Below the pieces are notes generated by a model that made no database searches, was not told where the DNA came from, and saw nothing but the letters and a program-made list of their open reading frames with translations. A DNA stretch of 64,000 bases from positions 2,666,001 through 2,730,000 of the forward strand of contig NZ_CP023278.1 of the NCBI RefSeq assembly GCF_002896875.1. The letters are read 5' to 3'. The position numbers and the translations under genes were made by a program. Positions 1 to 64,000 of the stretch are shown here, one piece after another. Each line of letters begins with the position of its first letter. The first letter of the stretch is position 1. This DNA is from Nostoc sp. CENA543 (GTDB lineage: Bacteria; Cyanobacteriota; Cyanobacteriia; Cyanobacteriales; Nostocaceae).

Positions 1-1081
1 GAATAAATTGGCCAGGAGAAACTAAACCGCGTGTGGGATGCTGCCAACGGACTAAGGCTTCTAATGCGGTGATTTCCTTGGTACGTAAATCAACCAACGG
101 TTGATAATAAACTATCATTTCACCCCGTTCTAAAGCTTCATGTAGGTCATTTTCCAAGGCTAATCGCTCTTGTAACTGAGCATTAAGTTGTGGAGAATAG
201 AATTTATGTTGACCTCGCCCTTGCTGTTTTGCTTGGTAGAGTGCCATGTGAGCTTGTTGTAGTAGTTGTTCTACATTAGCTTGCTCGCCTACACTATTGA
301 TTGTAATGCCGATACTAGCGGTGATGTGAATTTGTTGACCATTGATGCTAAAGGGTTTGCCTACAATCGCCACTAATAGCTCAGACAGTTTAACCACACC
401 CTCAAAGGAAATTAAATCCGTGCGAGCGATCGCAAATTCATCTTGACCCAAAAAAGCCAGAATGTCTGTCTTCTCTTGATGACTGGTTAAACGCTGCGCT
501 ACTGCTCTTAAGAGCAAGTTTAATGTCTCAGGTTCTAACCCATGACTAATATCGACAAAATCATCAATTCCCAACACTAGAACAGCTACGAGTTGCTGCT
601 GATTGTGGGAGTTGGATACATAATTGTAGAGGCGATCGCTAAATAAATCGCGATTCGGTAATCCAGTGAGATTGTCATAGTAGGTAATTTGATGAATTAA
701 TTCATCTAACTTATATAGTGTTTGTGAGGTATCTGCCATTAATGTCCCCACTTCATCGGTGAATTTTGTTGGCAGTTTGGGTAATTTTTGGGATTGTAAA
801 TATTCTTGCAAAGCGGCAGATGTCGCAATCACAGGAGCTAGCAGATACCGCAGTGTATATAAGGTAGTAACTGTACCTACTAATGTAGCCACCAGTGCAG
901 TCAGCAGCACTTGCACCGCCATTTCCCAAGAATAAGAATTAGAAGTTACAAAACTGACGATTAAAGTCAGTAATGGGACATGAGTACCTAAAAAGGCTAC
1001 TAAAAATATCTTTGCTGTGTAACTTTTCTTCAGTAATCGAAATTGGGCGAGGAAGGAATATAAATAAAGTTTCGAGTTCAT
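1..1081 (-). CDS. GGDEF/EAL c-di-GMP signalling protein, 3' end outside window
   Basis: Reading leftward from an ATG at 1081, the frame stays open to the window edge (about 360 codons), so the C-terminus is missing. Two hydrophobic stretches near residues 15-35 and 45-75 suggest a membrane anchor. A GGDEF domain follows ([12 protein letters not shown], then LGQDEFAIA), and the beginning of an EAL domain ([19 protein letters not shown]) lies at the edge. The GGDEF signature reads GQDEF, so cyclase activity is doubtful, whereas the EAL loop present looks intact. Inference: a membrane-bound c-di-GMP phosphodiesterase or GTP-sensing regulator. It follows two histidine-kinase genes on the same strand, separated by about 90 bp, which suggests a shared signalling output. 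Confidence 0.88.
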
Positions 1082-1169
1082 GGAAATTACTAATTTAAGT
1101 CAGCCAATAAACATTTAATTACTAAACATACCGATAAAGAAAAGTAGTATTAACGGGGAACAAAAGAAT

Positions 1170-2429
1170 TCAAGATGAGATAGGAATGGCAATTTTAAAC
1201 TCAGTTCCTATACCTGGTTGGGAATTGACTTCTAATTTGCCTTTGTGTTTCTCCACAACAATTTGATGTGCTATGGATAAGCCTAGCCCCGTACCTTTAC
1301 CTACGGGTTTAGTAGTAAATAACGGTTCAAACAATCGTTGTTGGGCAGATTCAGGAATGCCACAGCCGTTATCTGCAATGCAAATCACGGCCATATTGTG
1401 AGCATCTGTAGTGGTGGTGATGGTAATCTGCGGTATGGCACTGCTGATTTTACCCTCGGCTATAGCTTCGTCAATAGCATCAATAGCATTGGCGATCAGG
1501 TTCATAAACACTTGATTCATCTGACCGAGAAAACAGTTAACTTCTGGTAAATTGCCATAGTTTCTGATGACTTCAATAGATGAGCGATCGCCATTATCCT
1601 TGAGACGATGTTGTAAAATCATCAGCGTACTATCTAGCCCTTGGTGTAAGTTTCCAGGTGCTTTGTTGTCACTATCAGAACGGCTAAAAGTGCGGAGTGA
1701 ATTGGAAAGATTTTGAATGCGTTCAGCTCCAACTTTGAGAGAGTTCAAGATTTTGGGCATATCTTCCAAAACAAAATCTAAATCTAATGCTTTTATGGCA
1801 TCAGTAATTGTGGGTGTAGGGTCAGTATACTCTTGGGCATATAGTTCGAGCATTTCGCAGACTGCGGCAATATACTCATCCAAGGGCGGCAAATTGCTAG
1901 TAATAAAGCTGATGGGATTGTTCATTTCATGAGCTATCCCTGCAATTAACTCTCCTAAAGCGGATAACTTTTCTTGCTGCACTAGCTGCACTTGGGTTTG
2001 CTGTAAAGCCACAGTGCGATCGCGCACTTGTTGCTCTAAAGATTCCGTTAGTTGTTTGAGTCGTAAATGCACACGTACTCTAGCCAGAACTTCTTCTTGG
2101 GCGAAGGGTTTGGGTATGTAATCCACTGCACCCAGAAAGAAGCCCTTAGTTTTACTCTCTGTATCTGCTAAAGCTGTGGTAAAAATTACAGGAATATTTT
2201 TGGTGATCGGATTAGCTTTGAGCCGACGACAAGTTTCAAAGCCATTAATTCCCGGCATTTGTACATCTAGTAAAATTAGCTCTGGTTGATTGCGTTCTGC
2301 TTGCGCGATCGCACTTTCACCATCAACCGCAACCCGAAAATTTAACCCCTCGCTACTGAGTGCTTCCGATAAAACAGATAAATTTGTAGGATTATCATCT
2401 ACAAGTAATATAAATCCCTTAGGTGGCAT
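1170..2429 (-). CDS. Response-regulator/histidine-kinase fusion (REC-HisKA-HATPase)
   Basis: A 419-residue cytoplasmic protein without membrane segments. An N-terminal receiver domain (about 5-125) has the acidic pair D11/D12, phospho-acceptor D55 (LLDVQMPG) and K107. A coiled-coil linker (126-155) leads to a kinase core with H167 (GIAHEMNNPIS) and a HATPase domain with N box (NLIANAIDAI), G1 (DNGCGIP) and G2 (GTGLGLSI). REC-first kinases of this type are abundant in cyanobacteria and usually relay a signal from a separate sensor kinase. It lies 160 bp downstream of the ethylene-receptor-like kinase on the same strand, an obvious candidate partner. The pairing is inferred. Confidence 0.93.
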   Translation of the reverse strand: MPPKGFILLVDDNPTNLSVLSEALSSEGLNFRVAVDGESAIAQAERNQPELILLDVQMPGINGFETCRRLKANPITKNIPVIFTTALADTESKTKGFFLGAVDYIPKPFAQEEVLARVRVHLRLKQLTESLEQQVRDRTVALQQTQVQLVQQEKLSALGELIAGIAHEMNNPISFITSNLPPLDEYIAAVCEMLELYAQEYTDPTPTITDAIKALDLDFVLEDMPKILNSLKVGAERIQNLSNSLRTFSRSDSDNKAPGNLHQGLDSTLMILQHRLKDNGDRSSIEVIRNYGNLPEVNCFLGQMNQVFMNLIANAIDAIDEAIAEGKISSAIPQITITTTTDAHNMAVICIADNGCGIPESAQQRLFEPLFTTKPVGKGTGLGLSIAHQIVVEKHKGKLEVNSQPGIGTEFKIAIPISS

Positions 2430-2590
2430 TTTGGTCAGTTTGCTCCAATTTGTAAATCAAAATTAGGTTTACAGGTAGTTTCAAAGTAATGTGCATGATA
2501 TTTTCTGTGTTTGATTAAAACTATTTTTAATCACATAGAAAATAAAAGGAAATATGTCCAAAGTCGTAAAATGGAGAAAAAATTCATAAC

Positions 2591-4456
2591 TTAATTAATA
2601 TGTTGTTTTAAAAAAGTTTCTAAACGTTTGAGTTGAAAGTTGCTGGCTAACTGCATGATTTGCTGCGTAAAAACACTGAGTTTATCATCAGAATTACTTA
2701 GTTTCTGAGCCAATTCTAAAATGCTTTGAATGTCGCCATCTTGCAACAGTTCTAATAATTGTTGTAAAACCTCCTGGGAGGGCAATTGCATTTCCTCTGT
2801 GGGATCTATATTGCTATTCTGAATGTTGTTAGTTGTGTTTTCATACAACCATTCCACTTGCAAAAACTTTCCTAGTAATTCCAGCAGTGTTTCTGCTTCT
2901 ATAGGCTTGGGTAAAAAGGCATCTGCACCTAAGTCAATACTTTTATATTGGTCAATGCTAAAGACACTCGCTGATGAGGTAATGATAGGTATGTGTTTAT
3001 ATTGGTCAGATTTACGTAAATTTTTAATTAACTCAAACCCATCCATTACCGGCATCACTAGGTCAGTAATAATCAAGTTTGGCTTATAGAATTGGACTTT
3101 TTCCCATACTTCTTGACCATTATTCGCCTCAATTACTGTAAAGCCTACAGGTTCTAGTAAATTCACGATGACTGAACGGTTTTCCCATTTGTCATCTGCT
3201 ATCAAAATGGTGCGTTCTGCTCCTTGATAACCTGTAATAGTTCCTTTCTCAACAACTCTAGAAGCTTTAGCCCAGTCTTGAGATTCGGAAAAATCCACCT
3301 CAAAGCAAAAATTGCTACCTTTACCAAGTTCACTTTTGACTCTAATTTGACTTCCCATCAACGCTATAATTTTTTGGCTGATGGCTAAACCTAACCCTGT
3401 ACCTTCCGTTTGTCGTTTCTGATTTCCTGCTTGCTCAAATGGGAGAAAGATTGTTTCAGCTTGTTCAGGAGTGATACCAGTACCAGTGTCTATCACTTCA
3501 AAACGAATTTTGGACGCGATTTTGCCATGCTCATCTAATCCTCGCTGAACGGTTGTCACTTTGAAGGTGACGCTACCTTCATGGGTAAATTTAATAGCAT
3601 TACTGAGTAGGTTAATCAGAACTTGTCGCAAGCGTTTTTCATCAGCACAAATCCCGGCTGGCAAATCAGGATCAAGTAACAGGTGAAAATCAATCACTTT
3701 CTGTTCCGCACGAATGCGACAAATTTCACTGACACTATCTAAAAATGATGGGAAGTAAAAATGTATAGGATTTAATTCCAACTTACGGGCTTCGATTTTG
3801 GAAAGATCCAAGACATCATTAATCAGGGTTAATAAATGAGAACCACATTCGTAAATAACATTGATGCCTTTACTGCCTTTTTCAGTTAAAGATTCCGTCC
3901 GTTGTAGGATTTGGGCATAGCCGAGAATACCATTTAGGGGTGTGCGTAACTCATGACTCATGTTAGCCAGAAACTCGCTTTTGGCTTCGCTAGAATTCTT
4001 GGCTATTTCTTCAGCTTGACGCAATTCTTGCTCAATTCGTTTACGCTCGACAATTTCTCTTGCTAGTACGCGATTAATAGCTTCTAATTGCGCTGGGCTG
4101 GGTAATGTTAAGGCTTGCGGCATGAGATCAACCAGAGTAAATGCCGTATATATGGAAATAATGGCGGTAAAGGCTTTGATGCCACCTGCAATCCAGTAAT
4201 TTGGATGCCACAGCGTCCAAATATCCATTAAATGCCCAGTTCCACAGGCAATAATAAAAGCCCCAAATAAGATGAAAACCCCATTGAAGGGAACATCTTT
4301 GCGTTGGGAAATAAAGTAAATCAGTAACAGAGGAATGGAATAATAGGCTAGTGCGATCGCAGCATCAGAAATCAGATGTAACCAAACTAGTCCAGTTTTC
4401 CAGAGATAACAATGTCCGTGGGGGATAAAACCACTTGCATTCATCAATGCCAACAT
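2591..4456 (-). CDS. Ethylene-receptor-like hybrid histidine kinase (ETR1-type sensor)
   Basis: Three membrane helices at the N-terminus match the plant ETR1 ethylene-binding domain: SDAAIALAYYSIP, FGAFIIACGTGH and a third helix. Equivalents of the ETR1 copper ligands Cys65 and His69 are C71 and H75, and of Asp25 is D31 (numbered from the ATG at 4456). HisKA (H168, SHELRTPLNG), HATPase (GTGLGLAIS) and a receiver domain (D465, ITDLVMPVMDG) follow, then a short tail. A longer frame from a GTG at 4606 adds 50 residues that fit poorly; the ATG at 4456 puts the sensor at its usual distance from the start. Family knowledge: such cyanobacterial proteins bind ethylene through Cu(I). The ligand here is inferred from the conserved residues. 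Confidence 0.9.
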   Translation of the reverse strand: MLALMNASGFIPHGHCYLWKTGLVWLHLISDAAIALAYYSIPLLLIYFISQRKDVPFNGVFILFGAFIIACGTGHLMDIWTLWHPNYWIAGGIKAFTAIISIYTAFTLVDLMPQALTLPSPAQLEAINRVLAREIVERKRIEQELRQAEEIAKNSSEAKSEFLANMSHELRTPLNGILGYAQILQRTESLTEKGSKGINVIYECGSHLLTLINDVLDLSKIEARKLELNPIHFYFPSFLDSVSEICRIRAEQKVIDFHLLLDPDLPAGICADEKRLRQVLINLLSNAIKFTHEGSVTFKVTTVQRGLDEHGKIASKIRFEVIDTGTGITPEQAETIFLPFEQAGNQKRQTEGTGLGLAISQKIIALMGSQIRVKSELGKGSNFCFEVDFSESQDWAKASRVVEKGTITGYQGAERTILIADDKWENRSVIVNLLEPVGFTVIEANNGQEVWEKVQFYKPNLIITDLVMPVMDGFELIKNLRKSDQYKHIPIITSSASVFSIDQYKSIDLGADAFLPKPIEAETLLELLGKFLQVEWLYENTTNNIQNSNIDPTEEMQLPSQEVLQQLLELLQDGDIQSILELAQKLSNSDDKLSVFTQQIMQLASNFQLKRLETFLKQHIN

Positions 4457-5307
4457 ATTATTAGAGCGTTCCCAAATTTTTTGTGTAATTAAGTATTCCC
4501 AAACTGTCAGTTGCCGCAACAAAATCAGCCACACTCTGCTGTAGATGTTGGTGCAGAGTTCCCTTGATGAGCGATCGCAATTTTTTTGACTAAATGTATT
4601 AGCCACAAAACATTCACCAGCAAGTTAAGCGGAAACTCTTGGGTGATGTTCTCTATTACGAAAAATCAGTTTTGTCAGCGTAAATACTGAGAAGATATGC
4701 TAGATTTTTCTAGCTATTGTTTGTCATACCTAAGCTTAGGATATTATTTTTTTTCTCAGATGTAAATCAAAGATGTAATATTTTTTACTAAAAATTTATA
4801 TTTGTGTGTTGATTCACAAAAATCAGTTGTTTGTAGTTAATTCATCAGGGAACATGATATTTATTCTCATCTTGCATGAAGTTGCAGAACCTGAATAATG
4901 ATTAATGTACATACTATAACAACTATCTGTTAGAGGTGCTTTAAAAAGTTTTAAAACATCTTCTGAAATATTGAGATTAAAGGAGTTCAAGAAAAAGTAT
5001 TCAGATATTTTACGTAATGTCAGGGATGTATTTTAGAGTTTAAAGATTATATAAATATAGAATTCAACCTGATTGCTAAAGCTACTGATTTAAACAATAA
5101 ACTCTTAACAAAAAAGAGAAAAATATACGGAGTTGGGGTCAAAATAAAATATGAATTCTCTAAAATTAGTCACCTTAAACGAAATACAGCGAGCATCTAT
5201 AGGACTCATATTGGATTTCTGAAAAAAACTCAGTAAGCCTCTGTTACTTCTTTTCCCGTTCCCTACCTACGCAAATAATTTTAATCATCAAGTCAGATTC
5301 CTATATT
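4457..5307. other. AT-rich intergenic region, divergent promoters expected
   Basis: Roughly 850 bp with no convincing coding frame, between the leftward kinase gene and the rightward gene at 5308. It is very AT-rich and contains TATA-like strings (for example around 5045-5060), but I found no clear -35/-10 pair, hairpin with T-run, tRNA or HIP1 site. The part 4457-4606 could be translated if the kinase starts at the upstream GTG. Confidence 0.5.
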
Positions 5308-7632
5308 ATGAAATCATCACTGCTTAGTATATTGTCAAGTATCAGTCTAATTGCAGGTTTGACTATAACAACCAATGTCAGAGCCAATACTGTCGCTAAT
5401 CAACAAGAACAGCAAATATCAGCCGAAGAATTAGCCATCAAAAAACAAGTTTTATCTAATTTAGGTGCAGTAGCTCGCGCTCAACAAGCGTACTTTCTAG
5501 AAAAAAATTATTTTGCAACTCAGATTAAAGATTTAGGTGTAGAAAACAATATAGAAAATAGTGTTGCTGGCTATCAATGGCAAATATTTACTGATCCAAA
5601 AGCCAAGCAAGTCATCATGACTGTATTAACACCAAAACTAAATAATTCTCGTACTTACGTTAATTTCGTCAACGTAACTAAAACATCGATAGGAAACGAG
5701 TTAACATTCTCTACGGTTTGTGAAAGTGTAGAGAATCGGCGTGTAGTTCCCCAGTTACCTACTAAGATGTTGCCAAACCAAGGGGTTGAATGTCCATCTG
5801 GTTTTCGAGAGTTCACAGTTAGTGAGACTGAGAATGCTTTATCTGAACGGTTTGAACAGGAAAAGCAGCAGAGAATATTAGTTGGTGTGATGAATATTCT
5901 ACAAAAGCAATATTATTCTCGTCATGGGGTATTTGCTGACAAAATAGCAACATTATTCGCTACTCCTATCAGTAACATTGAGCAGAAATCAGGTTACGAC
6001 TTGAGATTTTTATCAATTACAGATAGACAAACTGGGATAATTACCATAGCTGCTCTTCCCAACCAAAAGCATAAAACTTACTTGGGTGTCATTACAGCCA
6101 ACGGTTCTAGTATTTGTGAGGTTTCACCGAAAGTATCTCTAGATTTAGAAAAGTTGAGCAATTTACCCGCCAAAAATTTACTCAATTGTGGTGCAGGTTT
6201 GGTTAAAGTCAGTCTTAGTGCTGAGGAAACCGCAGATATCAATAAAGAACTGGACAATCTTAACAAGTATCAAGCGCAAATTGCAGAGATAGAAAATCCT
6301 CGGAAAACAAAAGCTTTGCAAACTGCTGATCAACTAGCGCAAGCAGGACAGTATTTACAAGCACAACAAGAGTATTATTTATCACTAGGAGCTTTGGGGA
6401 TTAGTGAATATGACCTTTTAGGTGAATTGACTGGAGAATCTAGCTTTAATCCCGTTCGTGACAGTTTTCTCAAAAAAATCACACCTGTTTTGCAAGCAGC
6501 AGCACCTTTATTATTAGAACAAAAGCAAGCAATCATAGTGGAAGTATATAATTCTTTTGATGAGTTGCCAAAATCTAGAAATAAAACAGCTATAAAAATT
6601 CGGGAATTAGCAGCTTCGCAGTTAGGCTTTAATATTTTGACTACTGCGGAGGAAGATTTAAAAATACCTGATAGTAAAAAGGCAGAATTTTTAGAAGTTT
6701 CTGAGTTACTAAGACAGCAGTTTGATGATCAGACGCAACAAATTCCTCAGACATTACCAACAAAATTACGTAGTTATGTAAATCAACATAGTAGGAACAT
6801 TACCAGAATCCGCAACTTATTATTAACTGAGGAGACACCAACTTGGGGCTTAGACTATAAATACATAAAAGACGGAGATTTTCAAGCTCCTATCCCTAGC
6901 TATTTAGGGATAGTCAATTTACAACGTTTGTTATTAATTGATGTTTTAGAACAACTGCAAAAAGGTAATAACCAAGAGATGCTAAAATCTTTAGAAGCAT
7001 CTTGGAAACTTAGCGAATCGCTGCAAAACGAACCATCTTTAATTGGTCAGCTTGTGAATATAATTATCAGGCGATCGCAAATCCGAGTCATGCAAAAAAT
7101 CGGTAAATTACCCGTAGTTTGGCAAGGTCGGTTATTGGCACATGACTATACAAAATCTCTATTACATTCATTAAATAATGAGGCTTTCTCTATATTACAG
7201 GGGTTAGATAAAATTATTCCCCCAGAAAAAGACACACCTTTAAGACAAATATATCGCAATTGGTATGGTGTGAATACATACACATTTTACCAAGGATTTT
7301 ACCAGGCAGTAGAACGAGAAAAAAATAATCTGTGTTCCGTTGATGTGAAAGATATGGAAAAACAGTATTTTCCTTATGATAATTCTATGAGTCCCAGCTA
7401 CGTCACCCAAATTTTCAAAGCACATTATCTGATGTTGGAATCAGAAATGATGCAAAAAGTTTTACAATTGCAAACATCAGCAAATTCTCCCGTTGAGATA
7501 CCTGCCAATGTTTGTTTAGGTAATAAATGGATCTATCAAACTTTACCCAATGGTAAACGGTCTATTTCTCTAGACAAACAACCGATTTGGCTATCTCAAA
7601 TTAAGCGATCGCCACTCAATTATACGTGGTAG
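5308..7632 (+). CDS. Large exported protein with two type IV pilin-like segments
   Basis: 774 residues. The N-terminus looks like a Sec signal peptide (MKSSLL, hydrophobic 5-22, cut likely near VRA-N). Two segments resemble the soluble part of cyanobacterial type IV pilin-like proteins: about 42-155 (NLGAVARAQQAYFLEKN, then FATQIKDLG) and about 187-300 (MNILQKQYYSRHGVFADKI). Pilins normally carry this pattern once, next to a hydrophobic methylated helix, which is absent here. The remaining ~450 residues are mostly helical with no motif I recognise. Likely periplasmic or surface-exposed; function unknown. It stands alone and is followed by tandem repeats and the prophage junction. Confidence 0.75.
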   Translation: MKSSLLSILSSISLIAGLTITTNVRANTVANQQEQQISAEELAIKKQVLSNLGAVARAQQAYFLEKNYFATQIKDLGVENNIENSVAGYQWQIFTDPKAKQVIMTVLTPKLNNSRTYVNFVNVTKTSIGNELTFSTVCESVENRRVVPQLPTKMLPNQGVECPSGFREFTVSETENALSERFEQEKQQRILVGVMNILQKQYYSRHGVFADKIATLFATPISNIEQKSGYDLRFLSITDRQTGIITIAALPNQKHKTYLGVITANGSSICEVSPKVSLDLEKLSNLPAKNLLNCGAGLVKVSLSAEETADINKELDNLNKYQAQIAEIENPRKTKALQTADQLAQAGQYLQAQQEYYLSLGALGISEYDLLGELTGESSFNPVRDSFLKKITPVLQAAAPLLLEQKQAIIVEVYNSFDELPKSRNKTAIKIRELAASQLGFNILTTAEEDLKIPDSKKAEFLEVSELLRQQFDDQTQQIPQTLPTKLRSYVNQHSRNITRIRNLLLTEETPTWGLDYKYIKDGDFQAPIPSYLGIVNLQRLLLIDVLEQLQKGNNQEMLKSLEASWKLSESLQNEPSLIGQLVNIIIRRSQIRVMQKIGKLPVVWQGRLLAHDYTKSLLHSLNNEAFSILQGLDKIIPPEKDTPLRQIYRNWYGVNTYTFYQGFYQAVEREKNNLCSVDVKDMEKQYFPYDNSMSPSYVTQIFKAHYLMLESEMMQKVLQLQTSANSPVEIPANVCLGNKWIYQTLPNGKRSISLDKQPIWLSQIKRSPLNYTW

Positions 7633-7671
7633 GGTGTTGGACTTTGGTGTATTCACAATTGCACAGGGTAG

Positions 7672-7722
7672 GGTAGACAAGGTAGACAAGGTAGACAAGG
7701 TAGACAAGGTAGACAAGGTAGA
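7672..7722. repeat. Nonamer tandem repeat (GGTAGACAA)n
   Basis: Five full copies of GGTAGACAA plus a partial sixth. The same nonamer recurs at 50751-50779, so it is a dispersed short tandem repeat of the host genome rather than a phage feature. Confidence 0.95.
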
Positions 7723-7772
7723 GTTTATTTCTGAACTCAGCACCGGCTAAACGCCGCGCTACCGCTAACACC

Positions 7773-7870
7773 ACTCATTACTCATTACTCATTACTCATT
7801 ACTCATTACTCATTACTCATTACTCATTACTCATTACTCATTACTCATTACTCATTACTCATTACTCATT
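7773..7870. repeat. Heptamer tandem repeat (ACTCATT)14
   Basis: Fourteen uninterrupted copies of ACTCATT, a short tandemly repeated repetitive (STRR) sequence typical of filamentous cyanobacteria. It runs directly into the 39 bp unique part of the left attachment site. The right end of the prophage has six copies of the same heptamer in the same position. Confidence 0.97.
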
Positions 7871-7909
7871 ACTCAGCACTGAGAAATTTCTGCTAAAGTG
7901 GCAACTTGT
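7829..7909. repeat. attL: Left attachment site (attL), 81 bp direct repeat
   Basis: Six ACTCATT units plus 39 unique bases (7871-7909) are identical to 46818-46898. The unique part contains the palindromes CTCAGCACTGAG (7872-7883) and AGAAATTTCT (7882-7891), suitable as inverted core sites for a tyrosine recombinase. It is intergenic and not part of a tRNA gene. The exact crossover point cannot be placed within the identical stretch. Confidence 0.8.
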
Positions 7910-7975
7910 GCTGCGATCGCCTGCGATGGGTCTCAACAATAAACTGCCCTACCTGTTTAAGCCAGAGTTAGGGCA

Positions 7976-9070
7976 ATGCGAGAAATAAAACCATTTAATA
8001 ACAACGGAAGTATACAACTTAGATTTACCTACGGCGGGAAGAGGTTCTGCTTCAACCCAGTGCCAGGGGGTCAATACAATAATAGGCGCGACAAAGAAAC
8101 AGCGCAGGCGATAGCTGTACAAATTAGAAATGACATATTAGCTCGCAACTTTGACACGTCCCTAGACCGATACAGACTTCAGCCCAAGGCACCGCCTAAA
8201 ACACACCCAAAGACACTACTAGAGTTGTGGGACGCTTGGGTAGAAACCTTAGACGTAACTGAGACTACGAGGTTAACCTACTACAGGTGGACGCGGGTGA
8301 TGATAGCTAAAGCTAACCCAAATCTAGTGGACGTAACCTGGATACAAAGTCTCAACCTCTCCTCCACTACATTAAAGGAGAGATTGTTCCAAATCCGCTC
8401 CTGCTGTAACTGGGGTATATCACAAGGTTTCTTGAAAGTAAACCCATACCAAGGTGTAAAGGCTCAAGGCAGGAAGCGTAAGGAGATAAAACCCTTCACA
8501 ATCGATGAGATAAGACTAATCATCACAGGCTTCGAGACGCTATACCCACATTACTCTAGTTTTGTTAAGTTCCTACTAATCACAGGCTGCCGAACTTCTG
8601 AAGCGATAGGTTTGCGCTGGCAGCACGTTGACTTAGTACGTGGTGAATTAATAATTAAGGAGAGTCTGCCTAAAGACCCGGCAGGTAATGGTTATAAGCG
8701 CAAGCGCAAGGGTACAAAGACAGGCACAGTACGCTATCTAAAGCTACCAGACCACCTGCGATCGCTGCTAGAGGAAATTAAACCGATTGAGGCTATCCCT
8801 GACGACCTGGTGTTTACTTCACCGCGTGGCAAGCACATAGATGGTGATACCTTCAGGAAGAATTACTGGGCGAAGGTACTGGAGTATCAGGGGGTTGAGT
8901 ATCGGAAACCCTACTGCCTGAGGCACACGATGGCTAGCCACGGTATAGAGCAGGGAATACCTATAACTGGCGTTGCCTACCTTCTAGGACACAGCGACAC
9001 GTCTATGGTAATGAGGCACTATGGGCATATGGTAAACCGACCCGACCTGCCTGACCTGCCAATAAAATAA
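7976..9070 (+). CDS. int: Prophage tyrosine integrase
   Basis: 364 residues. An N-terminal Arm-type DNA-binding region (about 10-60, GSIQLRFTYGGKRF) is followed by a core-binding domain (about 80-170) and a catalytic domain (about 172-355). Catalytic residues visible: R206 (TGCRTSEAIGLRW), K248 region, R316 (YCLRHTMASHG), H339 (LLGHSDTS) and nucleophile Y349 (MRHYGH). The first histidine of the usual HxxR box is Y313, a substitution tolerated in many phage integrases. The gene starts 66 bp from attL and reads into the element, the usual place for the enzyme that carries out integration and excision. No recombination directionality factor is recognised beside it. Confidence 0.95.
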   Translation: MREIKPFNNNGSIQLRFTYGGKRFCFNPVPGGQYNNRRDKETAQAIAVQIRNDILARNFDTSLDRYRLQPKAPPKTHPKTLLELWDAWVETLDVTETTRLTYYRWTRVMIAKANPNLVDVTWIQSLNLSSTTLKERLFQIRSCCNWGISQGFLKVNPYQGVKAQGRKRKEIKPFTIDEIRLIITGFETLYPHYSSFVKFLLITGCRTSEAIGLRWQHVDLVRGELIIKESLPKDPAGNGYKRKRKGTKTGTVRYLKLPDHLRSLLEEIKPIEAIPDDLVFTSPRGKHIDGDTFRKNYWAKVLEYQGVEYRKPYCLRHTMASHGIEQGIPITGVAYLLGHSDTSMVMRHYGHMVNRPDLPDLPIK

Positions 9071-9087
9071 CCACCCCTGCGGAGTGG
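9071..9087 (+). terminator. Hairpin after int, possible terminator
   Basis: CCACCCC TGC GGAGTGG forms a 7 bp stem with one mismatch immediately after the integrase stop. The following sequence is AT-rich but has no clean T-run, so termination is only moderately likely. Confidence 0.45.
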
Positions 9088-9122
9088 CTATATAAAAGTC
9101 TTTTCATTAAGTTTATTTAGGA

Positions 9123-9401
9123 TTAAACTCTCTTCCAGACAAGTTTAGTAGCACCCTGGTTGATTAGACTAGCAACGTCTACAGCGTCAGCGAGACACAT
9201 TTCAGGGTCTTGTATAGTGGCTTGATGAATTACTTCACCATCTTCTTTACAGAAGTAGCAGATACAGGTAGTAGATGGCAGGTTATCAGTTTTGAATACC
9301 TCTCTAGCTAATTCCTTCTCACGCTGTTTGAGCTCTTTGTAACCTTTGAGAATATCTTTTGTAATTGTGTTGTAGGAAGTTTCAGAAACAATCAAAGACA
9401 T
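9123..9401 (-). CDS. Hypothetical prophage protein, 92 aa
   Basis: I do not recognise the family. The protein is mostly helical and charged (KELKQREKELAREVF), with a small cysteine cluster (TCICYFCKEDG) that could bind metal. An upstream ATG at 9416 adds five codons, but a GGAG nine bases before the ATG at 9401 makes that start more credible. It is the last gene of the leftward early operon, separated from the ATPase gene by a 60 bp gap with an inverted repeat and a TATAAA-like box, so it may also have its own promoter. Confidence 0.65.
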   Translation of the reverse strand: MSLIVSETSYNTITKDILKGYKELKQREKELAREVFKTDNLPSTTCICYFCKEDGEVIHQATIQDPEMCLADAVDVASLINQGATKLVWKRV

Positions 9402-9432
9402 AGGGAAGTTCTCCATTAGGTTTATACAATAA

Positions 9433-9453
9433 TCCTATCCAAGTCGGATAGGA
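9433..9453 (-). promoter_or_regulatory. 8 bp inverted repeat upstream of 92-aa gene
   Basis: TCCTATCC-AAGTC-GGATAGGA is a perfect 8 bp dyad. On the minus strand it lies just before GTATAAAC, about 30 bp ahead of the start codon. It has no T-run, which favours an operator over a terminator. GGATAGG also occurs in the control region at 12574-12580. Confidence 0.5.
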
Positions 9454-9462
9454 AAACAAAAT

Positions 9463-10515
9463 CTAGAACTCGGTAATCTTAGAGGTGAGGCGGGGCAGCT
9501 TGACTGTCCGTAACTCGTCATCACCTTCAAGCTTTAGCTGCCCTATACCCAAGCTCTTAGGCTTGAGGGACTTCTTATCGCCAATACACCGAACCTTCTG
9601 CATATTCTTTACAGTGTTGCCCATTCCAGTTAGTCCAAAGAAAGCTTCTTGAGTTTCACTGTGTCCAATAACCAGGACGGGCATTAAAGGCTTCCTAGAC
9701 ATCGTAATGGCGTACATCCCAAACTTCTTGAGCAGGGCTTTATCCTTAAACCAGTTTGACCAGGTAGAGGTCTCTTCACACACTAAACTGATAGGCTGTA
9801 GCTTAGAGGCCCACTCATCTTCAGGGCAGTTGAGATTTCTAAACTCCTCAAGGCGGTGGTCGAGTTCATCCACATACCACGAGACTTTAGCCTCGATATC
9901 CTGGTGGGTGTGGTAGCTTTCATGTACTCCCCGCCACTCATAAGGGTTTGAGTTAGAGTCCAGAACTATGATGCGGTGACCTAGTTCTTTCTTCTTTTTT
10001 ACTGCGTAGCGGGCAAGCCAAGACTTACCTGAACCTTGTAGACCGTGAATCATGGTAGTGCGGTCTAGAATTAGTTCAATCCAGTCGGTGTCGTTGGTGG
10101 GCTGGGGAGAGTCTACCTGTGCAGGTAGGGGTGCGGGTTCATCTACTTTACTATTAAACAGATTCACGGCGTGTGGTGATACACCATGTCCTAAGTCCAC
10201 AGCAGTCTGAATCTCGTTAAGTACAGTTTCCAGCCCGTAGCTAGCTTCATACTTTCGTAAGTCAGACTCCTTGAGAATGTGGCTTACTACACCTCTGTCT
10301 ATCAATTCATCACGAAAGCTAATCTCGTTAGTCTTTTTTAAGCCATAGAACCAGAGGCAGCCCCCCACCAATAACCCAGCAGGGAGCGAGGCACTAACGT
10401 AGGTTATAAAGGTGGTAGCAGCGAGGGCACCACCTACAAAGATTTGTGTATCCCAGTCGTTAGTATCGTAGGCTAGCTCTTTCCACTTTAGTTGTTCTAT
10501 ATCTTGTTCCAGCAT
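9463..10515 (-). CDS. Membrane-anchored P-loop ATPase, HerA/FtsK-like, unassigned
   Basis: 350 residues. Two hydrophobic segments near the N-terminus (about 24-62, IFVGGALAATTFITYV and LPAGLLVGGCLWFY) are followed by a cytoplasmic ATPase domain: Walker A GLQGSGKSWLA (about 158-168), IIVLDSNSNPYEW, and a Walker B-like ISLVCEETSTW. The layout recalls coupling or translocation ATPases of the HerA/FtsK superfamily, but it is much shorter than FtsK or TraD and I see no gamma domain. It follows a four-helix membrane protein after one base and is probably cotranscribed with four upstream genes. DNA segregation, replication anchoring or superinfection control are all possible; none is shown. Confidence 0.75.
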   Translation of the reverse strand: MLEQDIEQLKWKELAYDTNDWDTQIFVGGALAATTFITYVSASLPAGLLVGGCLWFYGLKKTNEISFRDELIDRGVVSHILKESDLRKYEASYGLETVLNEIQTAVDLGHGVSPHAVNLFNSKVDEPAPLPAQVDSPQPTNDTDWIELILDRTTMIHGLQGSGKSWLARYAVKKKKELGHRIIVLDSNSNPYEWRGVHESYHTHQDIEAKVSWYVDELDHRLEEFRNLNCPEDEWASKLQPISLVCEETSTWSNWFKDKALLKKFGMYAITMSRKPLMPVLVIGHSETQEAFFGLTGMGNTVKNMQKVRCIGDKKSLKPKSLGIGQLKLEGDDELRTVKLPRLTSKITEF

Positions 10516-10516
10516 A

Positions 10517-11176
10517 TTAAACCTCGCTTTTAGCTAATCTTTGAAAGTAAATAAACTCTTGAACCTGTAGAAGAACAACGAAAAGGGCTTCGACTAAATA
10601 GATAGTAATGATGAGACTAATAATGTTACCCAGGTTGAGTAAGTCGAACTGTCTGGTAGCGATGACGTAGAAGAATCTATCAAGACCACCATCAACAGGT
10701 GGGAAAGCGTGAATGCAGGCAACATAATCAATACTGTAGGCGATGTAGGAACAGGTACGAGCCCATTTAATAGAGCGTAGGGGGAACTCGTTCCATATCT
10801 TCTTAAGAGCAGCCAGTGACTTAGAGTCTTCTTTGCCTATCTTCATCTGAGGGTGGTTCTCTGACTGTCTAATCACTGTCCTAATAAGTTTTCGGTCGGC
10901 TTTTACCCAAAGGGGAAGTAACTGCATAATTTGCAAGATAGCCCAGAAGACAATTCCTACCAAAGTAGACAGAGAGAAGAACCTGAAGAACCCACCGACA
11001 TAGGGCAGTCCAGCTAGAAAACTGTCTCCTATTCTTAGGCGGATAAACGCAATATATGGCAAGGCATTGTTATAGCAACCGTATACAATAGCAATAATAA
11101 GCAACCAAAAAAGTACATTCATTATGCCCTCGGTCGAGAAAGACCGAGGCTTTTTTGCTCGGAACTCAGAACTCAT
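10517..11176 (-). CDS. Hypothetical membrane protein with about four helices
   Basis: 219 residues with hydrophobic segments near 19-42, 60-85, about 145-165 and 185-210. No recognisable motif. Its ATG overlaps the stop of the upstream gene (ATGA), and the ATPase gene follows after one base, so the three are translationally linked. A second possible start is the ATG at 11122, just after a strong hairpin within the first codons. The first 18 residues are basic and encoded across that hairpin. A membrane partner of the ATPase is the simplest inference. Confidence 0.7.
   Translation of the reverse strand: MSSEFRAKKPRSFSTEGIMNVLFWLLIIAIVYGCYNNALPYIAFIRLRIGDSFLAGLPYVGGFFRFFSLSTLVGIVFWAILQIMQLLPLWVKADRKLIRTVIRQSENHPQMKIGKEDSKSLAALKKIWNEFPLRSIKWARTCSYIAYSIDYVACIHAFPPVDGGLDRFFYVIATRQFDLLNLGNIISLIITIYLVEALFVVLLQVQEFIYFQRLAKSEV
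11128..11156 (+). terminator. Plus-strand intrinsic terminator inside a leftward gene
   Basis: CCTCGGTC-GAGAAA-GACCGAGG forms a perfect 8 bp stem, followed on the plus strand by CTTTTTT. This is a good terminator for rightward transcription but sits inside the 5' part of a minus-strand gene. It may stop read-through from the integrase side, or its mirror in the mRNA may mask the start at 11122. Confidence 0.6.
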
Positions 11177-11703
11177 TTTACGTACCTCACATAAGCGGGT
11201 TCTTCATGATTGGCGGGTGGGGCGCTACCGGTGTAAGCTATCTTGCCTACGACCGCGTTGAGTCGTCCATCTTCATCAAAGTCGGCAGGAATGAGTACAC
11301 CTGTATTACCGAAGTTGTCGCAAACAATTGCATTGGCTGGGAGTTGCTTACCGTCTTTGATGACTGGCTTACCACTTTGCAGATAACCTTCGACTCTTAT
11401 GCAGCCGTTTTGGTATCTTTGGTTAGCAATCTCCGCCAACTCCCTTGAGTATTCTTGTGTAGCTATCTGCTCATTACGCTTCAGGTTGTTAGTGGCAATC
11501 ATGTTTTGCAGGTAAACGTCGTTCTTAGCTTTAAGTTCTCGGTCGCCTTGGGCGAGAGAGACAAAGGCGACGAAAGCGGCTACAACGCCGTACTTCGCCC
11601 AGTGTCTCTCAAAGTGTGCGATTACAGAAGACTGATTAGATTCGATAGGTCGTCTTTGACTTGTTGTAATAGCTGACGAGAAGCTTCCCGTCGGCGCACC
11701 CAC
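11173..11703 (-). CDS. Hypothetical single-pass membrane protein, 176 aa
   Basis: One hydrophobic segment (about 38-52, YGVVAAFVAFVSLAQG) is followed by a helical stretch and a C-terminal globular part of unknown fold (VIKDGKQLPANAIVCDNFG). The frame opens at a GTG at 11703, overlapping the upstream gene out of frame by 82 bp. No better start was found before the membrane segment, so either the overlap is real or a rare start codon is used. It is linked by ATGA to the four-helix protein. Function unknown. Confidence 0.62.
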   Translation of the reverse strand: MGAPTGSFSSAITTSQRRPIESNQSSVIAHFERHWAKYGVVAAFVAFVSLAQGDRELKAKNDVYLQNMIATNNLKRNEQIATQEYSRELAEIANQRYQNGCIRVEGYLQSGKPVIKDGKQLPANAIVCDNFGNTGVLIPADFDEDGRLNAVVGKIAYTGSAPPANHEEPAYVRYVK

Positions 11704-12221
11704 TCCCCCAGGCGTTCTTGCTCCCGTGCTGCACGGTCAATGAGGAAAGCTTCGTTCTCAGCTCGGAGGCGTTCTACTTCCTGTTCAACGGCAGCACTTC
11801 TGCTATCTACCATTGCGCCTAGAGCTTGATTCTTGGCAGTTTGGTAAGCATCTTCGATGACGAGAGCATCACGGAAACCTTGTTGTATGGCAAGAACTAA
11901 CTCTGCATCTTCTAGGGCTTCACGAATGCACTCTGTGATGCTCAGGGCGGTTGCTTTGGTGTTGGTGATAGCTTCAGCCGAAGTCTTAGCTAGACCCATG
12001 CCCATGCCCCCAGCAGATGGCTTAGGCTGATCGTTAGGTTTAGAGTCTTTTACTTTGTTAGCGAGGGCTTCGGTGCGTTCTACAAATTCTTCAGGCACAT
12101 CGCTATCAAGAGTGAATTCCATGTTAGGAAAGCGGGTTTGTAACTCAACTAGGAGTTGCTTGGGCTTTAACTCTTGTCCGGTGGTTAGTTGGATTAATTC
12201 AGCGGCTTCTCTAATCTTCAT
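11622..12221 (-). CDS. Hypothetical coiled-coil protein, 199 aa
   Basis: The N-terminus (MKIREAAELIQLTTGQEL) could form a small helix-turn-helix. A Gly/Met-rich linker (SAGGMGMGLAK) follows near residue 70, then a long coiled coil (about 125-190: VEQEVERLRAENEAFL). No family is recognised. It starts two bases after the HTH-like gene ends, clearly in the same operon. The shape (small head domain, linker, long coiled coil) would suit a DNA-binding adaptor or a scaffold for the membrane complex encoded downstream. Confidence 0.7.
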   Translation of the reverse strand: MKIREAAELIQLTTGQELKPKQLLVELQTRFPNMEFTLDSDVPEEFVERTEALANKVKDSKPNDQPKPSAGGMGMGLAKTSAEAITNTKATALSITECIREALEDAELVLAIQQGFRDALVIEDAYQTAKNQALGAMVDSRSAAVEQEVERLRAENEAFLIDRAAREQERLGEWVRRREASRQLLQQVKDDLSNLISLL

Positions 12222-12223
12222 GA

Positions 12224-12517
12224 CTAAATCTCCTGTTCGTAGTAAGCGGGGTTTTCAGCTAGTAACTTTCTGGTTGCGCTCCTACCATGTATGCGGTAAG
12301 TGTGTAGAACTTTGCGGAGGATGGGTAAATCCCAGTTTGTTAGCGGTCGCCTGCGGGATATACCACAGTTGTCTTTGGTGCGGAGTCGCTTGAGTCGGGG
12401 GAGATACAGACTGCCAAGGTCGAGGATTGTGTATAAGACCGAGGTTGTAGTTTCTAGCTCTTTAGCGACTTGCTCACGGGTGAGGATAACCTCTACTGAA
12501 TCGCCTATGACTTCCAT
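12224..12517 (-). CDS. Small HTH-like protein heading the leftward operon
   Basis: 97 residues from the ATG at 12517, which has AAAGGG upstream (a GTG at 12523 would add two codons). The segment LTREQVAKELETTTSVLYTIL resembles a MerR/excisionase-type helix-turn-helix, and a second basic helical part (LRKVLHTYRIHGRSATRKLL) follows. As the first gene after a control region with tandem 10 bp motifs, it could autoregulate the operon. An excisionase (Xis) role is also possible, since small MerR-like proteins often do this in prophages. Both ideas are inference. Confidence 0.65.
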   Translation of the reverse strand: MEVIGDSVEVILTREQVAKELETTTSVLYTILDLGSLYLPRLKRLRTKDNCGISRRRPLTNWDLPILRKVLHTYRIHGRSATRKLLAENPAYYEQEI

Positions 12518-12560
12518 GTTCACCCTTTATTAGTGTTCATCTTTAAAATCTCTGAATAGC

Positions 12561-12650
12561 TACGGATAAGTACGGATAGGAAGGAATGTCTAGATTTACA
12601 TATTCGGATGTATCCCTCTTTATCCCTCTACATCTATTCTAATCCGTAGA
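12561..12650. promoter_or_regulatory. Control region with tandem 10 bp motifs
   Basis: TACGGATAAG is followed directly by TACGGATAGG (12561-12580), then TATCCCTCTT by TATCCCTCTA (12611-12630), then AATCCGTAGA (12641-12650), which is inverted to the first pair. Repeats at one-helical-turn spacing upstream of an operon look like a multi-site operator or small iterons. The location suits the promoter of the leftward operon starting at 12517. Confidence 0.5.
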
Positions 12651-12671
12651 ATATAGCAAAACCAAGCCAAA

Positions 12672-12700
12672 AAGCCCCAAAAACACTAGTTTTGGGGCTT
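12672..12700 (-). terminator. Terminator of the 106-aa leftward gene
   Basis: AAGCCCCAAAA and TTTTGGGGCTT form an 11 bp stem around a short loop, followed on the minus strand by a run of T. It lies 60 bp past the stop of the gene ending at 12763. Confidence 0.8.
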
Positions 12701-12762
12701 ATTTTGATCGAAATAACTGATCAATGTACTGACATATATGCGGTTTTGCTTATGTCCAGTTA

Positions 12763-13083
12763 TCACCCAGATATAGGGTCAATAAAGCATTCTTGGAACA
12801 CACCTTCATCGACCCACATAATAATGATCTCGCCGGGCTGTAGCACCCCATATAAAGCTTTTATGGTTTCTAACCTATGTGGGACGTTTAGCTCGTTTGT
12901 GACGGCTTCTAGACCCTCCAAACCGAACAGGAAGGGTTTAGTACCTACTGTATGGTTCTCACTGGACAAAAGGAGGAAGGATGGTTGTTTGAACTTTCTG
13001 GCTTGTTCTCGAAAATAGTCTAGTGGCCAGCCAAGGAAGGGGGTGAGTTGCTGCCTATCCATAAATGTATGTAGAGGGTACAT
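12763..13083 (-). CDS. Hypothetical prophage protein, 106 aa
   Basis: A soluble protein of alternating helices and strands (FLLLSSENHTVGTKPFLF, EIIIMWVDEGVF). I do not recognise a family. A second possible start is the ATG at 13062. It forms its own short leftward unit: a terminator follows at 12672-12700, and a hairpin at 13114-13140 precedes it, leaving almost no room for a promoter between hairpin and gene. The frame reading oppositely over the same bases is judged a shadow. Confidence 0.6.
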   Translation of the reverse strand: MYPLHTFMDRQQLTPFLGWPLDYFREQARKFKQPSFLLLSSENHTVGTKPFLFGLEGLEAVTNELNVPHRLETIKALYGVLQPGEIIIMWVDEGVFQECFIDPISG

Positions 13084-13113
13084 CTAGACTATAGGACGGA
13101 CTAGGCAAAAAAT

Positions 13114-13140
13114 AACCCCACGCACTCGTTGCATGGGGTT
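13114..13140 (-). terminator. Hairpin with T-run upstream of the 106-aa gene
   Basis: AACCCCACGCA and TGCATGGGGTT pair over 11 positions with one mismatch, and the minus strand continues ATTTTTT. It works as a leftward terminator but lies 31 bp before a leftward start codon, so it could be an attenuator or insulate the gene from transcription out of the 13.2 kb repeat block. Confidence 0.55.
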
Positions 13141-13225
13141 TACCCTACTATCTATACTTCCATTCTACAAACTATGGGCGGCGGAACAAAGCGGAGGGGT
13201 AGTTGGTGTTAGTAATTAAATTACA

Positions 13226-13357
13226 CGCAAGGTCGGGGGTGCCTCAGTGGTTGTTTCTACCCCAATAGGGAACAAAAATGCTAGAACCCGCGTGGTTGAG
13301 GGATTCTTACCCCCCACAGTCCCCCTGTTTTTTGAAAATATAGGGGGGACTGTGGGG
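13226..13357 (+). repeat. Inverted conserved block, copy 1 (hairpin-ended)
   Basis: About 130 bp match the reverse complement of 35541-35673 with scattered differences. Shared landmarks in order: CGCAAGGTCGGGGGTGCCTC, CCAATAGGGAACAAAAATGC, GGATTCTTACCCCCCACAGT, then a 14 bp hairpin stem (13312-13325 with 13344-13357) around a GTTTTTTGAAAAT loop. No coding frame. The block precedes the GIY-YIG/polymerase promoter. The unusual conservation of a non-coding element with a strong hairpin suggests a cis-acting DNA site or structured RNA. Confidence 0.85.
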
Positions 13358-13446
13358 TCGATCTTTCTACTGGTAAATACTTAGGGTTTTTGTGATTTTA
13401 CAGTCTAAGTACACCTTATTTAGCTTGTATTTTCCTTGATTGCATA

Positions 13447-13487
13447 TTGACAGCACTATGTCTTTCTGTGCTATAATAGTGGTGTCA
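13447..13487 (+). promoter_or_regulatory. Promoter-operator 1, for GIY-YIG and polB
   Basis: TTGACA (13447-13452) and TATAAT (13472-13477) are 19 bp apart. The 19-mer TGCTATAATAGTGGTGTCA (13469-13487) is identical at 35752-35770 and has one mismatch at 35414-35432 on the other strand. Half-sites TGACAGCAC (13448-13456) and GTGGTGTCA (13479-13487) form a dyad with 22 bp between them, so a repressor could span the promoter. Confidence 0.8.
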
Positions 13488-13504
13488 ACACATAAAGGAC
13501 TTAT

Positions 13505-14017
13505 ATGAGTAAGAAACATACTTCACTGAGATTAGAAGAGGAGCTACTCGAAAGCTTGAAGTTAGAGGCTGATAATAGTGGTATGAGTCTAAACGACTAT
13601 CTAGTCAAGAACTTACAGGGTCTAGTTGAAGACACCCTCCCACTACTAAATAAAGAAGAGCTGCCTGAACAACCCTCCGTCTATTTCGTACTAGATGTCA
13701 GTGGACAAATTCTCTATATTGGGCAGACCCGTAACCTTAAGGAAAGCTGGGCTAAGCATCAAAGACTAAGACAACTAGAGTCACTTGGTTTAGTCTCTAT
13801 CGCTTGGGTAGGCTGTGAGGAAAGCGAGCTTGGTTCTCTAGAGACTTCTTTGGTAGAGATATTAAAGCCGAAGTTAAACGACCAACCTAGACCCCATGAA
13901 ACAACAGTTGCCGTCCGCTTACCACATTCCGAGCTGGAGTTGCTCACAGAATACGCCCAGAAGACTAACCGCACTGTCTCTGAAGTTATTGGCGACTACT
14001 CCCGCACCCTCCGCTAG
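13505..14017 (+). CDS. RHH-GIY-YIG-RHH fusion protein
   Basis: 170 residues in three parts. Residues 1-42 look like a ribbon-helix-helix DNA-binding domain (TSLRLEEELLESLKLEAD). Residues 58-127 are a compact GIY-YIG nuclease domain: VYF at 59-61, YIG at 71-73, R76, H85, E113 (LETSLVEIL) and N125. Residues 132-170 are a second ribbon-helix-helix (TTVAVRLPHSELELLTEYAQ). AAAGGA lies at the proper distance before the ATG. As the first gene behind promoter-operator 1 and next to the DNA polymerase, it might nick a replication or homing site, or act as a DNA-binding regulator of its own operator. Both roles are inferred. Confidence 0.85.
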   Translation: MSKKHTSLRLEEELLESLKLEADNSGMSLNDYLVKNLQGLVEDTLPLLNKEELPEQPSVYFVLDVSGQILYIGQTRNLKESWAKHQRLRQLESLGLVSIAWVGCEESELGSLETSLVEILKPKLNDQPRPHETTVAVRLPHSELELLTEYAQKTNRTVSEVIGDYSRTLR

Positions 14018-14021
14018 ACAA

Positions 14022-14064
14022 TGTAAATGCCAGTGGTGACTGGTACTCCCCACTGGCATTTACA
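14022..14064. promoter_or_regulatory. Perfect 15 bp inverted repeat before polB
   Basis: TGTAAATGCCAGTGG and CCACTGGCATTTACA flank a 13-base loop and lie between the GIY-YIG gene and polB. No T-run follows, so it is a poor terminator. It could be an mRNA control hairpin, a cleavage site for the upstream nuclease or an origin-like cruciform. Confidence 0.7.
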
Positions 14065-14100
14065 AAACCCTAATTCAAATAATTCAAAGGATTTCAAGCT

Positions 14101-16959
14101 ATGTCTATTATACCCCAAAACCCCAAGACCGCATCATCTGGAGCTAAGAAAGTGTCAACTCTGGTAATCGCTACAGACTCCGAGTGGGACAAGACCGTAA
14201 GGGAAGTTGTTAAGAGTGAATGGCTCTCTACCCAGTTTTCAACCTATAGCAAGCTTACCGGAGAGAAGAGACGCTACCTGTTTGTTAGTAATGATGTCTC
14301 TACGCCCTGCTACAAGCGCCTCATGTCCTATGAACTTGTTTCTGGTGTGAAAGTCATCTTTGTCGAGATGAGCGACTCCCTGAACCTCATAGAATATATC
14401 CTCAACGACTGCGATAAAGACCGCCAGCACAAGAATATTAACCTGTTGATGTTCTACAGCCCTAAAGACCTTGAGTACGCTTTTGGCTGGGATTTCATCC
14501 AACCTCTGTATATGTCTGGAGCTATTCAACAGAAAAGAAATATTAGCTGCCGCCCCCCTTTCGTGCTAGAAGTTAATGAGCATAAATACACCGTAGACAT
14601 CAAAGACATGAAGGGATGGTCTGGTAACAGTGGTTTAAAAGCTCTAGCAGATGCTGTGGGTGTGAAGATGCAAAGTAAAGCTGGTATGGACTCATACAAA
14701 ACTCACATGAGAGACGGTCTGGAAGCCTTCCCTGACCTGTTTGCAGCCTACTCTATGGGTGATGTGGACGACTTACTATCTATCTACTCTGCTTTCGTTG
14801 AGCTAGTACGCTGGGTGCAGCACGAAGTTATTGGTCTCCCTAAGGAGATGTGCTTCAACGAAGAGAACATCCCCATGACTACTGGTTCTTTGGTTGCTAA
14901 AACCTTAGAGAGCTGGATTTACTGCCAAGGCGACCGCCGAGAGATTGAGTTCGCAATCAAGAAGCTTGGGTTATTAGATAGCTCTGATAAAGAACACAAG
15001 AAGAACCTAGACCACTACCATAATGTCATTGAGGTTCTAAACACTCGCAACAAGCTTAGAAACTCTATTGCTGAGTATTCTAAGTCCTCTAATAGCGTAG
15101 ACGGTAGAGCCCTTAGTCAGTTTTTTCGCCTGCCCTTCAGCTTCCTGGGTATCTCCCAATGCAGTGTGAACTACTTCGCCCGCATCACTGAAGATTCCTC
15201 AGCTTTCAATGCTCTGGTACAGGGTGGAAGATGCAACAACGAGCGCCCCAGTGAATATGTCTGTGAACTAGGTGCCGACATTGACCTTAACTCCTGCTAC
15301 GGTAGTGCCCTAAGAGCCTTTACCTTCCCTCTAGGTTTACCTACTGTCTGGGGTTGGAAGCCTAACCAAAAGCGCATGAGTCTTAAGCAGTGGCTTGCCA
15401 AGTACGAATCCGACCTAGTTGATAACCTATGGACTGTCACAGTTTCTGGTGAGATTAAGTTCTGCCAAGATTTAATCTACAGTAAGATTGTCTCCCAGAA
15501 GGATATCAACCGTGCAGCCCTTGGTGAAGACTGGGATAAAGAAACTGACGATACCGACCGCGACGATGATGTCGCTCACATCCCTGGACACTTCGCCCTC
15601 ATCCGCAAACAGATTCAGAACGGGATTATTACCAGCGATGTTTTAAAGGTTCTTCGTGCAGTAGCCACTAACAAAGAACTCAACGAGTTGATGAGTCTTA
15701 CAGTAGAGAGCGCGGCTGCCTACCTAAAGAGTGATGAAGTGCCTAGCGTTGATGCGTGGATTGAATGTGTAGTTAGTGATAAGGGCTCGCTGGAAAATGT
15801 TAACGGTAAACGCGACCTTAGCTCTGATACTCGCACTCGCAAATGGGTTTCTCTACACCTAGAGGGATTCATAGGTAAGCTAGTAGATGTGCGCGGCGGT
15901 CTCAAGTCCATCTCTAACTCCGGTACAGCTCCTGCCGAAGAGAAAACTACTGCCACTGCTAAACAGGAAATTCTCAAGCTGTTTGTTAATACTAGTTATG
16001 GTGTATCTGCTAGCCCATACTTCAGTGTTGGTAACACTGTCCTAGCTAATAACATTACCGCTAGAGCTAGAGTTGGTGCCTGGATGCTAAACAAAGCCCT
16101 CCACACACGCCAATCTATTACTGATGGTGGTTTCTACAGTCTCCTACACGTACCTACCCTTAAAGACTCGGCTAGACTTCCTGGCTTTGATACTTTAAGC
16201 GACAATACCAAGTGGACTGACACCAAGAACTACACTCGAATTACTACCCCTCTCGCTGGGCTAGACTGGGCTAGTATCTTCTCTCATATTGCTGACTTCG
16301 TTAAAGAAAGTGACCCAGCTACCCTGCCTAAGAAGTCTAAAGACTGGGGTGCTTTCCTGAAGGCTGTTAGCCGTGAAGTTGAGAACCTTGACTCTCTAGC
16401 TAAAGAACATATCGATAAGTTCTGGAATCGTTATAACTTGTCCTTACCCTTCAATATCGAACACAAGATTGAGAATTGTTTTTCTGTCGCTAGCTTTATT
16501 AACAAGGCACACTACTATATTCATAGTGTTTATGACGGAGAGGTATTCAAAATCCGTGGCGCTCGTAACTATGAAGAGTCTGCACTGAGAAAACACCCCT
16601 CCTACGAATTACTCAAGGGATTGGCTTTCGGTGGTGATTATTTCCCCTCTGACCTGAACTATGACCATAAATCCCTACTGAAGATAAACAAGTGGGTTAT
16701 GGCTCAAGCTAGCGCGGGATTTGACACTGTAAAGCAGGTTAGACCTGGAGATGAATTAATCGAAGTCCGCACCGCCCGCTATAACAACACCCATATCTTC
16801 TGTGAAAGTGTTGACGACTTCAAGAGACGTAGCGAACGCAAGACAGTTAACCGAGGTGAAAAACTGGAGTGGTTTGAACGCGCTAGAGCTAACGGGTTTA
16901 GCAAAGTTCACGCCTTGATGATGCTAGATACCCTACAACTTGGTACATACAAGAAGTAG
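14101..16959 (+). CDS. polB: Family B DNA polymerase
   Basis: 952 residues. The 3'-5' exonuclease shows Exo I D26/E28 (TDSEWD), an Exo II candidate near D123-D131 and Exo III Y217/D221 (YSMGDVDD). Polymerase motif A is D395-L-N-S398-C-Y400 (a Dx2SLYP variant), motif B is K626-x3-N630-T-S-Y633-G (Kx3NSxYG), and motif C reads ITDGG with D675, lacking the first aspartate of the usual DTD. About 230 residues separate motifs A and B, far more than in minimal enzymes, and might include a TPR1-like insertion as in protein-primed polymerases. AAAGGAT precedes the ATG. No helicase, primase, clamp or terminal protein is recognised in the element. Confidence 0.9.
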   Translation: MSIIPQNPKTASSGAKKVSTLVIATDSEWDKTVREVVKSEWLSTQFSTYSKLTGEKRRYLFVSNDVSTPCYKRLMSYELVSGVKVIFVEMSDSLNLIEYILNDCDKDRQHKNINLLMFYSPKDLEYAFGWDFIQPLYMSGAIQQKRNISCRPPFVLEVNEHKYTVDIKDMKGWSGNSGLKALADAVGVKMQSKAGMDSYKTHMRDGLEAFPDLFAAYSMGDVDDLLSIYSAFVELVRWVQHEVIGLPKEMCFNEENIPMTTGSLVAKTLESWIYCQGDRREIEFAIKKLGLLDSSDKEHKKNLDHYHNVIEVLNTRNKLRNSIAEYSKSSNSVDGRALSQFFRLPFSFLGISQCSVNYFARITEDSSAFNALVQGGRCNNERPSEYVCELGADIDLNSCYGSALRAFTFPLGLPTVWGWKPNQKRMSLKQWLAKYESDLVDNLWTVTVSGEIKFCQDLIYSKIVSQKDINRAALGEDWDKETDDTDRDDDVAHIPGHFALIRKQIQNGIITSDVLKVLRAVATNKELNELMSLTVESAAAYLKSDEVPSVDAWIECVVSDKGSLENVNGKRDLSSDTRTRKWVSLHLEGFIGKLVDVRGGLKSISNSGTAPAEEKTTATAKQEILKLFVNTSYGVSASPYFSVGNTVLANNITARARVGAWMLNKALHTRQSITDGGFYSLLHVPTLKDSARLPGFDTLSDNTKWTDTKNYTRITTPLAGLDWASIFSHIADFVKESDPATLPKKSKDWGAFLKAVSREVENLDSLAKEHIDKFWNRYNLSLPFNIEHKIENCFSVASFINKAHYYIHSVYDGEVFKIRGARNYEESALRKHPSYELLKGLAFGGDYFPSDLNYDHKSLLKINKWVMAQASAGFDTVKQVRPGDELIEVRTARYNNTHIFCESVDDFKRRSERKTVNRGEKLEWFERARANGFSKVHALMMLDTLQLGTYKK

Positions 16960-16973
16960 ATTATAGATACAAC

Positions 16974-17008
16974 AAAAGCCCGGCTCTAGTTGATAGAGCC
17001 GGGCTTTT
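16974..17008. terminator. Bidirectional terminator between polB and tail genes
   Basis: AAAAGCCCGGCTCT and AGAGCCGGGCTTTT form a perfect 14 bp stem around a 7-base loop, with A and T runs on the two sides. It separates convergent units: polB ends at 16959 and the leftward late operon at 17023. Confidence 0.95.
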
Positions 17009-17022
17009 CCTTATGTTTAAAC

Positions 17023-17226
17023 CTAAGCTTCAGGCTCAGGTGTTACCGCCTTCTTAGGCTTGCTGGGTGTGAGCAGCTTCCGCATCTCTTTGGCTGTGTT
17101 TAACCAAGCCACCTGCTGAAAGGGATTCATGTACTGCCAAACATCAGCGTGGACTTCCTTGTCGCAGCCGCTGCGTATGCTCTCGTAGGTACTGTATAGC
17201 TCACAAGCTAGTTGTTCGTCAGTCAT
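17023..17226 (-). CDS. Small hypothetical protein closing the late operon
   Basis: 67 residues, acidic N-terminal half and Lys/Pro-rich tail (SKPKKAVTPEPEA). No motif recognised. It follows the spike gene by 24 bp and ends at the bidirectional terminator, so it is most likely the last gene of the leftward virion operon. Small proteins in this position can be baseplate or lysis accessories, but nothing in the sequence decides it. Confidence 0.65.
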   Translation of the reverse strand: MTDEQLACELYSTYESIRSGCDKEVHADVWQYMNPFQQVAWLNTAKEMRKLLTPSKPKKAVTPEPEA

Positions 17227-17250
17227 AGATGTTTCTCCTATAGAAATTAA

Positions 17251-17988
17251 TTACCAGCCCTTATTAACGATTGTGTCGCCGTCCGAGTCGATAGCACCGA
17301 CGGTTGCCAGGGACTTCCCATTTAGGGTTACGGTACTTCCGTTTATAAAGTTGATAGAGGCACCCATTAAATTTATTGTCCAAGTACCAGATATGCGGTT
17401 TGTGCCATCAAAGCCTAACTCTATAAAGTTGGTCGCCCCTGCCTGTAGTCTCAAGTAGCGCGAGGCAAACAGCACCAAGTCCTGCACCGCCTGCATATTG
17501 ATGTTTTGCTCACTATCAACGCTAAAATCGCCATCGCAGTTGTTTGTTATGTCGTTACTTACTTCCAGCGTGGACGAGCCATCAACTGTTGTAGTATCGT
17601 CACCCTTGATGCTTGCCGTGCGATCGCCGTCTATGACGCTTGCGTGGTCATCTATCGCGTCTGACTTGTCTAGCGGTGGGTTAGTGTCATTTACTATCTG
17701 GAGGTAGTAGGCGTTCGTTTCTAGCCCGTCTGCGTAGAGAATTAAGACTGTCTGCCCCACCTGGGGTAGTGGAGGATCATACTGTCTGTAAGGTACGAGG
17801 CGGCGTATCCAGTCACTTTGCACTAGCGGGTTTGAGGCTGTGACCACCTTGATGCGCCGCTGCCCCTCTGGGTCTTGATTACTGACCACAACACCCAAAG
17901 TCGGGTAAGGCACTCTCCCTTGTTGGTCTAGAGCTATCTGTGTAGCCCGCTGCGCTTGCAAAAGTAAGTCAAATAATGGGTTGCTCAT
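17251..17988 (-). CDS. Baseplate spike protein (gpV/gp5-like)
   Basis: 245 residues. The N-terminal part (about 25-105: YPTLGVVVSNQDPEGQRRIK, PQVGQTVLILYADG) matches the OB-fold of phage baseplate assembly protein V and gp5/VgrG spikes. The C-terminal part consists of short polar repeats (DGDRTASIKGDDTTTVDGSS, SVDSEQNINMQ) typical of a trimeric beta-helix needle, ending in a DSDGD stretch. In contractile tails this protein sits on the hub and pierces the envelope. It directly follows the hub gene, as expected. Confidence 0.87.
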   Translation of the reverse strand: MSNPLFDLLLQAQRATQIALDQQGRVPYPTLGVVVSNQDPEGQRRIKVVTASNPLVQSDWIRRLVPYRQYDPPLPQVGQTVLILYADGLETNAYYLQIVNDTNPPLDKSDAIDDHASVIDGDRTASIKGDDTTTVDGSSTLEVSNDITNNCDGDFSVDSEQNINMQAVQDLVLFASRYLRLQAGATNFIELGFDGTNRISGTWTINLMGASINFINGSTVTLNGKSLATVGAIDSDGDTIVNKGW

Positions 17989-18010
17989 ACCTGGAGTCTA
18001 GCCAAAGTGA

Positions 18011-20245
18011 TTAGTTAGGAATAAATTTCCGAGGGTTTAAGTCTGCACCGCTTTTACGTACTTCCCAGTGTAAATGATTGCCAAAACTTTTTCCTGTATT
18101 ACCTACAGTTCCTATCTTTTGTCCCTGACTCACTGTCTGACCATTTGTAACATTAACTTCTGTTAGGTGTGCATACCTCGTGAGCCAACCGCCGCCGTGG
18201 TCGATGTCCACCTTATTTCCATATCCCCCGCCACAGCTTCCATTACCCACCCTGCAACCAGAAACTACATCGACTACCGTACCACTAGCTGAAGCTACAA
18301 CAGGTGTACCAGCGGCTGCCCCATAATCAATTCCTTGATGCCTCGGTCGCTTGGGGTTCTCTGTTCTGTGCCTACTGGTTATTGGCCCTGTCGTGGGTCG
18401 AATAAACTTAGGTGCATCAGCGTCAAAGGGCACGCCAGGTGCTTGAGGTACGTTAGGTGTTATGCTAGGCGGTTGGTTAATGTCTGTAGAGGGGTATTTA
18501 TTTCTTAGCGGGCTGTACAGGTCTACGTCTGTAGTCAACCCTCCTTCCGTGTATGTATGGCGCACGTTCTCTACAACCCAGTACCTGTCTGCTGTTATGC
18601 TCACGCCCCTAGTCCTAAAAGGTGTGTCAGGTGTAATGAGCAAAGCTTCCTCTGTTGTAGGAAACACAGCGCTCGCCTTGATACCCTTGATGCGCTTCTC
18701 GTTCTCGCGTCGCTGGCTGTCTGCTGCTGCCGTTGTACCGTCTGTTTTTGGCTTAGGGGTTGGTAGGGCATTACCTGAGATAATAGCGGTTGTATCGCCA
18801 CCTAGAGCCGATGTAGACTCTTTCTTGGTTTGCTTGACCTTCCCTGTGGCTGGATCGATTTGATATTTAATTACACCTGTTGTACCTCGGTTACTTGGGT
18901 CTGAAGCCCGCGCCCCACCTTTAGTGTCGCTCTCCGCCTCGTGGGTTATCTCGAAGCTTATGCCCATGTTCACGCCGTACTCTAGGGTAAAAGTATTGGC
19001 ACTAATAATCTTTTCCCTTGGCTCAATAGTTAATGTTCTGCCTTTGACATGAACTCTATAACCAATGCGCCGCGCCTCAGCTAACAAGAACTCATAATCG
19101 TTCTGCCCTCGCTGAGGGAAGTATTCATAGTATGGCCCCTCCTCACTCATAGTTAGAGCCATACCATAGGCTGCACATATTTTGGTAGCGAGCTTCTTGA
19201 AGGTCATCTTTTGGTATACGGTGTTTTTCAACCGCCGTGTCATGACCCAAGTCGCAGCCTGCCCTCGAAACTCTAACAAGTCTGGGTCAAAGAGACTGTA
19301 TCTTAAGCCAGTGTGGATGAAACTAAAAGCAGCAATTGTCGTACCGTTGTAACCTAATTCAACTGTAATCTGTGCGCCGACTAAGGTTTTTGCTGAACTA
19401 CTTGCTACTTTCTTGGTAACGCTGGCAGTAGAAACAGACTGTGTAGCCGCTACCTGCGGCGTGGTGTTTGTTGCAGGTGTATTAGCTACTTCCTTCCTTT
19501 GCTCTATCTCCTGCGCTGTTTCCTTCTGTTGCTTTGTCGCCTGTACATCGCTAGCTGTAGCTGTTCCTGGCTGAATCCACTCAATCTTGACGTTGACAAT
19601 ACCAGGAGCCGCGCCGTTAGTTAATGCCTTCCATGCGCCAGGCACTAAGTCTATCTTTCTTGTTGGGTGTTCCCGAAGTGGTCTAGCAGCTCTGCCGTTT
19701 TCTACTGCAAAGGGGCCACGGTCTACAACCTTCACCAAGATTTGTTTATTGTTGGTTAGGTTGGTGACGCGCATGGTGGCATACTTGTACTTTGTATTGA
19801 CCATCGCTGCAAACAGACCATCCCACTGGATGCGATCGCCGTAAGCACCAATCTGACCGCCTTGGGTTACCTCACCGTAGCCGTAGGTCGAAGCCTGCAC
19901 ATTTTCGTATATAACCTGACCTGGCTGTGTCTCCAGACTTGGGTTGCCTACGTGGCTAGTTGGGTTTGGGTTAACTGTCGCGGTTAAGTCTGCCTGTGTC
20001 GGGTTGGGGTCGTTTAGTTCGTTTAGCCCCTCGACCTGCTCAACATGTGCCAGATATTTATCTAATAGTTCACGGTTGGGGTCTCTAACGGTAAACTTGC
20101 AGTTACTTTGTAACGTGCCCTCGCCTAGCTCTACCTCGGCTGAGACTAGCTTGCCGTCGCCTATGGTAAAGGTATCTGCCTTGAGACTACCAATAGAGCC
20201 GACCGTTATCTTTAAATATGGACTTAATAAGTTTGGACTTGTCAT
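18011..20245 (-). CDS. Baseplate hub fused to RlpA-like and M23 peptidase domains
   Basis: 744 residues from the ATG at 20245, whose first base is the last of the upstream stop (TGATG); a GTG at 20257 adds four codons. The hub fold (gpD/gp27/VgrG-like) starts the protein, is interrupted by an RlpA-type double-psi barrel (about 113-226; VKVVDRGPFA, TRKIDLVPGAW), resumes near 290-480 (LEYGVNMGISFEITHEAE), and ends in an M23 endopeptidase (last ~120 residues: RHQGIDYGAAAGTP, RYAHL, NHLHWEV) with the zinc ligands present. RlpA-like domains cleave glycan strands and M23 cuts peptide cross-links, so the tail tip may attack both parts of peptidoglycan on entry. Confidence 0.88.
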   Translation of the reverse strand: MTSPNLLSPYLKITVGSIGSLKADTFTIGDGKLVSAEVELGEGTLQSNCKFTVRDPNRELLDKYLAHVEQVEGLNELNDPNPTQADLTATVNPNPTSHVGNPSLETQPGQVIYENVQASTYGYGEVTQGGQIGAYGDRIQWDGLFAAMVNTKYKYATMRVTNLTNNKQILVKVVDRGPFAVENGRAARPLREHPTRKIDLVPGAWKALTNGAAPGIVNVKIEWIQPGTATASDVQATKQQKETAQEIEQRKEVANTPATNTTPQVAATQSVSTASVTKKVASSSAKTLVGAQITVELGYNGTTIAAFSFIHTGLRYSLFDPDLLEFRGQAATWVMTRRLKNTVYQKMTFKKLATKICAAYGMALTMSEEGPYYEYFPQRGQNDYEFLLAEARRIGYRVHVKGRTLTIEPREKIISANTFTLEYGVNMGISFEITHEAESDTKGGARASDPSNRGTTGVIKYQIDPATGKVKQTKKESTSALGGDTTAIISGNALPTPKPKTDGTTAAADSQRRENEKRIKGIKASAVFPTTEEALLITPDTPFRTRGVSITADRYWVVENVRHTYTEGGLTTDVDLYSPLRNKYPSTDINQPPSITPNVPQAPGVPFDADAPKFIRPTTGPITSRHRTENPKRPRHQGIDYGAAAGTPVVASASGTVVDVVSGCRVGNGSCGGGYGNKVDIDHGGGWLTRYAHLTEVNVTNGQTVSQGQKIGTVGNTGKSFGNHLHWEVRKSGADLNPRKFIPN

Positions 20246-20709
20246 CACAAAATCCACCCAATAATCTGCCAGGCTTCATCTACCGCGTCGTCGGTGTTTA
20301 CCTGTTCTGATAGTTTTTTACTTAAAGGTGATAAATCTAAGTCTTTTATTAACTTCTCGGTGTCAACGCCTAGAGTCTTAGCAATACTCTGTATCTCACG
20401 GCTGTTGGAAATCTCCCGCAGTCTAGCTTTTACATCCTTCTCGGCGTTGGCTAGTACCTGCGCTTTCTCCTTATCTAGGAGTTTCTTTAGCTCTTCCCGT
20501 GTAGGTATCTTTAGGTTCTTCCCTGTGGGCAGCCCATCAAAGATATCTATGCCATTTATCTGGGCGACCTCACGCCAACGGCTATACTCACCCAGATACT
20601 TGTTAGCCACCTTGACTAAGCTATCGCCCTTGGCTAGCTGTACTTCCTTGGTTATTTGCTCATCAGCCTGCTTTACAAGCTTACTACCGCGTTCTGTTGT
20701 GCTAGCCAT
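20245..20709 (-). CDS. LysM-containing baseplate/tail protein
   Basis: 154 residues. A LysM module near 25-75 (LAKGDSLVKVANKYLG, WREVAQINGIDI, GKNLKIPT) is followed by a helical tail. In contractile tails and injection systems a LysM protein commonly sits between tape measure and hub, where it joins the tube to the hub. It overlaps both neighbours by one base, so it is tightly coupled to the tube-adaptor and hub genes. Confidence 0.85.
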   Translation of the reverse strand: MASTTERGSKLVKQADEQITKEVQLAKGDSLVKVANKYLGEYSRWREVAQINGIDIFDGLPTGKNLKIPTREELKKLLDKEKAQVLANAEKDVKARLREISNSREIQSIAKTLGVDTEKLIKDLDLSPLSKKLSEQVNTDDAVDEAWQIIGWIL

Positions 20710-21467
20710 TACTTCAACGTCCGCCCCGTATTAGTGAACTTACCGTTTCGATAGGTGCCAACTACGCCGAGCGCCTTGCCCTTTGGGTCGGTCATAGTAA
20801 CTATACCTGTGTCGGATACTGTGAGTTTGTAGTTTCCAGACCGCACCAACTGACCTGTACTCGTGCTTAGAGTCTTCAGGTTACTTTGTAGAAAGACTTT
20901 AGCTTTGTTTGTAGCCTCAAGCTTCTGCCTAGCTGTTAGACTCTGCTCTGTGGCTGTGGCAGCCTCAATTCTCTGCTGTGCCGTCAAGGTGTTTCTTGCA
21001 CTGGGTACTTGCAGAAGTTTCATGTTTAGCTTGGCGCTCGCTGGCTCCCCGCCCAGCCAAGCTGTCTCAGTCCAATCTAGTGAAGTAATCACAGCTGGGC
21101 CAAACTTGTTCCCACCCCATATAAAGGTAACGGTGCTAGGCGCATACTTACCCTTAGAGGGCTCGGCACGAGTTAAACCAACTAGGGAGTCTAGTAGAGG
21201 CTTTATACTTTTACCTCGTGACCAAGACTCTAGAATCAAGTTATTCAACTCTAAAGTCTGCCCCGATGTGTACTGGTAACTTTGACTGGGTAAGCTGGTA
21301 ATCGCCGCCGCGCCTTCCTTGTAGTTAGCCCGCAGGGATACAGCTTTAGACTCAGGGTTAAAAAGGAAAGTGTAAACTGTACTGCCCAGCTCGTCGGACA
21401 AGTAGGCATAAATAGAGTCGTTTCGCTCTACAGCCGAGAGCGTGGTTAATAGTGCCTCATTGACCAT
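20709..21467 (-). CDS. Tube-adaptor protein, CIS-tube/gp53-54-like
   Basis: 252 residues. The N-terminal half (YTFLFNPESKAVSLRANYKE, LELNNLILESWSRGKS, FGPAVITSLDWTETAW) resembles the contractile injection system tube family found between tape measure and LysM protein in phages and phage-like particles. The last ~80 residues are a polar helix and a short beta segment (NYKLTVSDTGIVTMTDPKGK). It likely caps the tail tube at the baseplate. It lies directly between the tape measure and LysM genes. Confidence 0.8.
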   Translation of the reverse strand: MVNEALLTTLSAVERNDSIYAYLSDELGSTVYTFLFNPESKAVSLRANYKEGAAAITSLPSQSYQYTSGQTLELNNLILESWSRGKSIKPLLDSLVGLTRAEPSKGKYAPSTVTFIWGGNKFGPAVITSLDWTETAWLGGEPASAKLNMKLLQVPSARNTLTAQQRIEAATATEQSLTARQKLEATNKAKVFLQSNLKTLSTSTGQLVRSGNYKLTVSDTGIVTMTDPKGKALGVVGTYRNGKFTNTGRTLK

Positions 21468-21470
21468 AAT

Positions 21471-23378
21471 TTATGCCTCTACTGTAGCGACGCGACTCTG
21501 GGCGTAGTTCTCAAACTCCTGAGCTATGTATTTCACAACATCCTTCGCTATACCCTGTGCATCAGTTGCGGCTGTCTGAATAGTAAGGTTTCCTATCGTC
21601 AGCCCGCCCCTGTTAGCCAGCAAGGCACGTTGTTGAGCCTGGGTAAGTATAGCTTCAGAACTGTTGGCTATGACTGGTGTAGCTCCAGGTGGTGCCTGCC
21701 TTTGTTCTCTAAGTAGTCCAGCCAGTAAGCCAGGATTACCACCAGCGAAGTTAGGTACAACACCTGCCTGCGCTTGTAGTGGTGCCTGAGATGTACCTGG
21801 TATTTTGGCTATGAGGTTATTAAACCAAGTAATGATGGAGTCAAAGAACTTTGTCATCTCGGTAGCCACTCTACCCCAAAGTGTTAATGAGTCGTTAAAT
21901 AAGTCAGTCCACCATCTAGCTGTGTTTGAGGCTATTTCCCTCAAGCCACGCCCCGCTTCCCGACCTATATCTAACATTCCAGAATTTATAGGGTTGTACA
22001 GGTTACTCTTTAACCCAGCTATAACTAACCCGCCCCAGTCTAACTTCGCTACCGCCTCTCCTATACCTTTAAAGATGGCAAATACTATCTTACCGGTTAG
22101 GTCATTGATGGCTTTGTAGTCAACTGCGTTGATGTAGGAAATGAGTTCATTTAGTATGGCTGCTACGCCGGCACCTAAAGATTCACCTATCTCGCCCCAG
22201 TCTAGTTTTCTTAAACCGTTTGTTATATTGTTTGTGATTCTTGCTAGCTCTTTGCCTAGACCGTCTACATTGAGGAAACTAGACAGAAATTCTTCGCGCA
22301 GAAGCTTTATATTAGGCTTTTTACCAGCTTCCTTACCAGCATCAATATAGTCTAGGAACTGGTAGAGACCATCTCTAAGGTTCCTTATTCTAGTGTTAAT
22401 ACCCAGGATTACGCTACGCAGGGCTAGCATCGGGTCGATGACTTCTATACCTAGTGCGTTTAACACTTCGCCTAAGACGGTAAATAGCCCGCGATCGCCT
22501 ATGAGTGCTGCTAGACCTTCCTGTACTGCACTTAGTACACTCTGCCCGCCCTTGGTTTGCTTGTCTAGGTCACGCATGAAGCCAAACAAGCCTGTCTGCG
22601 GGTCAAACAGGTTGGATACAAACCCGGCTGTTAAGCCAGCTATAGATTGTTGTTGTGCCTTTAGGACTTCATCTGGGATGTTAGCCGCTTTCTTAAATAT
22701 TTCTAATCGCTGCTGTACTGTAAGCTTGCGGATGTCGCCGCCAAGCTTATTAACTTCACTTATAAGGATGTTTCTAAAGGTGACATTCTGCTCAAAGAAA
22801 TCTAGCCGGGATAGCTCACCTAGAGTAGACTGTCCGCCCAAAAACTTAGACACGGCTCGTGAAGCTTCTTCACTACTTACCTTAGCTTGCTGTGCTAGTA
22901 GCGTGCCGTAGGTACTAACAGTCTCTAATTCTTTTTGCAGCTTCTCTGGGTTGACTGTACCATTAAGCTCCCTAACAGCGGGGATAATGTCATCAACTAC
23001 CAGCTTACCGAACGTCACATAATCGCTAGTAGCACCAGGCAGGGCAGCCGCTACCTTGCTCATACGCTCAGAGAATTGGTCAACGAACTCTGTAGCTTGC
23101 TGGAAGTTCTGACCAGTCAACTTCATTAAGTTTCCAGCCAAGGATATATTGTCTGACTGGATGTCTACAGCCTGGGATAGCCCCTGAGACAACTTACCGA
23201 TTAAGCCTGTAACAGCCGCAACGCCAGCCTCAAGTCCTTTTATCATCAAGGTTGACTTGAGGGCGGCTTTTTCAAATGCACCGCCTAAGCCACCTTGGAT
23301 TTGATTGATGAGGCTAGATACAACAGGGCCAGCTTGGTTGTTAGCTTGTAGCGTTATTGTAACTGTGTTGGCTGCCAC
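21471..23378 (-). CDS. Tail tape measure protein
   Basis: 635 residues, the largest product between the chaperones and the baseplate. Long helices with hydrophobic patches (TLMIKGLEAGVAAVTGLIGK) and a conserved-looking C-terminus (NRGGLTIGNLTIQT). Tape measure proteins set tail length and are ejected into the host; at about 1.5 angstroms per residue this would give a tail of roughly 90-100 nm, an estimate only. No lysozyme or peptidase motif is visible in it. It overlaps the second chaperone frame by 25 bp. Confidence 0.87.
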   Translation of the reverse strand: MAANTVTITLQANNQAGPVVSSLINQIQGGLGGAFEKAALKSTLMIKGLEAGVAAVTGLIGKLSQGLSQAVDIQSDNISLAGNLMKLTGQNFQQATEFVDQFSERMSKVAAALPGATSDYVTFGKLVVDDIIPAVRELNGTVNPEKLQKELETVSTYGTLLAQQAKVSSEEASRAVSKFLGGQSTLGELSRLDFFEQNVTFRNILISEVNKLGGDIRKLTVQQRLEIFKKAANIPDEVLKAQQQSIAGLTAGFVSNLFDPQTGLFGFMRDLDKQTKGGQSVLSAVQEGLAALIGDRGLFTVLGEVLNALGIEVIDPMLALRSVILGINTRIRNLRDGLYQFLDYIDAGKEAGKKPNIKLLREEFLSSFLNVDGLGKELARITNNITNGLRKLDWGEIGESLGAGVAAILNELISYINAVDYKAINDLTGKIVFAIFKGIGEAVAKLDWGGLVIAGLKSNLYNPINSGMLDIGREAGRGLREIASNTARWWTDLFNDSLTLWGRVATEMTKFFDSIITWFNNLIAKIPGTSQAPLQAQAGVVPNFAGGNPGLLAGLLREQRQAPPGATPVIANSSEAILTQAQQRALLANRGGLTIGNLTIQTAATDAQGIAKDVVKYIAQEFENYAQSRVATVEA

Positions 23379-23617
23379 TCTACCTCCCTAGCCCACTCAG
23401 GTCTATCATCGATGTTGTGCTGTTTCTTTTTCAGGTCTTGCCACAGGAAGCAGTGATATAGAGCCTCGGACACTTCCATGTCGAGCAGGCGGTAGTATGA
23501 CTCGCTGAGGTACTCACCTGTGCTAGCCATGAATAGCTGTAGCATCTGTGTTAGAGTCATAGCTGCTAGACCCTGCACCGACACCGCCAGCTTTTCTTTG
23601 TAGATGCTCAAAGACAT
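23354..23617 (-). CDS. Tail assembly chaperone, second frame
   Basis: 87 codons, overlapping the first chaperone gene by 95 bp and the tape measure by 25 bp. The product (LLDMEVSEALYHCFLWQDLK) is typical of the T half of G/GT-type chaperones, which is normally made only by ribosomal frameshifting. Relative to the first frame it is +1 (equivalently -2). An internal ATG at 23617 could also start it independently. Confidence 0.72.
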   Translation of the reverse strand: MSLSIYKEKLAVSVQGLAAMTLTQMLQLFMASTGEYLSESYYRLLDMEVSEALYHCFLWQDLKKKQHNIDDRPEWAREVEWQPTQLQ

Positions 23618-23966
23618 CTCGAAAGCATTCCAGGGCTTTCACCACCCTTTCGCAATCTTCAAAGTCTACATCTGCTAGTTGGTCGAAGGTAGCATGGTCA
23701 GCATCGCCAAACTTGACTGTACAGAGGCTAGCTAGCTTCAACGCCACGAAGCCATTAGAGCGATACTCCGGTGACACGGTTTCCAGCCAGCTCTGCATCA
23801 GTAGCAGTTGCCTAGTCTTGGGCTTCTTCATCACGATGGGGGTACCGTCTGAGAGTTCAAAGGACACGGTGCCAAGCACGTCATCATATTGAACATCAAA
23901 GGTTTTAGGTGCAGGTTGGGCTTTCACCTCCTGCACTGGTGTTTGTTCTACGACTTTCCTAGCCAT
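23523..23966 (-). CDS. Tail assembly chaperone, first frame
   Basis: 147 residues, between tail tube and tape measure. The body (DGTPIVMKKPKTRQLLLMQS, FEDCERVVKALECF) fits tail assembly chaperones that wrap the tape measure before tube polymerisation. The C-terminal 30 residues past the overlap are low-complexity (GGVGAGSSSYDSNTD), as expected where a frameshift usually replaces the tail. It starts on the last base of the tube stop codon. Confidence 0.8.
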   Translation of the reverse strand: MARKVVEQTPVQEVKAQPAPKTFDVQYDDVLGTVSFELSDGTPIVMKKPKTRQLLLMQSWLETVSPEYRSNGFVALKLASLCTVKFGDADHATFDQLADVDFEDCERVVKALECFRDVFEHLQRKAGGVGAGSSSYDSNTDATAIHG

Positions 23967-24439
23967 TATTTGTACTCAACCTGCTCAACACGAAACTCAA
24001 TTGTGAGCATCACGGTCTGTGCGCCGTCGTTGGTGTCCACGTTTTCAGCACATGACCAACTAACAAGCTGACAACCTGTGAAGTCCCAGGCTTTGTTACC
24101 TCGGTAGATGTTAGCCTTGTTACCGTTTCCTGTCTTACGCACAGGGCGGGCACGGAAAGAGAACTTGCTACCGTCTTCCTTGGTCTTCAAGAAGTCAATA
24201 ACGGGTTGGTCTGCCTCTGGGTCGTGTGGCTTGGCAATTGTGACGTTCTGATAAGACTTAACGCCGCCTTCTACGTAACGTTTAACGTTGGATAGACCGT
24301 CATTAAACTCGGCAGAAGCTAGGTTGAACTTCACGCCAGAGAATGTGCTGAAGTAAGCTGGGGCTGACCCGACGCTTAGACCTTCAATAGTTAACAGGTA
24401 GTCACTATTTGCAATTGGTGCAATGTCCGCGAGTCTCAT
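23966..24439 (-). CDS. Tail tube protein (gp19-like)
   Basis: 157 residues with the signature of T4 gp19-type tube proteins: a beta-rich body (YLLTIEGLSVGSAPAYFSTF), VKRYVEGGVKSYQNVTIAKP and a C-terminal LVSWSCAENVDTNDGAQ strand pair. It forms the inner tube inside the sheath. It directly follows the sheath gene, the standard order in contractile tails. Confidence 0.92.
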   Translation of the reverse strand: MRLADIAPIANSDYLLTIEGLSVGSAPAYFSTFSGVKFNLASAEFNDGLSNVKRYVEGGVKSYQNVTIAKPHDPEADQPVIDFLKTKEDGSKFSFRARPVRKTGNGNKANIYRGNKAWDFTGCQLVSWSCAENVDTNDGAQTVMLTIEFRVEQVEYK

Positions 24440-24440
24440 A

Positions 24441-25913
24441 TTATGCCCCCAGTGTAGTTACTTCAGTTTGCTGTTGGTTCAGAGGCAGAGTACCTATGGA
24501 AACCTTGATTGTGTTCAAAAGTAGCTTCTCTAGCGCAGGGCTGGTGACTACATAAACATCCATGATTATCTGCCCCAGGCTTAGTGTTGCAGGCAGGTTG
24601 TTCGTGAAGTCGCATACAACCTCAAAAGCCTCTACCTGTGTGCCACCAAACAAGGCTCTACCGCGCCACAGTCTCTCTAGGGCAGCGTTAGCTGTCTGGC
24701 TCATAGCGTTTAGCAGGATGCCGTAGCCATCGATAGCTGTGAAGAGGAAGTTATCAAACCCTTGGCGCAGCGTGCCGTTGATGACGTTCATGATTACGCG
24801 CTGGCTGAGCTGTTTATACAGATCATCGCTGGCACGGGTACGCATACCCCAGATTACGATGCCTTTGTTTCTTAAGTTTCTAATGGCGTTGATGCCTGAA
24901 GGGTTTAAGGTGTCTTGGATTTGTGATGTGACTTTGGTAGCTACATCCTTCACACCTAAGATGGGGTACTGTGCGCCGGCAGGTGGTTCTTGGAAACCTT
25001 GCTCTGCATATCTTAAGGTGGCTACACCAGCAACAGCCGCGCTGGGCGGGATGGTCTGGTTTTCCAAGTCAATGACATATGGGTAGTAGAAAGCTAAGTG
25101 ACCCTGTGGGGAGGCATATAGTTCACCCTCAGCTTTAGCTGCTGCAGGAGTTAAACCAGTTCCAGCATCCACTAGTGCAACCCAGTCAAACAGTGGGTCA
25201 CTAGCCAGGGCTTGCATAGCATTACCCACAGCCAGGCGGTCGTTCTGTACGGTTAGAAGCTGGAACGCTTCAGGTGCGATGATAAAGCCTTGTGGCCAGC
25301 CGTCATCAGCATCAAAGGCGTTTTCAATGGCGTAGACGTAATCAGCCGAGGTTGGGTTGGTGGGAGTAGCCGCAGCTTGTGTGAGGTTAGCGGTGGTCGC
25401 TACAAGGGTAAATGTCACGCCAGGCACTCTGGAGCGTACATATATCTTAGATGTAGAAGAACCTACAGTAGCTTGTACGGCTGCACTAACAGTAGAGTTA
25501 GCATTGATAGCTGCTAGTAAACCAGCCGCAACGTTATCTAGTGTTGGTGTAGGCGACGCAGGTGCTGAGTAGGTTACTGCTGTGCCGTTAATCGTTACAG
25601 TATAAGCACCAGCCGCAGCAGAGCTAATAGTAATCTCGTTGCGCTGAGCTATCTGGGTGCGAACAAAGTACAGGATGCCCCTGCGGTTGTTGCGGAAGTA
25701 TAGCTTAACCTCATCTGTGCTGGGGCTAGCACCGAAGACGTTGGTGAAGTCTGCTAGGCTTGTGACTTGGGTAGGGGTGCCAAAGCTACCAGTAGCCGAG
25801 CTACCAATCATGTAGGTGTGGCTGTGGCTGGCAATCTCTAGAGACCTATATCCACTTGTACTCTCTACGACCCTAACGCCTGGAGACAGAAAGCTTGAGA
25901 ACGCGTTAACCAT
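24441..25913 (-). CDS. Contractile tail sheath protein
   Basis: 490 residues. The N-terminus SPGVRVVESTSG, a variable beta-rich insertion (about 95-190), the conserved middle (GIVIWGMRTRASDD) and C-terminus (GFDNFLFTAIDGYG, MDVYVVTSPALEKLL) match phage tail sheath proteins. Its presence classifies the phage as myovirus-like. The insertion rich in Ala/Thr is probably a surface domain outside the contractile core. Confidence 0.95.
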   Translation of the reverse strand: MVNAFSSFLSPGVRVVESTSGYRSLEIASHSHTYMIGSSATGSFGTPTQVTSLADFTNVFGASPSTDEVKLYFRNNRRGILYFVRTQIAQRNEITISSAAAGAYTVTINGTAVTYSAPASPTPTLDNVAAGLLAAINANSTVSAAVQATVGSSTSKIYVRSRVPGVTFTLVATTANLTQAAATPTNPTSADYVYAIENAFDADDGWPQGFIIAPEAFQLLTVQNDRLAVGNAMQALASDPLFDWVALVDAGTGLTPAAAKAEGELYASPQGHLAFYYPYVIDLENQTIPPSAAVAGVATLRYAEQGFQEPPAGAQYPILGVKDVATKVTSQIQDTLNPSGINAIRNLRNKGIVIWGMRTRASDDLYKQLSQRVIMNVINGTLRQGFDNFLFTAIDGYGILLNAMSQTANAALERLWRGRALFGGTQVEAFEVVCDFTNNLPATLSLGQIIMDVYVVTSPALEKLLLNTIKVSIGTLPLNQQQTEVTTLGA

Positions 25914-25917
25914 ATAT

Positions 25918-26532
25918 TTAAGGGGTTATAGTTATTGTTGTATCTAATTTGTAGGTATCAGCATCCGTGACATCGAACTGCTGCTCCGCCTTATTTACAT
26001 TGATGGTGAGGCTGGTTACTTCAGGTTCATCACCTAAGTCAAAGAAGCCAGGCGAGACTAAATCGCTGGTGTCAGCCATCTCGGTTACTCTAAACTCGCA
26101 ATCAAAGCTAAAGTTAGCTGACAGCAGCCAGTTCTTGTGTTCATCTTCAGTGCGGCTGATGGTAACTGGGTCGGGTTCCTGGTAAGGTAGAAACTGGGTG
26201 ATATCTGGGTGGGGCGAGCGTATCAAAGCTAGAACCTGGATGTTACTGACCACGCCTTCCACAGCTTTAAACGGTAGTGAGTTTAGAGACTGATTACCAT
26301 CAAATATCCACGTAACCCTGTAGGGAAACCTTCCACTAGCCACTACACCGTTATGACCTTCTTTCCTACACAGGTACTCTTGAAGGGGTAACTCGATTGC
26401 ACTGTTGGCAAAGATGTTAAACCCACCACGGTTGTAGTAGAGGACATCTGGCTCATCAACATCCCATCTATATACAGGTATGTTGTTATTTATGAAGTCC
26501 CTGATAGCTTGCCGCGCTGTGTCTAGGTTCAT
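25918..26532 (-). CDS. Neck/tail terminator-type protein
   Basis: 204 residues. No firm family, but the position just before the sheath and the composition (YRWDVDEPDVLYYNRGG, RVTWIFDGNQSLNSLPFKAV, IQVLALIRSPHPDIT) suit a tail terminator or sheath terminator. It overlaps the upstream gene by four bases. Function inferred mainly from gene order. Confidence 0.65.
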   Translation of the reverse strand: MNLDTARQAIRDFINNNIPVYRWDVDEPDVLYYNRGGFNIFANSAIELPLQEYLCRKEGHNGVVASGRFPYRVTWIFDGNQSLNSLPFKAVEGVVSNIQVLALIRSPHPDITQFLPYQEPDPVTISRTEDEHKNWLLSANFSFDCEFRVTEMADTSDLVSPGFFDLGDEPEVTSLTINVNKAEQQFDVTDADTYKLDTTITITP

Positions 26533-27002
26533 CGGCGGTCAGCCTCCATCCTCAGTACAAGTATCCAGCGTGTCGGGTCGTTGTCGCTTAGATATATAAG
26601 CTTGGAGAAGTACCCGTCTAGCGTCTTGGTTATGGGGTTGGCGTAGGCGATCGCACCATCTTGTGTTAGCGGCGGGTCTACCATGTACATTGTCTTAACC
26701 CCACCATGCACCGTGAAGAAACTCTTGGGGTATGTTCTAGGTATCTCAGCTTGTAAGTCTGAGGCTGAGATAAACAGGTTGTCAACACCTTCACTAGCTA
26801 CCTGTAGGTTAACTAGGCGGGGCGGTACGTTTGTAATGTAAGGACGTGGACTAATTAAGGTGTCGGTGATAGTTGAGGTTTTAGCAGTGTGGTTGTGTAC
26901 TATTCTCCTGACTAACAGGTGCCTACGCTGCGGTAAACCTAGCTTTTCTTCTATGCCACCAACCTTAGCCTCTACCTTCGCTAGCTTTTCATATAGCGTC
27001 AT
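26529..27002 (-). CDS. Hypothetical neck/virion protein, 157 aa
   Basis: A helical N-terminus (KLAKVEAKVGGIEEKLG) is followed by a beta-rich domain with several Pro/Arg turns. I do not recognise the family. It lies between the gp10-like neck protein and the terminator-type protein, overlapping both, so a head-tail connector role is likely. Many phages have a poorly conserved gene here. Confidence 0.6.
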   Translation of the reverse strand: MTLYEKLAKVEAKVGGIEEKLGLPQRRHLLVRRIVHNHTAKTSTITDTLISPRPYITNVPPRLVNLQVASEGVDNLFISASDLQAEIPRTYPKSFFTVHGGVKTMYMVDPPLTQDGAIAYANPITKTLDGYFSKLIYLSDNDPTRWILVLRMEADRR

Positions 27003-27297
27003 AGCCCCGCCTCAACTCATCTCGTAGGTGCTTTTCTACCTGTGGGATAGTGCGGTTATATAGACCGATGCGCTGACTCACGATATCGGCGTAGCGTACA
27101 TCATTGGTGATGAATAACTCACGGCGTTGTGGCGTTACAGTCCAGCCATCTCGCATATTACCAGTCCTAACAGGGGTCTCACTTCTAACTCTGTTTAAAG
27201 CCCAGTCACTGGTAGCCTCGATGGACTCCTGAACTACTTTTAGGGTTATATCTTTCTCGAAGATTTTACCTCTGGTGCTGACTGAGTAGCGGAGCAT
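26989..27297 (-). CDS. HK97 gp10-like head-tail/tail completion protein
   Basis: 102 residues. The pattern of helix, then RSETPVRTGNMRDGWTVTP, then a beta hairpin and YADIVSQR, is characteristic of the HK97 gp10-like (Z-type) tail completion family. These proteins act at the neck to let tails join filled heads. It sits among the neck genes between capsid and sheath. Confidence 0.78.
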   Translation of the reverse strand: MLRYSVSTRGKIFEKDITLKVVQESIEATSDWALNRVRSETPVRTGNMRDGWTVTPQRRELFITNDVRYADIVSQRIGLYNRTIPQVEKHLRDELRRGYDAI

Positions 27298-27302
27298 GGG
27301 CT

Positions 27303-27653
27303 TTACCAGTAAGAGTGGGTTTTATTAGCGTGTGGGAAGTACCTGTCTCTAGCTACCCCAATACCCAGAATGCTAGAAAGCTCTCGGACTAGGTTATAGC
27401 CTGAGAGCTTAAGTTGTCGGGTGTGATAGCTATAGTTTAGCTTTGTGCCGCGTGACTCAGCCACGTAGTTGTCGGCACGTACATCAACTAATTGCTGGTC
27501 TATGGTATCTAATTCACCCAGGATGGCGAGCGCTCGGTCTATGACAGCTTGCGTGTGCTCAAGTTCTAACTGTGAGCGAGTGAGGGTAGAAAACTGAGCA
27601 TAGCCACAGACTAGCTCAATCCTCTCTATCTCATCCTGTGATAGGTAAGCCAT
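27303..27653 (-). CDS. Putative head-tail connector/adaptor, 116 aa
   Basis: A mostly helical protein (LSQDEIERIELVCGYAQ, RQLKLSGYNLVRELSSIL) directly after the capsid gene. Head-tail adaptors at this position (gp6/gp15 type) are likewise short and helical, but I see no diagnostic motif. The start is unambiguous, five bases after the capsid stop. Assigned by position and shape. Confidence 0.65.
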   Translation of the reverse strand: MAYLSQDEIERIELVCGYAQFSTLTRSQLELEHTQAVIDRALAILGELDTIDQQLVDVRADNYVAESRGTKLNYSYHTRQLKLSGYNLVRELSSILGIGVARDRYFPHANKTHSYW

Positions 27654-27657
27654 AGGA

Positions 27658-28617
27658 TTAGGTGATAGCGAACAGACCGGCTACAGACTTAGGACGATTC
27701 TTAATCTTTAACTGGGGCTTGGCATAAACAACATACTGTTCAGCGTCAGGGTTGTTGTTCTCAATCTTGCCAATAGCAAACTGAATACCACGGCGGTTAT
27801 CAGTGTTATTTTGACCAAAGGTATATAGCTCGATATCACGGCTATCAACAAAGTAAAACTTGTTCAATGGTGCGTAGATGTCAGCAATGATGGGTCTACC
27901 TTTGTAGGCGATGCCGGTGTAGCCAATGTCCGCGGTGGACTGTCCTAAAGGTGCTGGCTGAATGTTAGCCTGTGCAGCAAACAAAGCACGATAGCTAGAG
28001 ACAAGTTCAGGGGAGCAGAAGATGGCATTATAGGTACCGCCTTTTCTCATCAAAGCATTGTCTACAGCTTCTAAAAGTGTAGTTGTTAAAGCTCGGTTAG
28101 TACCGTTGGTGTTTACAACTGGAGTCCAACCTGTGTAGGTTGCTTGAGCAATACCAGCATAGGTAGTAGCGGTTAGGCAGGTGTCTACACCGACGATACC
28201 GGCGTTAGAGTTGTTTGCACCTGTACCTGAGTAGATGCCTGTTGCCATAGTCTCAAGGCAGACTCTAATCGCGCTGTTTACATCAGATGCAAACAAGTCA
28301 CGCAGCGCACCTTTACCAATAGCTCTAGCTTCAGCAATATCTTCTTTCAACAACTGGAAGGAAGACTCAACACGAATACGTCCAATGGCTAAAGAAGCTT
28401 GAACATAATCATCATCGTTGAATGCTGTAACAGCAGCAGAGGTGGTAACAGTACGGGCTTGAGCTCCGCCGACGTTAACGTTCCACTTAAGCTGAGTCTG
28501 ACTAGTTACCCGCTTTTGCACAGCATTGAGCATGGGGTAATCAGTCAGGGGAACTTGTGCGACTTCCTCATCAACGATGAACTGAAGCGCGTCAATAGGA
28601 GAAATAATTGTAGCCAT
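27658..28617 (-). CDS. Major capsid protein
   Basis: 319 residues. The order helix-rich N-arm, E-loop-like segment (QARTVTTSAAVTAFNDDDYV), spine helix (QLLKEDIAEARAIGKGALRD), P-domain and a C-terminal strand set (AIFCSPELVSSYRAL, YKGRPIIADIYAP, KFYFVDSRDIELYTFG) matches HK97-fold capsid proteins. It lies between the scaffold and neck genes. No protease domain is evident in the neighbourhood, so maturation may involve scaffold release rather than cleavage. Confidence 0.9.
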   Translation of the reverse strand: MATIISPIDALQFIVDEEVAQVPLTDYPMLNAVQKRVTSQTQLKWNVNVGGAQARTVTTSAAVTAFNDDDYVQASLAIGRIRVESSFQLLKEDIAEARAIGKGALRDLFASDVNSAIRVCLETMATGIYSGTGANNSNAGIVGVDTCLTATTYAGIAQATYTGWTPVVNTNGTNRALTTTLLEAVDNALMRKGGTYNAIFCSPELVSSYRALFAAQANIQPAPLGQSTADIGYTGIAYKGRPIIADIYAPLNKFYFVDSRDIELYTFGQNNTDNRRGIQFAIGKIENNNPDAEQYVVYAKPQLKIKNRPKSVAGLFAIT

Positions 28618-28619
28618 GT

Positions 28620-29192
28620 TTAACCGAAGTGTTCAAAGAGTATATCTTCAGCGGTCTTATCTTTATTAGGAGTAGTGTCCTGAGTCTTAGTCTCAGTAGC
28701 TCCACTACCATTCACACCGGAAGCAGGAACAAACAGCTTACCGTCTTCACTCTTGAGGAAATCTTGCAGGGCAGTAGCCAGAGGTTTAATTCCTACCTGT
28801 GGAGACTCTACATACCAGGTTCCATCTTCTTGCTTGAGGTACTGACCATAATCAGTCATGAATACCTTCTGTAGCAAGCCGGGGGACAGTGCCTTTACCT
28901 GGTTAATAGCTTCAGCTAAGCCAGAGCGCTTGAGTGCCTCAAAAGCTTGCTTATCCTTAGCCTCCAGCGAAGCTTGCAGCTCAGAGATTTGTTGCTTGAG
29001 GGACTTAAGCGTGAGACTTTCTTTCTCTGTCTCTTCAGTCTTCTCAGGCTGAGCTGGCTGAGCCAGTTTCTTAAACTCACGGGTTAGGTTAGCTGCTAAA
29101 CCTTGGTTAGCGGTGATGATTTCCTGTTTGATTTCAGAGCGGAAGCCCTCTAGTTGTTGAGTAACTAGAGCCTGTATTTCTTCGGGTGTCAT
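28620..29192 (-). CDS. Capsid scaffolding protein
   Basis: 190 residues, very rich in Gln, Glu and Lys, with a long coiled coil (about 20-75: LKSLKQQISELQASLEAKDK) and an acidic C-terminus (DKTAEDILFEHFG). This composition and its place immediately before the capsid gene are typical of scaffold proteins. The C-terminal segment would bind capsid subunits. Confidence 0.82.
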   Translation of the reverse strand: MTPEEIQALVTQQLEGFRSEIKQEIITANQGLAANLTREFKKLAQPAQPEKTEETEKESLTLKSLKQQISELQASLEAKDKQAFEALKRSGLAEAINQVKALSPGLLQKVFMTDYGQYLKQEDGTWYVESPQVGIKPLATALQDFLKSEDGKLFVPASGVNGSGATETKTQDTTPNKDKTAEDILFEHFG

Positions 29193-29254
29193 GCGTATAT
29201 CCTTATGAATAAAAGGTGTCTGCTATAAGTCCCCAGCAGTAGGGGTAATCTGGT

Positions 29255-30760
29255 TTATAAGGCGGTGCCAGTTGCCTCTATAATTATGTTTTCGTCACTT
29301 TGTAGCATCTGGTCTATCTCGTCATTGATAGCTTGCTGCTGCTCAGCGCTGAGGTTTCCTACCAGAAGGTTGACAATCTGACTGTAGGTGAGTTTATAAG
29401 CCGTGGGCGGTAGGTTAGCTCTAAGCACAGAGAAGTTGATACCTGTTAGGTTGCTAACTTCCTCAATCAAAGACTCTAAGGTGTTGTTCTCGAAGTTAGA
29501 CAACCCAGTGACGGAGATAAGTTCAGGATTAGCCAGCCCAGCCGAGCGTGCAACTAGTTGTAAGACTTGCTGGTAGCACTGGCATAGCAATGCACCATAT
29601 TCTCGTAAGATGGCTTCCTGCTTTACGAAGTCCATCTGCTTAGACACACCGGACTGGCGTATAGCTTCAGTGGTAACAGAGCCACCACCTAGAGATACTA
29701 AATCACGTACTTCAGCTTTGATAGACTCTAGAGTCTTGTTGATGTGCTCAACAATCGTGCCTTGCGGCTCGTTCCACTCGAACTTCTCTAACTCTAGGAC
29801 GTGTTGCAGTCCAGTCTTTAATGGTTCTATCTCTGTGTAACTCTCGGTCAAGTCACCGTCAGGCATGACAGTGCGTTTGTAGGTGCGTTGGAAGTATGCC
29901 AGCGTGAGCATATCATGGCGGCTGTGCTCAGTCTTTAAGTGTTCTAGGGCTTTAGGATATGCCTGGTTTCCTACCCACAGGTTATCGGGTAGTTCTAACT
30001 TTATAACTGGCAGGGTGTTTAAGCCGTGGGCTATTTCAGACGTAAGGGAGACTTCAGTCTCGTCATTGACTGGCTCACCATTAACCTTCTCAATCTTCCC
30101 TGACTTAGATAGTTCAACTACAGCAGAGTAGGTGGCAACCGAGCGCTCGTCTATGAACTTCCAGGTAACAACTGTCTGTGGTTCCTGTGCGGGGTTTGGT
30201 TGTATCTTAAATTGCTGTCGAACCTTAATCCACCGCAGTCTACTATCTTCATACCAATCTGTAACTTGGAAGGGGGAATAAGCAACTACATAGGGGCGTA
30301 AACCTAACACCTGCTCTTGCAATCTATTGGCTGGGCGGACGGCGCTGGGTGGCTTATCGACGTGTAGGAACACCTTCCCAAACTTCAACACTTCACGGAA
30401 GACGTGGGAGATTAACTCTTTCTCTGAGCGCCCGTTTAATGATGTATCTTCCCTAAACTCGTTCCAGAAGTTTTCATCACTTACTAAGCCGGAGACAACC
30501 AGACTAGAGTTACTAAGCTTGCTGACTTGCTGGCTGATAGCGGAGCCCAATAAGTTGGTATAGCAGTATTTACTCAGGCGAGTTTCGTATAGTTCCTGGG
30601 TCTCACCAGGGCGGCGGGGTAGAAACTCCTCTAGGTTCTTCTCTAGGCGATGACCACCTGCGGTTAATAAGTCAATGCGGCGCAGGGAGTTGATGCTAGA
30701 TAGATAGTCATCGTGACAGGTTTCTAGCAGCTTAAACTTTAATTTAGCGGGGTATGTCAT
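29255..30760 (-). CDS. Portal protein (DUF4055-type)
   Basis: 501 residues. Segments such as RRPGETQELYETRLSKYCYT, LVSLGGGSVTTEAIRQSG and a C-terminal helical bundle resemble portal proteins annotated as DUF4055. The portal forms the ring through which DNA is packaged. It overlaps the TerL stop by four bases and is followed 60 bp later by the scaffold gene. Length is normal for the family. Confidence 0.85.
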   Translation of the reverse strand: MTYPAKLKFKLLETCHDDYLSSINSLRRIDLLTAGGHRLEKNLEEFLPRRPGETQELYETRLSKYCYTNLLGSAISQQVSKLSNSSLVVSGLVSDENFWNEFREDTSLNGRSEKELISHVFREVLKFGKVFLHVDKPPSAVRPANRLQEQVLGLRPYVVAYSPFQVTDWYEDSRLRWIKVRQQFKIQPNPAQEPQTVVTWKFIDERSVATYSAVVELSKSGKIEKVNGEPVNDETEVSLTSEIAHGLNTLPVIKLELPDNLWVGNQAYPKALEHLKTEHSRHDMLTLAYFQRTYKRTVMPDGDLTESYTEIEPLKTGLQHVLELEKFEWNEPQGTIVEHINKTLESIKAEVRDLVSLGGGSVTTEAIRQSGVSKQMDFVKQEAILREYGALLCQCYQQVLQLVARSAGLANPELISVTGLSNFENNTLESLIEEVSNLTGINFSVLRANLPPTAYKLTYSQIVNLLVGNLSAEQQQAINDEIDQMLQSDENIIIEATGTAL

Positions 30761-32022
30761 AGTAAATTCTTTCTCTGAATGGCACTATAAAGCGTTGCTA
30801 TGCAATAGCGTGAACTGTCAACGTAGTGATCTGGCTGACCATCAGCAGGTTGATTGAGAATAGTTCCATCCCTATCCTGCTTACGGTGGTAGCTCTGGAA
30901 CTGGTTAATTAAGGTTTTTAGACTCGACTTAATGTGTAGACAGTCACGATAAAATAAGTTGTTCATTATCTGACAACCTTCCACAACACCAACAGCGCGG
31001 CGGTCTACTGCTACAGCCTTCTCCATACCTCTAATACCGTGTTTCCGTCCGTACTCACGGGAGGCTTTAATGCTGGCAGGTCTATCATCAGGTAGGTAAC
31101 TCCGGTAAACGTTGTATTGCCGACAGAAAGCCGCCATCTTGCCGAGGAATTCGTCTTGTACTATAGGCTGACTAGTTTGGTTTAACCAGCCGTCTAAAAC
31201 GAGGAACCTACTGTGATCTTTGGTCAAGCCGACTACGACAATACATGGGTTAACATCACCCCAGTCGATACCGAGGTAGTAGGTCAAGTCTTCCATAGGT
31301 GTTTTATCTATTAGATGTCTGTCTCGCATCTCATCGAAGAACTGCCCATCAAAAGACTCAAAGCTTGCACGGTACTCCTGGTTATATATCTTCTCAGGTA
31401 GCTCTTTCCTAGCTTGTACTAGCTTAGACAGGGGGATGTATGGGTTATGCTTCGTGAAGTAGTGGTGGAAACTCCACTCAGGGCTAGCGATCGCATCTAG
31501 GTGAAACTTATATAGCCAGTGAGCCTTGCCTTTCGGTGTGCAGGTTAGCAGGGCAGAACTACCAGGTGTGTCAGACAGGGCGGGAACAATAACATACTGC
31601 CAGACAGCTAGCTTAATGTCTTGAAACTCGTCAGCACCACAGAAGTAAATCTTTAACCCACGCAAGCTATCGCCATCATCGTCGTTACATCCCCTAATGA
31701 GGATATCGGGGCGCTCGCCTGCCATGATGATTCTAGACTCAGACTTATTAATCCCAGCTACGAAAGGTACGCCAGCCAGTAAGTTCTCTAATGGTTTCCA
31801 GTGAATCTGTCTCGCCTGTTTAAGTGTGGGCATGACCAGTAGATTGACTGGGGGTGAGGCGGGGTCATATACACCGTTGAAGGTAAGCGAGCGCTCAATT
31901 ACCTTGGTAAGCATAAGTCTTGACTTACCAAACCTCCTCCCTGAGAGTAAAAGGTTAAACGGCTTAGGGTCTTGAAACACCCGCATCTGGTTAGGATGTA
32001 AATCAAGCTTAAAGCTGCTCAT
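30757..32022 (-). CDS. terL: Terminase large subunit
   Basis: 421 residues. The ATPase half has Walker A SGRRFGKS (27-34) and Walker B IYFCGADEFQD (about 128-138). The nuclease half has GIDWGDVNP (about 245-253), a middle acidic site (LPDDRPASI) and a C-terminal HYVDSSRY, matching the acidic triad of the RNase H-like packaging nuclease. It cuts and pumps phage DNA into the prohead. It overlaps TerS by 14 bp. Confidence 0.95.
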   Translation of the reverse strand: MSSFKLDLHPNQMRVFQDPKPFNLLLSGRRFGKSRLMLTKVIERSLTFNGVYDPASPPVNLLVMPTLKQARQIHWKPLENLLAGVPFVAGINKSESRIIMAGERPDILIRGCNDDDGDSLRGLKIYFCGADEFQDIKLAVWQYVIVPALSDTPGSSALLTCTPKGKAHWLYKFHLDAIASPEWSFHHYFTKHNPYIPLSKLVQARKELPEKIYNQEYRASFESFDGQFFDEMRDRHLIDKTPMEDLTYYLGIDWGDVNPCIVVVGLTKDHSRFLVLDGWLNQTSQPIVQDEFLGKMAAFCRQYNVYRSYLPDDRPASIKASREYGRKHGIRGMEKAVAVDRRAVGVVEGCQIMNNLFYRDCLHIKSSLKTLINQFQSYHRKQDRDGTILNQPADGQPDHYVDSSRYCIATLYSAIQRKNLL

Positions 32023-32461
32023 ACTCTTCAGGTTCGATTGGGATATCTTCTTGAGGTGGGGAGTGGCTACTTATAATCACCTGCGTATTAGGTGCCACGA
32101 CTTCAGCGGTAAGTTCTTCCTTAATAAGCTTTACAGCAGCTACGGCAGCAGCCTCATGACCATTCTGCATAGCAGCTTCTAGTATCTTCTCTAGAGATTG
32201 GATTCTTAGTATCTTGTGCCCTAACTTAATGACTCCAGTTGCCTTCGCTACCCTTAAGCAATAGCCATCATCAGAGGACATCTTTTTCACTATAGGCTCA
32301 GACCTCTCAAGGCTCTTGGTGCATTGCTTGTAGGTCATTCTGATGCCGAACTGTTTCTCTACTAAAGTAGTAAGCTGGGCACGGCTGATACTAGGGTTGA
32401 GCACTCGATGAAGTGCAATGAATTCCAATTCACATTGTCTTATAGGGGAATTTCTATCCAT
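32009..32461 (-). CDS. terS: Probable terminase small subunit
   Basis: 150 residues. An N-terminal helix-turn-helix-like part (NPSISRAQLTTLVEKQFGIR) is followed by an oligomerisation-like helical region (SLEKILEAAMQNGHEAAAV) and an acidic tail (PIEPEEYEQL). No strong signature, but size, domain order and overlap with TerL support DNA-recognition terminase. It is preceded by a 70 bp gap that probably holds the late promoter or at least a break from the HTH genes upstream. Confidence 0.78.
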   Translation of the reverse strand: MDRNSPIRQCELEFIALHRVLNPSISRAQLTTLVEKQFGIRMTYKQCTKSLERSEPIVKKMSSDDGYCLRVAKATGVIKLGHKILRIQSLEKILEAAMQNGHEAAAVAAVKLIKEELTAEVVAPNTQVIISSHSPPQEDIPIEPEEYEQL

Positions 32462-32530
32462 AAGTGTAGGGGCGAAGGTGTATTGAAGTAAGAAAAGTAC
32501 CCGCGCCCCTCTACATATATGTTTTTGTCA

Positions 32531-32887
32531 TCACAGTCGAGATAGGATAACCTGCACTAATGATTCGATAGCATGAATGAGTGTAGAAGATTGCCACTCA
32601 CATAGCGGGAGTGAAGTATAGGAATGGACGTACTGACTGTTAATAAACTCTTGGTAGGTGTCGGAGGGCTGGAACTCTTGGACTATGGCACACATATGCA
32701 GTGGTTGAATAGCACACAGCGCATCATGCACATCTTCAGAGGTTAGCTGACCCCACAGAGTGTTAGTAGGGTGTAGCTCATAGAGCGGGCGTGTGAGCCA
32801 GTCTAGCCGAACATTATCTAGGTTGCCTGAGAAGTAATCAGAGAGAACTTCTACCAAGTCTCGTGTATTGATATAGCAAGTTAGCAT
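32531..32887 (-). CDS. Hypothetical prophage protein, 118 aa
   Basis: I do not recognise the family. The frame is open to 32941, but its first codon there is TTG; ATG codons at 32926 and 32887 are better starts, and GGGAAGAG precedes the latter. The product is acidic with alternating helices (TRDLVEVLSDYFSGNLDNV, SSTLIHAIESLVQVIL). Even from 32887 it overlaps the upstream HTH gene by 50 bp. Probably an early or late-switch protein between regulators and terminase. Confidence 0.55.
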   Translation of the reverse strand: MLTCYINTRDLVEVLSDYFSGNLDNVRLDWLTRPLYELHPTNTLWGQLTSEDVHDALCAIQPLHMCAIVQEFQPSDTYQEFINSQYVHSYTSLPLCEWQSSTLIHAIESLVQVILSRL

Positions 32888-33281
32888 CGAACTCTTCCCT
32901 AGTGCTGTATGGGTTTGGTTTTGCATTTTTGGTACTAACAATTAACTTCCGGTTTTCTGAGATGCACGCCGCCTTAAGTGCTTTCTCTGTATAGGCTGGT
33001 CTAGTAGCTAGCTGACCCTCTCTAACGATTAAGTGGGTGTGTTGGTCATACCAGCTCTTGATGCTGGCGTGATGCCTCTTAAAAGCAGGGTCAGTCAAGT
33101 ATTCATTAACAATGTCAGAGAGGAAGTTATTACCGTGTTTGCTGTAGCCGAAGTATTTACGAAAGCGACGCGCCAGGGTGTTATCACTAACGCCTACTTC
33201 CTTAGCTAGTCGGCAGGTAGGTTCGCCGTCTAGGTGTCGCCTGAAGAGAGATTCAAGCTTCTCCTGTGGTATATCAAGCAT
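32838..33281 (-). CDS. HTH-domain DNA-binding protein, 147 aa
   Basis: A clear helix-turn-helix lies at about 12-42 (HLDGEPTCRLAKEVGVSDNT, then LARRFRKYFG), similar to resolvase and transposase-type HTHs. The rest is helical and basic, with no catalytic motif. It lies directly upstream of the terminase genes in the same direction. A late-gene activator or a second terminase small-subunit-like DNA binder are both possible. Confidence 0.68.
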   Translation of the reverse strand: MLDIPQEKLESLFRRHLDGEPTCRLAKEVGVSDNTLARRFRKYFGYSKHGNNFLSDIVNEYLTDPAFKRHHASIKSWYDQHTHLIVREGQLATRPAYTEKALKAACISENRKLIVSTKNAKPNPYSTREEFDANLLYQYTRLGRSSL

Positions 33282-33434
33282 AGGTAAATAACTATAGGAC
33301 TATATATCTATCCTAGAAATAATGAGGGGAGAAAACAAAGCGGGGGAGCGAGGTTGGGGCAGGCTGGGTTTGGTTTTGGTTTCTTTTTTAAATTGGATAG
33401 GCTGGAAGTATAAAGATTAGAAAGGAGAAATTAA

Positions 33435-33608
33435 ATGTTTTACCCAATAATGCTCGCTATCGTAACCGCAAATATGTTAGTAGCCCTCAGACAGAGATCA
33501 TTAATCAAGAAGCGTGGTGAAGAGATTCAAGCAGTAATTGAGTATCTAGCAGAGGCGAGAAAGGATGATACAGCTAAGCATATTTCTTTTAGTTCTATAG
33601 ATGTTTAG
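33435..33608 (+). CDS. Small membrane-anchored protein, 57 aa
   Basis: One hydrophobic N-terminal segment (MFYPIMLAIVTANMLVAL) is followed by a charged helix (KKRGEEIQAVIEYLAEARK). AAAGGAGA lies seven bases before the ATG, a strong ribosome site that argues the gene is real. First of a short rightward group ending at the terminator at 34055-34095. Function unknown. Confidence 0.62.
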   Translation: MFYPIMLAIVTANMLVALRQRSLIKKRGEEIQAVIEYLAEARKDDTAKHISFSSIDV

Positions 33609-33650
33609 CTTTGTAATTATAGGGATATTGGTTATAGACAAGGAAAGACT

Positions 33651-33818
33651 ATGAAAAATGTGACGGTGCCGTTAAGTGATGAGTTATTAGCAGCCTTGAG
33701 GGATAAGGCGGAGGCACGAGGACGTACTTTGAATGAACAACTCCGAATAGCCTTGAGATTCTATGTAGCCAGCCAGTTCGTAGAACAACCCATGAAGAGA
33801 GGTAGACATCATGCCTAG
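33651..33818 (+). CDS. Ribbon-helix-helix (Arc-like) regulator, 55 aa
   Basis: A short beta strand (MKNVTVPLSDELL) is followed by two helices (AALRDKAEARGRTLNEQLRI), the pattern of Arc/CopG repressors, which bind operators as dimers of dimers. AAGGAAAG precedes the ATG. Its last eight bases overlap the next gene. A regulator of one of the dyad operators in the element is plausible but not shown. Confidence 0.72.
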   Translation: MKNVTVPLSDELLAALRDKAEARGRTLNEQLRIALRFYVASQFVEQPMKRGRHHA

Positions 33819-34056
33819 AGGTAATGTAAGACTAACCGTTAGCCGGAAGGATTATAGAACCCTGGAGAACATAGCTGATGCTGTAGGCTTTAAGTTTACC
33901 AAAGACGGTAAGGGGGCCAGCCAGATACTAAGTTTTATCTTAGCTATGTATGGCAAGAGCATCCTAGACAACTTAGAGAACACGCGGGTGATGTTTGTTG
34001 AAGAAGACCACCCAGAAGAACAAGGCTCAGGCGCTAACAAAATGGGATTTAAATAA
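33811..34056 (+). CDS. Hypothetical small protein, 81 aa
   Basis: Starts inside the last codons of the RHH gene, so translation is probably coupled. N-terminal part (NVRLTVSRKDYRTLENIADA) has a strand-helix shape reminiscent of RHH proteins, but the second helix is not typical. Acidic C-terminus. A partner or paralogue of the Arc-like protein is possible. Confidence 0.6.
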   Translation: MPRGNVRLTVSRKDYRTLENIADAVGFKFTKDGKGASQILSFILAMYGKSILDNLENTRVMFVEEDHPEEQGSGANKMGFK

Positions 34057-34095
34057 AAGAAAGACCCTGGCTTCGTCGGCTAGGGTCTCTTTCTT
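34055..34095. terminator. Bidirectional terminator between convergent genes
   Basis: AAGAAAGACCCT and AGGGTCTCTTTCTT pair (one bulge) around a 13-base loop, with A and T runs on either side. It lies between the rightward 81-aa gene and the leftward AP2 gene. Confidence 0.85.
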
Positions 34096-34735
34096 AGTAG
34101 GTAGTAGGTATACCGCGCTCCCTACAGTAAGCATCTCGGACAGTAATAGCGTCCTCTAGCAGTTTATATATACCGAGATACTTTCCATAAACAGATACCT
34201 GATATAAGTTCAGGTCTTGCTTCAGGTATATGTATTTTCCATACGGGGCGGCGTTGGTACGTTTTCTAGGCTCAGGAGGGTATAGAACAGCATCACCATA
34301 AGTAAAGTTTAGGTTTTTAGTATTGCGACCCTCATAGCGAATAGCGGCGCGGTCTACAGCTCTAGCGGCACATTCTTCAGTGTCGTAAGTTCCTAGATAT
34401 AACTGTTTACCTTGAGGGTTGTAATAGTAAGTAGCCCAGCCGCCGTGACTGTAGTAGACACCACGGTACTGGCTCTTAGGGCGCTCTTCAAACATTTCAT
34501 CTTCTGAGCGTCTGCGAACAGGAGTAGGTAAGGGAAATACTTCATACTCGAAGTTAACAGGGAGTTTAAGGTGGCGGGCATAGTTGTCATAGGTGAGGAC
34601 AGCTTGAAGTTCATACTCAAACAAACCATAGCTCTTCAAGGGTGAAGAATCTGGTAGGTACGCTTCCCAGAGTTTAAGGCGGAAGTCGTAGCGTACACCA
34701 ATAAAGGTCGGATGTTTCTTAAAATACTTAGCCAT
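34094..34735 (-). CDS. Protein with three AP2-like DNA-binding modules
   Basis: 213 residues. The middle module (about 88-145: SQYRGVYYSHGGWATYYY, LGTYDTEECAARAVDRAAIR) is a clear AP2/ERF-type domain. The first (11-62: GVRYDFRLKLWEAYL, AVLTYDNYARHLKLPVNF) and third (164-208: YLGIYKLLEDAITVRDAY) are diverged versions of the same strand-strand-strand-helix unit. In phages AP2 domains are usually joined to HNH homing endonucleases; no HNH is present here. A sequence-specific DNA-binding protein is likely; its target is unknown. Confidence 0.8.
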   Translation of the reverse strand: MAKYFKKHPTFIGVRYDFRLKLWEAYLPDSSPLKSYGLFEYELQAVLTYDNYARHLKLPVNFEYEVFPLPTPVRRRSEDEMFEERPKSQYRGVYYSHGGWATYYYNPQGKQLYLGTYDTEECAARAVDRAAIRYEGRNTKNLNFTYGDAVLYPPEPRKRTNAAPYGKYIYLKQDLNLYQVSVYGKYLGIYKLLEDAITVRDAYCRERGIPTTY

Positions 34736-34900
34736 ATGGGTTTATTAGAGGGACGTACAATCAGACTAACTAAGCGGGAGGCTCAGATCCTAGAGCTACT
34801 AGCTGAGCCTTACAACAGGGAGTGGATATGCCAGCACCTACAGATAAGTCGGAGGACGCTGGAGAATCATATATATATGCAGCGGCTGACAAGTTTTTAA
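34736..34900 (+). CDS. Small LuxR-type HTH protein, 54 aa
   Basis: Almost the whole protein is one HTH of LuxR/sigma-70 region 4 type (LTKREAQILELLAEPYN, ICQHLQISRRTLENHI). The ATG at 34736 adjoins the start of the divergent AP2 gene; a further start upstream would lie inside that gene. With no room for a promoter between them, transcription must begin inside the AP2 gene. A transcriptional regulator is likely. Confidence 0.62.
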   Translation: MGLLEGRTIRLTKREAQILELLAEPYNREWICQHLQISRRTLENHIYMQRLTSF

Positions 34901-35118
34901 TAGAGCGTGACGCTGTGGGGTTGGTAGTGACTTACATGAAGTGTCGGCAGGCTGGGTTAATTGAAGTAGGGGACAGGGCAAAAAAGGCTTACTTGGACGA
35001 GGAGACGGTAAGAAAGATAAAAACCTACCGCGAGGCAGGTATGACACATAACCAACTTGCTGAACGGTTCAGCGTGTCGAAACAAACTATAAGGAAGGTT
35101 TTAGAGGGCACAAGTTAG
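34828..35118 (+). CDS. Small HTH regulator, 96 aa
   Basis: Begins at an ATG within the preceding HTH gene (73 bp out-of-frame overlap; a GTG at 34822 is an alternative). The C-terminus is a clean resolvase-type HTH (YREAGMTHNQLAERFSVSKQ, TIRKVLEG). The N-terminal half is helical and unassigned. Two overlapping HTH genes in tandem suggest paired regulation of the genetic switch. Its last 18 bases overlap the convergent gene at 35101. Confidence 0.68.
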   Translation: MPAPTDKSEDAGESYIYAAADKFLIERDAVGLVVTYMKCRQAGLIEVGDRAKKAYLDEETVRKIKTYREAGMTHNQLAERFSVSKQTIRKVLEGTS

Positions 35119-35349
35119 ATATTCCCATCTGTGCAGGGGGCAGCAGAACTCTTCATAGCAGTTGTCTTCTTCTAGCTGGTCGGTGGTAAGTTCTTGATAA
35201 TTTATCCACTGGCTGGCGTTTTTGCTGGTTATACGGGACTGGGGAGACTCGTACCAGCTATTGGGGTAAGGTTTAGCTGTGCGGGTGAGGAGGGCGGTTA
35301 ATTCTTCTACGGTGAAATCTCTTTCTTCTCGACAGTCTATATATGTCAT
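35101..35349 (-). CDS. Hypothetical protein driven by promoter-operator 3
   Basis: 82 residues, acidic, with four cysteines (YIDCREE, NCYEEFCCPL) that could bind metal; no family recognised. It is the first gene leftward of promoter-operator 3 (35414-35453), with about 65 bp of leader. Its transcript would also run antisense through the two HTH genes, which may itself be regulatory. Confidence 0.58.
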   Translation of the reverse strand: MTYIDCREERDFTVEELTALLTRTAKPYPNSWYESPQSRITSKNASQWINYQELTTDQLEEDNCYEEFCCPLHRWEYLTCAL

Positions 35350-35413
35350 ATGGATAAAAGTGTAGGGATGAGGTGGGAGGCGGAGGCTTGAAGTGTACCT
35401 CTCTTTTCCTCTC

Positions 35414-35453
35414 TGATACCACTATTATAGCACAAATATCATTTGTGGTGTCA
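35414..35453 (-). promoter_or_regulatory. Promoter-operator 3 (leftward)
   Basis: On the minus strand TGCTATAATAGTGGTATCA (35432-35414) differs by one base from the core of promoter-operators 1 and 2. The half-site TGACACCAC (35453-35445) and GTGGTATCA (35422-35414) are 22 bp apart, the same as at promoter 1. It reads toward the gene at 35349. Confidence 0.78.
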
Positions 35454-35540
35454 ATCTGCTGTTATATTTTTACTAATTTTCTGCAAAATATATATCCCCA
35501 TAAGGGGATTAAAACAAACAAAAATAGCTGTTTCAGAGTA

Positions 35541-35673
35541 CCCCACAGTCCCCCTTGTTTTTTTGAAAATAGGGGGGACTGTGGGGGGTAAGAATCCTTT
35601 AACCACAAGGCTTGCAGCATTTTTGTTCCCTATTGGGGATAGGAACAGTGACTGAGGCACCCCCGACCTTGCG
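35541..35673 (-). repeat. Inverted conserved block, copy 2 (hairpin-ended)
   Basis: Reverse-complement homologue of 13226-13357 with the same order of landmarks and the same 14 bp hairpin (35541-35554 with 35573-35586). The intervening ~90 bp up to promoter-operator 3 are not conserved, while the promoter itself is. The 35350-35788 gap otherwise contains no gene. Confidence 0.85.
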
Positions 35674-35719
35674 CCCCTTTTGCACCCCATTACCGAGAAG
35701 CCAGCTTAACCTGGGATTT

Positions 35720-35770
35720 TGACACCACATTTACCTTTCAATAGTTATTTATGCTATAATAGTGGTGTCA
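35720..35770 (+). promoter_or_regulatory. Promoter-operator 2 (rightward)
   Basis: TGCTATAATAGTGGTGTCA at 35752-35770 is identical to the core at 13469-13487. The upstream half-site TGACACCAC (35720-35728) is 33 bp from GTGGTGTCA (35762-35770), exactly 11 bp more than at the other two sites. It drives the gene starting at 35789. Confidence 0.8.
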
Positions 35771-35788
35771 CCTACAGAGATAAAGAAT

Positions 35789-36604
35789 ATGTCTATCCAT
35801 AGAGAAAAGATAAACAGCCTCTTACAGCCCATAAAACAGTACATAGATAAGCTGCGCTTCATCCTTTCAGAAGCGTCTTGCGGTCGCGAAGCATTCGGCG
35901 TATGCAGGTTAAGCAGTATTTACGTCCCTGAAGGCGAAGAGTGCGAGATTGTAGCTATCACAAACGCCCTTTCTCACAAAGTATCCATCGCCTACCGGAT
36001 GATAGCTGAAGACATCCAGTTTGGGTTGTTTGCTAAAACCTGGTCTAAATACACCGCACTAGTTGACGATTTAAGCGCTGTTTCCCAAAGAATCGAGGCA
36101 ATGCTCAAAGGAGAGATTATAGAGGTTGCTGAGCCTGTTGTAGAGGCTGTGGAGCCAACAGATGATGAACTACTATCTCACCTAGAAGTTGCTGAGGAGC
36201 GCATCGACTGGCTCACAGCTGTATGTCAATATGCTTCTGAAGGCTGGGACTACTATGACAAGGAAAACACCGACTACAGAAGCGCTAGAGATGAGTCTTA
36301 CCGCGAGCTAGGTACTGTAGGCACGTCCCGTAAAGATTTAGTTTCCCACTCGGTTAGAAGAGTCTTATCCGATGTTGAAGCTATCACGGAGAAGGTACTA
36401 CATTCTGAGTGGCAAGGATTAACTATACTACAAGCCCGTGTAGATAAGTATCAGGAGCTATTTAAAGATATTCGTAGTGTCTTAGGGCAGGTTAAGGAGT
36501 TTATCTCTGATATGAAGCGTAGAGAACTCTTAATTCCTATATTTCCTTTCTGGATTCCGCCTCCAGAGGTTGTTAACAGTAGTATATCTGTGCTACAATA
36601 CTAA
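35789..36604 (+). CDS. Hypothetical helical early protein, 271 aa
   Basis: Start set at the ATG at 35789, because the upstream GTG codons lie within the promoter core. The protein is almost entirely helical, with a central acidic Val/Glu linker (EVAEPVVEAVEPTDDEL) separating two helical halves, and ends in a hydrophobic Pro-rich segment (LLIPIFPFWIPPPEVV). No family recognised. As the first gene of promoter-operator 2 it is expected to be co-regulated with the GIY-YIG/polymerase unit. Confidence 0.68.
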   Translation: MSIHREKINSLLQPIKQYIDKLRFILSEASCGREAFGVCRLSSIYVPEGEECEIVAITNALSHKVSIAYRMIAEDIQFGLFAKTWSKYTALVDDLSAVSQRIEAMLKGEIIEVAEPVVEAVEPTDDELLSHLEVAEERIDWLTAVCQYASEGWDYYDKENTDYRSARDESYRELGTVGTSRKDLVSHSVRRVLSDVEAITEKVLHSEWQGLTILQARVDKYQELFKDIRSVLGQVKEFISDMKRRELLIPIFPFWIPPPEVVNSSISVLQY

Positions 36605-36690
36605 TAACAGCAGAATAAGAGGAAGCGGACACTTCCCCTTAAATATATAAAAGCTGTCATTTTCATTTTCTATTCATGGACTGAATCCAC

Positions 36691-37446
36691 ATGACTACAT
36701 TAACACACTACGCTCAAGATGGTCTAGAAATTTATATCGACCACGAAACTGGTGAGAGTTTTGCATCTGCCAAAGGCTACTCCAGAATGGCTAACGTTGA
36801 GTACGACACTATTAAAAAGCGTTGCCAACGCGGGGGATGTGACCAAGCTGAAATCCCTACTGAGCAAGGGATTAGGTGGGGGACATTAGTTACAGAAGAC
36901 CTTATTGCTGAATGGTTGCCTAAAGATAACCCAGCCGCAGCTACCCAGTTACTTAAGTTAGGTGTGCGCCTCTTTATGCACAAGCTAGCTGGTTATGAAC
37001 ACAAAGCTGCACAGCCCCAACTACCAACTTCCTATTTAGACGCACTAAAAGCCCTCGTACAGTCTGAGGAAGAAAAGTTAGCTCTATCTCTCAAAGCCCA
37101 GGAGCAGGCTGCAATTATTGAAGAGTTACAGCCTAAAGCTGAGATATATGAACAGTTATGTGAGAACTACGAGGGTACTTTCGATTTAGGTACAGCCTCA
37201 AAGGTTATGGGCTTTAAGGATCTCGGTCAGAAGAGGTTGTTTGCTAAGCTGCGCGAGATGAACATCATCTTTGGTAGGAACAATATACCCTATCAGGAGT
37301 TTATGGAAAGGGGATACTTCATTGTCAAAGAGACTCACAGCCCTAACGGTCGTCATGTAGCCTTCCAGCCTCGTCTTACCCAGCGCGGTTTGAACTGGTT
37401 GACCGCAAAGCTAAAAGAATGGGGTTACAAGCCCCAGGAGGCTTAA
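36691..37446 (+). CDS. Phage antirepressor with KilAC domain
   Basis: 251 residues. The C-terminal ~85 residues (FDLGTASKVMGFKDLGQKRL, FAKLREMNIIFG, YQEFMERGYFIVKE, LTQRGLNWLTAKL) form a KilAC/ANT domain. The N-terminal ~60 residues (ETGESFASAKGYSRMANVEY) resemble other antirepressor DNA-binding heads, joined by a helical linker. Such proteins inactivate prophage repressors during induction or superinfection. No matching CI-type repressor was recognised nearby, so its target may be one of the small RHH or HTH proteins. Confidence 0.87.
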   Translation: MTTLTHYAQDGLEIYIDHETGESFASAKGYSRMANVEYDTIKKRCQRGGCDQAEIPTEQGIRWGTLVTEDLIAEWLPKDNPAAATQLLKLGVRLFMHKLAGYEHKAAQPQLPTSYLDALKALVQSEEEKLALSLKAQEQAAIIEELQPKAEIYEQLCENYEGTFDLGTASKVMGFKDLGQKRLFAKLREMNIIFGRNNIPYQEFMERGYFIVKETHSPNGRHVAFQPRLTQRGLNWLTAKLKEWGYKPQEA

Positions 37447-37449
37447 GTC

Positions 37450-37596
37450 ATGCAAACACCTACAACCTCCGTCCGCATCCCCTTTGAACTACGAGACGAC
37501 TTCACATCAATCCGCGAGCGTCTAGGTCTACGACAAACAGAAGCCATCCTTCAAGCATTGGAACTTTGGGTAAACATAAACAAACAGGAGAACTAA
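37450..37596 (+). CDS. Small RHH-like protein, 48 aa
   Basis: Frame ATG 37450 to TAA 37596. MQTPTTSVRIPFELRDDF followed by two short helices (IRERLGLRQTEAILQALE) fits the ribbon-helix-helix fold. It begins three bases after the antirepressor stop, so the two are probably translated together, as in antirepressor/accessory pairs. Confidence 0.65.
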   Translation: MQTPTTSVRIPFELRDDFTSIRERLGLRQTEAILQALELWVNINKQEN

Positions 37597-37597
37597 A

Positions 37598-37759
37598 ATG
37601 ATCAACTTCGAGATGAGTAAAACAAAACTAGCCTTCTTGCTAATCGTAGGTACTATCATGGGTCTTATCGCATCTGCCTACGCCACTAACTATGAAACAG
37701 TGAACCCTACCGAAGCTAAGGAAGGTTTGGTACAGGGAATAATCAAAAACATTAAATAG
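37598..37759 (+). CDS. Small exported or membrane protein, 53 aa
   Basis: Frame ATG 37598 to TAG 37759. A hydrophobic helix (LAFLLIVGTIMGLIASAYA) with an AYA-T site looks like a signal peptide or single membrane span, followed by a short polar tail. Starts one base after the previous stop and ends just before a terminator. Possibly a superinfection or lysis accessory; function unknown. Confidence 0.6.
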   Translation: MINFEMSKTKLAFLLIVGTIMGLIASAYATNYETVNPTEAKEGLVQGIIKNIK

Positions 37760-37781
37760 TTAAATAGGTATCTACTTTATC

Positions 37782-37806
37782 CCCCAGCTAGTCTGGGGTT
37801 TTTTTA
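37782..37806 (+). terminator. Intrinsic terminator after antirepressor operon
   Basis: CCCCAG-CTAGT-CTGGGG followed by seven T. It closes the unit 35789-37759 and separates it from the right-arm baseplate genes. Confidence 0.9.
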
Positions 37807-37842
37807 TTGTCTGACAAAAACATATCTATAGGAGGTGAACCC

Positions 37843-37977
37843 ATGAAAGGCATAAGCTTTCCCCTTGCTATAGACACCAGTAAAAAGACTTTAGTTACCA
37901 AGACCGACGCAGAACTTTATCGCGGTCACATCCTCAGTTGGCTCCAGACGCAGCCCTACGAACAGGAAACTTATTAA
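37843..37977 (+). pseudogene. Truncated gp25-like baseplate gene (5' fragment)
   Basis: Begins after an excellent ribosome site (GGAGGTGA). The 44-residue product shares KGISFPL, then DAELYRGHILSWL, with the N-terminus of the intact gp25 gene at 38841. The family then normally continues with GERxMRPxYG; here the reading becomes QTQPYEQETY and stops, one base before the HNH start codon. Codons differ widely from the intact copy, so it is not a recent tandem duplication. Best read as the remnant of the original gp25 cut by arrival of the HNH gene. Confidence 0.82.
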
Positions 37978-37978
37978 T

Positions 37979-38908
37979 ATGACAAAAAGAAAAAGTATTG
38001 AGGATGTTGAGAAGGGGTTTAGAGCAGAACGCTATACTTTACTGTCTAAAGCCTATAAGAATTGCTCGGAGAAGCTAGAAGTAAGGTGTCCCAATGGTCA
38101 CGAATACCAGGTTAGCTGGAACAAATTCAAAGGGGGTAATAGGTGTCCTAAGTGCGTTGGTAAGTATAGGAGAACCTTAGATGAAGTTAAGGAGCTTTTC
38201 GCTAAAGACGGTTGTGAGCTTTTGTCTCAGAACTTTCTAAACACTAAAGATACCTTGGAGTATAAGTGTGATAAGGGGCATACAAACAAAACTACCGTCA
38301 ATAGGTGGGCACGCGGTTATAAATGCCCCGACTGTTATGGTAATAAGAAAAAAACCTACCAAGACACTTATAGCTACTTCAGTAATTATGGCTATCAAAT
38401 AATTACCTTAGAAAAAGATTACCAAAATAGTCAAACCAAAGTGGCTTGTATATGTCCAAGGGGGCATGAGTACCATGTAGCCCCATCGCGCTTCTATCGG
38501 GGAGACAGGTGCAATACCTGCGCGATTATGGACAGAATGGGTTCAAACAGCCCTAAATGGAAGGAAGATAAATCCTGGCTCCAGAGACTTGAGGATAGGA
38601 GTCTCCCTGAGTACGGTAACTGGAGAAAAGAAGTTTACACAAGGGATAAATTTACGTGTCAGTGTTGTGGTGATAGCAGAGGCGGTAACTTAGTGGCTCA
38701 CCATATTATCAACTACAGTAACAATACTTTCCTCGCCTTTGAAGTAACTAACGGTGTCACTTTATGTGAGTCGTGTCATATAGGTTTTCATAAAACTTAC
38801 GGTTACACCAATAACAGTAAAACTCAACTTCTAGAATACTATGACCACAAAAGGAATATCATTTCCGCTCGAAGTGGATGCTACCAGACGCACCCTAATC
38901 ACCTCTGA
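37979..38908 (+). CDS. HNH endonuclease with zinc-ribbon repeats, putative mobile gene
   Basis: 309 residues. Three repeats of a zinc-ribbon unit (CPNGHEY...RCPKC, CDKGHTN...KCPDC, CPRGHEY...RCNTC), resembling DUF4379-type ribbons, fill residues 1-180. A C-terminal HNH domain (about 220-285) has CQCCGDSRGG, LVAHHI and GVTLCESCHIGFH. This is a free-standing homing-type nuclease. Its last 22 codons run out of frame into the downstream gp25 gene, so the insertion carried or rebuilt a functional gp25 start. Inserted between a gp25 fragment and an intact gp25. Confidence 0.88.
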   Translation: MTKRKSIEDVEKGFRAERYTLLSKAYKNCSEKLEVRCPNGHEYQVSWNKFKGGNRCPKCVGKYRRTLDEVKELFAKDGCELLSQNFLNTKDTLEYKCDKGHTNKTTVNRWARGYKCPDCYGNKKKTYQDTYSYFSNYGYQIITLEKDYQNSQTKVACICPRGHEYHVAPSRFYRGDRCNTCAIMDRMGSNSPKWKEDKSWLQRLEDRSLPEYGNWRKEVYTRDKFTCQCCGDSRGGNLVAHHIINYSNNTFLAFEVTNGVTLCESCHIGFHKTYGYTNNSKTQLLEYYDHKRNIISARSGCYQTHPNHL

Positions 38909-39191
38909 GGATGCAGATTTATATAGGGGGCATATACTTTCATGGTTATTAACAGATAAAGGCGAAAGAATAATGCGACCCAACTACGGTATGAAGGACT
39001 ATCTCTTCAGTGCCGTGCCCGACCTTGGTGTAATCCTCACAGAAATCCGTGAAGGTCTTGAAGAAAACATCCCAGACTGCCAGTTCCAGCTACAAGGTTC
39101 CATTAATGAACTAGGTGAAGTCGTGGTTAGCGTGTACTGGGCATGGAAGGGTGAAGACCAAAACACACTTGTAGTAACCCTTACGCCTTAA
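38841..39191 (+). CDS. Baseplate wedge protein gp25/gpW-like
   Basis: 116 residues with the family landmarks GISFPLEVD, LYRGHILSWLLTD, GERIMRPNYGMKDYLF and a C-terminal beta strand pair. gp25 is a conserved wedge component that initiates sheath assembly. The start lies inside the HNH gene. Together with the 37843 fragment it shows replacement of the original gene. The gpJ gene follows after 4 bp. Confidence 0.93.
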   Translation: MTTKGISFPLEVDATRRTLITSEDADLYRGHILSWLLTDKGERIMRPNYGMKDYLFSAVPDLGVILTEIREGLEENIPDCQFQLQGSINELGEVVVSVYWAWKGEDQNTLVVTLTP

Positions 39192-39195
39192 ACTT

Positions 39196-40365
39196 ATGTC
39201 AGATATTACAGAAACTCTTAACTCGATAATTTTAGATGAGCGTGATGAAGAGCAAATCGTAGAGGCTGCACAGGTTCGTGTGTTCAATGCCTCCGGCGGC
39301 GCATTAGACGACTTCACTGAGAATAGCCCCGTTGCTGCCTTGATACAGGGTCAAGCGTTCGCTGCGAGTGAGCTACTCTATCACGTAAACCGCTTGCCTA
39401 TTGCTATTATTATTGACTTCTTGAAGGTGGCTGGCGTAACCCGTCGTCTTGGCACGAAAGCCGCAGCTACATTAACTTTTACACTTACTACACCACTGTC
39501 TAACAGTTTTGTTATACCTGCGGGGTTTGAAGTTATAGACAGTACGGGGAGTTTATCTTTCCTCACTGACACTGCACTAACTATTCCACCTGGACTAACC
39601 ACAGGTAGCGTTACAGCAACCGCAGAGGCTACAGGTTCAGCCTACAACGTCTCTAGTTTCACATTGATTGGTATTCCTAACCCACTGACATTTCTGGGCA
39701 GTGTAACCAATCTAGAAGCTGCTAATGGCGGCTCCGACGCTGAAACTGACGACGAGGTAATTACCCGTGGTCTAACACAACTCCGCGTGCGAGCGCCTAT
39801 CTCTAGTTCTGACTTTGAGTTCCTCGTAGAGACTGAGCTAGGGGCTGGTTCACGCTGCCGTGCTATTGGGTTATTAGCAGCCAACAGGGTAACTCAACAA
39901 CGCGGGGCTATACACCTGTTTGTACTAAATGCTAACCAGGAGCCTGCTAACAGTGCCCAGATTGTACAGATACAACGCCTGCTAGCTGACCAAATCCCCC
40001 TCGGCTCCAGCCTGTTTGTTAGCCCAATGGAGATTCTAAATGTCTCGGCTGACCTGATATGCCGGTTAGCACCTGGACGTGAACCAGAAGCCACAGCAGA
40101 TGAACTCTGGGAAGCGTATACAGCTTACCTAAACCCCTCTCAATATGAATTAGACAAAGATGTACTTCTAAATGAGGTAGAGTTCGTTCTGCGGGGAACT
40201 GGGGCTATCCGAGATATCCAGAGTTTATTACTTAATGACCAGCCACTTAATATTCCACTACCTAACGCCTATACCCTGCCTAGTGCATTTAGCCTGAACA
40301 TGACCCTGGTGAACGATGAAGGTGTAGCTTTTGAGATTCTGCGCGGTGCTGGGGAGCCTGAGTAA
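39196..40365 (+). CDS. Baseplate J-like protein (gpJ/gp6 family)
   Basis: 389 residues, with the family pattern: N-terminal AQVRVFNASGGALDDF, GVTRRLGTKAAATLTFTLT, PAGFEVIDSTGSLSFLTD, TATAEATGSAYNVSSFT and NGGSDAETDDEVITRGL. Baseplate J proteins form the wedge ring with gp25. The stop overlaps the next start (TAATG). Length and order agree with P2/Mu-type baseplates. Confidence 0.93.
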   Translation: MSDITETLNSIILDERDEEQIVEAAQVRVFNASGGALDDFTENSPVAALIQGQAFAASELLYHVNRLPIAIIIDFLKVAGVTRRLGTKAAATLTFTLTTPLSNSFVIPAGFEVIDSTGSLSFLTDTALTIPPGLTTGSVTATAEATGSAYNVSSFTLIGIPNPLTFLGSVTNLEAANGGSDAETDDEVITRGLTQLRVRAPISSSDFEFLVETELGAGSRCRAIGLLAANRVTQQRGAIHLFVLNANQEPANSAQIVQIQRLLADQIPLGSSLFVSPMEILNVSADLICRLAPGREPEATADELWEAYTAYLNPSQYELDKDVLLNEVEFVLRGTGAIRDIQSLLLNDQPLNIPLPNAYTLPSAFSLNMTLVNDEGVAFEILRGAGEPE

Positions 40366-41012
40366 TGGACACAAAAGAAGCGTGGGACACTGGTAGACCA
40401 ATATTTAGTCGCCTGCCAGATGTCTATCAGGATAATCAAGTAGCTGACTGGCTCACAGTGTTCTTTGACGAGCTACTGGTTGGTACAAAAACACTAGTAG
40501 ATAGCATCCCCAGACAGCTAAATCCTACAACCTGTGATGCCGTATGGCTCGACCAGATAGCACCGCTTTTTGGGTTTAGCAGCTTGTACTGGGACAGGGG
40601 TTGGCCAGAGGCTAGCAAGCGTCTACTGCTGGCTAATGCCTACACCATCATCTGGGCTAAACGAGGCACGCGTGAGTCTATATCTTTTGTCCTAGATGCA
40701 CTTAACATTCAGCACGAGATTTGGGAAGGTAGCTCATTTATCTTGGGGAGTTCACAAGTCAGTATAGACCGACTGGGCGATGGCGCATGGGAGTACAAGA
40801 TACTTCTGCCCCGCCGATATCCCTTTAATGGTCAAGAGTTCCAGTTAGCGAGAAAGATAAATTACCTATTTGGTAATGTCTGGTGTGAGAGCGAAGTTAC
40901 CTACCGTGACACCATAACCGGTTCTGACTTCCCTGGAGCTGCGAACCAGACAAACACTGAGCTAGACTTCAGCGACCCAACAAACAGTGCTTATTTACTA
41001 TTAGGTTTATAA
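40365..41012 (+). CDS. Tail protein I (P2 gpI-like)
   Basis: 215 residues. RLPDVYQDNQVADWLTVFFD, CDAVWLDQIAPLFGF and WAKRGTRESISFVLDALNI are landmarks of the P2 gpI tail family, which links the baseplate wedge to tail fibres. It lies between gpJ and fibre genes, its usual place. Confidence 0.9.
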   Translation: MDTKEAWDTGRPIFSRLPDVYQDNQVADWLTVFFDELLVGTKTLVDSIPRQLNPTTCDAVWLDQIAPLFGFSSLYWDRGWPEASKRLLLANAYTIIWAKRGTRESISFVLDALNIQHEIWEGSSFILGSSQVSIDRLGDGAWEYKILLPRRYPFNGQEFQLARKINYLFGNVWCESEVTYRDTITGSDFPGAANQTNTELDFSDPTNSAYLLLGL

Positions 41013-41015
41013 CTT

Positions 41016-41885
41016 ATGCCCAATAATATTATCCTTAAAGACGGCTTGGGGGTCTCTCAGACTGTCCGCACGACAGAGGTTGGAGGTATTCACACACCTC
41101 ACCAAAACACCACCCTGCAGGTCGGCGGTGCTGACGTTACTAGCACTAACGCTCTGCCAGTGAACCAGGTAGACGGAAGCTACACTGCCCCTGTTACTCT
41201 TTCAACCACAGGTACTTTCTTTAGCGTAGATTGCTTAGGGTTTCTAAGTGCCGTGGTTTCCTGCACTCAAGCCGGTTCTGGTAACGTTGTCACAATCGAA
41301 GCTAGTAATGATAACTCTATCTGGCTACCTGTGGCTGGCTATGATATCTCCAACACAGGTACAACACCATCAGCTACTACAATTACCAGCACAGGTATTA
41401 GGGTCTTTACAAGCTTGGCACGGTACTTCAGAGCTAGGTTAACCGGCTTAGGCACAGGTAGCGTGACGTTAGACTGCCTTCTGCGCCGTGATATGCCAGG
41501 TAGGCTGGGAGTAAATGCCAACATCAACAGCATCACACCAAACACCGATGTGGGCGGTTTAACAACCTTCAACCCATACGTCTCGGCAGCTACAAACAAC
41601 TTGACGGCTGTATCTACAACCCCTACCACCCTGTCTGCAATTATTGCCTCAAACACTTCCGCAAGCTGGCGTTACCTGAAGATATTTAACGCTGCTACCG
41701 TGACGATGGGTACAACTACACCCAACCTGAACATCGGCTTGCCGCCTGGACAAACTATCACTATACCTTTACCTGTTTATGCTCGACTTGGTACTGCGCT
41801 GCGCTTTGCCATCACAGCAGGGGCTGGGTTAACAGACAACTCCGCGATCGCAGCTAACGAAGTCGTCCTGAACTTCCTGAGGTAA
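41016..41885 (+). CDS. Beta-rich virion protein, probable fibre connector or adhesin
   Basis: 289 residues, rich in Thr, Ser and Asn with alternating strands (GNVVTIEASNDNSIWLPVAG, TLSTTGTFFSVDCLGF, YLKIFNAATVTMGTTTPN). The middle resembles a beta-sandwich seen in surface and decoration proteins, and the end resembles the NLNIGLPPGQ fold of receptor-binding tips. No exact family named. Placed between gpI and the large fibre genes, so an adaptor or small fibre is likely. Confidence 0.68.
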   Translation: MPNNIILKDGLGVSQTVRTTEVGGIHTPHQNTTLQVGGADVTSTNALPVNQVDGSYTAPVTLSTTGTFFSVDCLGFLSAVVSCTQAGSGNVVTIEASNDNSIWLPVAGYDISNTGTTPSATTITSTGIRVFTSLARYFRARLTGLGTGSVTLDCLLRRDMPGRLGVNANINSITPNTDVGGLTTFNPYVSAATNNLTAVSTTPTTLSAIIASNTSASWRYLKIFNAATVTMGTTTPNLNIGLPPGQTITIPLPVYARLGTALRFAITAGAGLTDNSAIAANEVVLNFLR

Positions 41886-41890
41886 AGCAT

Positions 41891-42178
41891 ATGACTATAT
41901 CTATACCTGAACGCACCCGTGCAAAGGTTAGACAACGCGAAGACCTAGCTTATTTCTACAACCCTTACCTAGTTATGGAGAGGGTGATCTGGGAGTTCAA
42001 GTATTCTAATCCTCCCTTTCCTACTGGAGAAGTTGTTGCCTACGACTACGCTGGGTTCATGCAATATCTAAACGAGACTGCGTCTGGGGATAATCCCAGG
42101 TACTTGGGTGGTAACTGGAATCTCTGGCTGCACCTAACTGACGAAGAACTAGAACTGTACGCGGAGTATTTAGAGTAA
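41891..42178 (+). CDS. Small hypothetical protein in fibre operon, 95 aa
   Basis: A basic N-terminus (PERTRAKVRQREDLAYFY) followed by an aromatic, acidic C-terminal half (NWNLWLHLTDEELELYAEYL). Its stop overlaps the next start. No family recognised. Small genes in this place often encode tail fibre assembly chaperones. Confidence 0.6.
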   Translation: MTISIPERTRAKVRQREDLAYFYNPYLVMERVIWEFKYSNPPFPTGEVVAYDYAGFMQYLNETASGDNPRYLGGNWNLWLHLTDEELELYAEYLE

Positions 42179-43419
42179 TGACTACGATTACTGGAACCTT
42201 CTCCAACGGTGCGGCGGTAGTCCCAGGTAAACTGGTTGTTACCTTAGTCTCTGGGACTGTTAAGGACACCGCACCTAAGACTGTATACCTACCAAAACCT
42301 ATAGAAGTTCTCTGCCCTTCTGGGGCTGTGCCAGGCGGTACAAACTTAGAGGAGACCGAAACTAAGAACGTCTCGTACCTCTTCGAGTATTTTCCTAGAA
42401 TCTCCACGAGCCCTGATGTCTTCAGCGAAGACCAACTATCGCCTTTTCCCTTCTATGCGGTAGTTCCTAATATAGCCAGCGTAGACCTAGCAGACCTAGC
42501 ACCAACAGGTTATGTGTCAGATACCCTGGCAACAGGTGCATTACGCATTGCTCGCGTGATTGCAGGCGACCCCAGTTTGGCTAGTAGTATCGGAGGTGTA
42601 AACCCACGAGGTGCATACAACAACGCCACCGCCTACAAGCGGGGAGATATTGTAAGTTACCTCAACCGTGCCTTCATAGCCACCCAGACCGTCCCATTTA
42701 CAGGTTTTGTGCCCACAAACACAAGCTATTGGATGGAGTTACCATTAGAGCCGTCTGGGTCTTTAGTGTTGGGTTCTAGTGCTGCCTACGGTGCCGGTTG
42801 GAGCGCTAGCGGGCTTGCACCCAGTCAAGATGCGGTCTACAACATTCTTGAAACCATACAGACTAGCGTAGCTGCCAAAGCTAACTCGACTGCGCCTAAC
42901 ATCAGCGATGCAAACTTAACTGGAACACCGGTAGCTCCCACCGCAACTAACGGTACTGCTACCGTTCAGATAGCTAATACGGCTTTTGTGCAGCAGTTGA
43001 GTAGACCGGCGTGGAATGTTTTTGCTAACGCTGACCAAACCCAGAACACAGACAATTACACTGTTATTTTTAATGGTGAAAACTTAGATACTAACAACGC
43101 CTACTCAGGCGGTACTTTTGTATGTCCGTCTGGTTTTAGCGGATTCTATTTAGTTGGAGGCGGTATTTACCTTCAAAACCTCGATACTAATCAAAGAGTG
43201 ATAGCTGTTGAACTTCGTATCAACGGTTCTTTTTATCGAAGGGTAGGAGAGGTAATATTACTAGCTAATACAGGTATTCATGTGAATTTATCTACTCAAC
43301 TCATCCCTCTAAATGCAGGGCACTCAGCTTCTTTAGTTCTAAGAACTTTTGGAACTACTTTCACTTATAGAGCCGTAGCAGCAACAACAAATTGGTGGGG
43401 TTTTAGATTACCTATATAA
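42178..43419 (+). CDS. Tail fibre protein with carbohydrate-binding-like domain
   Basis: 413 residues. An N-terminal attachment domain (about 1-130) is followed by a CBM5/12-like module (GAYNNATAYKRGDIVSYLN, FVPTNTSYW, about 143-185), a fibre segment (ISDANLTGTPVAPTATNGTA) and a C-terminal jelly-roll of C1q/TNF type (NVFANADQTQNTDNYTVIF to the end). This is the architecture of a trimeric receptor-binding fibre aimed at surface glycans. Host receptor unknown. Confidence 0.83.
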   Translation: MTTITGTFSNGAAVVPGKLVVTLVSGTVKDTAPKTVYLPKPIEVLCPSGAVPGGTNLEETETKNVSYLFEYFPRISTSPDVFSEDQLSPFPFYAVVPNIASVDLADLAPTGYVSDTLATGALRIARVIAGDPSLASSIGGVNPRGAYNNATAYKRGDIVSYLNRAFIATQTVPFTGFVPTNTSYWMELPLEPSGSLVLGSSAAYGAGWSASGLAPSQDAVYNILETIQTSVAAKANSTAPNISDANLTGTPVAPTATNGTATVQIANTAFVQQLSRPAWNVFANADQTQNTDNYTVIFNGENLDTNNAYSGGTFVCPSGFSGFYLVGGGIYLQNLDTNQRVIAVELRINGSFYRRVGEVILLANTGIHVNLSTQLIPLNAGHSASLVLRTFGTTFTYRAVAATTNWWGFRLPI

Positions 43420-43448
43420 CGCTGCTTAGTATATTCTAGGATGGTGAT

Positions 43449-44588
43449 ATGTCACGTCGAATTTTCCAAAATGGGGACATCCTCACGGCGCAGGATGTTA
43501 ACCAGATAGCTTATCCAAATCTCTCTGGTCTAGACGCTATAGGTTCAGGTGATAACCTACCAGACGAGGATTTATCAGACGCTCCAGACCAGATAAAGAA
43601 TAGATTTTACAACTTCTACGACCGCCTAAAGGTTAGTCACAACACTGGACTAACCTTTGGTTATTTAGGTGGGTCTGTACTATTGTCCAGTGGTGTTGTA
43701 GTTACCTTATCGTCGGGAACTATAAACATTCCAGACAACAGCAACCGCTTTATTTATGTCAACTCTAGTGGGGCTGTTGAGCAGGGCACTTTACTCCCTA
43801 ACGAGTGCTTTCCTATGGCTCGCGTGGCTACTGCAGGCGGCACTGTTTCTGGGTCTATTACAGACCTAAGAGACAAGCTTGTAGACCGTGTACAGCCCGC
43901 TAGTATCCCAGTTACAGCTACATTTCAGTCTGGTATGGGTATGGAGTATTGGGGCTCTACTTTACCTGTAGGCTGGTTGTGGCAAGATGGCTCGACATAC
44001 CCCATTGCAACTTACCCTGCATTGGCGGCTGCACTTGGCCCAGCTTTTGACGCTGGCGGTGGTAACTTTAGAGTTCCTGATAGACGAGGCAGGGTTGGTG
44101 TGGGTGCTGGTGCTGGTGCGGGGTTAACTACAAGAACAGTTGGTGAAACTTTCGGGGCAGAGAATCATACCTTAACTGTTACTGAGACCCCATCTCACGT
44201 CCACGGGATAACAGAAACCCCTCATACCCACCCTATTGTTGACAACGGGCATAACCACGGCGTGAATGATTTAGGACATAAACATCCTATATATGCAAAT
44301 ACCACAGATGGCGGCTCCAACCAACGTGAACAGACAGACGGGTTCTTATCCAAGAATGGTGTAGCTATTACTGGTGAAGATACAGGTGGAAAGGGGTATA
44401 TCAACCAGAACCTATCAGGAGCTGACTTAGTAGCCTCGTCAGGTACAGGCATTTCCATCCAGACAAATAAAGCTAATCTCGCAATTACTGCTGTTAGCAC
44501 AGGGATTACTACTAACCCCCAAGGCGGTGGGGCAGCCCACAACAACTGCCAGCCAAGTATCTCCTGCAATTTTATAATCAAGACTTAA
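43449..44588 (+). CDS. Tail collar-domain fibre with His-rich tip
   Basis: 379 residues. An N-terminal baseplate-binding part, a phage Tail Collar domain (about 165-230: [34 protein letters not shown]) and a tip with many His-x-His pairs ([27 protein letters not shown]). In T4 gp37 similar pairs bind iron along the fibre needle; metal binding here is inferred. It ends in CNFIIKT, a common fibre C-terminus. Confidence 0.9.
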
Positions 44589-44589
44589 C

Positions 44590-46095
44590 ATGGCTACTTA
44601 TAGAAAAATAACTGCCAACTTCATGGGAGTTGGGCAGGTTCCAATGGCGCGGCAGCCCGTAAAAGTTCAACACCTCCAGCGTAGCAACGTTGGGGGTGTT
44701 ATTTTTCCCAAGGATGCTGATGTTTACTACACCGACGCACAAGGCAGTGTAGAGTTCACCTTATGGTGTAACGAGGAAGGCGAGAACGCCAGTCAGTATC
44801 GCATCACCCTGCCAGATGGCACATTCTTTGACACTGTCGTTCCTGTGGGTACATCGGATTTAGAGTTGAGCGTTTTGGAGGATGGTGGCGTGGACTCAGC
44901 AGATCTACAGTATCAAAGTTTAATAACCTACATATTAAATGAGGTTGGTTCAGGCGGCGGGACAGTGCCATTAGCTACAGCCACAGCTGCAGGGCGGGTG
45001 AAAACCAACACAACGGATGCTGACCCGATAGTTTACCTCAAGAGTGAAGTAGATACTGCCCTTGCTGGGAAGGCTGACACAAGCGCGTTAAGTGGATATG
45101 TAACTACAGGTGGGTTAACTACCACGCTATCGGGTTATGTAACCACATCTGGCTTGTCGTCTACCCTGTCAGGTTATGTAACTAGTGCAAGTCTTAGCAG
45201 CACGCTGGGCTCCTACTTACTAGCTTCTACTAGAGGTGCAGTCAATGGTGTAGCTAGCTTAGATGCCAGCACACTTGTACCAGACACGCAGATACCTAGC
45301 AATATAGTTAGGACTAGCGACAGTAGGCTAACTGACTCAAGAACACCTACAGGCTCGGCTGGTGGTGACTTAACTGGAACTTACCCCAACCCGACGCTAG
45401 GTACTACTGGAGTAACTGCCGGCAGCTACACCAACGCCAACATAACAGTCGATGCAAAAGGTAGAGTAACGGCTGCAAGTAATGGGAGTGGTGGGGGCGG
45501 AGGGTTTAGCCCTGTTATAACCTCGCCATACGTCGGTCAGAGGATAGTCTACAACGGGACTAACTGGGTCAACGAGGATGAAAGAACTTCACAGTTCTTA
45601 GCCGGGGTTGGGCGTTATTACTCAAGCAAATTTACTGCTGTTAACGCACAAACAATGGCGGCAAACGTAGGGCGTGGAATGTTTATGCAGATCCGTCGCC
45701 GAGTAACTATAGACCAAGTTGGTATTAACGTCACTTCAGCAGGGGTTAATGCCGTTGTTGGTTTGTACAACTTTGAAACAGGAAGCTTAGTACAAGACTT
45801 TGGAGTTATAGCTGTTAATGCTGTTGGTGGTGCTACATCAACAGCTTTAACTACACCTATCACGGTAAACCCTGGTGCTTACATATTTCTTGTAAATCCG
45901 TCGGCTAGCTTCAACTGCTCCTGTTCTAATAACGTCATAAACGATGCTGACGTATTTGGGCATAGCTCGGTTGGGTCTGTAGCTCACCAAGCCATCTTTA
46001 TCAGTGCGCTAACTTATACAGGAAGTTTACCCACGACTTTGCCATCTTACGTGTTTAGTACACAACAACCTCTTATTTGGTTTAGAGCTGCTTAA
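44590..46095 (+). CDS. Long tail fibre with SGYVT repeats
   Basis: 501 residues. A beta-rich N-terminus (1-105) is followed by repeats of the form LSGYVTTxGLSSTL (about 165-210), a widespread fibre motif ([29 protein letters not shown]), a Gly-rich hinge (SGGGGGFS, about residue 300-307) and a C-terminal receptor-binding domain. The repeats suit a trimeric shaft. It follows the collar fibre with one base between, so the two may form one fibre complex. Confidence 0.87.
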
Positions 46096-46105
46096 GGAGA
46101 AAATT

Positions 46106-46378
46106 ATGGCTAATGAATATTTTGGACGGATGTGGGTAGAAGTTGAAACACCAAGACCAGACGGTAGCGGGTCTGACCTTTCTACACGCCTAGCCTGGAT
46201 AAGACTTCATAGATATGTTGCGTTCTACAACATGAACGATGAACATCCTTATGTAGAGGTTATGCCCCCAGAGTTTGAGCCTGACCGCATCACACAACTA
46301 GTTGAGGGTGTGGATTTTCACTCAGGCGGTGAACGCATGGTAAACGGTGAAATTGTTCAACCCATTGAAATAGTCTAG
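46106..46378 (+). CDS. Small protein after tail fibre, 90 aa
   Basis: Acidic, aromatic protein (YFGRMWVEVETPRPDGSGSD, IRLHRYVAFYNMNDEHPY) without a recognised family. GGAGAAAATT precedes the ATG. Its place directly after the receptor-binding fibre and before a terminator suits a fibre assembly chaperone, which is only inferred. Confidence 0.65.
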   Translation: MANEYFGRMWVEVETPRPDGSGSDLSTRLAWIRLHRYVAFYNMNDEHPYVEVMPPEFEPDRITQLVEGVDFHSGGERMVNGEIVQPIEIV

Positions 46379-46383
46379 TCAGC

Positions 46384-46408
46384 ACCCCTCTACCTCTGGA
46401 GGGGTTTT
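46384..46408 (+). terminator. Intrinsic terminator after fibre operon
   Basis: CCCCTC-TACCTCTG-GAGGGG followed by TTTT, six bases after the stop of the 90-aa gene. Confidence 0.8.
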
Positions 46409-46429
46409 ACATAACAAAAGGTTTTAATA

Positions 46430-46756
46430 ATGGATAATACAACAGCAATAGTAACAATTACTCCTAAAGCGCAGGAGCATATAATAGACCAGATTCTAGT
46501 GCAGTCAGGCGGCGTGGGGTTGGGTGTAGTCCTAACCCTAGTCGGTGCGGTAGCGATCGCACATTGGCTGGGGTTAAAACCTGCCATAGCTGGCTGGATT
46601 GAAAGGCAGAAGGCACAGACCGAAGCAATGGAAACATTCTCTACGGCATTTAGAAAGTTTGTGGATGACTACCACGAGAGCACAAGGGAGATTAAAGACT
46701 CGCTTAGCGACATCAAAGATGGAATTAAAGACGCACTTACTCCAAAACGTAGATAA
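46430..46756 (+). CDS. Single-span membrane protein, possible holin
   Basis: 108 residues: a short N-terminal part, one membrane span (about 26-48, GGVGLGVVLTLVGAVAIAHW), then a long amphipathic, charged helix ending in KDALTPKRR. Size, one span and basic end fit holin-like or spanin-like proteins, and its place at the end of the late right arm agrees. A tail-associated anchor is the alternative. No endolysin gene is adjacent. Confidence 0.55.
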   Translation: MDNTTAIVTITPKAQEHIIDQILVQSGGVGLGVVLTLVGAVAIAHWLGLKPAIAGWIERQKAQTEAMETFSTAFRKFVDDYHESTREIKDSLSDIKDGIKDALTPKRR

Positions 46757-46817
46757 ATTGGTACCCGTTTTGCCGTAAGCTTAAGCCATATTTAGGGCAG
46801 TTTATTGTTGAGAAACT

Positions 46818-46898
46818 ACTCATTACTCATTACTCATTACTCATTACTCATTACTCATTACTCAGCACTGAGAAATTTCTGCTAAAGTGGCAACTTGT
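46818..46898. repeat. attR: Right attachment site (attR), 81 bp direct repeat
   Basis: Six ACTCATT units (46818-46859) and the 39 bp unique part (46860-46898) identical to attL. After it the sequence becomes host-like and leads to the ABC transporter genes. The stretch 46757-46817 has no gene, and 46899-47028 holds only a HIP1 site and probably the promoter of the transporter operon. Confidence 0.8.
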
Positions 46899-47028
46899 AG
46901 GGAGTATCTAGCGTCAAGCAGTCAGCGATTAGTTTCGCACTCATTCAAGCGTGGCGGTAAAATGTCACCATTGTTGAGTACCCTAGTTTAAGTTGCGATC
47001 GCCTGCGATGGGGCGCGTCACGAAATCT

Positions 47029-48021
47029 ATGATTGAAGTTGAACATCTGAGTAAAACTTACGGTTCTACCCCAGCGATTACTGATGTGACTTTTAGCGTC
47101 GAACCTGGGGAAATTGTAGGATTTCTGGGGCCAAATGGCGCAGGAAAAACCACAACTATGCGGATTTTGGCGGGTTATTTACCGGCGAGTAGCGGTACAG
47201 CCAAGATAGCAGGCTTTGATGTCCATGAAAATTCCCTGGCGGTGCGTCAACGCATCGGCTATTTACCAGAAACACCGCCGTTATATCCAGAGATGACGGT
47301 GGAGGGATTTTTGCATTTTGTCGCCCATATTAAAGGTATACCCGCAGGCGATCGCGCCGCTAGAGTGAATGTAGCCATCAAACGCTGTAACTTACAAGAA
47401 AAGCGGCGGGTAATTATTCGCAAATTATCTAAAGGATACCGCCAACGGGTGGGGATTGCTCAGGCGATTGTGCATGATCCTCCAGCCATCATTTTAGATG
47501 AACCTACCGTGGGACTTGACCCCAGGCAAATTATTGAAGTCCGCAACTTAATTAAAAGCCTCGCCGGAACACACACAGTCATCCTCTCTACCCACATTCT
47601 CCCAGAAGTCAGCATGACCTGTAACCGCGTCACCATCATTAATCGCGGTAAGGTAGTGGCAACCAATACACCAGAAAATTTGATGACACAGTTGACTGTT
47701 GGTGCAGGTTATGAGTTGGAAATTGAGGGAGAAGCCGCTTTAGCCAAACAAGTATTGCAAAATATCGCCGATGTCAGTTTAGTAGAATCTGTACCTGTAA
47801 ATTATCCCAGAGACAACCGTGCTTACTTGCGGGTGTTGTCACAGCCAGGAAGGGAACCAGGAAAAGATATAGCCACAACCTTAATTCGGTCTGGATTTAA
47901 TTTGCATGAAATGCGGCGTGTTAGTGCCACCCTCGAAGATGTATTCTTGCAACTAACCACAGAAGAGAAAAACGTAGTCACAACTGACGAATCAGCAGCT
48001 AACGAAGGAGAAGCAGCGTAA
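47029..48021 (+). CDS. ABC transporter ATP-binding protein (GldA-like)
   Basis: 330 residues from the ATG at 47029; the frame is open to a TTG at 46993 within a repeat, an unlikely start. Walker A GPNGAGKTT, Q loop YLPETPPLYPEMTV, signature LSKGYRQRVGIAQAI, Walker B AIILDEPTVGLDP and switch His in STHILPE are all present. The C-terminal ~90 residues are the regulatory extension common in DrrA/GldA-type ATPases. It powers the ABC-2 permease encoded one base downstream. Confidence 0.92.
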   Translation: MIEVEHLSKTYGSTPAITDVTFSVEPGEIVGFLGPNGAGKTTTMRILAGYLPASSGTAKIAGFDVHENSLAVRQRIGYLPETPPLYPEMTVEGFLHFVAHIKGIPAGDRAARVNVAIKRCNLQEKRRVIIRKLSKGYRQRVGIAQAIVHDPPAIILDEPTVGLDPRQIIEVRNLIKSLAGTHTVILSTHILPEVSMTCNRVTIINRGKVVATNTPENLMTQLTVGAGYELEIEGEAALAKQVLQNIADVSLVESVPVNYPRDNRAYLRVLSQPGREPGKDIATTLIRSGFNLHEMRRVSATLEDVFLQLTTEEKNVVTTDESAANEGEAA

Positions 48022-48834
48022 ATGGGTATAGTCCTGAGTAACATTATTGCCATTTATCGCCGGGAGTTACAAAGTTATTTTGTCTCGCCTTTAGCATATG
48101 CGATCGCAGGCGTATTTTGGTTCATCGCTGGCTTATTTTTGGTGATGATTTTACTAGGGCCGGATGGCATCTTACCAGCCGTCGCCCTAATTGATGCACA
48201 AGGACAACAATTTGGCGTACCAGTCCCACCGATTGATGTACCCTATGAATTTATCCGAGCCTTTTTAGACCGTATGGGTTGGCTGTTGTTATTTATTTTG
48301 CCAATTCTGTCAATGGGACTCTACGCCGAAGAACGCAAACGCGGAACCCTAGAACTCCTAGCCACCTCCCCTGTGACTAACTGGGCTGTGGCTGTCGGCA
48401 AATTATTAGGAGTAGTGACATTTTTCACCACCTTAATTTTGCCGTTAATGGTATTTGAAGCGATCGCCATTAGCAGTTCCAACCCACCCCTTGCACCCAC
48501 AATTCCCCTATTGGGACATTTGGGTTTAATCTTACTCGCCTCAGCAATTTTATCTTTAGGGATGTTTATTTCCTCCCTAACAGATAGCACCCTGCTTTCG
48601 GCTGTCTTCACCTTTGCTGTAGTAATATTGCTGTTATTTATTGACTTAATCGCCAGAAACATCGGCGGCCCCATCGGTGAAATCGTCGGTCATTTTTCCC
48701 TACTCAAACATTACAACACCCTCATTCAAGGCATCTTTGATAGCAGTGCTTTAGTTTTATTTAGTAGTTACATATTCTTAGGCATCTTCCTCACCGCCCA
48801 ATCAATTGACGCGTTAAGATTTCAGAGGCAATAG
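48022..48834 (+). CDS. ABC-2 type permease (GldF-like)
   Basis: 270 residues with six or so membrane helices (YAIAGVFWFIAGLFLVMIL, LLLFILPILSMGLY, LILPLMVFEAIAI, LGLILLASAILSLGMF, FTFAVVILLLFIDL). The motif MGLYAEERKRGTLELLATSP marks the ABC-2 family related to NosY/GldF. Directly follows the ATPase and precedes the GldG-like gene, the usual Gld cassette order in bacteria; in cyanobacteria the substrate is unknown. Confidence 0.9.
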   Translation: MGIVLSNIIAIYRRELQSYFVSPLAYAIAGVFWFIAGLFLVMILLGPDGILPAVALIDAQGQQFGVPVPPIDVPYEFIRAFLDRMGWLLLFILPILSMGLYAEERKRGTLELLATSPVTNWAVAVGKLLGVVTFFTTLILPLMVFEAIAISSSNPPLAPTIPLLGHLGLILLASAILSLGMFISSLTDSTLLSAVFTFAVVILLLFIDLIARNIGGPIGEIVGHFSLLKHYNTLIQGIFDSSALVLFSSYIFLGIFLTAQSIDALRFQRQ

Positions 48835-48847
48835 GGGATTGGGAATG

Positions 48848-48973
48848 GGGCATTGGGCATTGGGCATTGGGCATTGGAGTAATGACTAATGACGACTAAT
48901 GACTAATGACTAATGACTAATGACTAATGACTATTGACTAATGACTAATGACTAATAACTAATAACTAATGAC
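48848..48973. repeat. Tandem repeats (CATTGGG)n and (TGACTAA)n
   Basis: About four CATTGGG units, then a run of TGACTAA heptamers with some variants. The run continues into the start codon of the GldG-like gene, whose first two codons (ATGACT) are part of a repeat unit. Confidence 0.93.
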
Positions 48974-50729
48974 TACCATTAAACAAAAACAACTTTGGAA
49001 ATATTTATTTTTACTAGGGCCGTTTTTTACGGCGGCTGGTTTAACTACTGGGTTAGTAGCTGACAGTTGGGGCGTTGTTCCCCTAGTGCTGCTAATTTTA
49101 GGGATTACTATCTGTGTATTGTGGTTGGTTTGGCAAAGCCAGCGCAGTCAGTGGTGGAAACAACGTTCTACCCAAGCTGGTGCTAATGCTTTAGTTGCAA
49201 CTATCGCTGTGTTGGTAATTGTTGGTTTAATTAATTTTCTTTCCACGCGTTACCAATTACGCGCAGACTTAACAGATACGCAATTATTTAGCCTGTCACC
49301 ACAATCACAGGAATTAGTGCGTCAACTCAATCAACCTCTGAAAATTTGGGTGTTTGATGTCACTCAAAATCCTCAAGATAGGGAACTGTTAGAAAATTAC
49401 CGTCGCCAAAGTGGTAAATTTCAGTTTGAGTATGTTGACCCTCAAAGTAGACCAGGATTAGCAGAAAAATTTGGTGTGAAAGATTATGGCGAAGTTTATC
49501 TAGAATCTGGCGAGAAGCGGCAACTAGTGCAATCAGTTAACGTTAATGAACGTCTTTCAGAGATTAAGTTAACAAATAAACTACAACAACTATACAGCGA
49601 TCGCACTACCAAAGTTTACTTCCTCCAAGGTCACGGCGAACATCCCATTACGGGTGGTGAAGGAGGTATCACGCAAGCAGTCCAAGGTTTAAGCGATAGA
49701 AATTACACCGCTACAGCCTTAAATCTCACCACCAACGCCAAAGTTCCTGATGATGCTAATGTTGTGGTGGTGGCTGGCCCGAAAAAGGAACTATTTCCAG
49801 CTGAAGTCAAAGCTTTACAAGATTATCTCAATCGTGGTGGTAACGTCCTACTCATGATTGACCCCAACACTAACCCTAACCTTAACAGCTTGCTACAAGA
49901 ATGGGGTGTAAGTTTAGATAATCGTTTAGCCGTCGATGTCTCCGGTGCTGGTGTAGGACTTGGCCCTGCTGCACCCATCATTACAAGTTATGGTCAACAT
50001 CCCATTACTAAAGATTTTGGTAACGGAATTTCTTTCTATCGCCTAGCTAGACCTTTGCAAATTACCCCCGTCGCTGGTGTACAGTCTACCCCTCTGTTGC
50101 AAACTAAACCCTATCCTGATAGTTGGGCAGAAAGCGACCTCCAAAGTGAGAAATTAGAGTTTAACCCCGATAAAGACATCAAAGGGCCTTTAACTTTAGG
50201 CGTAGCTTTAACCAAAAAAATCTCCACCACACCCCCAGTTACACCAACACCACAAAGTACAGCAACTCCCACCACATCACCTACACCTTTACCCACAACT
50301 ACCACAGCTAGTCCAACACCAACACCAACCACACCACCCACACCACAAAGTACAGCAACTCCCACCACATCACCTACACCTTTACCCACAACTACAACTC
50401 AACCTAGTCCAACTCCCACTGCTACTTCCCCAGATGCACAACAGCCAGAAGCACCAGCCAAAGAGTCAAGGTTAGTAGTAATAGGAAACTCCGATTTTGC
50501 CACAGACAACATCTTCAAACAGCAACTCAATGGAGATGTCTTCCTCAACTCAGTCACCTGGCTAAGTCAGCAAGACCAACAACCACTTTCCATTCGACCC
50601 AAAGAACCCAAAAACCGCCGCATCAATATATCAATAGCCCAAGCCAACTTCCTCACTTTATCTGCGTTGATAGTTTTACCCCTAATTGGCTTTATTTCCG
50701 CCGCCGCAGTTTGGTGGAAACGTCGGTGA
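48969..50729 (+). CDS. GldG-like ABC-associated membrane protein
   Basis: 586 residues. Two N-terminal helices (about 12-60 region and LVATIAVLVIVGLINF near 75-90), then an extracytoplasmic domain of the GldG type (LTDTQLFSLSPQSQELVRQL, VYFLQGHGEHPITGG, LLMIDPNTNPNLNSLL), a Pro/Thr-rich linker (about 420-495), RLVVIGNSDFATDN, and a C-terminal helix (ANFLTLSALIVLPLIGFISA). GldG proteins act with GldA and GldF. No ribosome site is evident, because the tandem repeats reach the start codon. Confidence 0.88.
   Translation: MTTIKQKQLWKYLFLLGPFFTAAGLTTGLVADSWGVVPLVLLILGITICVLWLVWQSQRSQWWKQRSTQAGANALVATIAVLVIVGLINFLSTRYQLRADLTDTQLFSLSPQSQELVRQLNQPLKIWVFDVTQNPQDRELLENYRRQSGKFQFEYVDPQSRPGLAEKFGVKDYGEVYLESGEKRQLVQSVNVNERLSEIKLTNKLQQLYSDRTTKVYFLQGHGEHPITGGEGGITQAVQGLSDRNYTATALNLTTNAKVPDDANVVVVAGPKKELFPAEVKALQDYLNRGGNVLLMIDPNTNPNLNSLLQEWGVSLDNRLAVDVSGAGVGLGPAAPIITSYGQHPITKDFGNGISFYRLARPLQITPVAGVQSTPLLQTKPYPDSWAESDLQSEKLEFNPDKDIKGPLTLGVALTKKISTTPPVTPTPQSTATPTTSPTPLPTTTTASPTPTPTTPPTPQSTATPTTSPTPLPTTTTQPSPTPTATSPDAQQPEAPAKESRLVVIGNSDFATDNIFKQQLNGDVFLNSVTWLSQQDQQPLSIRPKEPKNRRINISIAQANFLTLSALIVLPLIGFISAAAVWWKRR
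50247..50395 (+). repeat. In-frame tandem duplication encoding the Pro/Thr linker
   Basis: A 56 bp stretch at 50247-50302 is repeated at 50340-50395 with a period of 93 bp (31 codons), lengthening the low-complexity linker of the GldG-like protein. Such tracts vary in length by slippage or recombination. Confidence 0.88.
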
Positions 50730-50750
50730 TGAAGGGACTGGGGACTGGGA

Positions 50751-50851
50751 GACAAGGTAGACAAGGTAGACAAGGTAGAAGAATGAGTAATAAGTAATAA
50801 GTAATGAGTGCTGACTAATGACTAATGACTAATGACTATTGACTATTGACT
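50751..50851. repeat. Tandem repeats before the DUF4340 gene
   Basis: Three GACAAGGTA units (50751-50779, same nonamer as at 7672), then AGTAATA and TGACTAA-type heptamers up to the next start codon. No gene. Confidence 0.9.
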
Positions 50852-51472
50852 ATGAAACTACCAAAAACGACATTAATTTTAGTAGTGCTGGCGTTGGGTT
50901 TGGGTGGGTTTGTCTACTTCTATGAAATTCAAGGTGCAACTCAACGTCAGGAAGCTAAGGAAAATCAGCAGAAAATTTTCTCGTTCGCTGAAGATGATGT
51001 GCAGGCTTTGACGGTTAAAACTGCAAAGCTAACCCTGAATTTAGAACGCAACACCCAACCTAACCCTAAATGGTTGCTGAAGTCTCCGGTGTCAGAGCCA
51101 GCAAATGATGCTATTGTGTCTTATTTAATGGATTTGTTAGTTAAAGGTAAGAGCGATCGCACTGTTCCTACCCCCCCTAATCAACTTGGGGAATTTGGCT
51201 TAGACAAACCCCAAGCTACTATTGATATCAAACTGAAGAATCAAAAAAATCACCAAATTATTTTGGGTAAATCTAACTTTAATCGTAGTTTTATCTACGC
51301 TCAAGTTGACCCCACTACACCCAATAATGGTAATATCAATGTGCTGCTAGTCTCTACCGACTTTGAAAACGCAGTTAATCGCGAATTATCTGAGTGGAAA
51401 CAACCTCAAACTCCGGTACAACCACAGCCTACACCAAATACACCTCAACCTACTCCCACTCAAAGTCAGTAA
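50852..51472 (+). CDS. DUF4340-type membrane-anchored protein of the Gld-like operon
   Basis: 206 residues from the ATG at 50852; a TTG six bases upstream is part of the repeats. One N-terminal helix (TLILVVLALGLGGFVYFY), then a beta-rich domain with the DUF4340 pattern (AEDDVQALTVKT, WLLKSPVSEPANDAIVSYLM, LGEFGLDKPQATIDIKL, IILGKSNFNRSFIYAQ) and a Pro/Thr/Gln tail. DUF4340 genes regularly follow GldG-like genes, so it probably belongs to the same transporter complex. Role unknown. Confidence 0.85.
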   Translation: MKLPKTTLILVVLALGLGGFVYFYEIQGATQRQEAKENQQKIFSFAEDDVQALTVKTAKLTLNLERNTQPNPKWLLKSPVSEPANDAIVSYLMDLLVKGKSDRTVPTPPNQLGEFGLDKPQATIDIKLKNQKNHQIILGKSNFNRSFIYAQVDPTTPNNGNINVLLVSTDFENAVNRELSEWKQPQTPVQPQPTPNTPQPTPTQSQ

Positions 51473-51514
51473 TTAGATCAAAAAGTACCAGTAACAGCAA
51501 CATCAATTTCTCTT

Positions 51515-51826
51515 TTAAAATTCTTCATCTGTTGTTCTAGCATCTGTTTGACCGATCAATAAATCAATTTCTTTCTTGTATTTCATGTGTAAATTTAATA
51601 ACTCAATGTAAGCGATGGGAACTATAATCGGCCAAAATATAGTGGCAATGAAGAGAATCACACGCGATATAGAACGCTGACTATCGCTCATTTCTTTATC
51701 TTCAAGAAAGAAAAATAACCATTTCCTCAACAAGAAATAAGCTATTGCTAGGTAAAATATGATCGCGATATAAACAATAGGAGAAAAGTGGAATAGAGAA
51801 GTTGCATAATGCACTGCAAGTTGCAT
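51515..51826 (-). CDS. Hypothetical two-helix membrane protein
   Basis: 103 residues with two hydrophobic segments (FSPIVYIAIIFYLAIAYFLL and VILFIATIFWPIIVPIAYIE) joined by a charged loop. Convergent with the DUF4340 gene and divergent from purU. No family recognised. Confidence 0.62.
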   Translation of the reverse strand: MQLAVHYATSLFHFSPIVYIAIIFYLAIAYFLLRKWLFFFLEDKEMSDSQRSISRVILFIATIFWPIIVPIAYIELLNLHMKYKKEIDLLIGQTDARTTDEEF

Positions 51827-51971
51827 ACTGATGTGGTCTTAATTCATCGATGTTTATAATGTGATCATACTTACTGGTAATCATCACTTAAGCAGCATAA
51901 GATATTACTTTTTCATGTCAATACATCTTAAGATAGATATCTTAAATAAGAGTAACTCTTCTACATAAATC

Positions 51972-52826
51972 ATGAGCAATTCAACGGCGACTTTATTGAT
52001 TTATTGTCCAGACCAACAGGGACTCGTCGCTAAAATAGCGAATTTTATTTACGCCAACGGTGGTAATATTATTCATGCTGATCAACATACAGATTTTGCC
52101 GCCGGTTTATTTCTCTCCCGCATTGAATGGCAACTAGATGGGTTTAATCTACCACGAGATTTAATTGGCCCTGCATTTAACGCTATAGCTCAACCTTTAG
52201 GTGCTAAATGGGAACTGCATTTTTCTGATACGATTCCCCGCATAGCCATTTGGGTTAGTCGTCAAGACCATTGTCTTTATGATTTAATTTGGCGACAACG
52301 CGCCCAAGAAATTGCGGCGGAAATTCCCCTCATTATTAGCAACCATCCGCATTTAAAAACAGTTGCAGACCAATTTGGGATAGAATTTCATCATATTCCC
52401 ATTAATAAAGAAAATAAAGCAGAACAAGAAATTCAACAACTAGAACTACTACAAAAATACAAAATTGATTTAGTAGTTTTAGCTAAATATATGCAAATTG
52501 TTAGTCCAGATTTTATTAATAAATTTCCGCAAATTATTAATATTCACCACTCATTTTTACCCGCATTTGTAGGAGCAAACCCCTATCATCGCGCCTTTGA
52601 AAGAGGCGTTAAAGTTATTGGTGCAACTGCTCACTATGCCACTGCGGAATTAGATGCAGGGCCGATTATTGAACAAGATGTAGTGAGAGTCAGCCACCGT
52701 GATGAAGTAGAAGATTTAATCAGAAAAGGCAAAGATTTAGAAAGAGTCGTATTAGCCAGAGCAGTACGTCTCCACCTCCAAAATCGTGTGTTAGTGTACG
52801 GTAATCGTACAGTAGTCTTTGAATGA
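51972..52826 (+). CDS. purU: Formyltetrahydrofolate deformylase
   Basis: 284 residues. An ACT regulatory domain (1-80: CPDQQGLVAKIANFIYANGG) is followed by a formyltransferase fold domain with catalytic N190, H192 and D228 (INIHHSFLPAF, AELDAGPIIEQD). PurU hydrolyses 10-formyl-THF to formate and THF, balancing one-carbon units with glycine and methionine supply. Length is typical and the start unambiguous. Confidence 0.94.
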   Translation: MSNSTATLLIYCPDQQGLVAKIANFIYANGGNIIHADQHTDFAAGLFLSRIEWQLDGFNLPRDLIGPAFNAIAQPLGAKWELHFSDTIPRIAIWVSRQDHCLYDLIWRQRAQEIAAEIPLIISNHPHLKTVADQFGIEFHHIPINKENKAEQEIQQLELLQKYKIDLVVLAKYMQIVSPDFINKFPQIINIHHSFLPAFVGANPYHRAFERGVKVIGATAHYATAELDAGPIIEQDVVRVSHRDEVEDLIRKGKDLERVVLARAVRLHLQNRVLVYGNRTVVFE

Positions 52827-53112
52827 TTTTGATAGATAGCAAAAGGCAAATAAAAAACACCTAATTATACATTCGGCCTCTTGCAAAAGTCATGATTCTA
52901 TAGCAATACAGTTTGGTTCAGACAATAGTTTGTAGTGTACCCCTACGGGGAAGCAAGCTACGCGCAGCGTCTCGTAGAGAGGGCTTTAGTCCTCATCTAA
53001 GGAATGAAGTCCCTACTACTTCTCTCAATATACAAGGTTGGGTTTTGTTCCTTAACCCAACCTCCTCTAACACTTTGTTGGGTTTCGCTATCGCTCAGTC
53101 CAACCTACTTGA
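52827..53112. repeat. Intergenic region with two dispersed repeats
   Basis: No gene. 52941-52982 carries a CCCTACGGGGAAGCAAGCTA-type dispersed element of Nostocales. 53036-53108 has two hairpins built on GGTTGGGTT/AACCCAACC and GTTGGGTT/CCAACCTAC, likewise a common dispersed repeat. The hairpins may end the convergent purU and wzc-like transcripts. Confidence 0.75.
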
Positions 53113-55317
53113 TTACCTGGATAAACGTCTGCCTATAGTGGTTAAAGGCACCTTAATACTTTCTTGTGGATAATCTTCTTCAGCAAAGTAATAACTATAG
53201 CGTTCATTTTGAGGAATCACGCCATTCACCACCATTCCTAAAACATTTTGACCAGATTTTTCGATAAATTCCTTAGCAAAATTAGCGTTAACTGAATCTA
53301 CCACTCCAGGACGAACTACTAATAAAACACCATCAGCCATTTGCCCTAAAGTAGCAGCATCAGCAGCAAGATTCAAAGCCGGAGTATCAATAATTACGAA
53401 GTTGTATTTAGCCGCAAATTTATCAATTAAAGTCGCCATCCGTTTTGAATCTAGAAGCGCAGCAGGATTAGGCGGTACTACTCCAGCAGTCAGGACATCC
53501 AAATGTTCCATAACTGCTTTAATTGCTGTTGTTGTACCTACTTGATCAACAATCACATTGCTCAGACCCTGACTATTATTGATATCCCAGATTTTGTGCT
53601 GCATGGGGTGATGTAAATCTGCATCTATGAGTAATACTTGATGTTCTTTTTGTGCTATGGCTGTCGCTAAGTTAGCCGCTACTGTAGACTTCCCTTCTTG
53701 AGATACAGAACTAGTAACAACAATTACTTTTAACTGTTTATCAGCACTGATAAATCTTAGATTTTCTCTCAGCATCCGGTAAGCTTCACTGATAGGAGAG
53801 CGAGGAAAATCTCTAATAATAATTCTTTGGTCAGAATACTCTAATCTTTCACTATCTTCAGCATATTTTCGTAGTCTATTAACAGCAGGAATTACAGCTA
53901 ATAAAGTCAAACCGAATAACGCTCTTACCTCATCAATAGTCTTAAGATATTTATCTTTTAATTCCAAAATATATACAGTTGCTAAAGACGCTAGACAAGC
54001 TAATAAACCAGCCAGTAAATATGAAATTACTGGCGAATTGATCGGTTCTTCATTTACCTCGGCTAGAGCGATAATGCTGGCGTTACCTATATTCTGGTTT
54101 TCTGCAATGCGGCTTTCTTGTAGCTTTTCTAACAGCAATGAATAGGTAACTTGAGCAGCTTGTACTTTGCGCTCTAACTGACGCTGTTGTTGTTCTAAGT
54201 TGGGTAAACTATTTAGCCGTTTTTTATAATTCACTTGTAAATTAGATAAGGTAGCAACTTGATTGACTGCACCTAGACGAATGGACTCTAATTCTACTAA
54301 TTTGGCGGATAATATTTGCTGTAACTGTGACAATTGTATGTTCTGATTCGCTGGAAAATTATTTGTATTTGTAGCTTGGTATATGCGTTGTTGTAATAGT
54401 TGTTTTAATGAAGATAATTTCTCTGTTAATTCAATAATTTGTGGATGTGTGTCTTGCAAAACAACACGTCTAGCGGCGAGATTAGCTTCTAGTTGTTGAA
54501 TTTCTTGAAAAATATTCTGTACTCCTAAAGTCTGGCTAATAGAAGTCATCTGTAAAGCCTGTTGTGAGTTCATACCGAGTTGTTGACGAATTTTTTGAGA
54601 TTGTGCCTCAGTATCAGCAATTTTAGATTGGGAAGCATTAATTTGTTTTTGCAGGTCTGTAATAACTTCTAGTGCTTTGGTTAATTCTTCTTGTAGGTTA
54701 GTAACTTTGTGCTTTTCTTTAAAATTGGCTAATCTGGCTTCTGCTTGTAGAAGCACTAATTCTGCATTTGGCAGTTGTTTCTCGATAAATTTGCGAGATG
54801 CGGCGGCTTGACTCCTCAAGGAATATACATGATGTTCTAAATATATTTCTAAGAGAGTATTCACAACTTTTACAGAAGTTTCAGGATTAGTATCATGGTA
54901 AGAAATTCGCAGAATATCAGTACCTTTTACTTCTTCAACTTTGAGGTTTTTGAGAAAATCTTGTATTTTTAAAGTATGACCTTGATGATTTTTCAGATTA
55001 AGTTGTTTGATTGTTATTTTTACAAATGGTCTGGAACGTATTACCTCAGCTTCAGTATTGAGAGGACTAGTTTGGTTATCTTGTACTAAAGGTTCTAATT
55101 TACTTATCTGTGTTCCGACACTAGTTATGGTAGAGGTGCTATTTGTCCTTTGCAACTTGATTTTGGCTTCTGCCAAATAAGCGGGTTTTCTCAAATAAGA
55201 TATAGCTAGTAAAGCCGCCAATAAAACAGGTATAAAAACCAATGTTGCAGGTAATCCACGACGTTTTAATATGTGCCAATAATTATCGAAAGAGAAATAG
55301 TTTTCTTGGGTTTCCAT
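53113..55317 (-). CDS. Wzc-like polysaccharide co-polymerase and BY-kinase
   Basis: 734 residues. A Wzz domain begins the protein (first membrane helix about 24-42), then a long coiled coil (about 165-405), a second helix (430-452) and a tyrosine autokinase domain with Walker A SVSQEGKSTV (K543), Walker A' LLIDADLHH (562-570) and Walker B IIDTPAL. The C-terminus has a Tyr cluster (NERYSYYFAEEDYP). Such proteins control chain length and export of exopolysaccharide and are switched by phosphorylation of the tyrosine tail. Confidence 0.93.
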   Translation of the reverse strand: METQENYFSFDNYWHILKRRGLPATLVFIPVLLAALLAISYLRKPAYLAEAKIKLQRTNSTSTITSVGTQISKLEPLVQDNQTSPLNTEAEVIRSRPFVKITIKQLNLKNHQGHTLKIQDFLKNLKVEEVKGTDILRISYHDTNPETSVKVVNTLLEIYLEHHVYSLRSQAAASRKFIEKQLPNAELVLLQAEARLANFKEKHKVTNLQEELTKALEVITDLQKQINASQSKIADTEAQSQKIRQQLGMNSQQALQMTSISQTLGVQNIFQEIQQLEANLAARRVVLQDTHPQIIELTEKLSSLKQLLQQRIYQATNTNNFPANQNIQLSQLQQILSAKLVELESIRLGAVNQVATLSNLQVNYKKRLNSLPNLEQQQRQLERKVQAAQVTYSLLLEKLQESRIAENQNIGNASIIALAEVNEEPINSPVISYLLAGLLACLASLATVYILELKDKYLKTIDEVRALFGLTLLAVIPAVNRLRKYAEDSERLEYSDQRIIIRDFPRSPISEAYRMLRENLRFISADKQLKVIVVTSSVSQEGKSTVAANLATAIAQKEHQVLLIDADLHHPMQHKIWDINNSQGLSNVIVDQVGTTTAIKAVMEHLDVLTAGVVPPNPAALLDSKRMATLIDKFAAKYNFVIIDTPALNLAADAATLGQMADGVLLVVRPGVVDSVNANFAKEFIEKSGQNVLGMVVNGVIPQNERYSYYFAEEDYPQESIKVPLTTIGRRLSR

Positions 55318-55373
55318 AATTCATGCAAGTTGATAATTAGATTGCCAATAGAGACGCTGAGGCTTAAGGGTGA

Positions 55374-56534
55374 TTATTCAGAGCAATTTAAATTTTTCTT
55401 GACAATTTCAATGATGCGAATTTGATCGGATTCGGTCATTTTTGTGTAGATTGGTAAACTAACTATGCGTTCATAGGCATATGAGGCGCAAGGAAATTGT
55501 TCTGTGCGGAGGTTATAAGTATCACGCCAGTAAGGTTGCAAGTGCAAAGGAATATAATGGACACTACAACCAATTCCTTTTGCAGCCATTTGTGCAATAA
55601 AGGTATTGCGACTGACTTTTACAGAGTCGTCTAAACGAATTACGTAGAGGTGCCAAGAGTGAATGTCTTCGTTAGGAGGTTTTGCGGGGAGATGTAATGG
55701 CAAGTTCGCTAGTTCTAAATCATAGCGATTGGCGATCGCTTTTCGCTGTTTTTGTAGTTCCCAGACTTTTTTCAACTGATGGATACCCAGGGAAGCTGCA
55801 ATATCGGTCATATTATATTTGAACCCTGGGGCAACTATCTCGTAGTACCATGAGGGTTTAGTTGCAGTGTAGCGGTCAAACGCATCCCGATTAATCCCAT
55901 GCAAGCGCATGATGCGGCATCTTTTGGCGATTTCGGGGTTACGAGTGACTAACATCCCTCCTTCCCCTGTGGCAATAGTTTTGGTGGCATAAAAGCTGTA
56001 GACTGTCACATCACTATTTAAGCTACCAATCAGTTGACCTTGATAGGTGGTTGGGATAGCATGGGCGGCATCTTCGATGACTTTCAATTGATACTTTTGA
56101 GCAATCTGCAAAATTGCCTCCATATCACAAGCCAATCCCGCAAAATGCACAGGCATAATAGCTTTTGTTCGAGAAGTAATCGCCGCCTCAATTTTGGTAA
56201 CGTCAATATTCAAAGTCGTCAGATCAATATCAACAAAGACAGGATTAGCCCCCAAGTAACGAATCACCTCTGCGGTAGCAGTGAAAGTATGCACCGTAGT
56301 AATGACTTCATCTCCTGGCTCAATTCCTATGGCTTCTAAAGCCAGATGTAATCCAGATGTCGCAGAATTAACAGCGATCGCTTCTACACCATTACCCACA
56401 AATTCCGCAAAATCTTGTTCAAAACGTTTGGTTTTTGGCCCGGTTGTCAGCCAGCCAGAACGCAGAGAATCAACTACTTCCGCAATTTCTTGTTCACCAA
56501 TATCTGGTAGCGCAAATGGTATAAATTTGTTCAT
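55374..56534 (-). CDS. DegT/DnrJ/EryC1/StrS sugar aminotransferase
   Basis: 386 residues from the ATG at 56534 (AAAGGGAAA before it); an upstream TTG at 56552 is less likely. The PLP lysine is K185 in [15 protein letters not shown] (K191 from the longer start), with the family's [13 protein letters not shown] and DAAHAI. It likely adds an amino group to a nucleotide-linked keto sugar in the exopolysaccharide pathway. It follows the PIG-L gene after 14 bp. Confidence 0.92.
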
Positions 56535-56548
56535 TTTCCCTTTGATAT

Positions 56549-57226
56549 TCAACGTTTAATTTCTCGCACCAACATAAATGGCTCGGCAGCAGCAACACCA
56601 ATGATGCTTCCCCAGTAACCTGCACGAGTATGCAAAGCTTCTAGCGAACGAGGGTGAGGAAACGCCCGTAGTTCAGTCTTGTATGCTGACATCGCTCTTA
56701 ATTTGTTTTCCAGATGCGATGAAATATCGACAAAAACATTGGGGACAAAGTAGTTTTCAACATAAGGCCCAGCCCATTCAGTAGCTGATGGGGTTTCATA
56801 GCAAAGAATACGTTCAACAAAGGATGCACTATAGGGACGAGTAGCTGTTAAAGTTGCTTCATGTACCACCTGATGATCTCTATTAATATCTCCGCGATGG
56901 TGAGTATATATAATTTGTGGCTTAATCTCCTGCACAACTTGCTCAATCCATTGTGTAATCTTAATGATAGGCAAAGTATCCAGTATTTGATCGGCAAAAC
57001 CCGCAAATCGTATATCGGTTTCCACAATTCCCAACTTACTCACAGCTGCAATTGCACAACCTTTAATTAAATTGATAGTTTCATCTTCATACCGTGCTGT
57101 TCCGCTATCAGCTATGAATGCTATGACAACTTTGTCACCTTGACTAATATGCCGCGCAATAGTGCCACCGATGCCTAAAATTTCATCGTCGGGGTGTGCA
57201 GCAATCACTAAAATCTGTTTTGACAT
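56549..57226 (-). CDS. PIG-L (LmbE) family deacetylase
   Basis: 225 residues. [14 protein letters not shown] holds the zinc ligands H and [20 protein letters not shown] supplies the third His and the second motif. These enzymes remove N-acetyl groups from GlcNAc-type substrates. Between a WbqC-like and an aminotransferase gene, it probably modifies an amino sugar of the glycan. Confidence 0.92.
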
Positions 57227-57276
57227 TTTTGATATTTAATCAAAGGTTTTTGTATAAGTCTGATCAGGAAAATTTT

Positions 57277-58005
57277 TCAATGTGATAAGGAATAAGCTTG
57301 ACTCAAATTAGGCGCAACTATCTTACCTCCAGCCATGATTTTTTCAGCATCTAAATCAACATTAAAAAGCATATCTAGATAGCTAAGAAAGGGAATGAAA
57401 TCGCCGTATTGTTGTTCATAAATAGGATATTCATATTCGTGAAATCTCACCTCCACTCCTGCTGCTGCAAATTCTGCAACATCAAGATATTCTTTGCCAA
57501 ACCCGCCAGATAGGTATGTATCTGCGCCCAGATATTGACAAATATCCAATAGTAGTTGCGGCCCCTTTCCTGTCACTGGAATTTCCGAAGCTAAAACAAA
57601 ATTACAGGTAATTCCTAAAAGTCTTAATGCAGGTTCCCACGAAGCTCGATTCAGCTCAGTTAGGCTTGCATAAGGTCTTGTGAAAATACTCAATATCTCC
57701 TGTTCATAAGTTTTATAATGTGGAGTTTTACTGTAGATAGATTGAAGTATTCTTGCTGTTTTAGTCTGCCAAGGTTGATTCTGACTAATACAAGTATCAC
57801 GAATCAGTTGTTCTCTACTGACTTTATGTATTGGTATAGTTAACCATTGTGTTCCTTGGCTAGTTTTTAGTTTGGCACGGTTTTCTTCATGTCGTGGGTT
57901 AAATTGAACTGTGTCGAAAATAACGAATATATCCGCCACCATCATGCGGTGAAGATAATGGAGTCCCGGAAAAAATCTTGGTTGGCTAATCACACAAATA
58001 GACAT
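57277..58005 (-). CDS. WbqC-like family protein
   Basis: 242 residues. The N-terminus ISQPRFFPGLHYLHRMMVAD, then VIFDTVQFNPRHEENRAK and LTIPIHK, are WbqC landmarks. The family occurs in O-antigen and exopolysaccharide clusters and is proposed to transfer acyl or aminoacyl groups to amino sugars; the exact reaction is not established. Fits beside aminotransferase and deacetylase. Confidence 0.9.
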   Translation of the reverse strand: MSICVISQPRFFPGLHYLHRMMVADIFVIFDTVQFNPRHEENRAKLKTSQGTQWLTIPIHKVSREQLIRDTCISQNQPWQTKTARILQSIYSKTPHYKTYEQEILSIFTRPYASLTELNRASWEPALRLLGITCNFVLASEIPVTGKGPQLLLDICQYLGADTYLSGGFGKEYLDVAEFAAAGVEVRFHEYEYPIYEQQYGDFIPFLSYLDMLFNVDLDAEKIMAGGKIVAPNLSQAYSLSH

Positions 58006-58125
58006 GACACACCTTTGTAATTTAAGTAGTTGGAGAAGAACCTGATCAAGTCCAATTGGGCTAATCTAAAATCAAAAATTGGTTGATGCACCTTAAATTT
58101 TGGATAGTTTTGATCTGGAATCCCC

Positions 58126-58779
58126 TTAAGAAATTGACTGCCTTTTTGGAGGTAGCCAGGAATGAATTAATATGCAGTAAAAAGTCTGGAAAATGATTTG
58201 CAAGTCAAGAAAAATATTTTGCCGTTCTATATAACGCAAGCCTTCGTTCACCTGTATGGGCAGATGTCTTTTAAGATAGTGTTCTTGTATTGATACACCT
58301 TCGGGTGGTAAATCGTGATAAGTCAAGTCAGGATACCAACGCACTTCAACTGGTGAAGTTATACCTGGGCGGACTTTGAGTATGCGTCTTTGCTCCGCAG
58401 TGTAATAATTCTGCACAATATCATAGTCTTCAGGACGCGGCCCCACAATTGACATATCTCCAATGAGTACATTCCAAAACTGCGGGAATTCGTCAATCTT
58501 GAGTTTACGTAGCCATTTACCAACAGGAGTAATGCGATCGTCAACTGCATCTGTAATCTTGCGATCAGAGGTATCTGTATAAACACGCATGGTTCGCAGC
58601 TTGAGCATATAAAATGGCTTACCTCCTAATCCAGCCCGTTTGGCTTTGTAAAAAGCCGGGCCAGAAGAAGTTAATTTTACTGCCAAGGCTCCAATGAAGA
58701 TTAGTGGAGAGGTAACAAATAGTACACAACTTGCAAAAAGAATATCGAATAGACGCTTGATCGTCTTTTGATTGTGCAT
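58126..58779 (-). CDS. Bacterial sugar transferase (WcaJ/WbaP-type)
   Basis: 217 residues. KRLFDILFASCVLFVTSPLI is the membrane-entry helix, SGPAFYKAKRAG and FYMLKLRTM the catalytic region, and KIDEFPQFWNVLIGDMSIVG the family's hallmark. It is the short, single-domain form that transfers a sugar-1-phosphate to undecaprenyl phosphate, the first step of repeat-unit synthesis. A hydrophobic C-terminal segment closes it. Confidence 0.92.
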   Translation of the reverse strand: MHNQKTIKRLFDILFASCVLFVTSPLIFIGALAVKLTSSGPAFYKAKRAGLGGKPFYMLKLRTMRVYTDTSDRKITDAVDDRITPVGKWLRKLKIDEFPQFWNVLIGDMSIVGPRPEDYDIVQNYYTAEQRRILKVRPGITSPVEVRWYPDLTYHDLPPEGVSIQEHYLKRHLPIQVNEGLRYIERQNIFLDLQIIFQTFYCILIHSWLPPKRQSIS

Positions 58780-58889
58780 AAAATTCTCCTAGCCTCGTAG
58801 GTTGAGAAACTATTGCATTTGGATAGAGCAAATATGTTGGCGTTGCACCCTTTGCAAAATGATTCCCTGGCTGGATTAGCTAAAAGTTT

Positions 58890-60077
58890 TTACCTTCTGA
58901 TAGCTAAACTCGGTTGCTTTAAAACTCGGTGGTAGATATTGGCATAGGCATCTGCTACTTGATCAAGACTAAAGTGCTGGTGAACGTGTAACCTACTTCT
59001 TTGTCCCATTAAGGTTCTTTGTGCTTGAGAACTGAGAAGTTGCAGAATTGCTGTAGCCAAAGCCTGGGGATTTTTGGGAGGAATCAGTAAACCATTCCAA
59101 CCATCTCGTACAACCTCTTTACAACCAGGCATATCAGTTGTAATTAGAGGCCGTTCCATAGTTGCAGCTTCTAATAACACCCTGGGAACTCCTTCACGGT
59201 AATAACTCGGCAGCACGAAGATATCGGTTAAACTCAACAAACTGGGAATATCATTACGAGGGCCGAGATAGCGAACAGTCTGCGCTTGCTTTTGAACTTC
59301 TTGCATGGATACGGCTTGTCTTCCCTCTGAAGCTAAAGGCCCAACTAAGAGAAACGTGACATTTTTCATACGCTGACAGACGATGTTAGCAGCCTGAAGA
59401 TATTCCCTTACCCCTTTAGACACAACCAGACGGGAAATCATCGTGACTACAAGCTGTTCTTCTAAACCTAATGCTTTTCGGATTTGTGCCAGTTCCTCTG
59501 GTTGGGGACGTTTTTTGATCAGTGCTTCGACATCAATACCCGATCCCAACACCAAATCATCCCGGCCATCTTGTATCATTTTATGGTTTTGAAAATATTG
59601 GCGATCGTCATTGTTTTGAAATATGGTGATTCCAGTAGCTACCGCAGCTTGACGCTGGAGGTAACGATATATGGGTCTGAGGGCAAGGGCTAAAATTGAT
59701 TGAGAAGAAAAAACATAGCCCATTCCAGTTATAGTCCGCACACGCCCAGGGATTCCGGCTTTCATTGCCATCATCGGTGCAATGATACCTGGTTTAGTAT
59801 CAAACGCATGAATAATATCTGGCTTGTACTGACTAAATAAATTAAAAAGTTGGATACGGGAGTTAATATCAGCCCAAGGGTTAATTCCTCGATCTAAAGT
59901 GTATTTAAAATAGGGAATTTGATGTTCTAAAAAAGTATTTCCATCTTCAGAACCAACAGCCCCAACATTAAAACCTTTTGCCCGAAGTTTTAGCAACAAA
60001 GGAATACGAAAGCGGATATCTTCTCCCCCAATGTGCCAAACAGTAGTTGCAGAATTTTGATAATTATTTAATATCAT
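58890..60077 (-). CDS. Glycosyltransferase family 4 protein
   Basis: 395 residues, GT-B fold. The N-terminal domain binds acceptor (VWHIGGEDIRFRIPLLLKLR, IIHAFDTKPGIIAPMMAMKA); the C-terminal domain has VVTMISRLVVSKGVREYLQA, DIFVLPSYYREGVPRVLLEA and the E-x7-E style donor site. Resembles CapM/WbpH-like transferases acting right after the initiating sugar transferase, its immediate neighbour. Confidence 0.92.
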   Translation of the reverse strand: MILNNYQNSATTVWHIGGEDIRFRIPLLLKLRAKGFNVGAVGSEDGNTFLEHQIPYFKYTLDRGINPWADINSRIQLFNLFSQYKPDIIHAFDTKPGIIAPMMAMKAGIPGRVRTITGMGYVFSSQSILALALRPIYRYLQRQAAVATGITIFQNNDDRQYFQNHKMIQDGRDDLVLGSGIDVEALIKKRPQPEELAQIRKALGLEEQLVVTMISRLVVSKGVREYLQAANIVCQRMKNVTFLLVGPLASEGRQAVSMQEVQKQAQTVRYLGPRNDIPSLLSLTDIFVLPSYYREGVPRVLLEAATMERPLITTDMPGCKEVVRDGWNGLLIPPKNPQALATAILQLLSSQAQRTLMGQRSRLHVHQHFSLDQVADAYANIYHRVLKQPSLAIRR

Positions 60078-60200
60078 TGCAAATTGGTATAAGATATTTT
60101 TTTCTTTTCATTAATTTAGGGCATTTTCATATATTTATAGTGGTCAAAATGGCAGATTATAACTAGCATTTACTTGTCGAAAAACTTTTGAGAGAGAATT

Positions 60201-61850
60201 TTACTCAGATATGTTTGCTAATCTTGATTGTCTAGAAAGTTTTTCTATCTCCTCGCCTAATTGGTAACGGGCTGATTCCAGAATTTTGTGATCGCGTGTC
60301 CATGTCTTCCAATTAAGACCTACACTACGACTAACTTTCAATGCCCAATTCTGACGGCCAAGGCGTTTCAATATCTCGATATATTCGTAATCTTCTACCC
60401 CTTCTCTGATCCACTTGAGCCTCATGGAAGGGACAATTCCTTTAATTCCTACCTGCTTTCCAGGATAGACTAACATTCCCTCCCCTGGATAGTTCTGCTC
60501 ATAAGTTTGCACATCTTTCCAGGGTTTTTTTGTCCATAAATCAACTCGCCAATATAACACCCCTGTTAGCCCTAAACTTTGATTAATAAAGCCGTGGGGA
60601 ATCCGATAATTTATTGGTTGAAAGTCTATTTGCCATTTAGGAGAGTAATCATCTTGTACTAAAGCGTTGTAAAACCAAACTTTGTCTCCTTTTTGCATCA
60701 CCTGAGATATTCGTTGTGGATTTGCATCGTACATTTGTGGTAATACCACCCAAATATCTACTGCTGAACGTCCAGTTCCCGAACCATCATCATACAGCGC
60801 AGGTGTAGGAGCAATTGCCATAGCAGTTGAGATACCTGCATTATGAAAATTTCGCGCCCATTGCTTGACAGGTGCAATTAAATTTGAACACCTATCAATT
60901 TCATCGGCATATCTGGCGTATAAAAACAGATCGGATTGATGTTTGGTAGTAGCTTTGTGAATCTCATCCACAGAAGGAGGCGGTGTCATAGAGCAATTAT
61001 TGAAATCAGCCCCACTCCAAAAAGGAAGACGATGGGAAGTGAGTCCCCAGTTGTCAATCAATTCACGTTCATCTACTGGATTGTGATGTGCTTGAGGCAT
61101 GATTTTATGTTTGAGGATTTCTATCATTTCCGGTTTATTTTCATGCTCATATAAATCAAATTCTGAATTGAGTGATGGTTTGATAGGTAACTCAAAGTCC
61201 CAAACTTTTAAGCGGATTTTACCTGTGCTGATTCCTTGGTTACTGGTAACTGTAAATGTGCCTTGATATTGTCCTGGGTTAGCATCTCGCGGCACAAATA
61301 TGTCTACCCAAATAGGTTGATTATTGCCAGCTTTGAGGTTGAATGGAACTGCGTCTAATTCAGCCCCTGTAAGCTCTGCTTGAGTTTCAGGATTCACAAA
61401 GGGGATCAGTCCATCCGCATACCATCCCCGACCGAGAGAGGGGTTATTACTCCCTATTTCGTTAAGACTAGGATGGCTGACGTAAACATAATGTTCACGG
61501 TATAGTGTAATATTCCTCTGAGAAATTACCTGATTATTATTCAATAAATCTGACACAGAAATATTCACATTTGTTAGACCACCATTTGGTGCATGAATAC
61601 TAATCTGAAATGATTCATATTCCCCACGGGCTGCATAAAGCTGAATCTCAGTCGCACTTTCTGGTTTACCCGTTTTCCCTATTCTTTCCATAGGCGAACT
61701 TACCCAGATCAGGGGAACTTTTGATGAGGAATTATTGGCTAATATTCCTAAACTGGAAATGGTATATAAGGCTAAAGTCGTCCCTAAAATCCAGATGAGA
61801 ATCTTGAACTTGTAAATAAATTTTCTCTTACCCTGAGAAATCGAAAACAT
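60201..61850 (-). CDS. Exported DUF4091-domain protein, glycoside-hydrolase-like
   Basis: 549 residues. One N-terminal hydrophobic segment (ILIWILGTTLALYTISSLGI) acts as signal or anchor. A beta-sandwich (about 45-215: QIQL-like strands, DIFVPRDANPGQYQGTFTV) precedes a TIM-barrel-like part and the DUF4091 end (LKWIREGVEDYEYIEILKRL). The fold family resembles glycoside hydrolases; a role in trimming or modifying the exported glycan is inferred from its place in the cluster. Confidence 0.82.
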   Translation of the reverse strand: MFSISQGKRKFIYKFKILIWILGTTLALYTISSLGILANNSSSKVPLIWVSSPMERIGKTGKPESATEIQLYAARGEYESFQISIHAPNGGLTNVNISVSDLLNNNQVISQRNITLYREHYVYVSHPSLNEIGSNNPSLGRGWYADGLIPFVNPETQAELTGAELDAVPFNLKAGNNQPIWVDIFVPRDANPGQYQGTFTVTSNQGISTGKIRLKVWDFELPIKPSLNSEFDLYEHENKPEMIEILKHKIMPQAHHNPVDERELIDNWGLTSHRLPFWSGADFNNCSMTPPPSVDEIHKATTKHQSDLFLYARYADEIDRCSNLIAPVKQWARNFHNAGISTAMAIAPTPALYDDGSGTGRSAVDIWVVLPQMYDANPQRISQVMQKGDKVWFYNALVQDDYSPKWQIDFQPINYRIPHGFINQSLGLTGVLYWRVDLWTKKPWKDVQTYEQNYPGEGMLVYPGKQVGIKGIVPSMRLKWIREGVEDYEYIEILKRLGRQNWALKVSRSVGLNWKTWTRDHKILESARYQLGEEIEKLSRQSRLANISE

Positions 61851-61884
61851 TTCCCATCCTCTGATGCAACTCTCTTTGTTATGA

Positions 61885-63831
61885 TTAGCTAACTTCTAAC
61901 CATGCTTGAAACATCAATACATCCCACAGATAGGACTGCCAATTGCGATCGCCTCTTTGATGTTCCTCCCACTTCTGCCGAATCGGTCGAGGATGCAGAT
62001 ATCCTTCGGTTCGCAATCGAGACTCATCTAGCAAATTTTCTGCCCATTCCCGTAAAGACCCACGTAACCAGCTATCAATCGGCATATCAAATCCCATTTT
62101 TGGCCGCTCAATTAATGCTTGGGGTACGTATTTATACAAAACTTGCCGTAATAACCATTTACCTTGATGACTACGTATTTTCATTGACAAGGGAATTTGC
62201 CAAGCAAATTCTACAACACGATGGTCTAGATAAGGCACACGACTTTCCAAGCTAACGCCCATACTGGCACGATCTACTTTTACTAAGATGTCATCCGGTA
62301 AATAGCTAATTAAGTCCCAATACATCATGCGTTCTGTGAAATCTGATAAATTTGCCCACAATTTGGGATTGTTCAACACGGTGCTGAGTTCACAACTACC
62401 AATGACCACTGCCTCTGGTGCTGGCCAATGGGATACCAAATTGGCATACATAGCATCGGGGTGAGGAACTCCTAAGATGCTGGCTAACTTATGTAATTTA
62501 TCGCCGGAACCTGCTAGTTTAAGTTTTGCTGGCAAAATTGCATCTACAGCCGCAAAACCTCGATTCCAAGTCTGGGGGGAAACGCTGGTTAATGCTTTGG
62601 CTAGGGAATGACGAACTGTTTTCGGTATCCAACCTATCTTTTGCCAAATACTGCGTCCCCAAACATAGCTGTTATATCCAGCAAATAATTCATCACCTCC
62701 ATCACCAGAAAGAGTGACGGTGACATGATTTCTAGCTAGTTGAGATACTAAAAAGGTTGGCAGTTGGGAAGCATCGGCAAATGGCTCATCATATAAATTG
62801 GGTAGTTTGGGTATAACTGCTAGTGCTTCTTGGGAGGTGACATAAAACTCTGTATGGTCTGTACCCAAATGCTGGGCGATAGTTTTAGCATATTGAGCCT
62901 CATTGTAATCTTGTTCGTGAAAACCAATGCTGAATGTTTTCACTGGTTGCGGACTTTGAACTTGCATCAAAGCGACAATTGTCGAAGAGTCTACCCCCCC
63001 CGACAAAAAAGCACCTAAAGGCACATCTGCAAGCATTCGCATTTTGACTGCGTCCTTTAGTAGTGCCTCTAAATGTACTATGGCTTCTGCTTCTGAACCT
63101 GGGAAGGGAGAAGCAACACCCGATTCTACAACAGTTTTTGCAGACCAATAGGGTATAGGTTGGGAATTACTTGTTTTCTCATGGCAACTTAAGAGAGTTG
63201 CAGGTGGTAATTTATAGATGCCTTGATAGATTGAATAGGGTGTAGGAATGTAGGAAAAACGTAAGAATAAAGCCAAAGCATCGCGGTTGATTTCTGCTTG
63301 AAAGTGGGGATGGGCTTTGAGGGCTTTCAATTCTGAGGCAAACATAAAAGTATTACCGCACCACCCATAATATAAGGGCTTTTCACCCAGGCGATCGCGT
63401 CCCAAGTGTAAAACCTGTTCTTGACGATCCCATAAAGCAAAAGCAAACATTCCATTAAACCGTTTGGTAGCTTCTAAAACACCCCATTCACAGAAACTAG
63501 ATAACATCACCTCCGTGTCAGAATGACCCCGAAATTTATATCCCAGTTGTTGTAACTGCTTTTTTAACTCCAGGAAATTATAAATTTCTCCATTGAAAAC
63601 AATCACATACCGACCATCAAACGATATCATCGGTTGATGTCCTTCGGGTGAAAGGTCTACTATGGAAAGTCTTCGGTGTCCGATGGCAATACCAACCTCT
63701 CCATCTATCCAAATTCCGCTATCATCAGGGCCACGATGAATTAGAGATTGACACATATTTTCGACTATATTACCAATCTCGTCAGCAGACATTTGTCTTT
63801 CAACACTAAAAAAACCAGTTATTCCACACAT
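61885..63831 (-). CDS. Asparagine synthetase (glutamine-hydrolysing)-like
   Basis: 648 residues. Cys2 (MCGITGFFS) is the amidotransferase nucleophile, with HRRLSIVDLSPEGHQP and NGEIYNF in the same domain. The synthetase domain has the PP-loop FLSGGVDSSTI and SGDGGDELFAGYN. Paralogues in polysaccharide clusters often amidate sugar uronates or serve other synthetases rather than make asparagine, so the substrate is open. First gene of the leftward cluster; about 170 bp upstream to the window end hold no gene. Confidence 0.9.
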   Translation of the reverse strand: MCGITGFFSVERQMSADEIGNIVENMCQSLIHRGPDDSGIWIDGEVGIAIGHRRLSIVDLSPEGHQPMISFDGRYVIVFNGEIYNFLELKKQLQQLGYKFRGHSDTEVMLSSFCEWGVLEATKRFNGMFAFALWDRQEQVLHLGRDRLGEKPLYYGWCGNTFMFASELKALKAHPHFQAEINRDALALFLRFSYIPTPYSIYQGIYKLPPATLLSCHEKTSNSQPIPYWSAKTVVESGVASPFPGSEAEAIVHLEALLKDAVKMRMLADVPLGAFLSGGVDSSTIVALMQVQSPQPVKTFSIGFHEQDYNEAQYAKTIAQHLGTDHTEFYVTSQEALAVIPKLPNLYDEPFADASQLPTFLVSQLARNHVTVTLSGDGGDELFAGYNSYVWGRSIWQKIGWIPKTVRHSLAKALTSVSPQTWNRGFAAVDAILPAKLKLAGSGDKLHKLASILGVPHPDAMYANLVSHWPAPEAVVIGSCELSTVLNNPKLWANLSDFTERMMYWDLISYLPDDILVKVDRASMGVSLESRVPYLDHRVVEFAWQIPLSMKIRSHQGKWLLRQVLYKYVPQALIERPKMGFDMPIDSWLRGSLREWAENLLDESRLRTEGYLHPRPIRQKWEEHQRGDRNWQSYLWDVLMFQAWLEVS

Positions 63832-64000
63832 TGATCACACTACTCTCTTGCTATATAAATTAGTTTTGAGATATTTGATATCTACTTCTGTGATTTTGAA
63901 CAGTTAAAGAATTGATTCCTAGTAAATAAAACCAAAAAATTGGATGCCTTAATACATAATGAAAGCTACTAAATACTATCAATGCTACAATGGCACTTAA
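63832..64000. other. Upstream region of the glycan cluster, no gene seen
   Basis: AT-rich, likely holding the leftward promoter of the asparagine-synthetase-like gene. No frame, hairpin or clear promoter motif was found before the window edge. Confidence 0.5.

What the first reader, a model, noticed from the sequence alone, without database searches (positions are those of the whole stretch)
13226..35673. A 130 bp hairpin-ended non-coding block occurs twice, inverted, bracketing 22 kb of the prophage
13226-13357 and the reverse complement of 35541-35673 share ordered landmarks (CGCAAGGTCGGGGGTGCCTC, CAATAGGGAACAAAAATGC, TTCTTACCCCCCACAGT) and a 14 bp stem. Each copy is followed, about 90 bp inward, by the same promoter core, while the sequence between block and promoter is not conserved. 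Conservation of a non-coding piece plus a regulated promoter suggests a functional cassette: a structured RNA, paired origin or silencer, or ends of an invertible segment carrying polB and all head and tail genes.
Basis: partly seen in the sequence, partly recalled or inferred. Interest (0 to 1): 0.78.

Follow-up and report, generated by a model that had tools for sequence, protein, structure and literature searches.

The report
Paired hairpin origin-like DNA in prophage
A 134-base hairpin-bearing DNA element that occurs twice, in opposite directions, in a cyanobacterial prophage is most likely a site where its DNA copying starts, because its core sequence turns up beside a particular DNA polymerase gene in some related phages and plasmids and inside known kinds of replication origins.

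Summary
In detail: two 134-bp copies (13226-13359 +, 35540-35673 -), 85% identical, and no other full copy in the own genome. The promoter-cassette and invertible-segment readings do not: none of nine homologous loci has the adjacent promoter, and gene order puts this lineage's inversion breakpoints elsewhere. Homologues keep a 29-nt core and hairpins whose stems change sequence but stay paired (10 of 20 pairs, four sequences). Element-bearing genomes are enriched for an unusual polymerase, PolB_SITDG: 4 of 6 by core pattern alone, 6 of 9 counting model hits, against 22 of 217 (P 0.001 and 4e-5). In ten places the core lies 67-226 bp past the polB stop, yet 25 of 35 PolB loci scanned show no core. 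The core also lies among DnaA boxes upstream of dnaN in one cyanobacterium and beside repeat arrays (iterons) in plasmids of Planktothrix, Acinetobacter, Klebsiella, Limosilactobacillus and Tetragenococcus. Best reading: a replication origin or priming site built around an origin-associated motif. Six core strings found no relevant paper in the held library. No replication assay was possible.

The parts
13226..13359 (+). Block A, whole element
   Evidence: 85% identical to block B over 134 bp; R1/R2 model match 150.9 / 125.5 bits (it was in the training set)
13252..13274 (+). Block A small hairpin: stem TGTTTC/GGAACA, loop with CCCC
   Evidence: two pairs with changes on both sides in G111; broken in G117b and G117c
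13280..13308 (+). Block A 29-nt core GCTAGAACCCGCGTGGTTGAGGGATTCTT
   Evidence: most conserved part; pattern hit, 0 hits for the reversed control pattern in 217 genomes
13312..13357 (+). Block A terminal hairpin, 14-bp stem with A/T-rich loop
   Evidence: stem letters differ with pairing largely kept in G159, G117 and G136
13447..13477 (+). Promoter core TTGACA-N19-TATAAT followed by GTGGTGTCA; not conserved with the block elsewhere
13505..14017 (+). Ribbon-helix-helix plus GIY-YIG-like protein (170 aa)
   Evidence: RHH_1 E 1.5e-5; GIY-YIG E 5e-4, below its cut-off
14101..16959 (+). PolB_SITDG-type family B DNA polymerase (952 aa)
   Evidence: motif C SITDG and invariant residues in a 13-protein alignment; phrog_36870 E 4e-20, phrog_262 DNA polymerase E 1e-4; no Pfam match
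35540..35673 (-). Block B, whole element, inverted relative to A
35541..35586 (-). Block B terminal hairpin
35590..35618 (-). Block B 29-nt core GCTGCAAGCCTTGTGGTTAAAGGATTCTT
   Evidence: resembles GCTGAAAGCCTTACACAGAAAGGATTCTA in the DnaA-box cluster of L182
35624..35647 (-). Block B small hairpin, TGTTCC/GGAACA
35424..35454 (-). Promoter core reading leftwards towards the head and tail genes
35720..35770 (+). Divergent promoter-like site of the same type reading rightwards

Best explanation
Each block is a cis-acting DNA replication site (an origin, or a single-strand initiation/priming site) of the prophage in its replicating form. It has a conserved 29-nt core that a factor recognises, flanked by hairpins that can form when the strands separate. 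The phage's own PolB_SITDG polymerase, or a host factor, would start there; two inverted copies would give starts on opposite strands. Shown by sequence: conservation, stems that change letters but keep pairing, enrichment of the element in genomes with PolB_SITDG and its place past polB in part of those replicons, and the core's presence in several kinds of origin. Inferred: that the site initiates replication, that it acts as DNA rather than RNA, and which protein reads it.
For: (1) PolB linkage: 6 of 217 family genomes carry the core pattern, and 4 of the 6 are among the 22 of 217 with PolB_SITDG, P 0.001, or 3 of 5 and P 0.007 without the own genome. Adding three genomes found by model (G117, G080, G062) gives 6 of 9, P 4e-5, or 5 of 8 and P 2.5e-4. 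(2) Position: core 67-226 bp past the polB stop at ten polB 3' ends, three of them fragments or cut by a contig end, 8 of 10 on the opposite strand. The order scan by model alone led to three of these replicons (in G329, G450, G495). Background: 0 hits at 25 bits or more in 365,556 control bases. (3) Minimal context: G111's contig, inferred circular at 8,112 bp from a 113-bp end overlap, has polB, one block and no phage gene that I recognised. (4) Origin contexts: 33.6 bits among DnaA-box-like sites just upstream of dnaN in G683 (dnaN E 1e-101), the only hit other than the own genome in 388 class genomes. Weaker matches (14.0-15.6 bits, 0-1 of 60 shuffles as high) in 4 of 41 other DnaA-box clusters, two of the four identical and from one genus. 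Planktothrix iteron array, 34.2 bits; beside iterons in RepM plasmids, L. reuteri and Tetragenococcus. (5) Covariation 0.608 against 0.259 shuffled and at most 0.158 slid.
Against: No replication assay. 25 of 35 PolB-bearing loci scanned (two are duplicates of listed plasmids) have no core at 20 bits or more; 7 of 35 reach 25, and of these 7 only the L124 locus was fetched through a PolB search, its contig having had a model hit before. Of four further PolB loci with a 3' end that had no earlier model hit, 2 have a core past polB (both in G329) and 2 have none above 15 bits; a fifth (G080:C53) has one but had an earlier model hit. All five lie in genomes already known to carry the element. G159 and G136 keep the element without PolB_SITDG; G159 has instead an 826-aa gene with no family or PDB match. 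L140, a CyRepA1 contig (E 1.5e-96) without PolB, has two copies with weak cores of 17.5 bits. In the window, block A lies upstream of polB and none lies past its end. GC skew: an extremum within about 0.45 kb of the site in 5 of 6 circular replicons, but a minimum in two and a maximum in three, with polB direction confounding. The own dnaN cluster lacks the core (0.5 bits). The non-cyanobacterial hits have BLAST E 0.1-1 and were opened because no gene was annotated there. Neither iterons nor DnaA boxes in the blocks.
Confidence: 0.53

Rival explanations
1. Recombination site: the core (AACC-GCAT-GGTT half-sites) is bound by a tyrosine recombinase, for dimer resolution or telomere-related processing of these replicons.
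For: The core is a quasi-palindrome; some of these replicons carry short tyrosine recombinases (L140, L141) or a telomere resolvase (L061); a like sequence lies about 80 bp from an integrase-like gene in a staphylococcal prophage.
Against: G111's 8.1-kb contig shows no recombinase among its listed ORFs (by eye). The core also lies in a chromosomal DnaA-box cluster and at iteron arrays. Conservation extends beyond the half-sites.
Confidence: 0.16
2. Structured RNA (regulatory or primer RNA) transcribed across the block.
For: Stems that keep pairing; a possible GGGG/CCCC pseudoknot seen by eye; the core of the plasmid-type copies looks like an intrinsic terminator.
Against: No promoter of the pattern points into the blocks; block B lies between diverging promoter-like sites; terminal stems are nearly all Watson-Crick (165 to 8 G-U in ten copies); no Rfam family reaches its gathering score in the window.
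Confidence: 0.13
3. Bidirectional terminator or transcription insulator between operons.
For: Strong GC-rich hairpins; several copies sit at gene 3' ends between convergent genes (G159, G111, G117a).
Against: Most terminal hairpins printed lack a T-run (G117a is an exception); both window copies lie in divergent regions; a terminator would not need a core shared with an oriC.
Confidence: 0.09
4. Ends of an invertible 22-kb segment, or dispersed copies of a small non-autonomous mobile element.
For: Inverted orientation; one to three copies per replicon at different places; a large inversion did occur in this lineage.
Against: Inversion breakpoints lie at about 17.1 and 37.5 kb, not at the blocks; I saw no common element ends or target duplications in the alignments; only two copies in the genome.
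Confidence: 0.04

Closest known systems
PolB_SITDG group of B-family DNA polymerases (Kazlauskas et al. 2020, PMC7544198)
   Same: The window polymerase has the SITDG motif C that names the group, and the group is reported from cyanobacteria and algae (passages read).
   Different: The passages read describe no cis element; a text search for PolB_SITDG returned only that paper.
Iteron-type plasmid origins (for example RepM plasmids of Acinetobacter)
   Same: A like core sequence sits directly beside the iterons.
   Different: Window blocks and the two PolB plasmids tested (G111, L142) have no iterons; flanking hairpins take their place.
Cyanobacterial chromosomal oriC upstream of dnaN
   Same: A close core match lies in the DnaA-box cluster of G683, and weaker ones in 4 of 41 other clusters.
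   Different: No DnaA boxes seen in the blocks; 34 of 41 clusters score under 8 bits.
Paired single-strand initiation sites of IncQ plasmids (ssiA/ssiB of RSF1010; recalled, not tested)
   Same: Two inverted hairpin sites per replicon, used to prime opposite strands.
   Different: No sequence comparison was made, and no dedicated primase was looked for in the window.
Anabaena phage A-1(L) / Nostoc phage A1 (PMC4916379, abstract and passages)
   Same: Nostoc phages with a PolB and an antirepressor; A-1(L) has a 24.4-bit core match.
   Different: That match lies inside the antirepressor gene; their PolB is described as related to proteobacterial ones, and the window PolB finds no phage record.

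Membership tests
PolB_SITDG polymerases | Motif C reads SITDG, with the first aspartate replaced | tested here: met
   ITDG invariant in 13 proteins, SITDGG in the window protein
PolB_SITDG polymerases | Falls in the paper's sequence cluster | not testable with these tools
   Supplementary sequences not available; a PDB profile search gave no polymerase
Iteron origin | Array of direct repeats beside the core | tested here: not met
   Window A and B: 1 copy of any 12-mer, against 4-6 in the iteron plasmids
DnaA-dependent oriC | Cluster of DnaA boxes | tested here: not met
   No TTTTCCACA or TTATCCACA in either block as printed, read by eye
Replication origin (functional) | Replication starts here / site needed for replication | not testable with these tools
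   Needs an experiment
Replication origin (functional) | GC-skew extremum of the origin type at the site | tested here: inconclusive
   Extremum near the site in 5 of 6 circular replicons but of mixed sign
Known RNA family (Rfam) | Reaches a family's gathering score | tested here: not met
   0 matches in the window at gathering; only sub-threshold matches locally
Invertible segment | Rearrangement endpoints at the inverted repeats | tested here: not met
   Gene-order breakpoints at about 17.1 and 37.5 kb
Regulated promoter cassette | Promoter conserved next to the block in homologues | tested here: not met
   None of 9 other loci in the corresponding place

The most novel reading that the evidence does not exclude
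The core (about GCTGAAACCC(GCA or TTG)TGGTTnAnGGATTTT) is an undescribed origin motif used across phyla: in some phages and plasmids replicated by PolB_SITDG, in iteron plasmids of cyanobacteria, Firmicutes and gammaproteobacteria, and in some cyanobacterial chromosomal origins. It would be read by a conserved host factor (primase, PriA or helicase loader), with PolB_SITDG replicons using hairpin-flanked versions as self-sufficient origins.
Probability: 0.3. Interest if true: 0.88.

Novelty: new variant of a known kind. Interest (0 to 1): 0.7.

Why it matters
PolB_SITDG polymerases are a named group whose cis-acting replication sites I found nowhere described in the passages read. If the core is a general origin motif, it would link chromosomal, plasmid and phage initiation and point to a common recognition step.

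Tried and rejected
Direct BLAST of block A against phages found nothing, and against plasmids one 27-nt chance match. The genome contigs pattern scan gave matches of about 17-21 nt only. IMG/VR hits L011/L012 carry both blocks at 100% identity and were taken as the same prophage, not counted as independent. Staphylococcal hits L022, L023 and L025 are one prophage family matched by a loose pattern that should give a few chance hits; they score 16 bits with the model. In the family model scan 57 of 217 genomes had a match at E 0.1 or better; I kept those that show the core and set aside the rest, by eye or unopened (opened and rejected: G139, G125), so the 9-genome set is partly chosen by eye and G062's core is only 19.3 bits. 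The 6-genome pattern set is free of that. In the order scan G043, G226 and G236 were set aside (core scores 20.5-21.3 and no PolB); G393 (33.6 bits) and G331 (33.7 bits) have a good core but no PolB and lie outside the family count. Seven plasmid stretches hit by the L140 replication protein served as controls, some of them partial plasmids: 0 of 7 (L225-L231) reach 20 bits, but another, Nostoc C052, has a 25.3-bit match just past cyRepA1. Of 7 non-cyanobacterial plasmid hits opened, 5 have iterons (3 of these are one RepM family) and 2 do not (L240, L242); they were chosen for having no annotated gene, from 38 rows. C. aponinum L237 has neither PolB nor iterons. Small stem AACC/GGTT in the core: not consistent across copies, dropped. 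HK022 put-like antitermination (recalled): rejected because the promoters read away from the blocks. After re-checking I corrected the PolB-first test (now 2 of 4 plus one with an earlier hit, not 3 of 5) and the count of PolB loci without a core (25 of 35), and lowered confidence from 0.58 to 0.53 and interest from 0.72 to 0.70.
Full report
CHECK. Blocks A (13226-13359 +) and B (35540-35673 -) are 85% identical over 134 bp with a single 1-nt indel, and no other full copy exists in the own genome. Both end in a 14-bp stem and fold better than shuffles as RNA and as DNA. A TTGACA-N19-TATAAT core followed by GTGGTGTCA or a near copy lies about 90 bp beyond each block, and a third such site lies on the far side of block B, so B sits between two promoter-like sites reading away from it. 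The frame open across A is shifted in B, so coding is unlikely.

HOMOLOGUES. A DNA search of 217 genomes of the family found two relatives, in G159 and G111. Aligned with A and B they support a small hairpin and a terminal hairpin: 77 of 79 cells paired, 10 of 20 pairs with changes on both sides, covariation 0.608 against 0.259 in shuffles and at most 0.158 when slid. Four sequences are few, and the structure was read from block B, which favours it. A model of these found three copies in one related prophage of G117, plus G136 and G080, among 57 of 217 genomes with any match at E 0.1 or better, most of them weak. With eight sequences the terminal hairpin holds in most, but the small hairpin is broken in G117b and G117c. 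The most conserved part is a 29-nt core between the hairpins.

POLYMERASE LINK. The second gene past block A (after a ribbon-helix-helix/GIY-YIG-like gene) is a B-family polymerase with motif C SITDG, the mark of the PolB_SITDG group that Kazlauskas et al. report from cyanobacteria and algae (PMC7544198, passages). It has relatives in 0 of 50,697 phage records and 9 of 72,556 plasmid records, all cyanobacterial and all listed as non-mobilizable; in those under 10 kb no other replication gene is annotated. Six of 217 family genomes carry the core pattern and 4 of the 6 are among the 22 with PolB (P 0.001, or 3 of 5 and P 0.007 without the own genome). With three genomes added from the model scan by inspection it is 6 of 9 (P 4e-5; 5 of 8 and P 2.5e-4 without the own genome). 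A more sensitive search found a PolB fragment in a seventh, G080. In the order scan (388 genomes, 10 with E at most 0.001) new copies in G329, G450 and G495 proved to lie directly past a PolB_SITDG gene, while G393 and G331 have a good core and no PolB, and G043, G226 and G236 look like chance. In ten places the core lies 67-226 bp past a polB stop (three on fragments or genes cut by a contig end), in 8 of 10 on the opposite strand. In the window itself block A is upstream of polB instead.

HOW FAR THE LINK GOES. A matrix trained on eight phage-type cores gives no hit at 25 bits or more in 365,556 control bases. Of 35 PolB-bearing loci scanned, 7 reach 25 bits, 3 lie between 20 and 22, and 25 are below 20 (two of the 25 are duplicates). 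Most of the negatives are divergent PolBs fetched by PolB search. Of the four PolB relatives of 46% identity or more in the family (G117, G111, G114, G172), two have the element, G172 has a weak model match just past polB (19.5 bits, E 0.0015) and G114 has none in the stretch fetched. Of four further PolB loci with a 3' end and no earlier model hit, all in genomes already known to carry the element, 2 have a core past polB (32.0 and 33.6 bits, both in G329, both inferred circular at 6,396 and 10,216 bp) and 2 have none above 15; G080:C53 has one (27.9 bits) but had an earlier model hit; L198 and L202 have no complete polB 3' end. So the element marks a subset of PolB_SITDG replicons. In Scytonema HK-05, Moorena and Calothrix plasmids a related GCTGAAACCC, CTGAAACCC or GCTGGAAGCC sequence with a long hairpin is seen by eye, which I do not count.

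ORIGIN LINK. A pattern scan of 388 genomes of the class found only the own genome and G683, with no hits for the reversed control pattern. The G683 hit lies just upstream of dnaN (E 1e-101), among DnaA-box-like sites, and scores 33.6 bits. Of 50 dnaN loci examined (of 58 genomes with dnaN; 20 fetched), 41 have a DnaA-box cluster; 4 of 41 contain a match of 14.0-15.6 bits that 0-1 of 60 shuffles reach (two of the four identical and from one genus), and 34 of 41 score under 8 bits, the own genome's among them at 0.5. The L182 match GCTGAAAGCCTTACACAGAAAGGATTCTA differs from block B mainly in the middle. In Planktothrix plasmids a 34.2-bit core lies inside an iteron array in the 3' part of a gene called DUF3987 in one record and hypothetical in the other, upstream of parA in NIES-204. 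BLAST with 38-nt consensus queries (14, 24 and 81 records at E up to 10) led to RepM plasmids of Acinetobacter and Klebsiella, and to L. reuteri and Tetragenococcus plasmids, where the core abuts 4-5 iterons against a shuffle maximum of 2. Vagococcus and L. lactis hits have no iterons. These BLAST hits are individually weak (E 0.1-1) and were opened because no gene was annotated there; their position beside iterons is what carries weight.

WHAT IS NOT SHOWN. Nothing here measures replication. G159 and G136 keep the element without PolB_SITDG; L140, a CyRepA1 contig with palindromic ends, has two copies with weak cores. This fits a site read by a host factor better than one read by PolB_SITDG alone. 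GC skew was of mixed sign. Terminal stems of ten copies show 165 Watson-Crick to 8 G-U pairs, which leans towards DNA but does not prove it.

The promoter is absent at the homologous blocks scanned. Gene order in G117 and G159 shows tail genes V and W adjacent on one strand; in the window they are at 17251-17988 (-) and 38841-39191 (+), so an inversion probably occurred with ends near 17.1 and 37.5 kb, and block B lies inside it.

VERDICT. Real, conserved and most likely a replication site of a little-studied replicon type, with a core that may be a wider origin motif. Six core strings were searched in the held literature and gave five papers whose listed titles are on unrelated subjects; only the listing was seen. 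No claim is made about papers outside that library.

Noticed in passing
window 37840-39191: An HNH-type gene (37979-38908; recognised by eye) follows what reads as a truncated copy of the start of baseplate gene W and overlaps the start of the full W gene (38841), as if it had inserted into W with a duplicated 5' part.
   Followed up: partly
window 16960-37850: Relative to G117 and G159 prophages the stretch from tail gene V to the antirepressor is inverted, with breakpoints near 17.1 and 37.5 kb.
   Followed up: partly
L063 (G062:C91): 12,090-bp contig with PolB_SITDG and 699-bp, 99.7% identical terminal inverted repeats, each holding a core-like site of 19.3 bits.
   Followed up: partly
L140 (G329:C23) ends; L061 (G080:C102) 1-38: Palindromes at contig ends (117 bp at both ends; 38 bp at one), like hairpin telomeres read through; L061 encodes a telomere resolvase (PF16684, E 1.8e-27). 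Elements lie within 2.7 kb of one of these ends.
   Followed up: partly
L064:6954 and L233:1505: Core-like sequences (25.9 and 24.4 bits) lie inside antirepressor genes of the G159 prophage and of phage A-1(L); coding constraint or an origin inside the gene are both possible.
   Followed up: no
L064:9728-12208: 826-aa gene stands where a polymerase gene would be in the G159 prophage; no Pfam, PHROG or PDB match; an 'HDG'-like motif suggested a polymerase to the eye only.
   Followed up: partly
L056:147-2557: The G117 prophage lies next to what looks (from memory) like a Cas12k gene with a MerR-like regulator.
   Followed up: no
L025:5891-5918: A staphylococcal prophage has AAACCGCATGGTTAAGGGATTTT between repeated AGTCCCTAAA sites near its integrase-like gene; probably a chance match.
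   Followed up: partly
L160:6204-6232 (G023:C101): A 2-mismatch core beside a hairpin lies near urease-like genes (recognised from memory) on a contig separate from that genome's PolB contig, perhaps a relic of an integrated plasmid.
   Followed up: no
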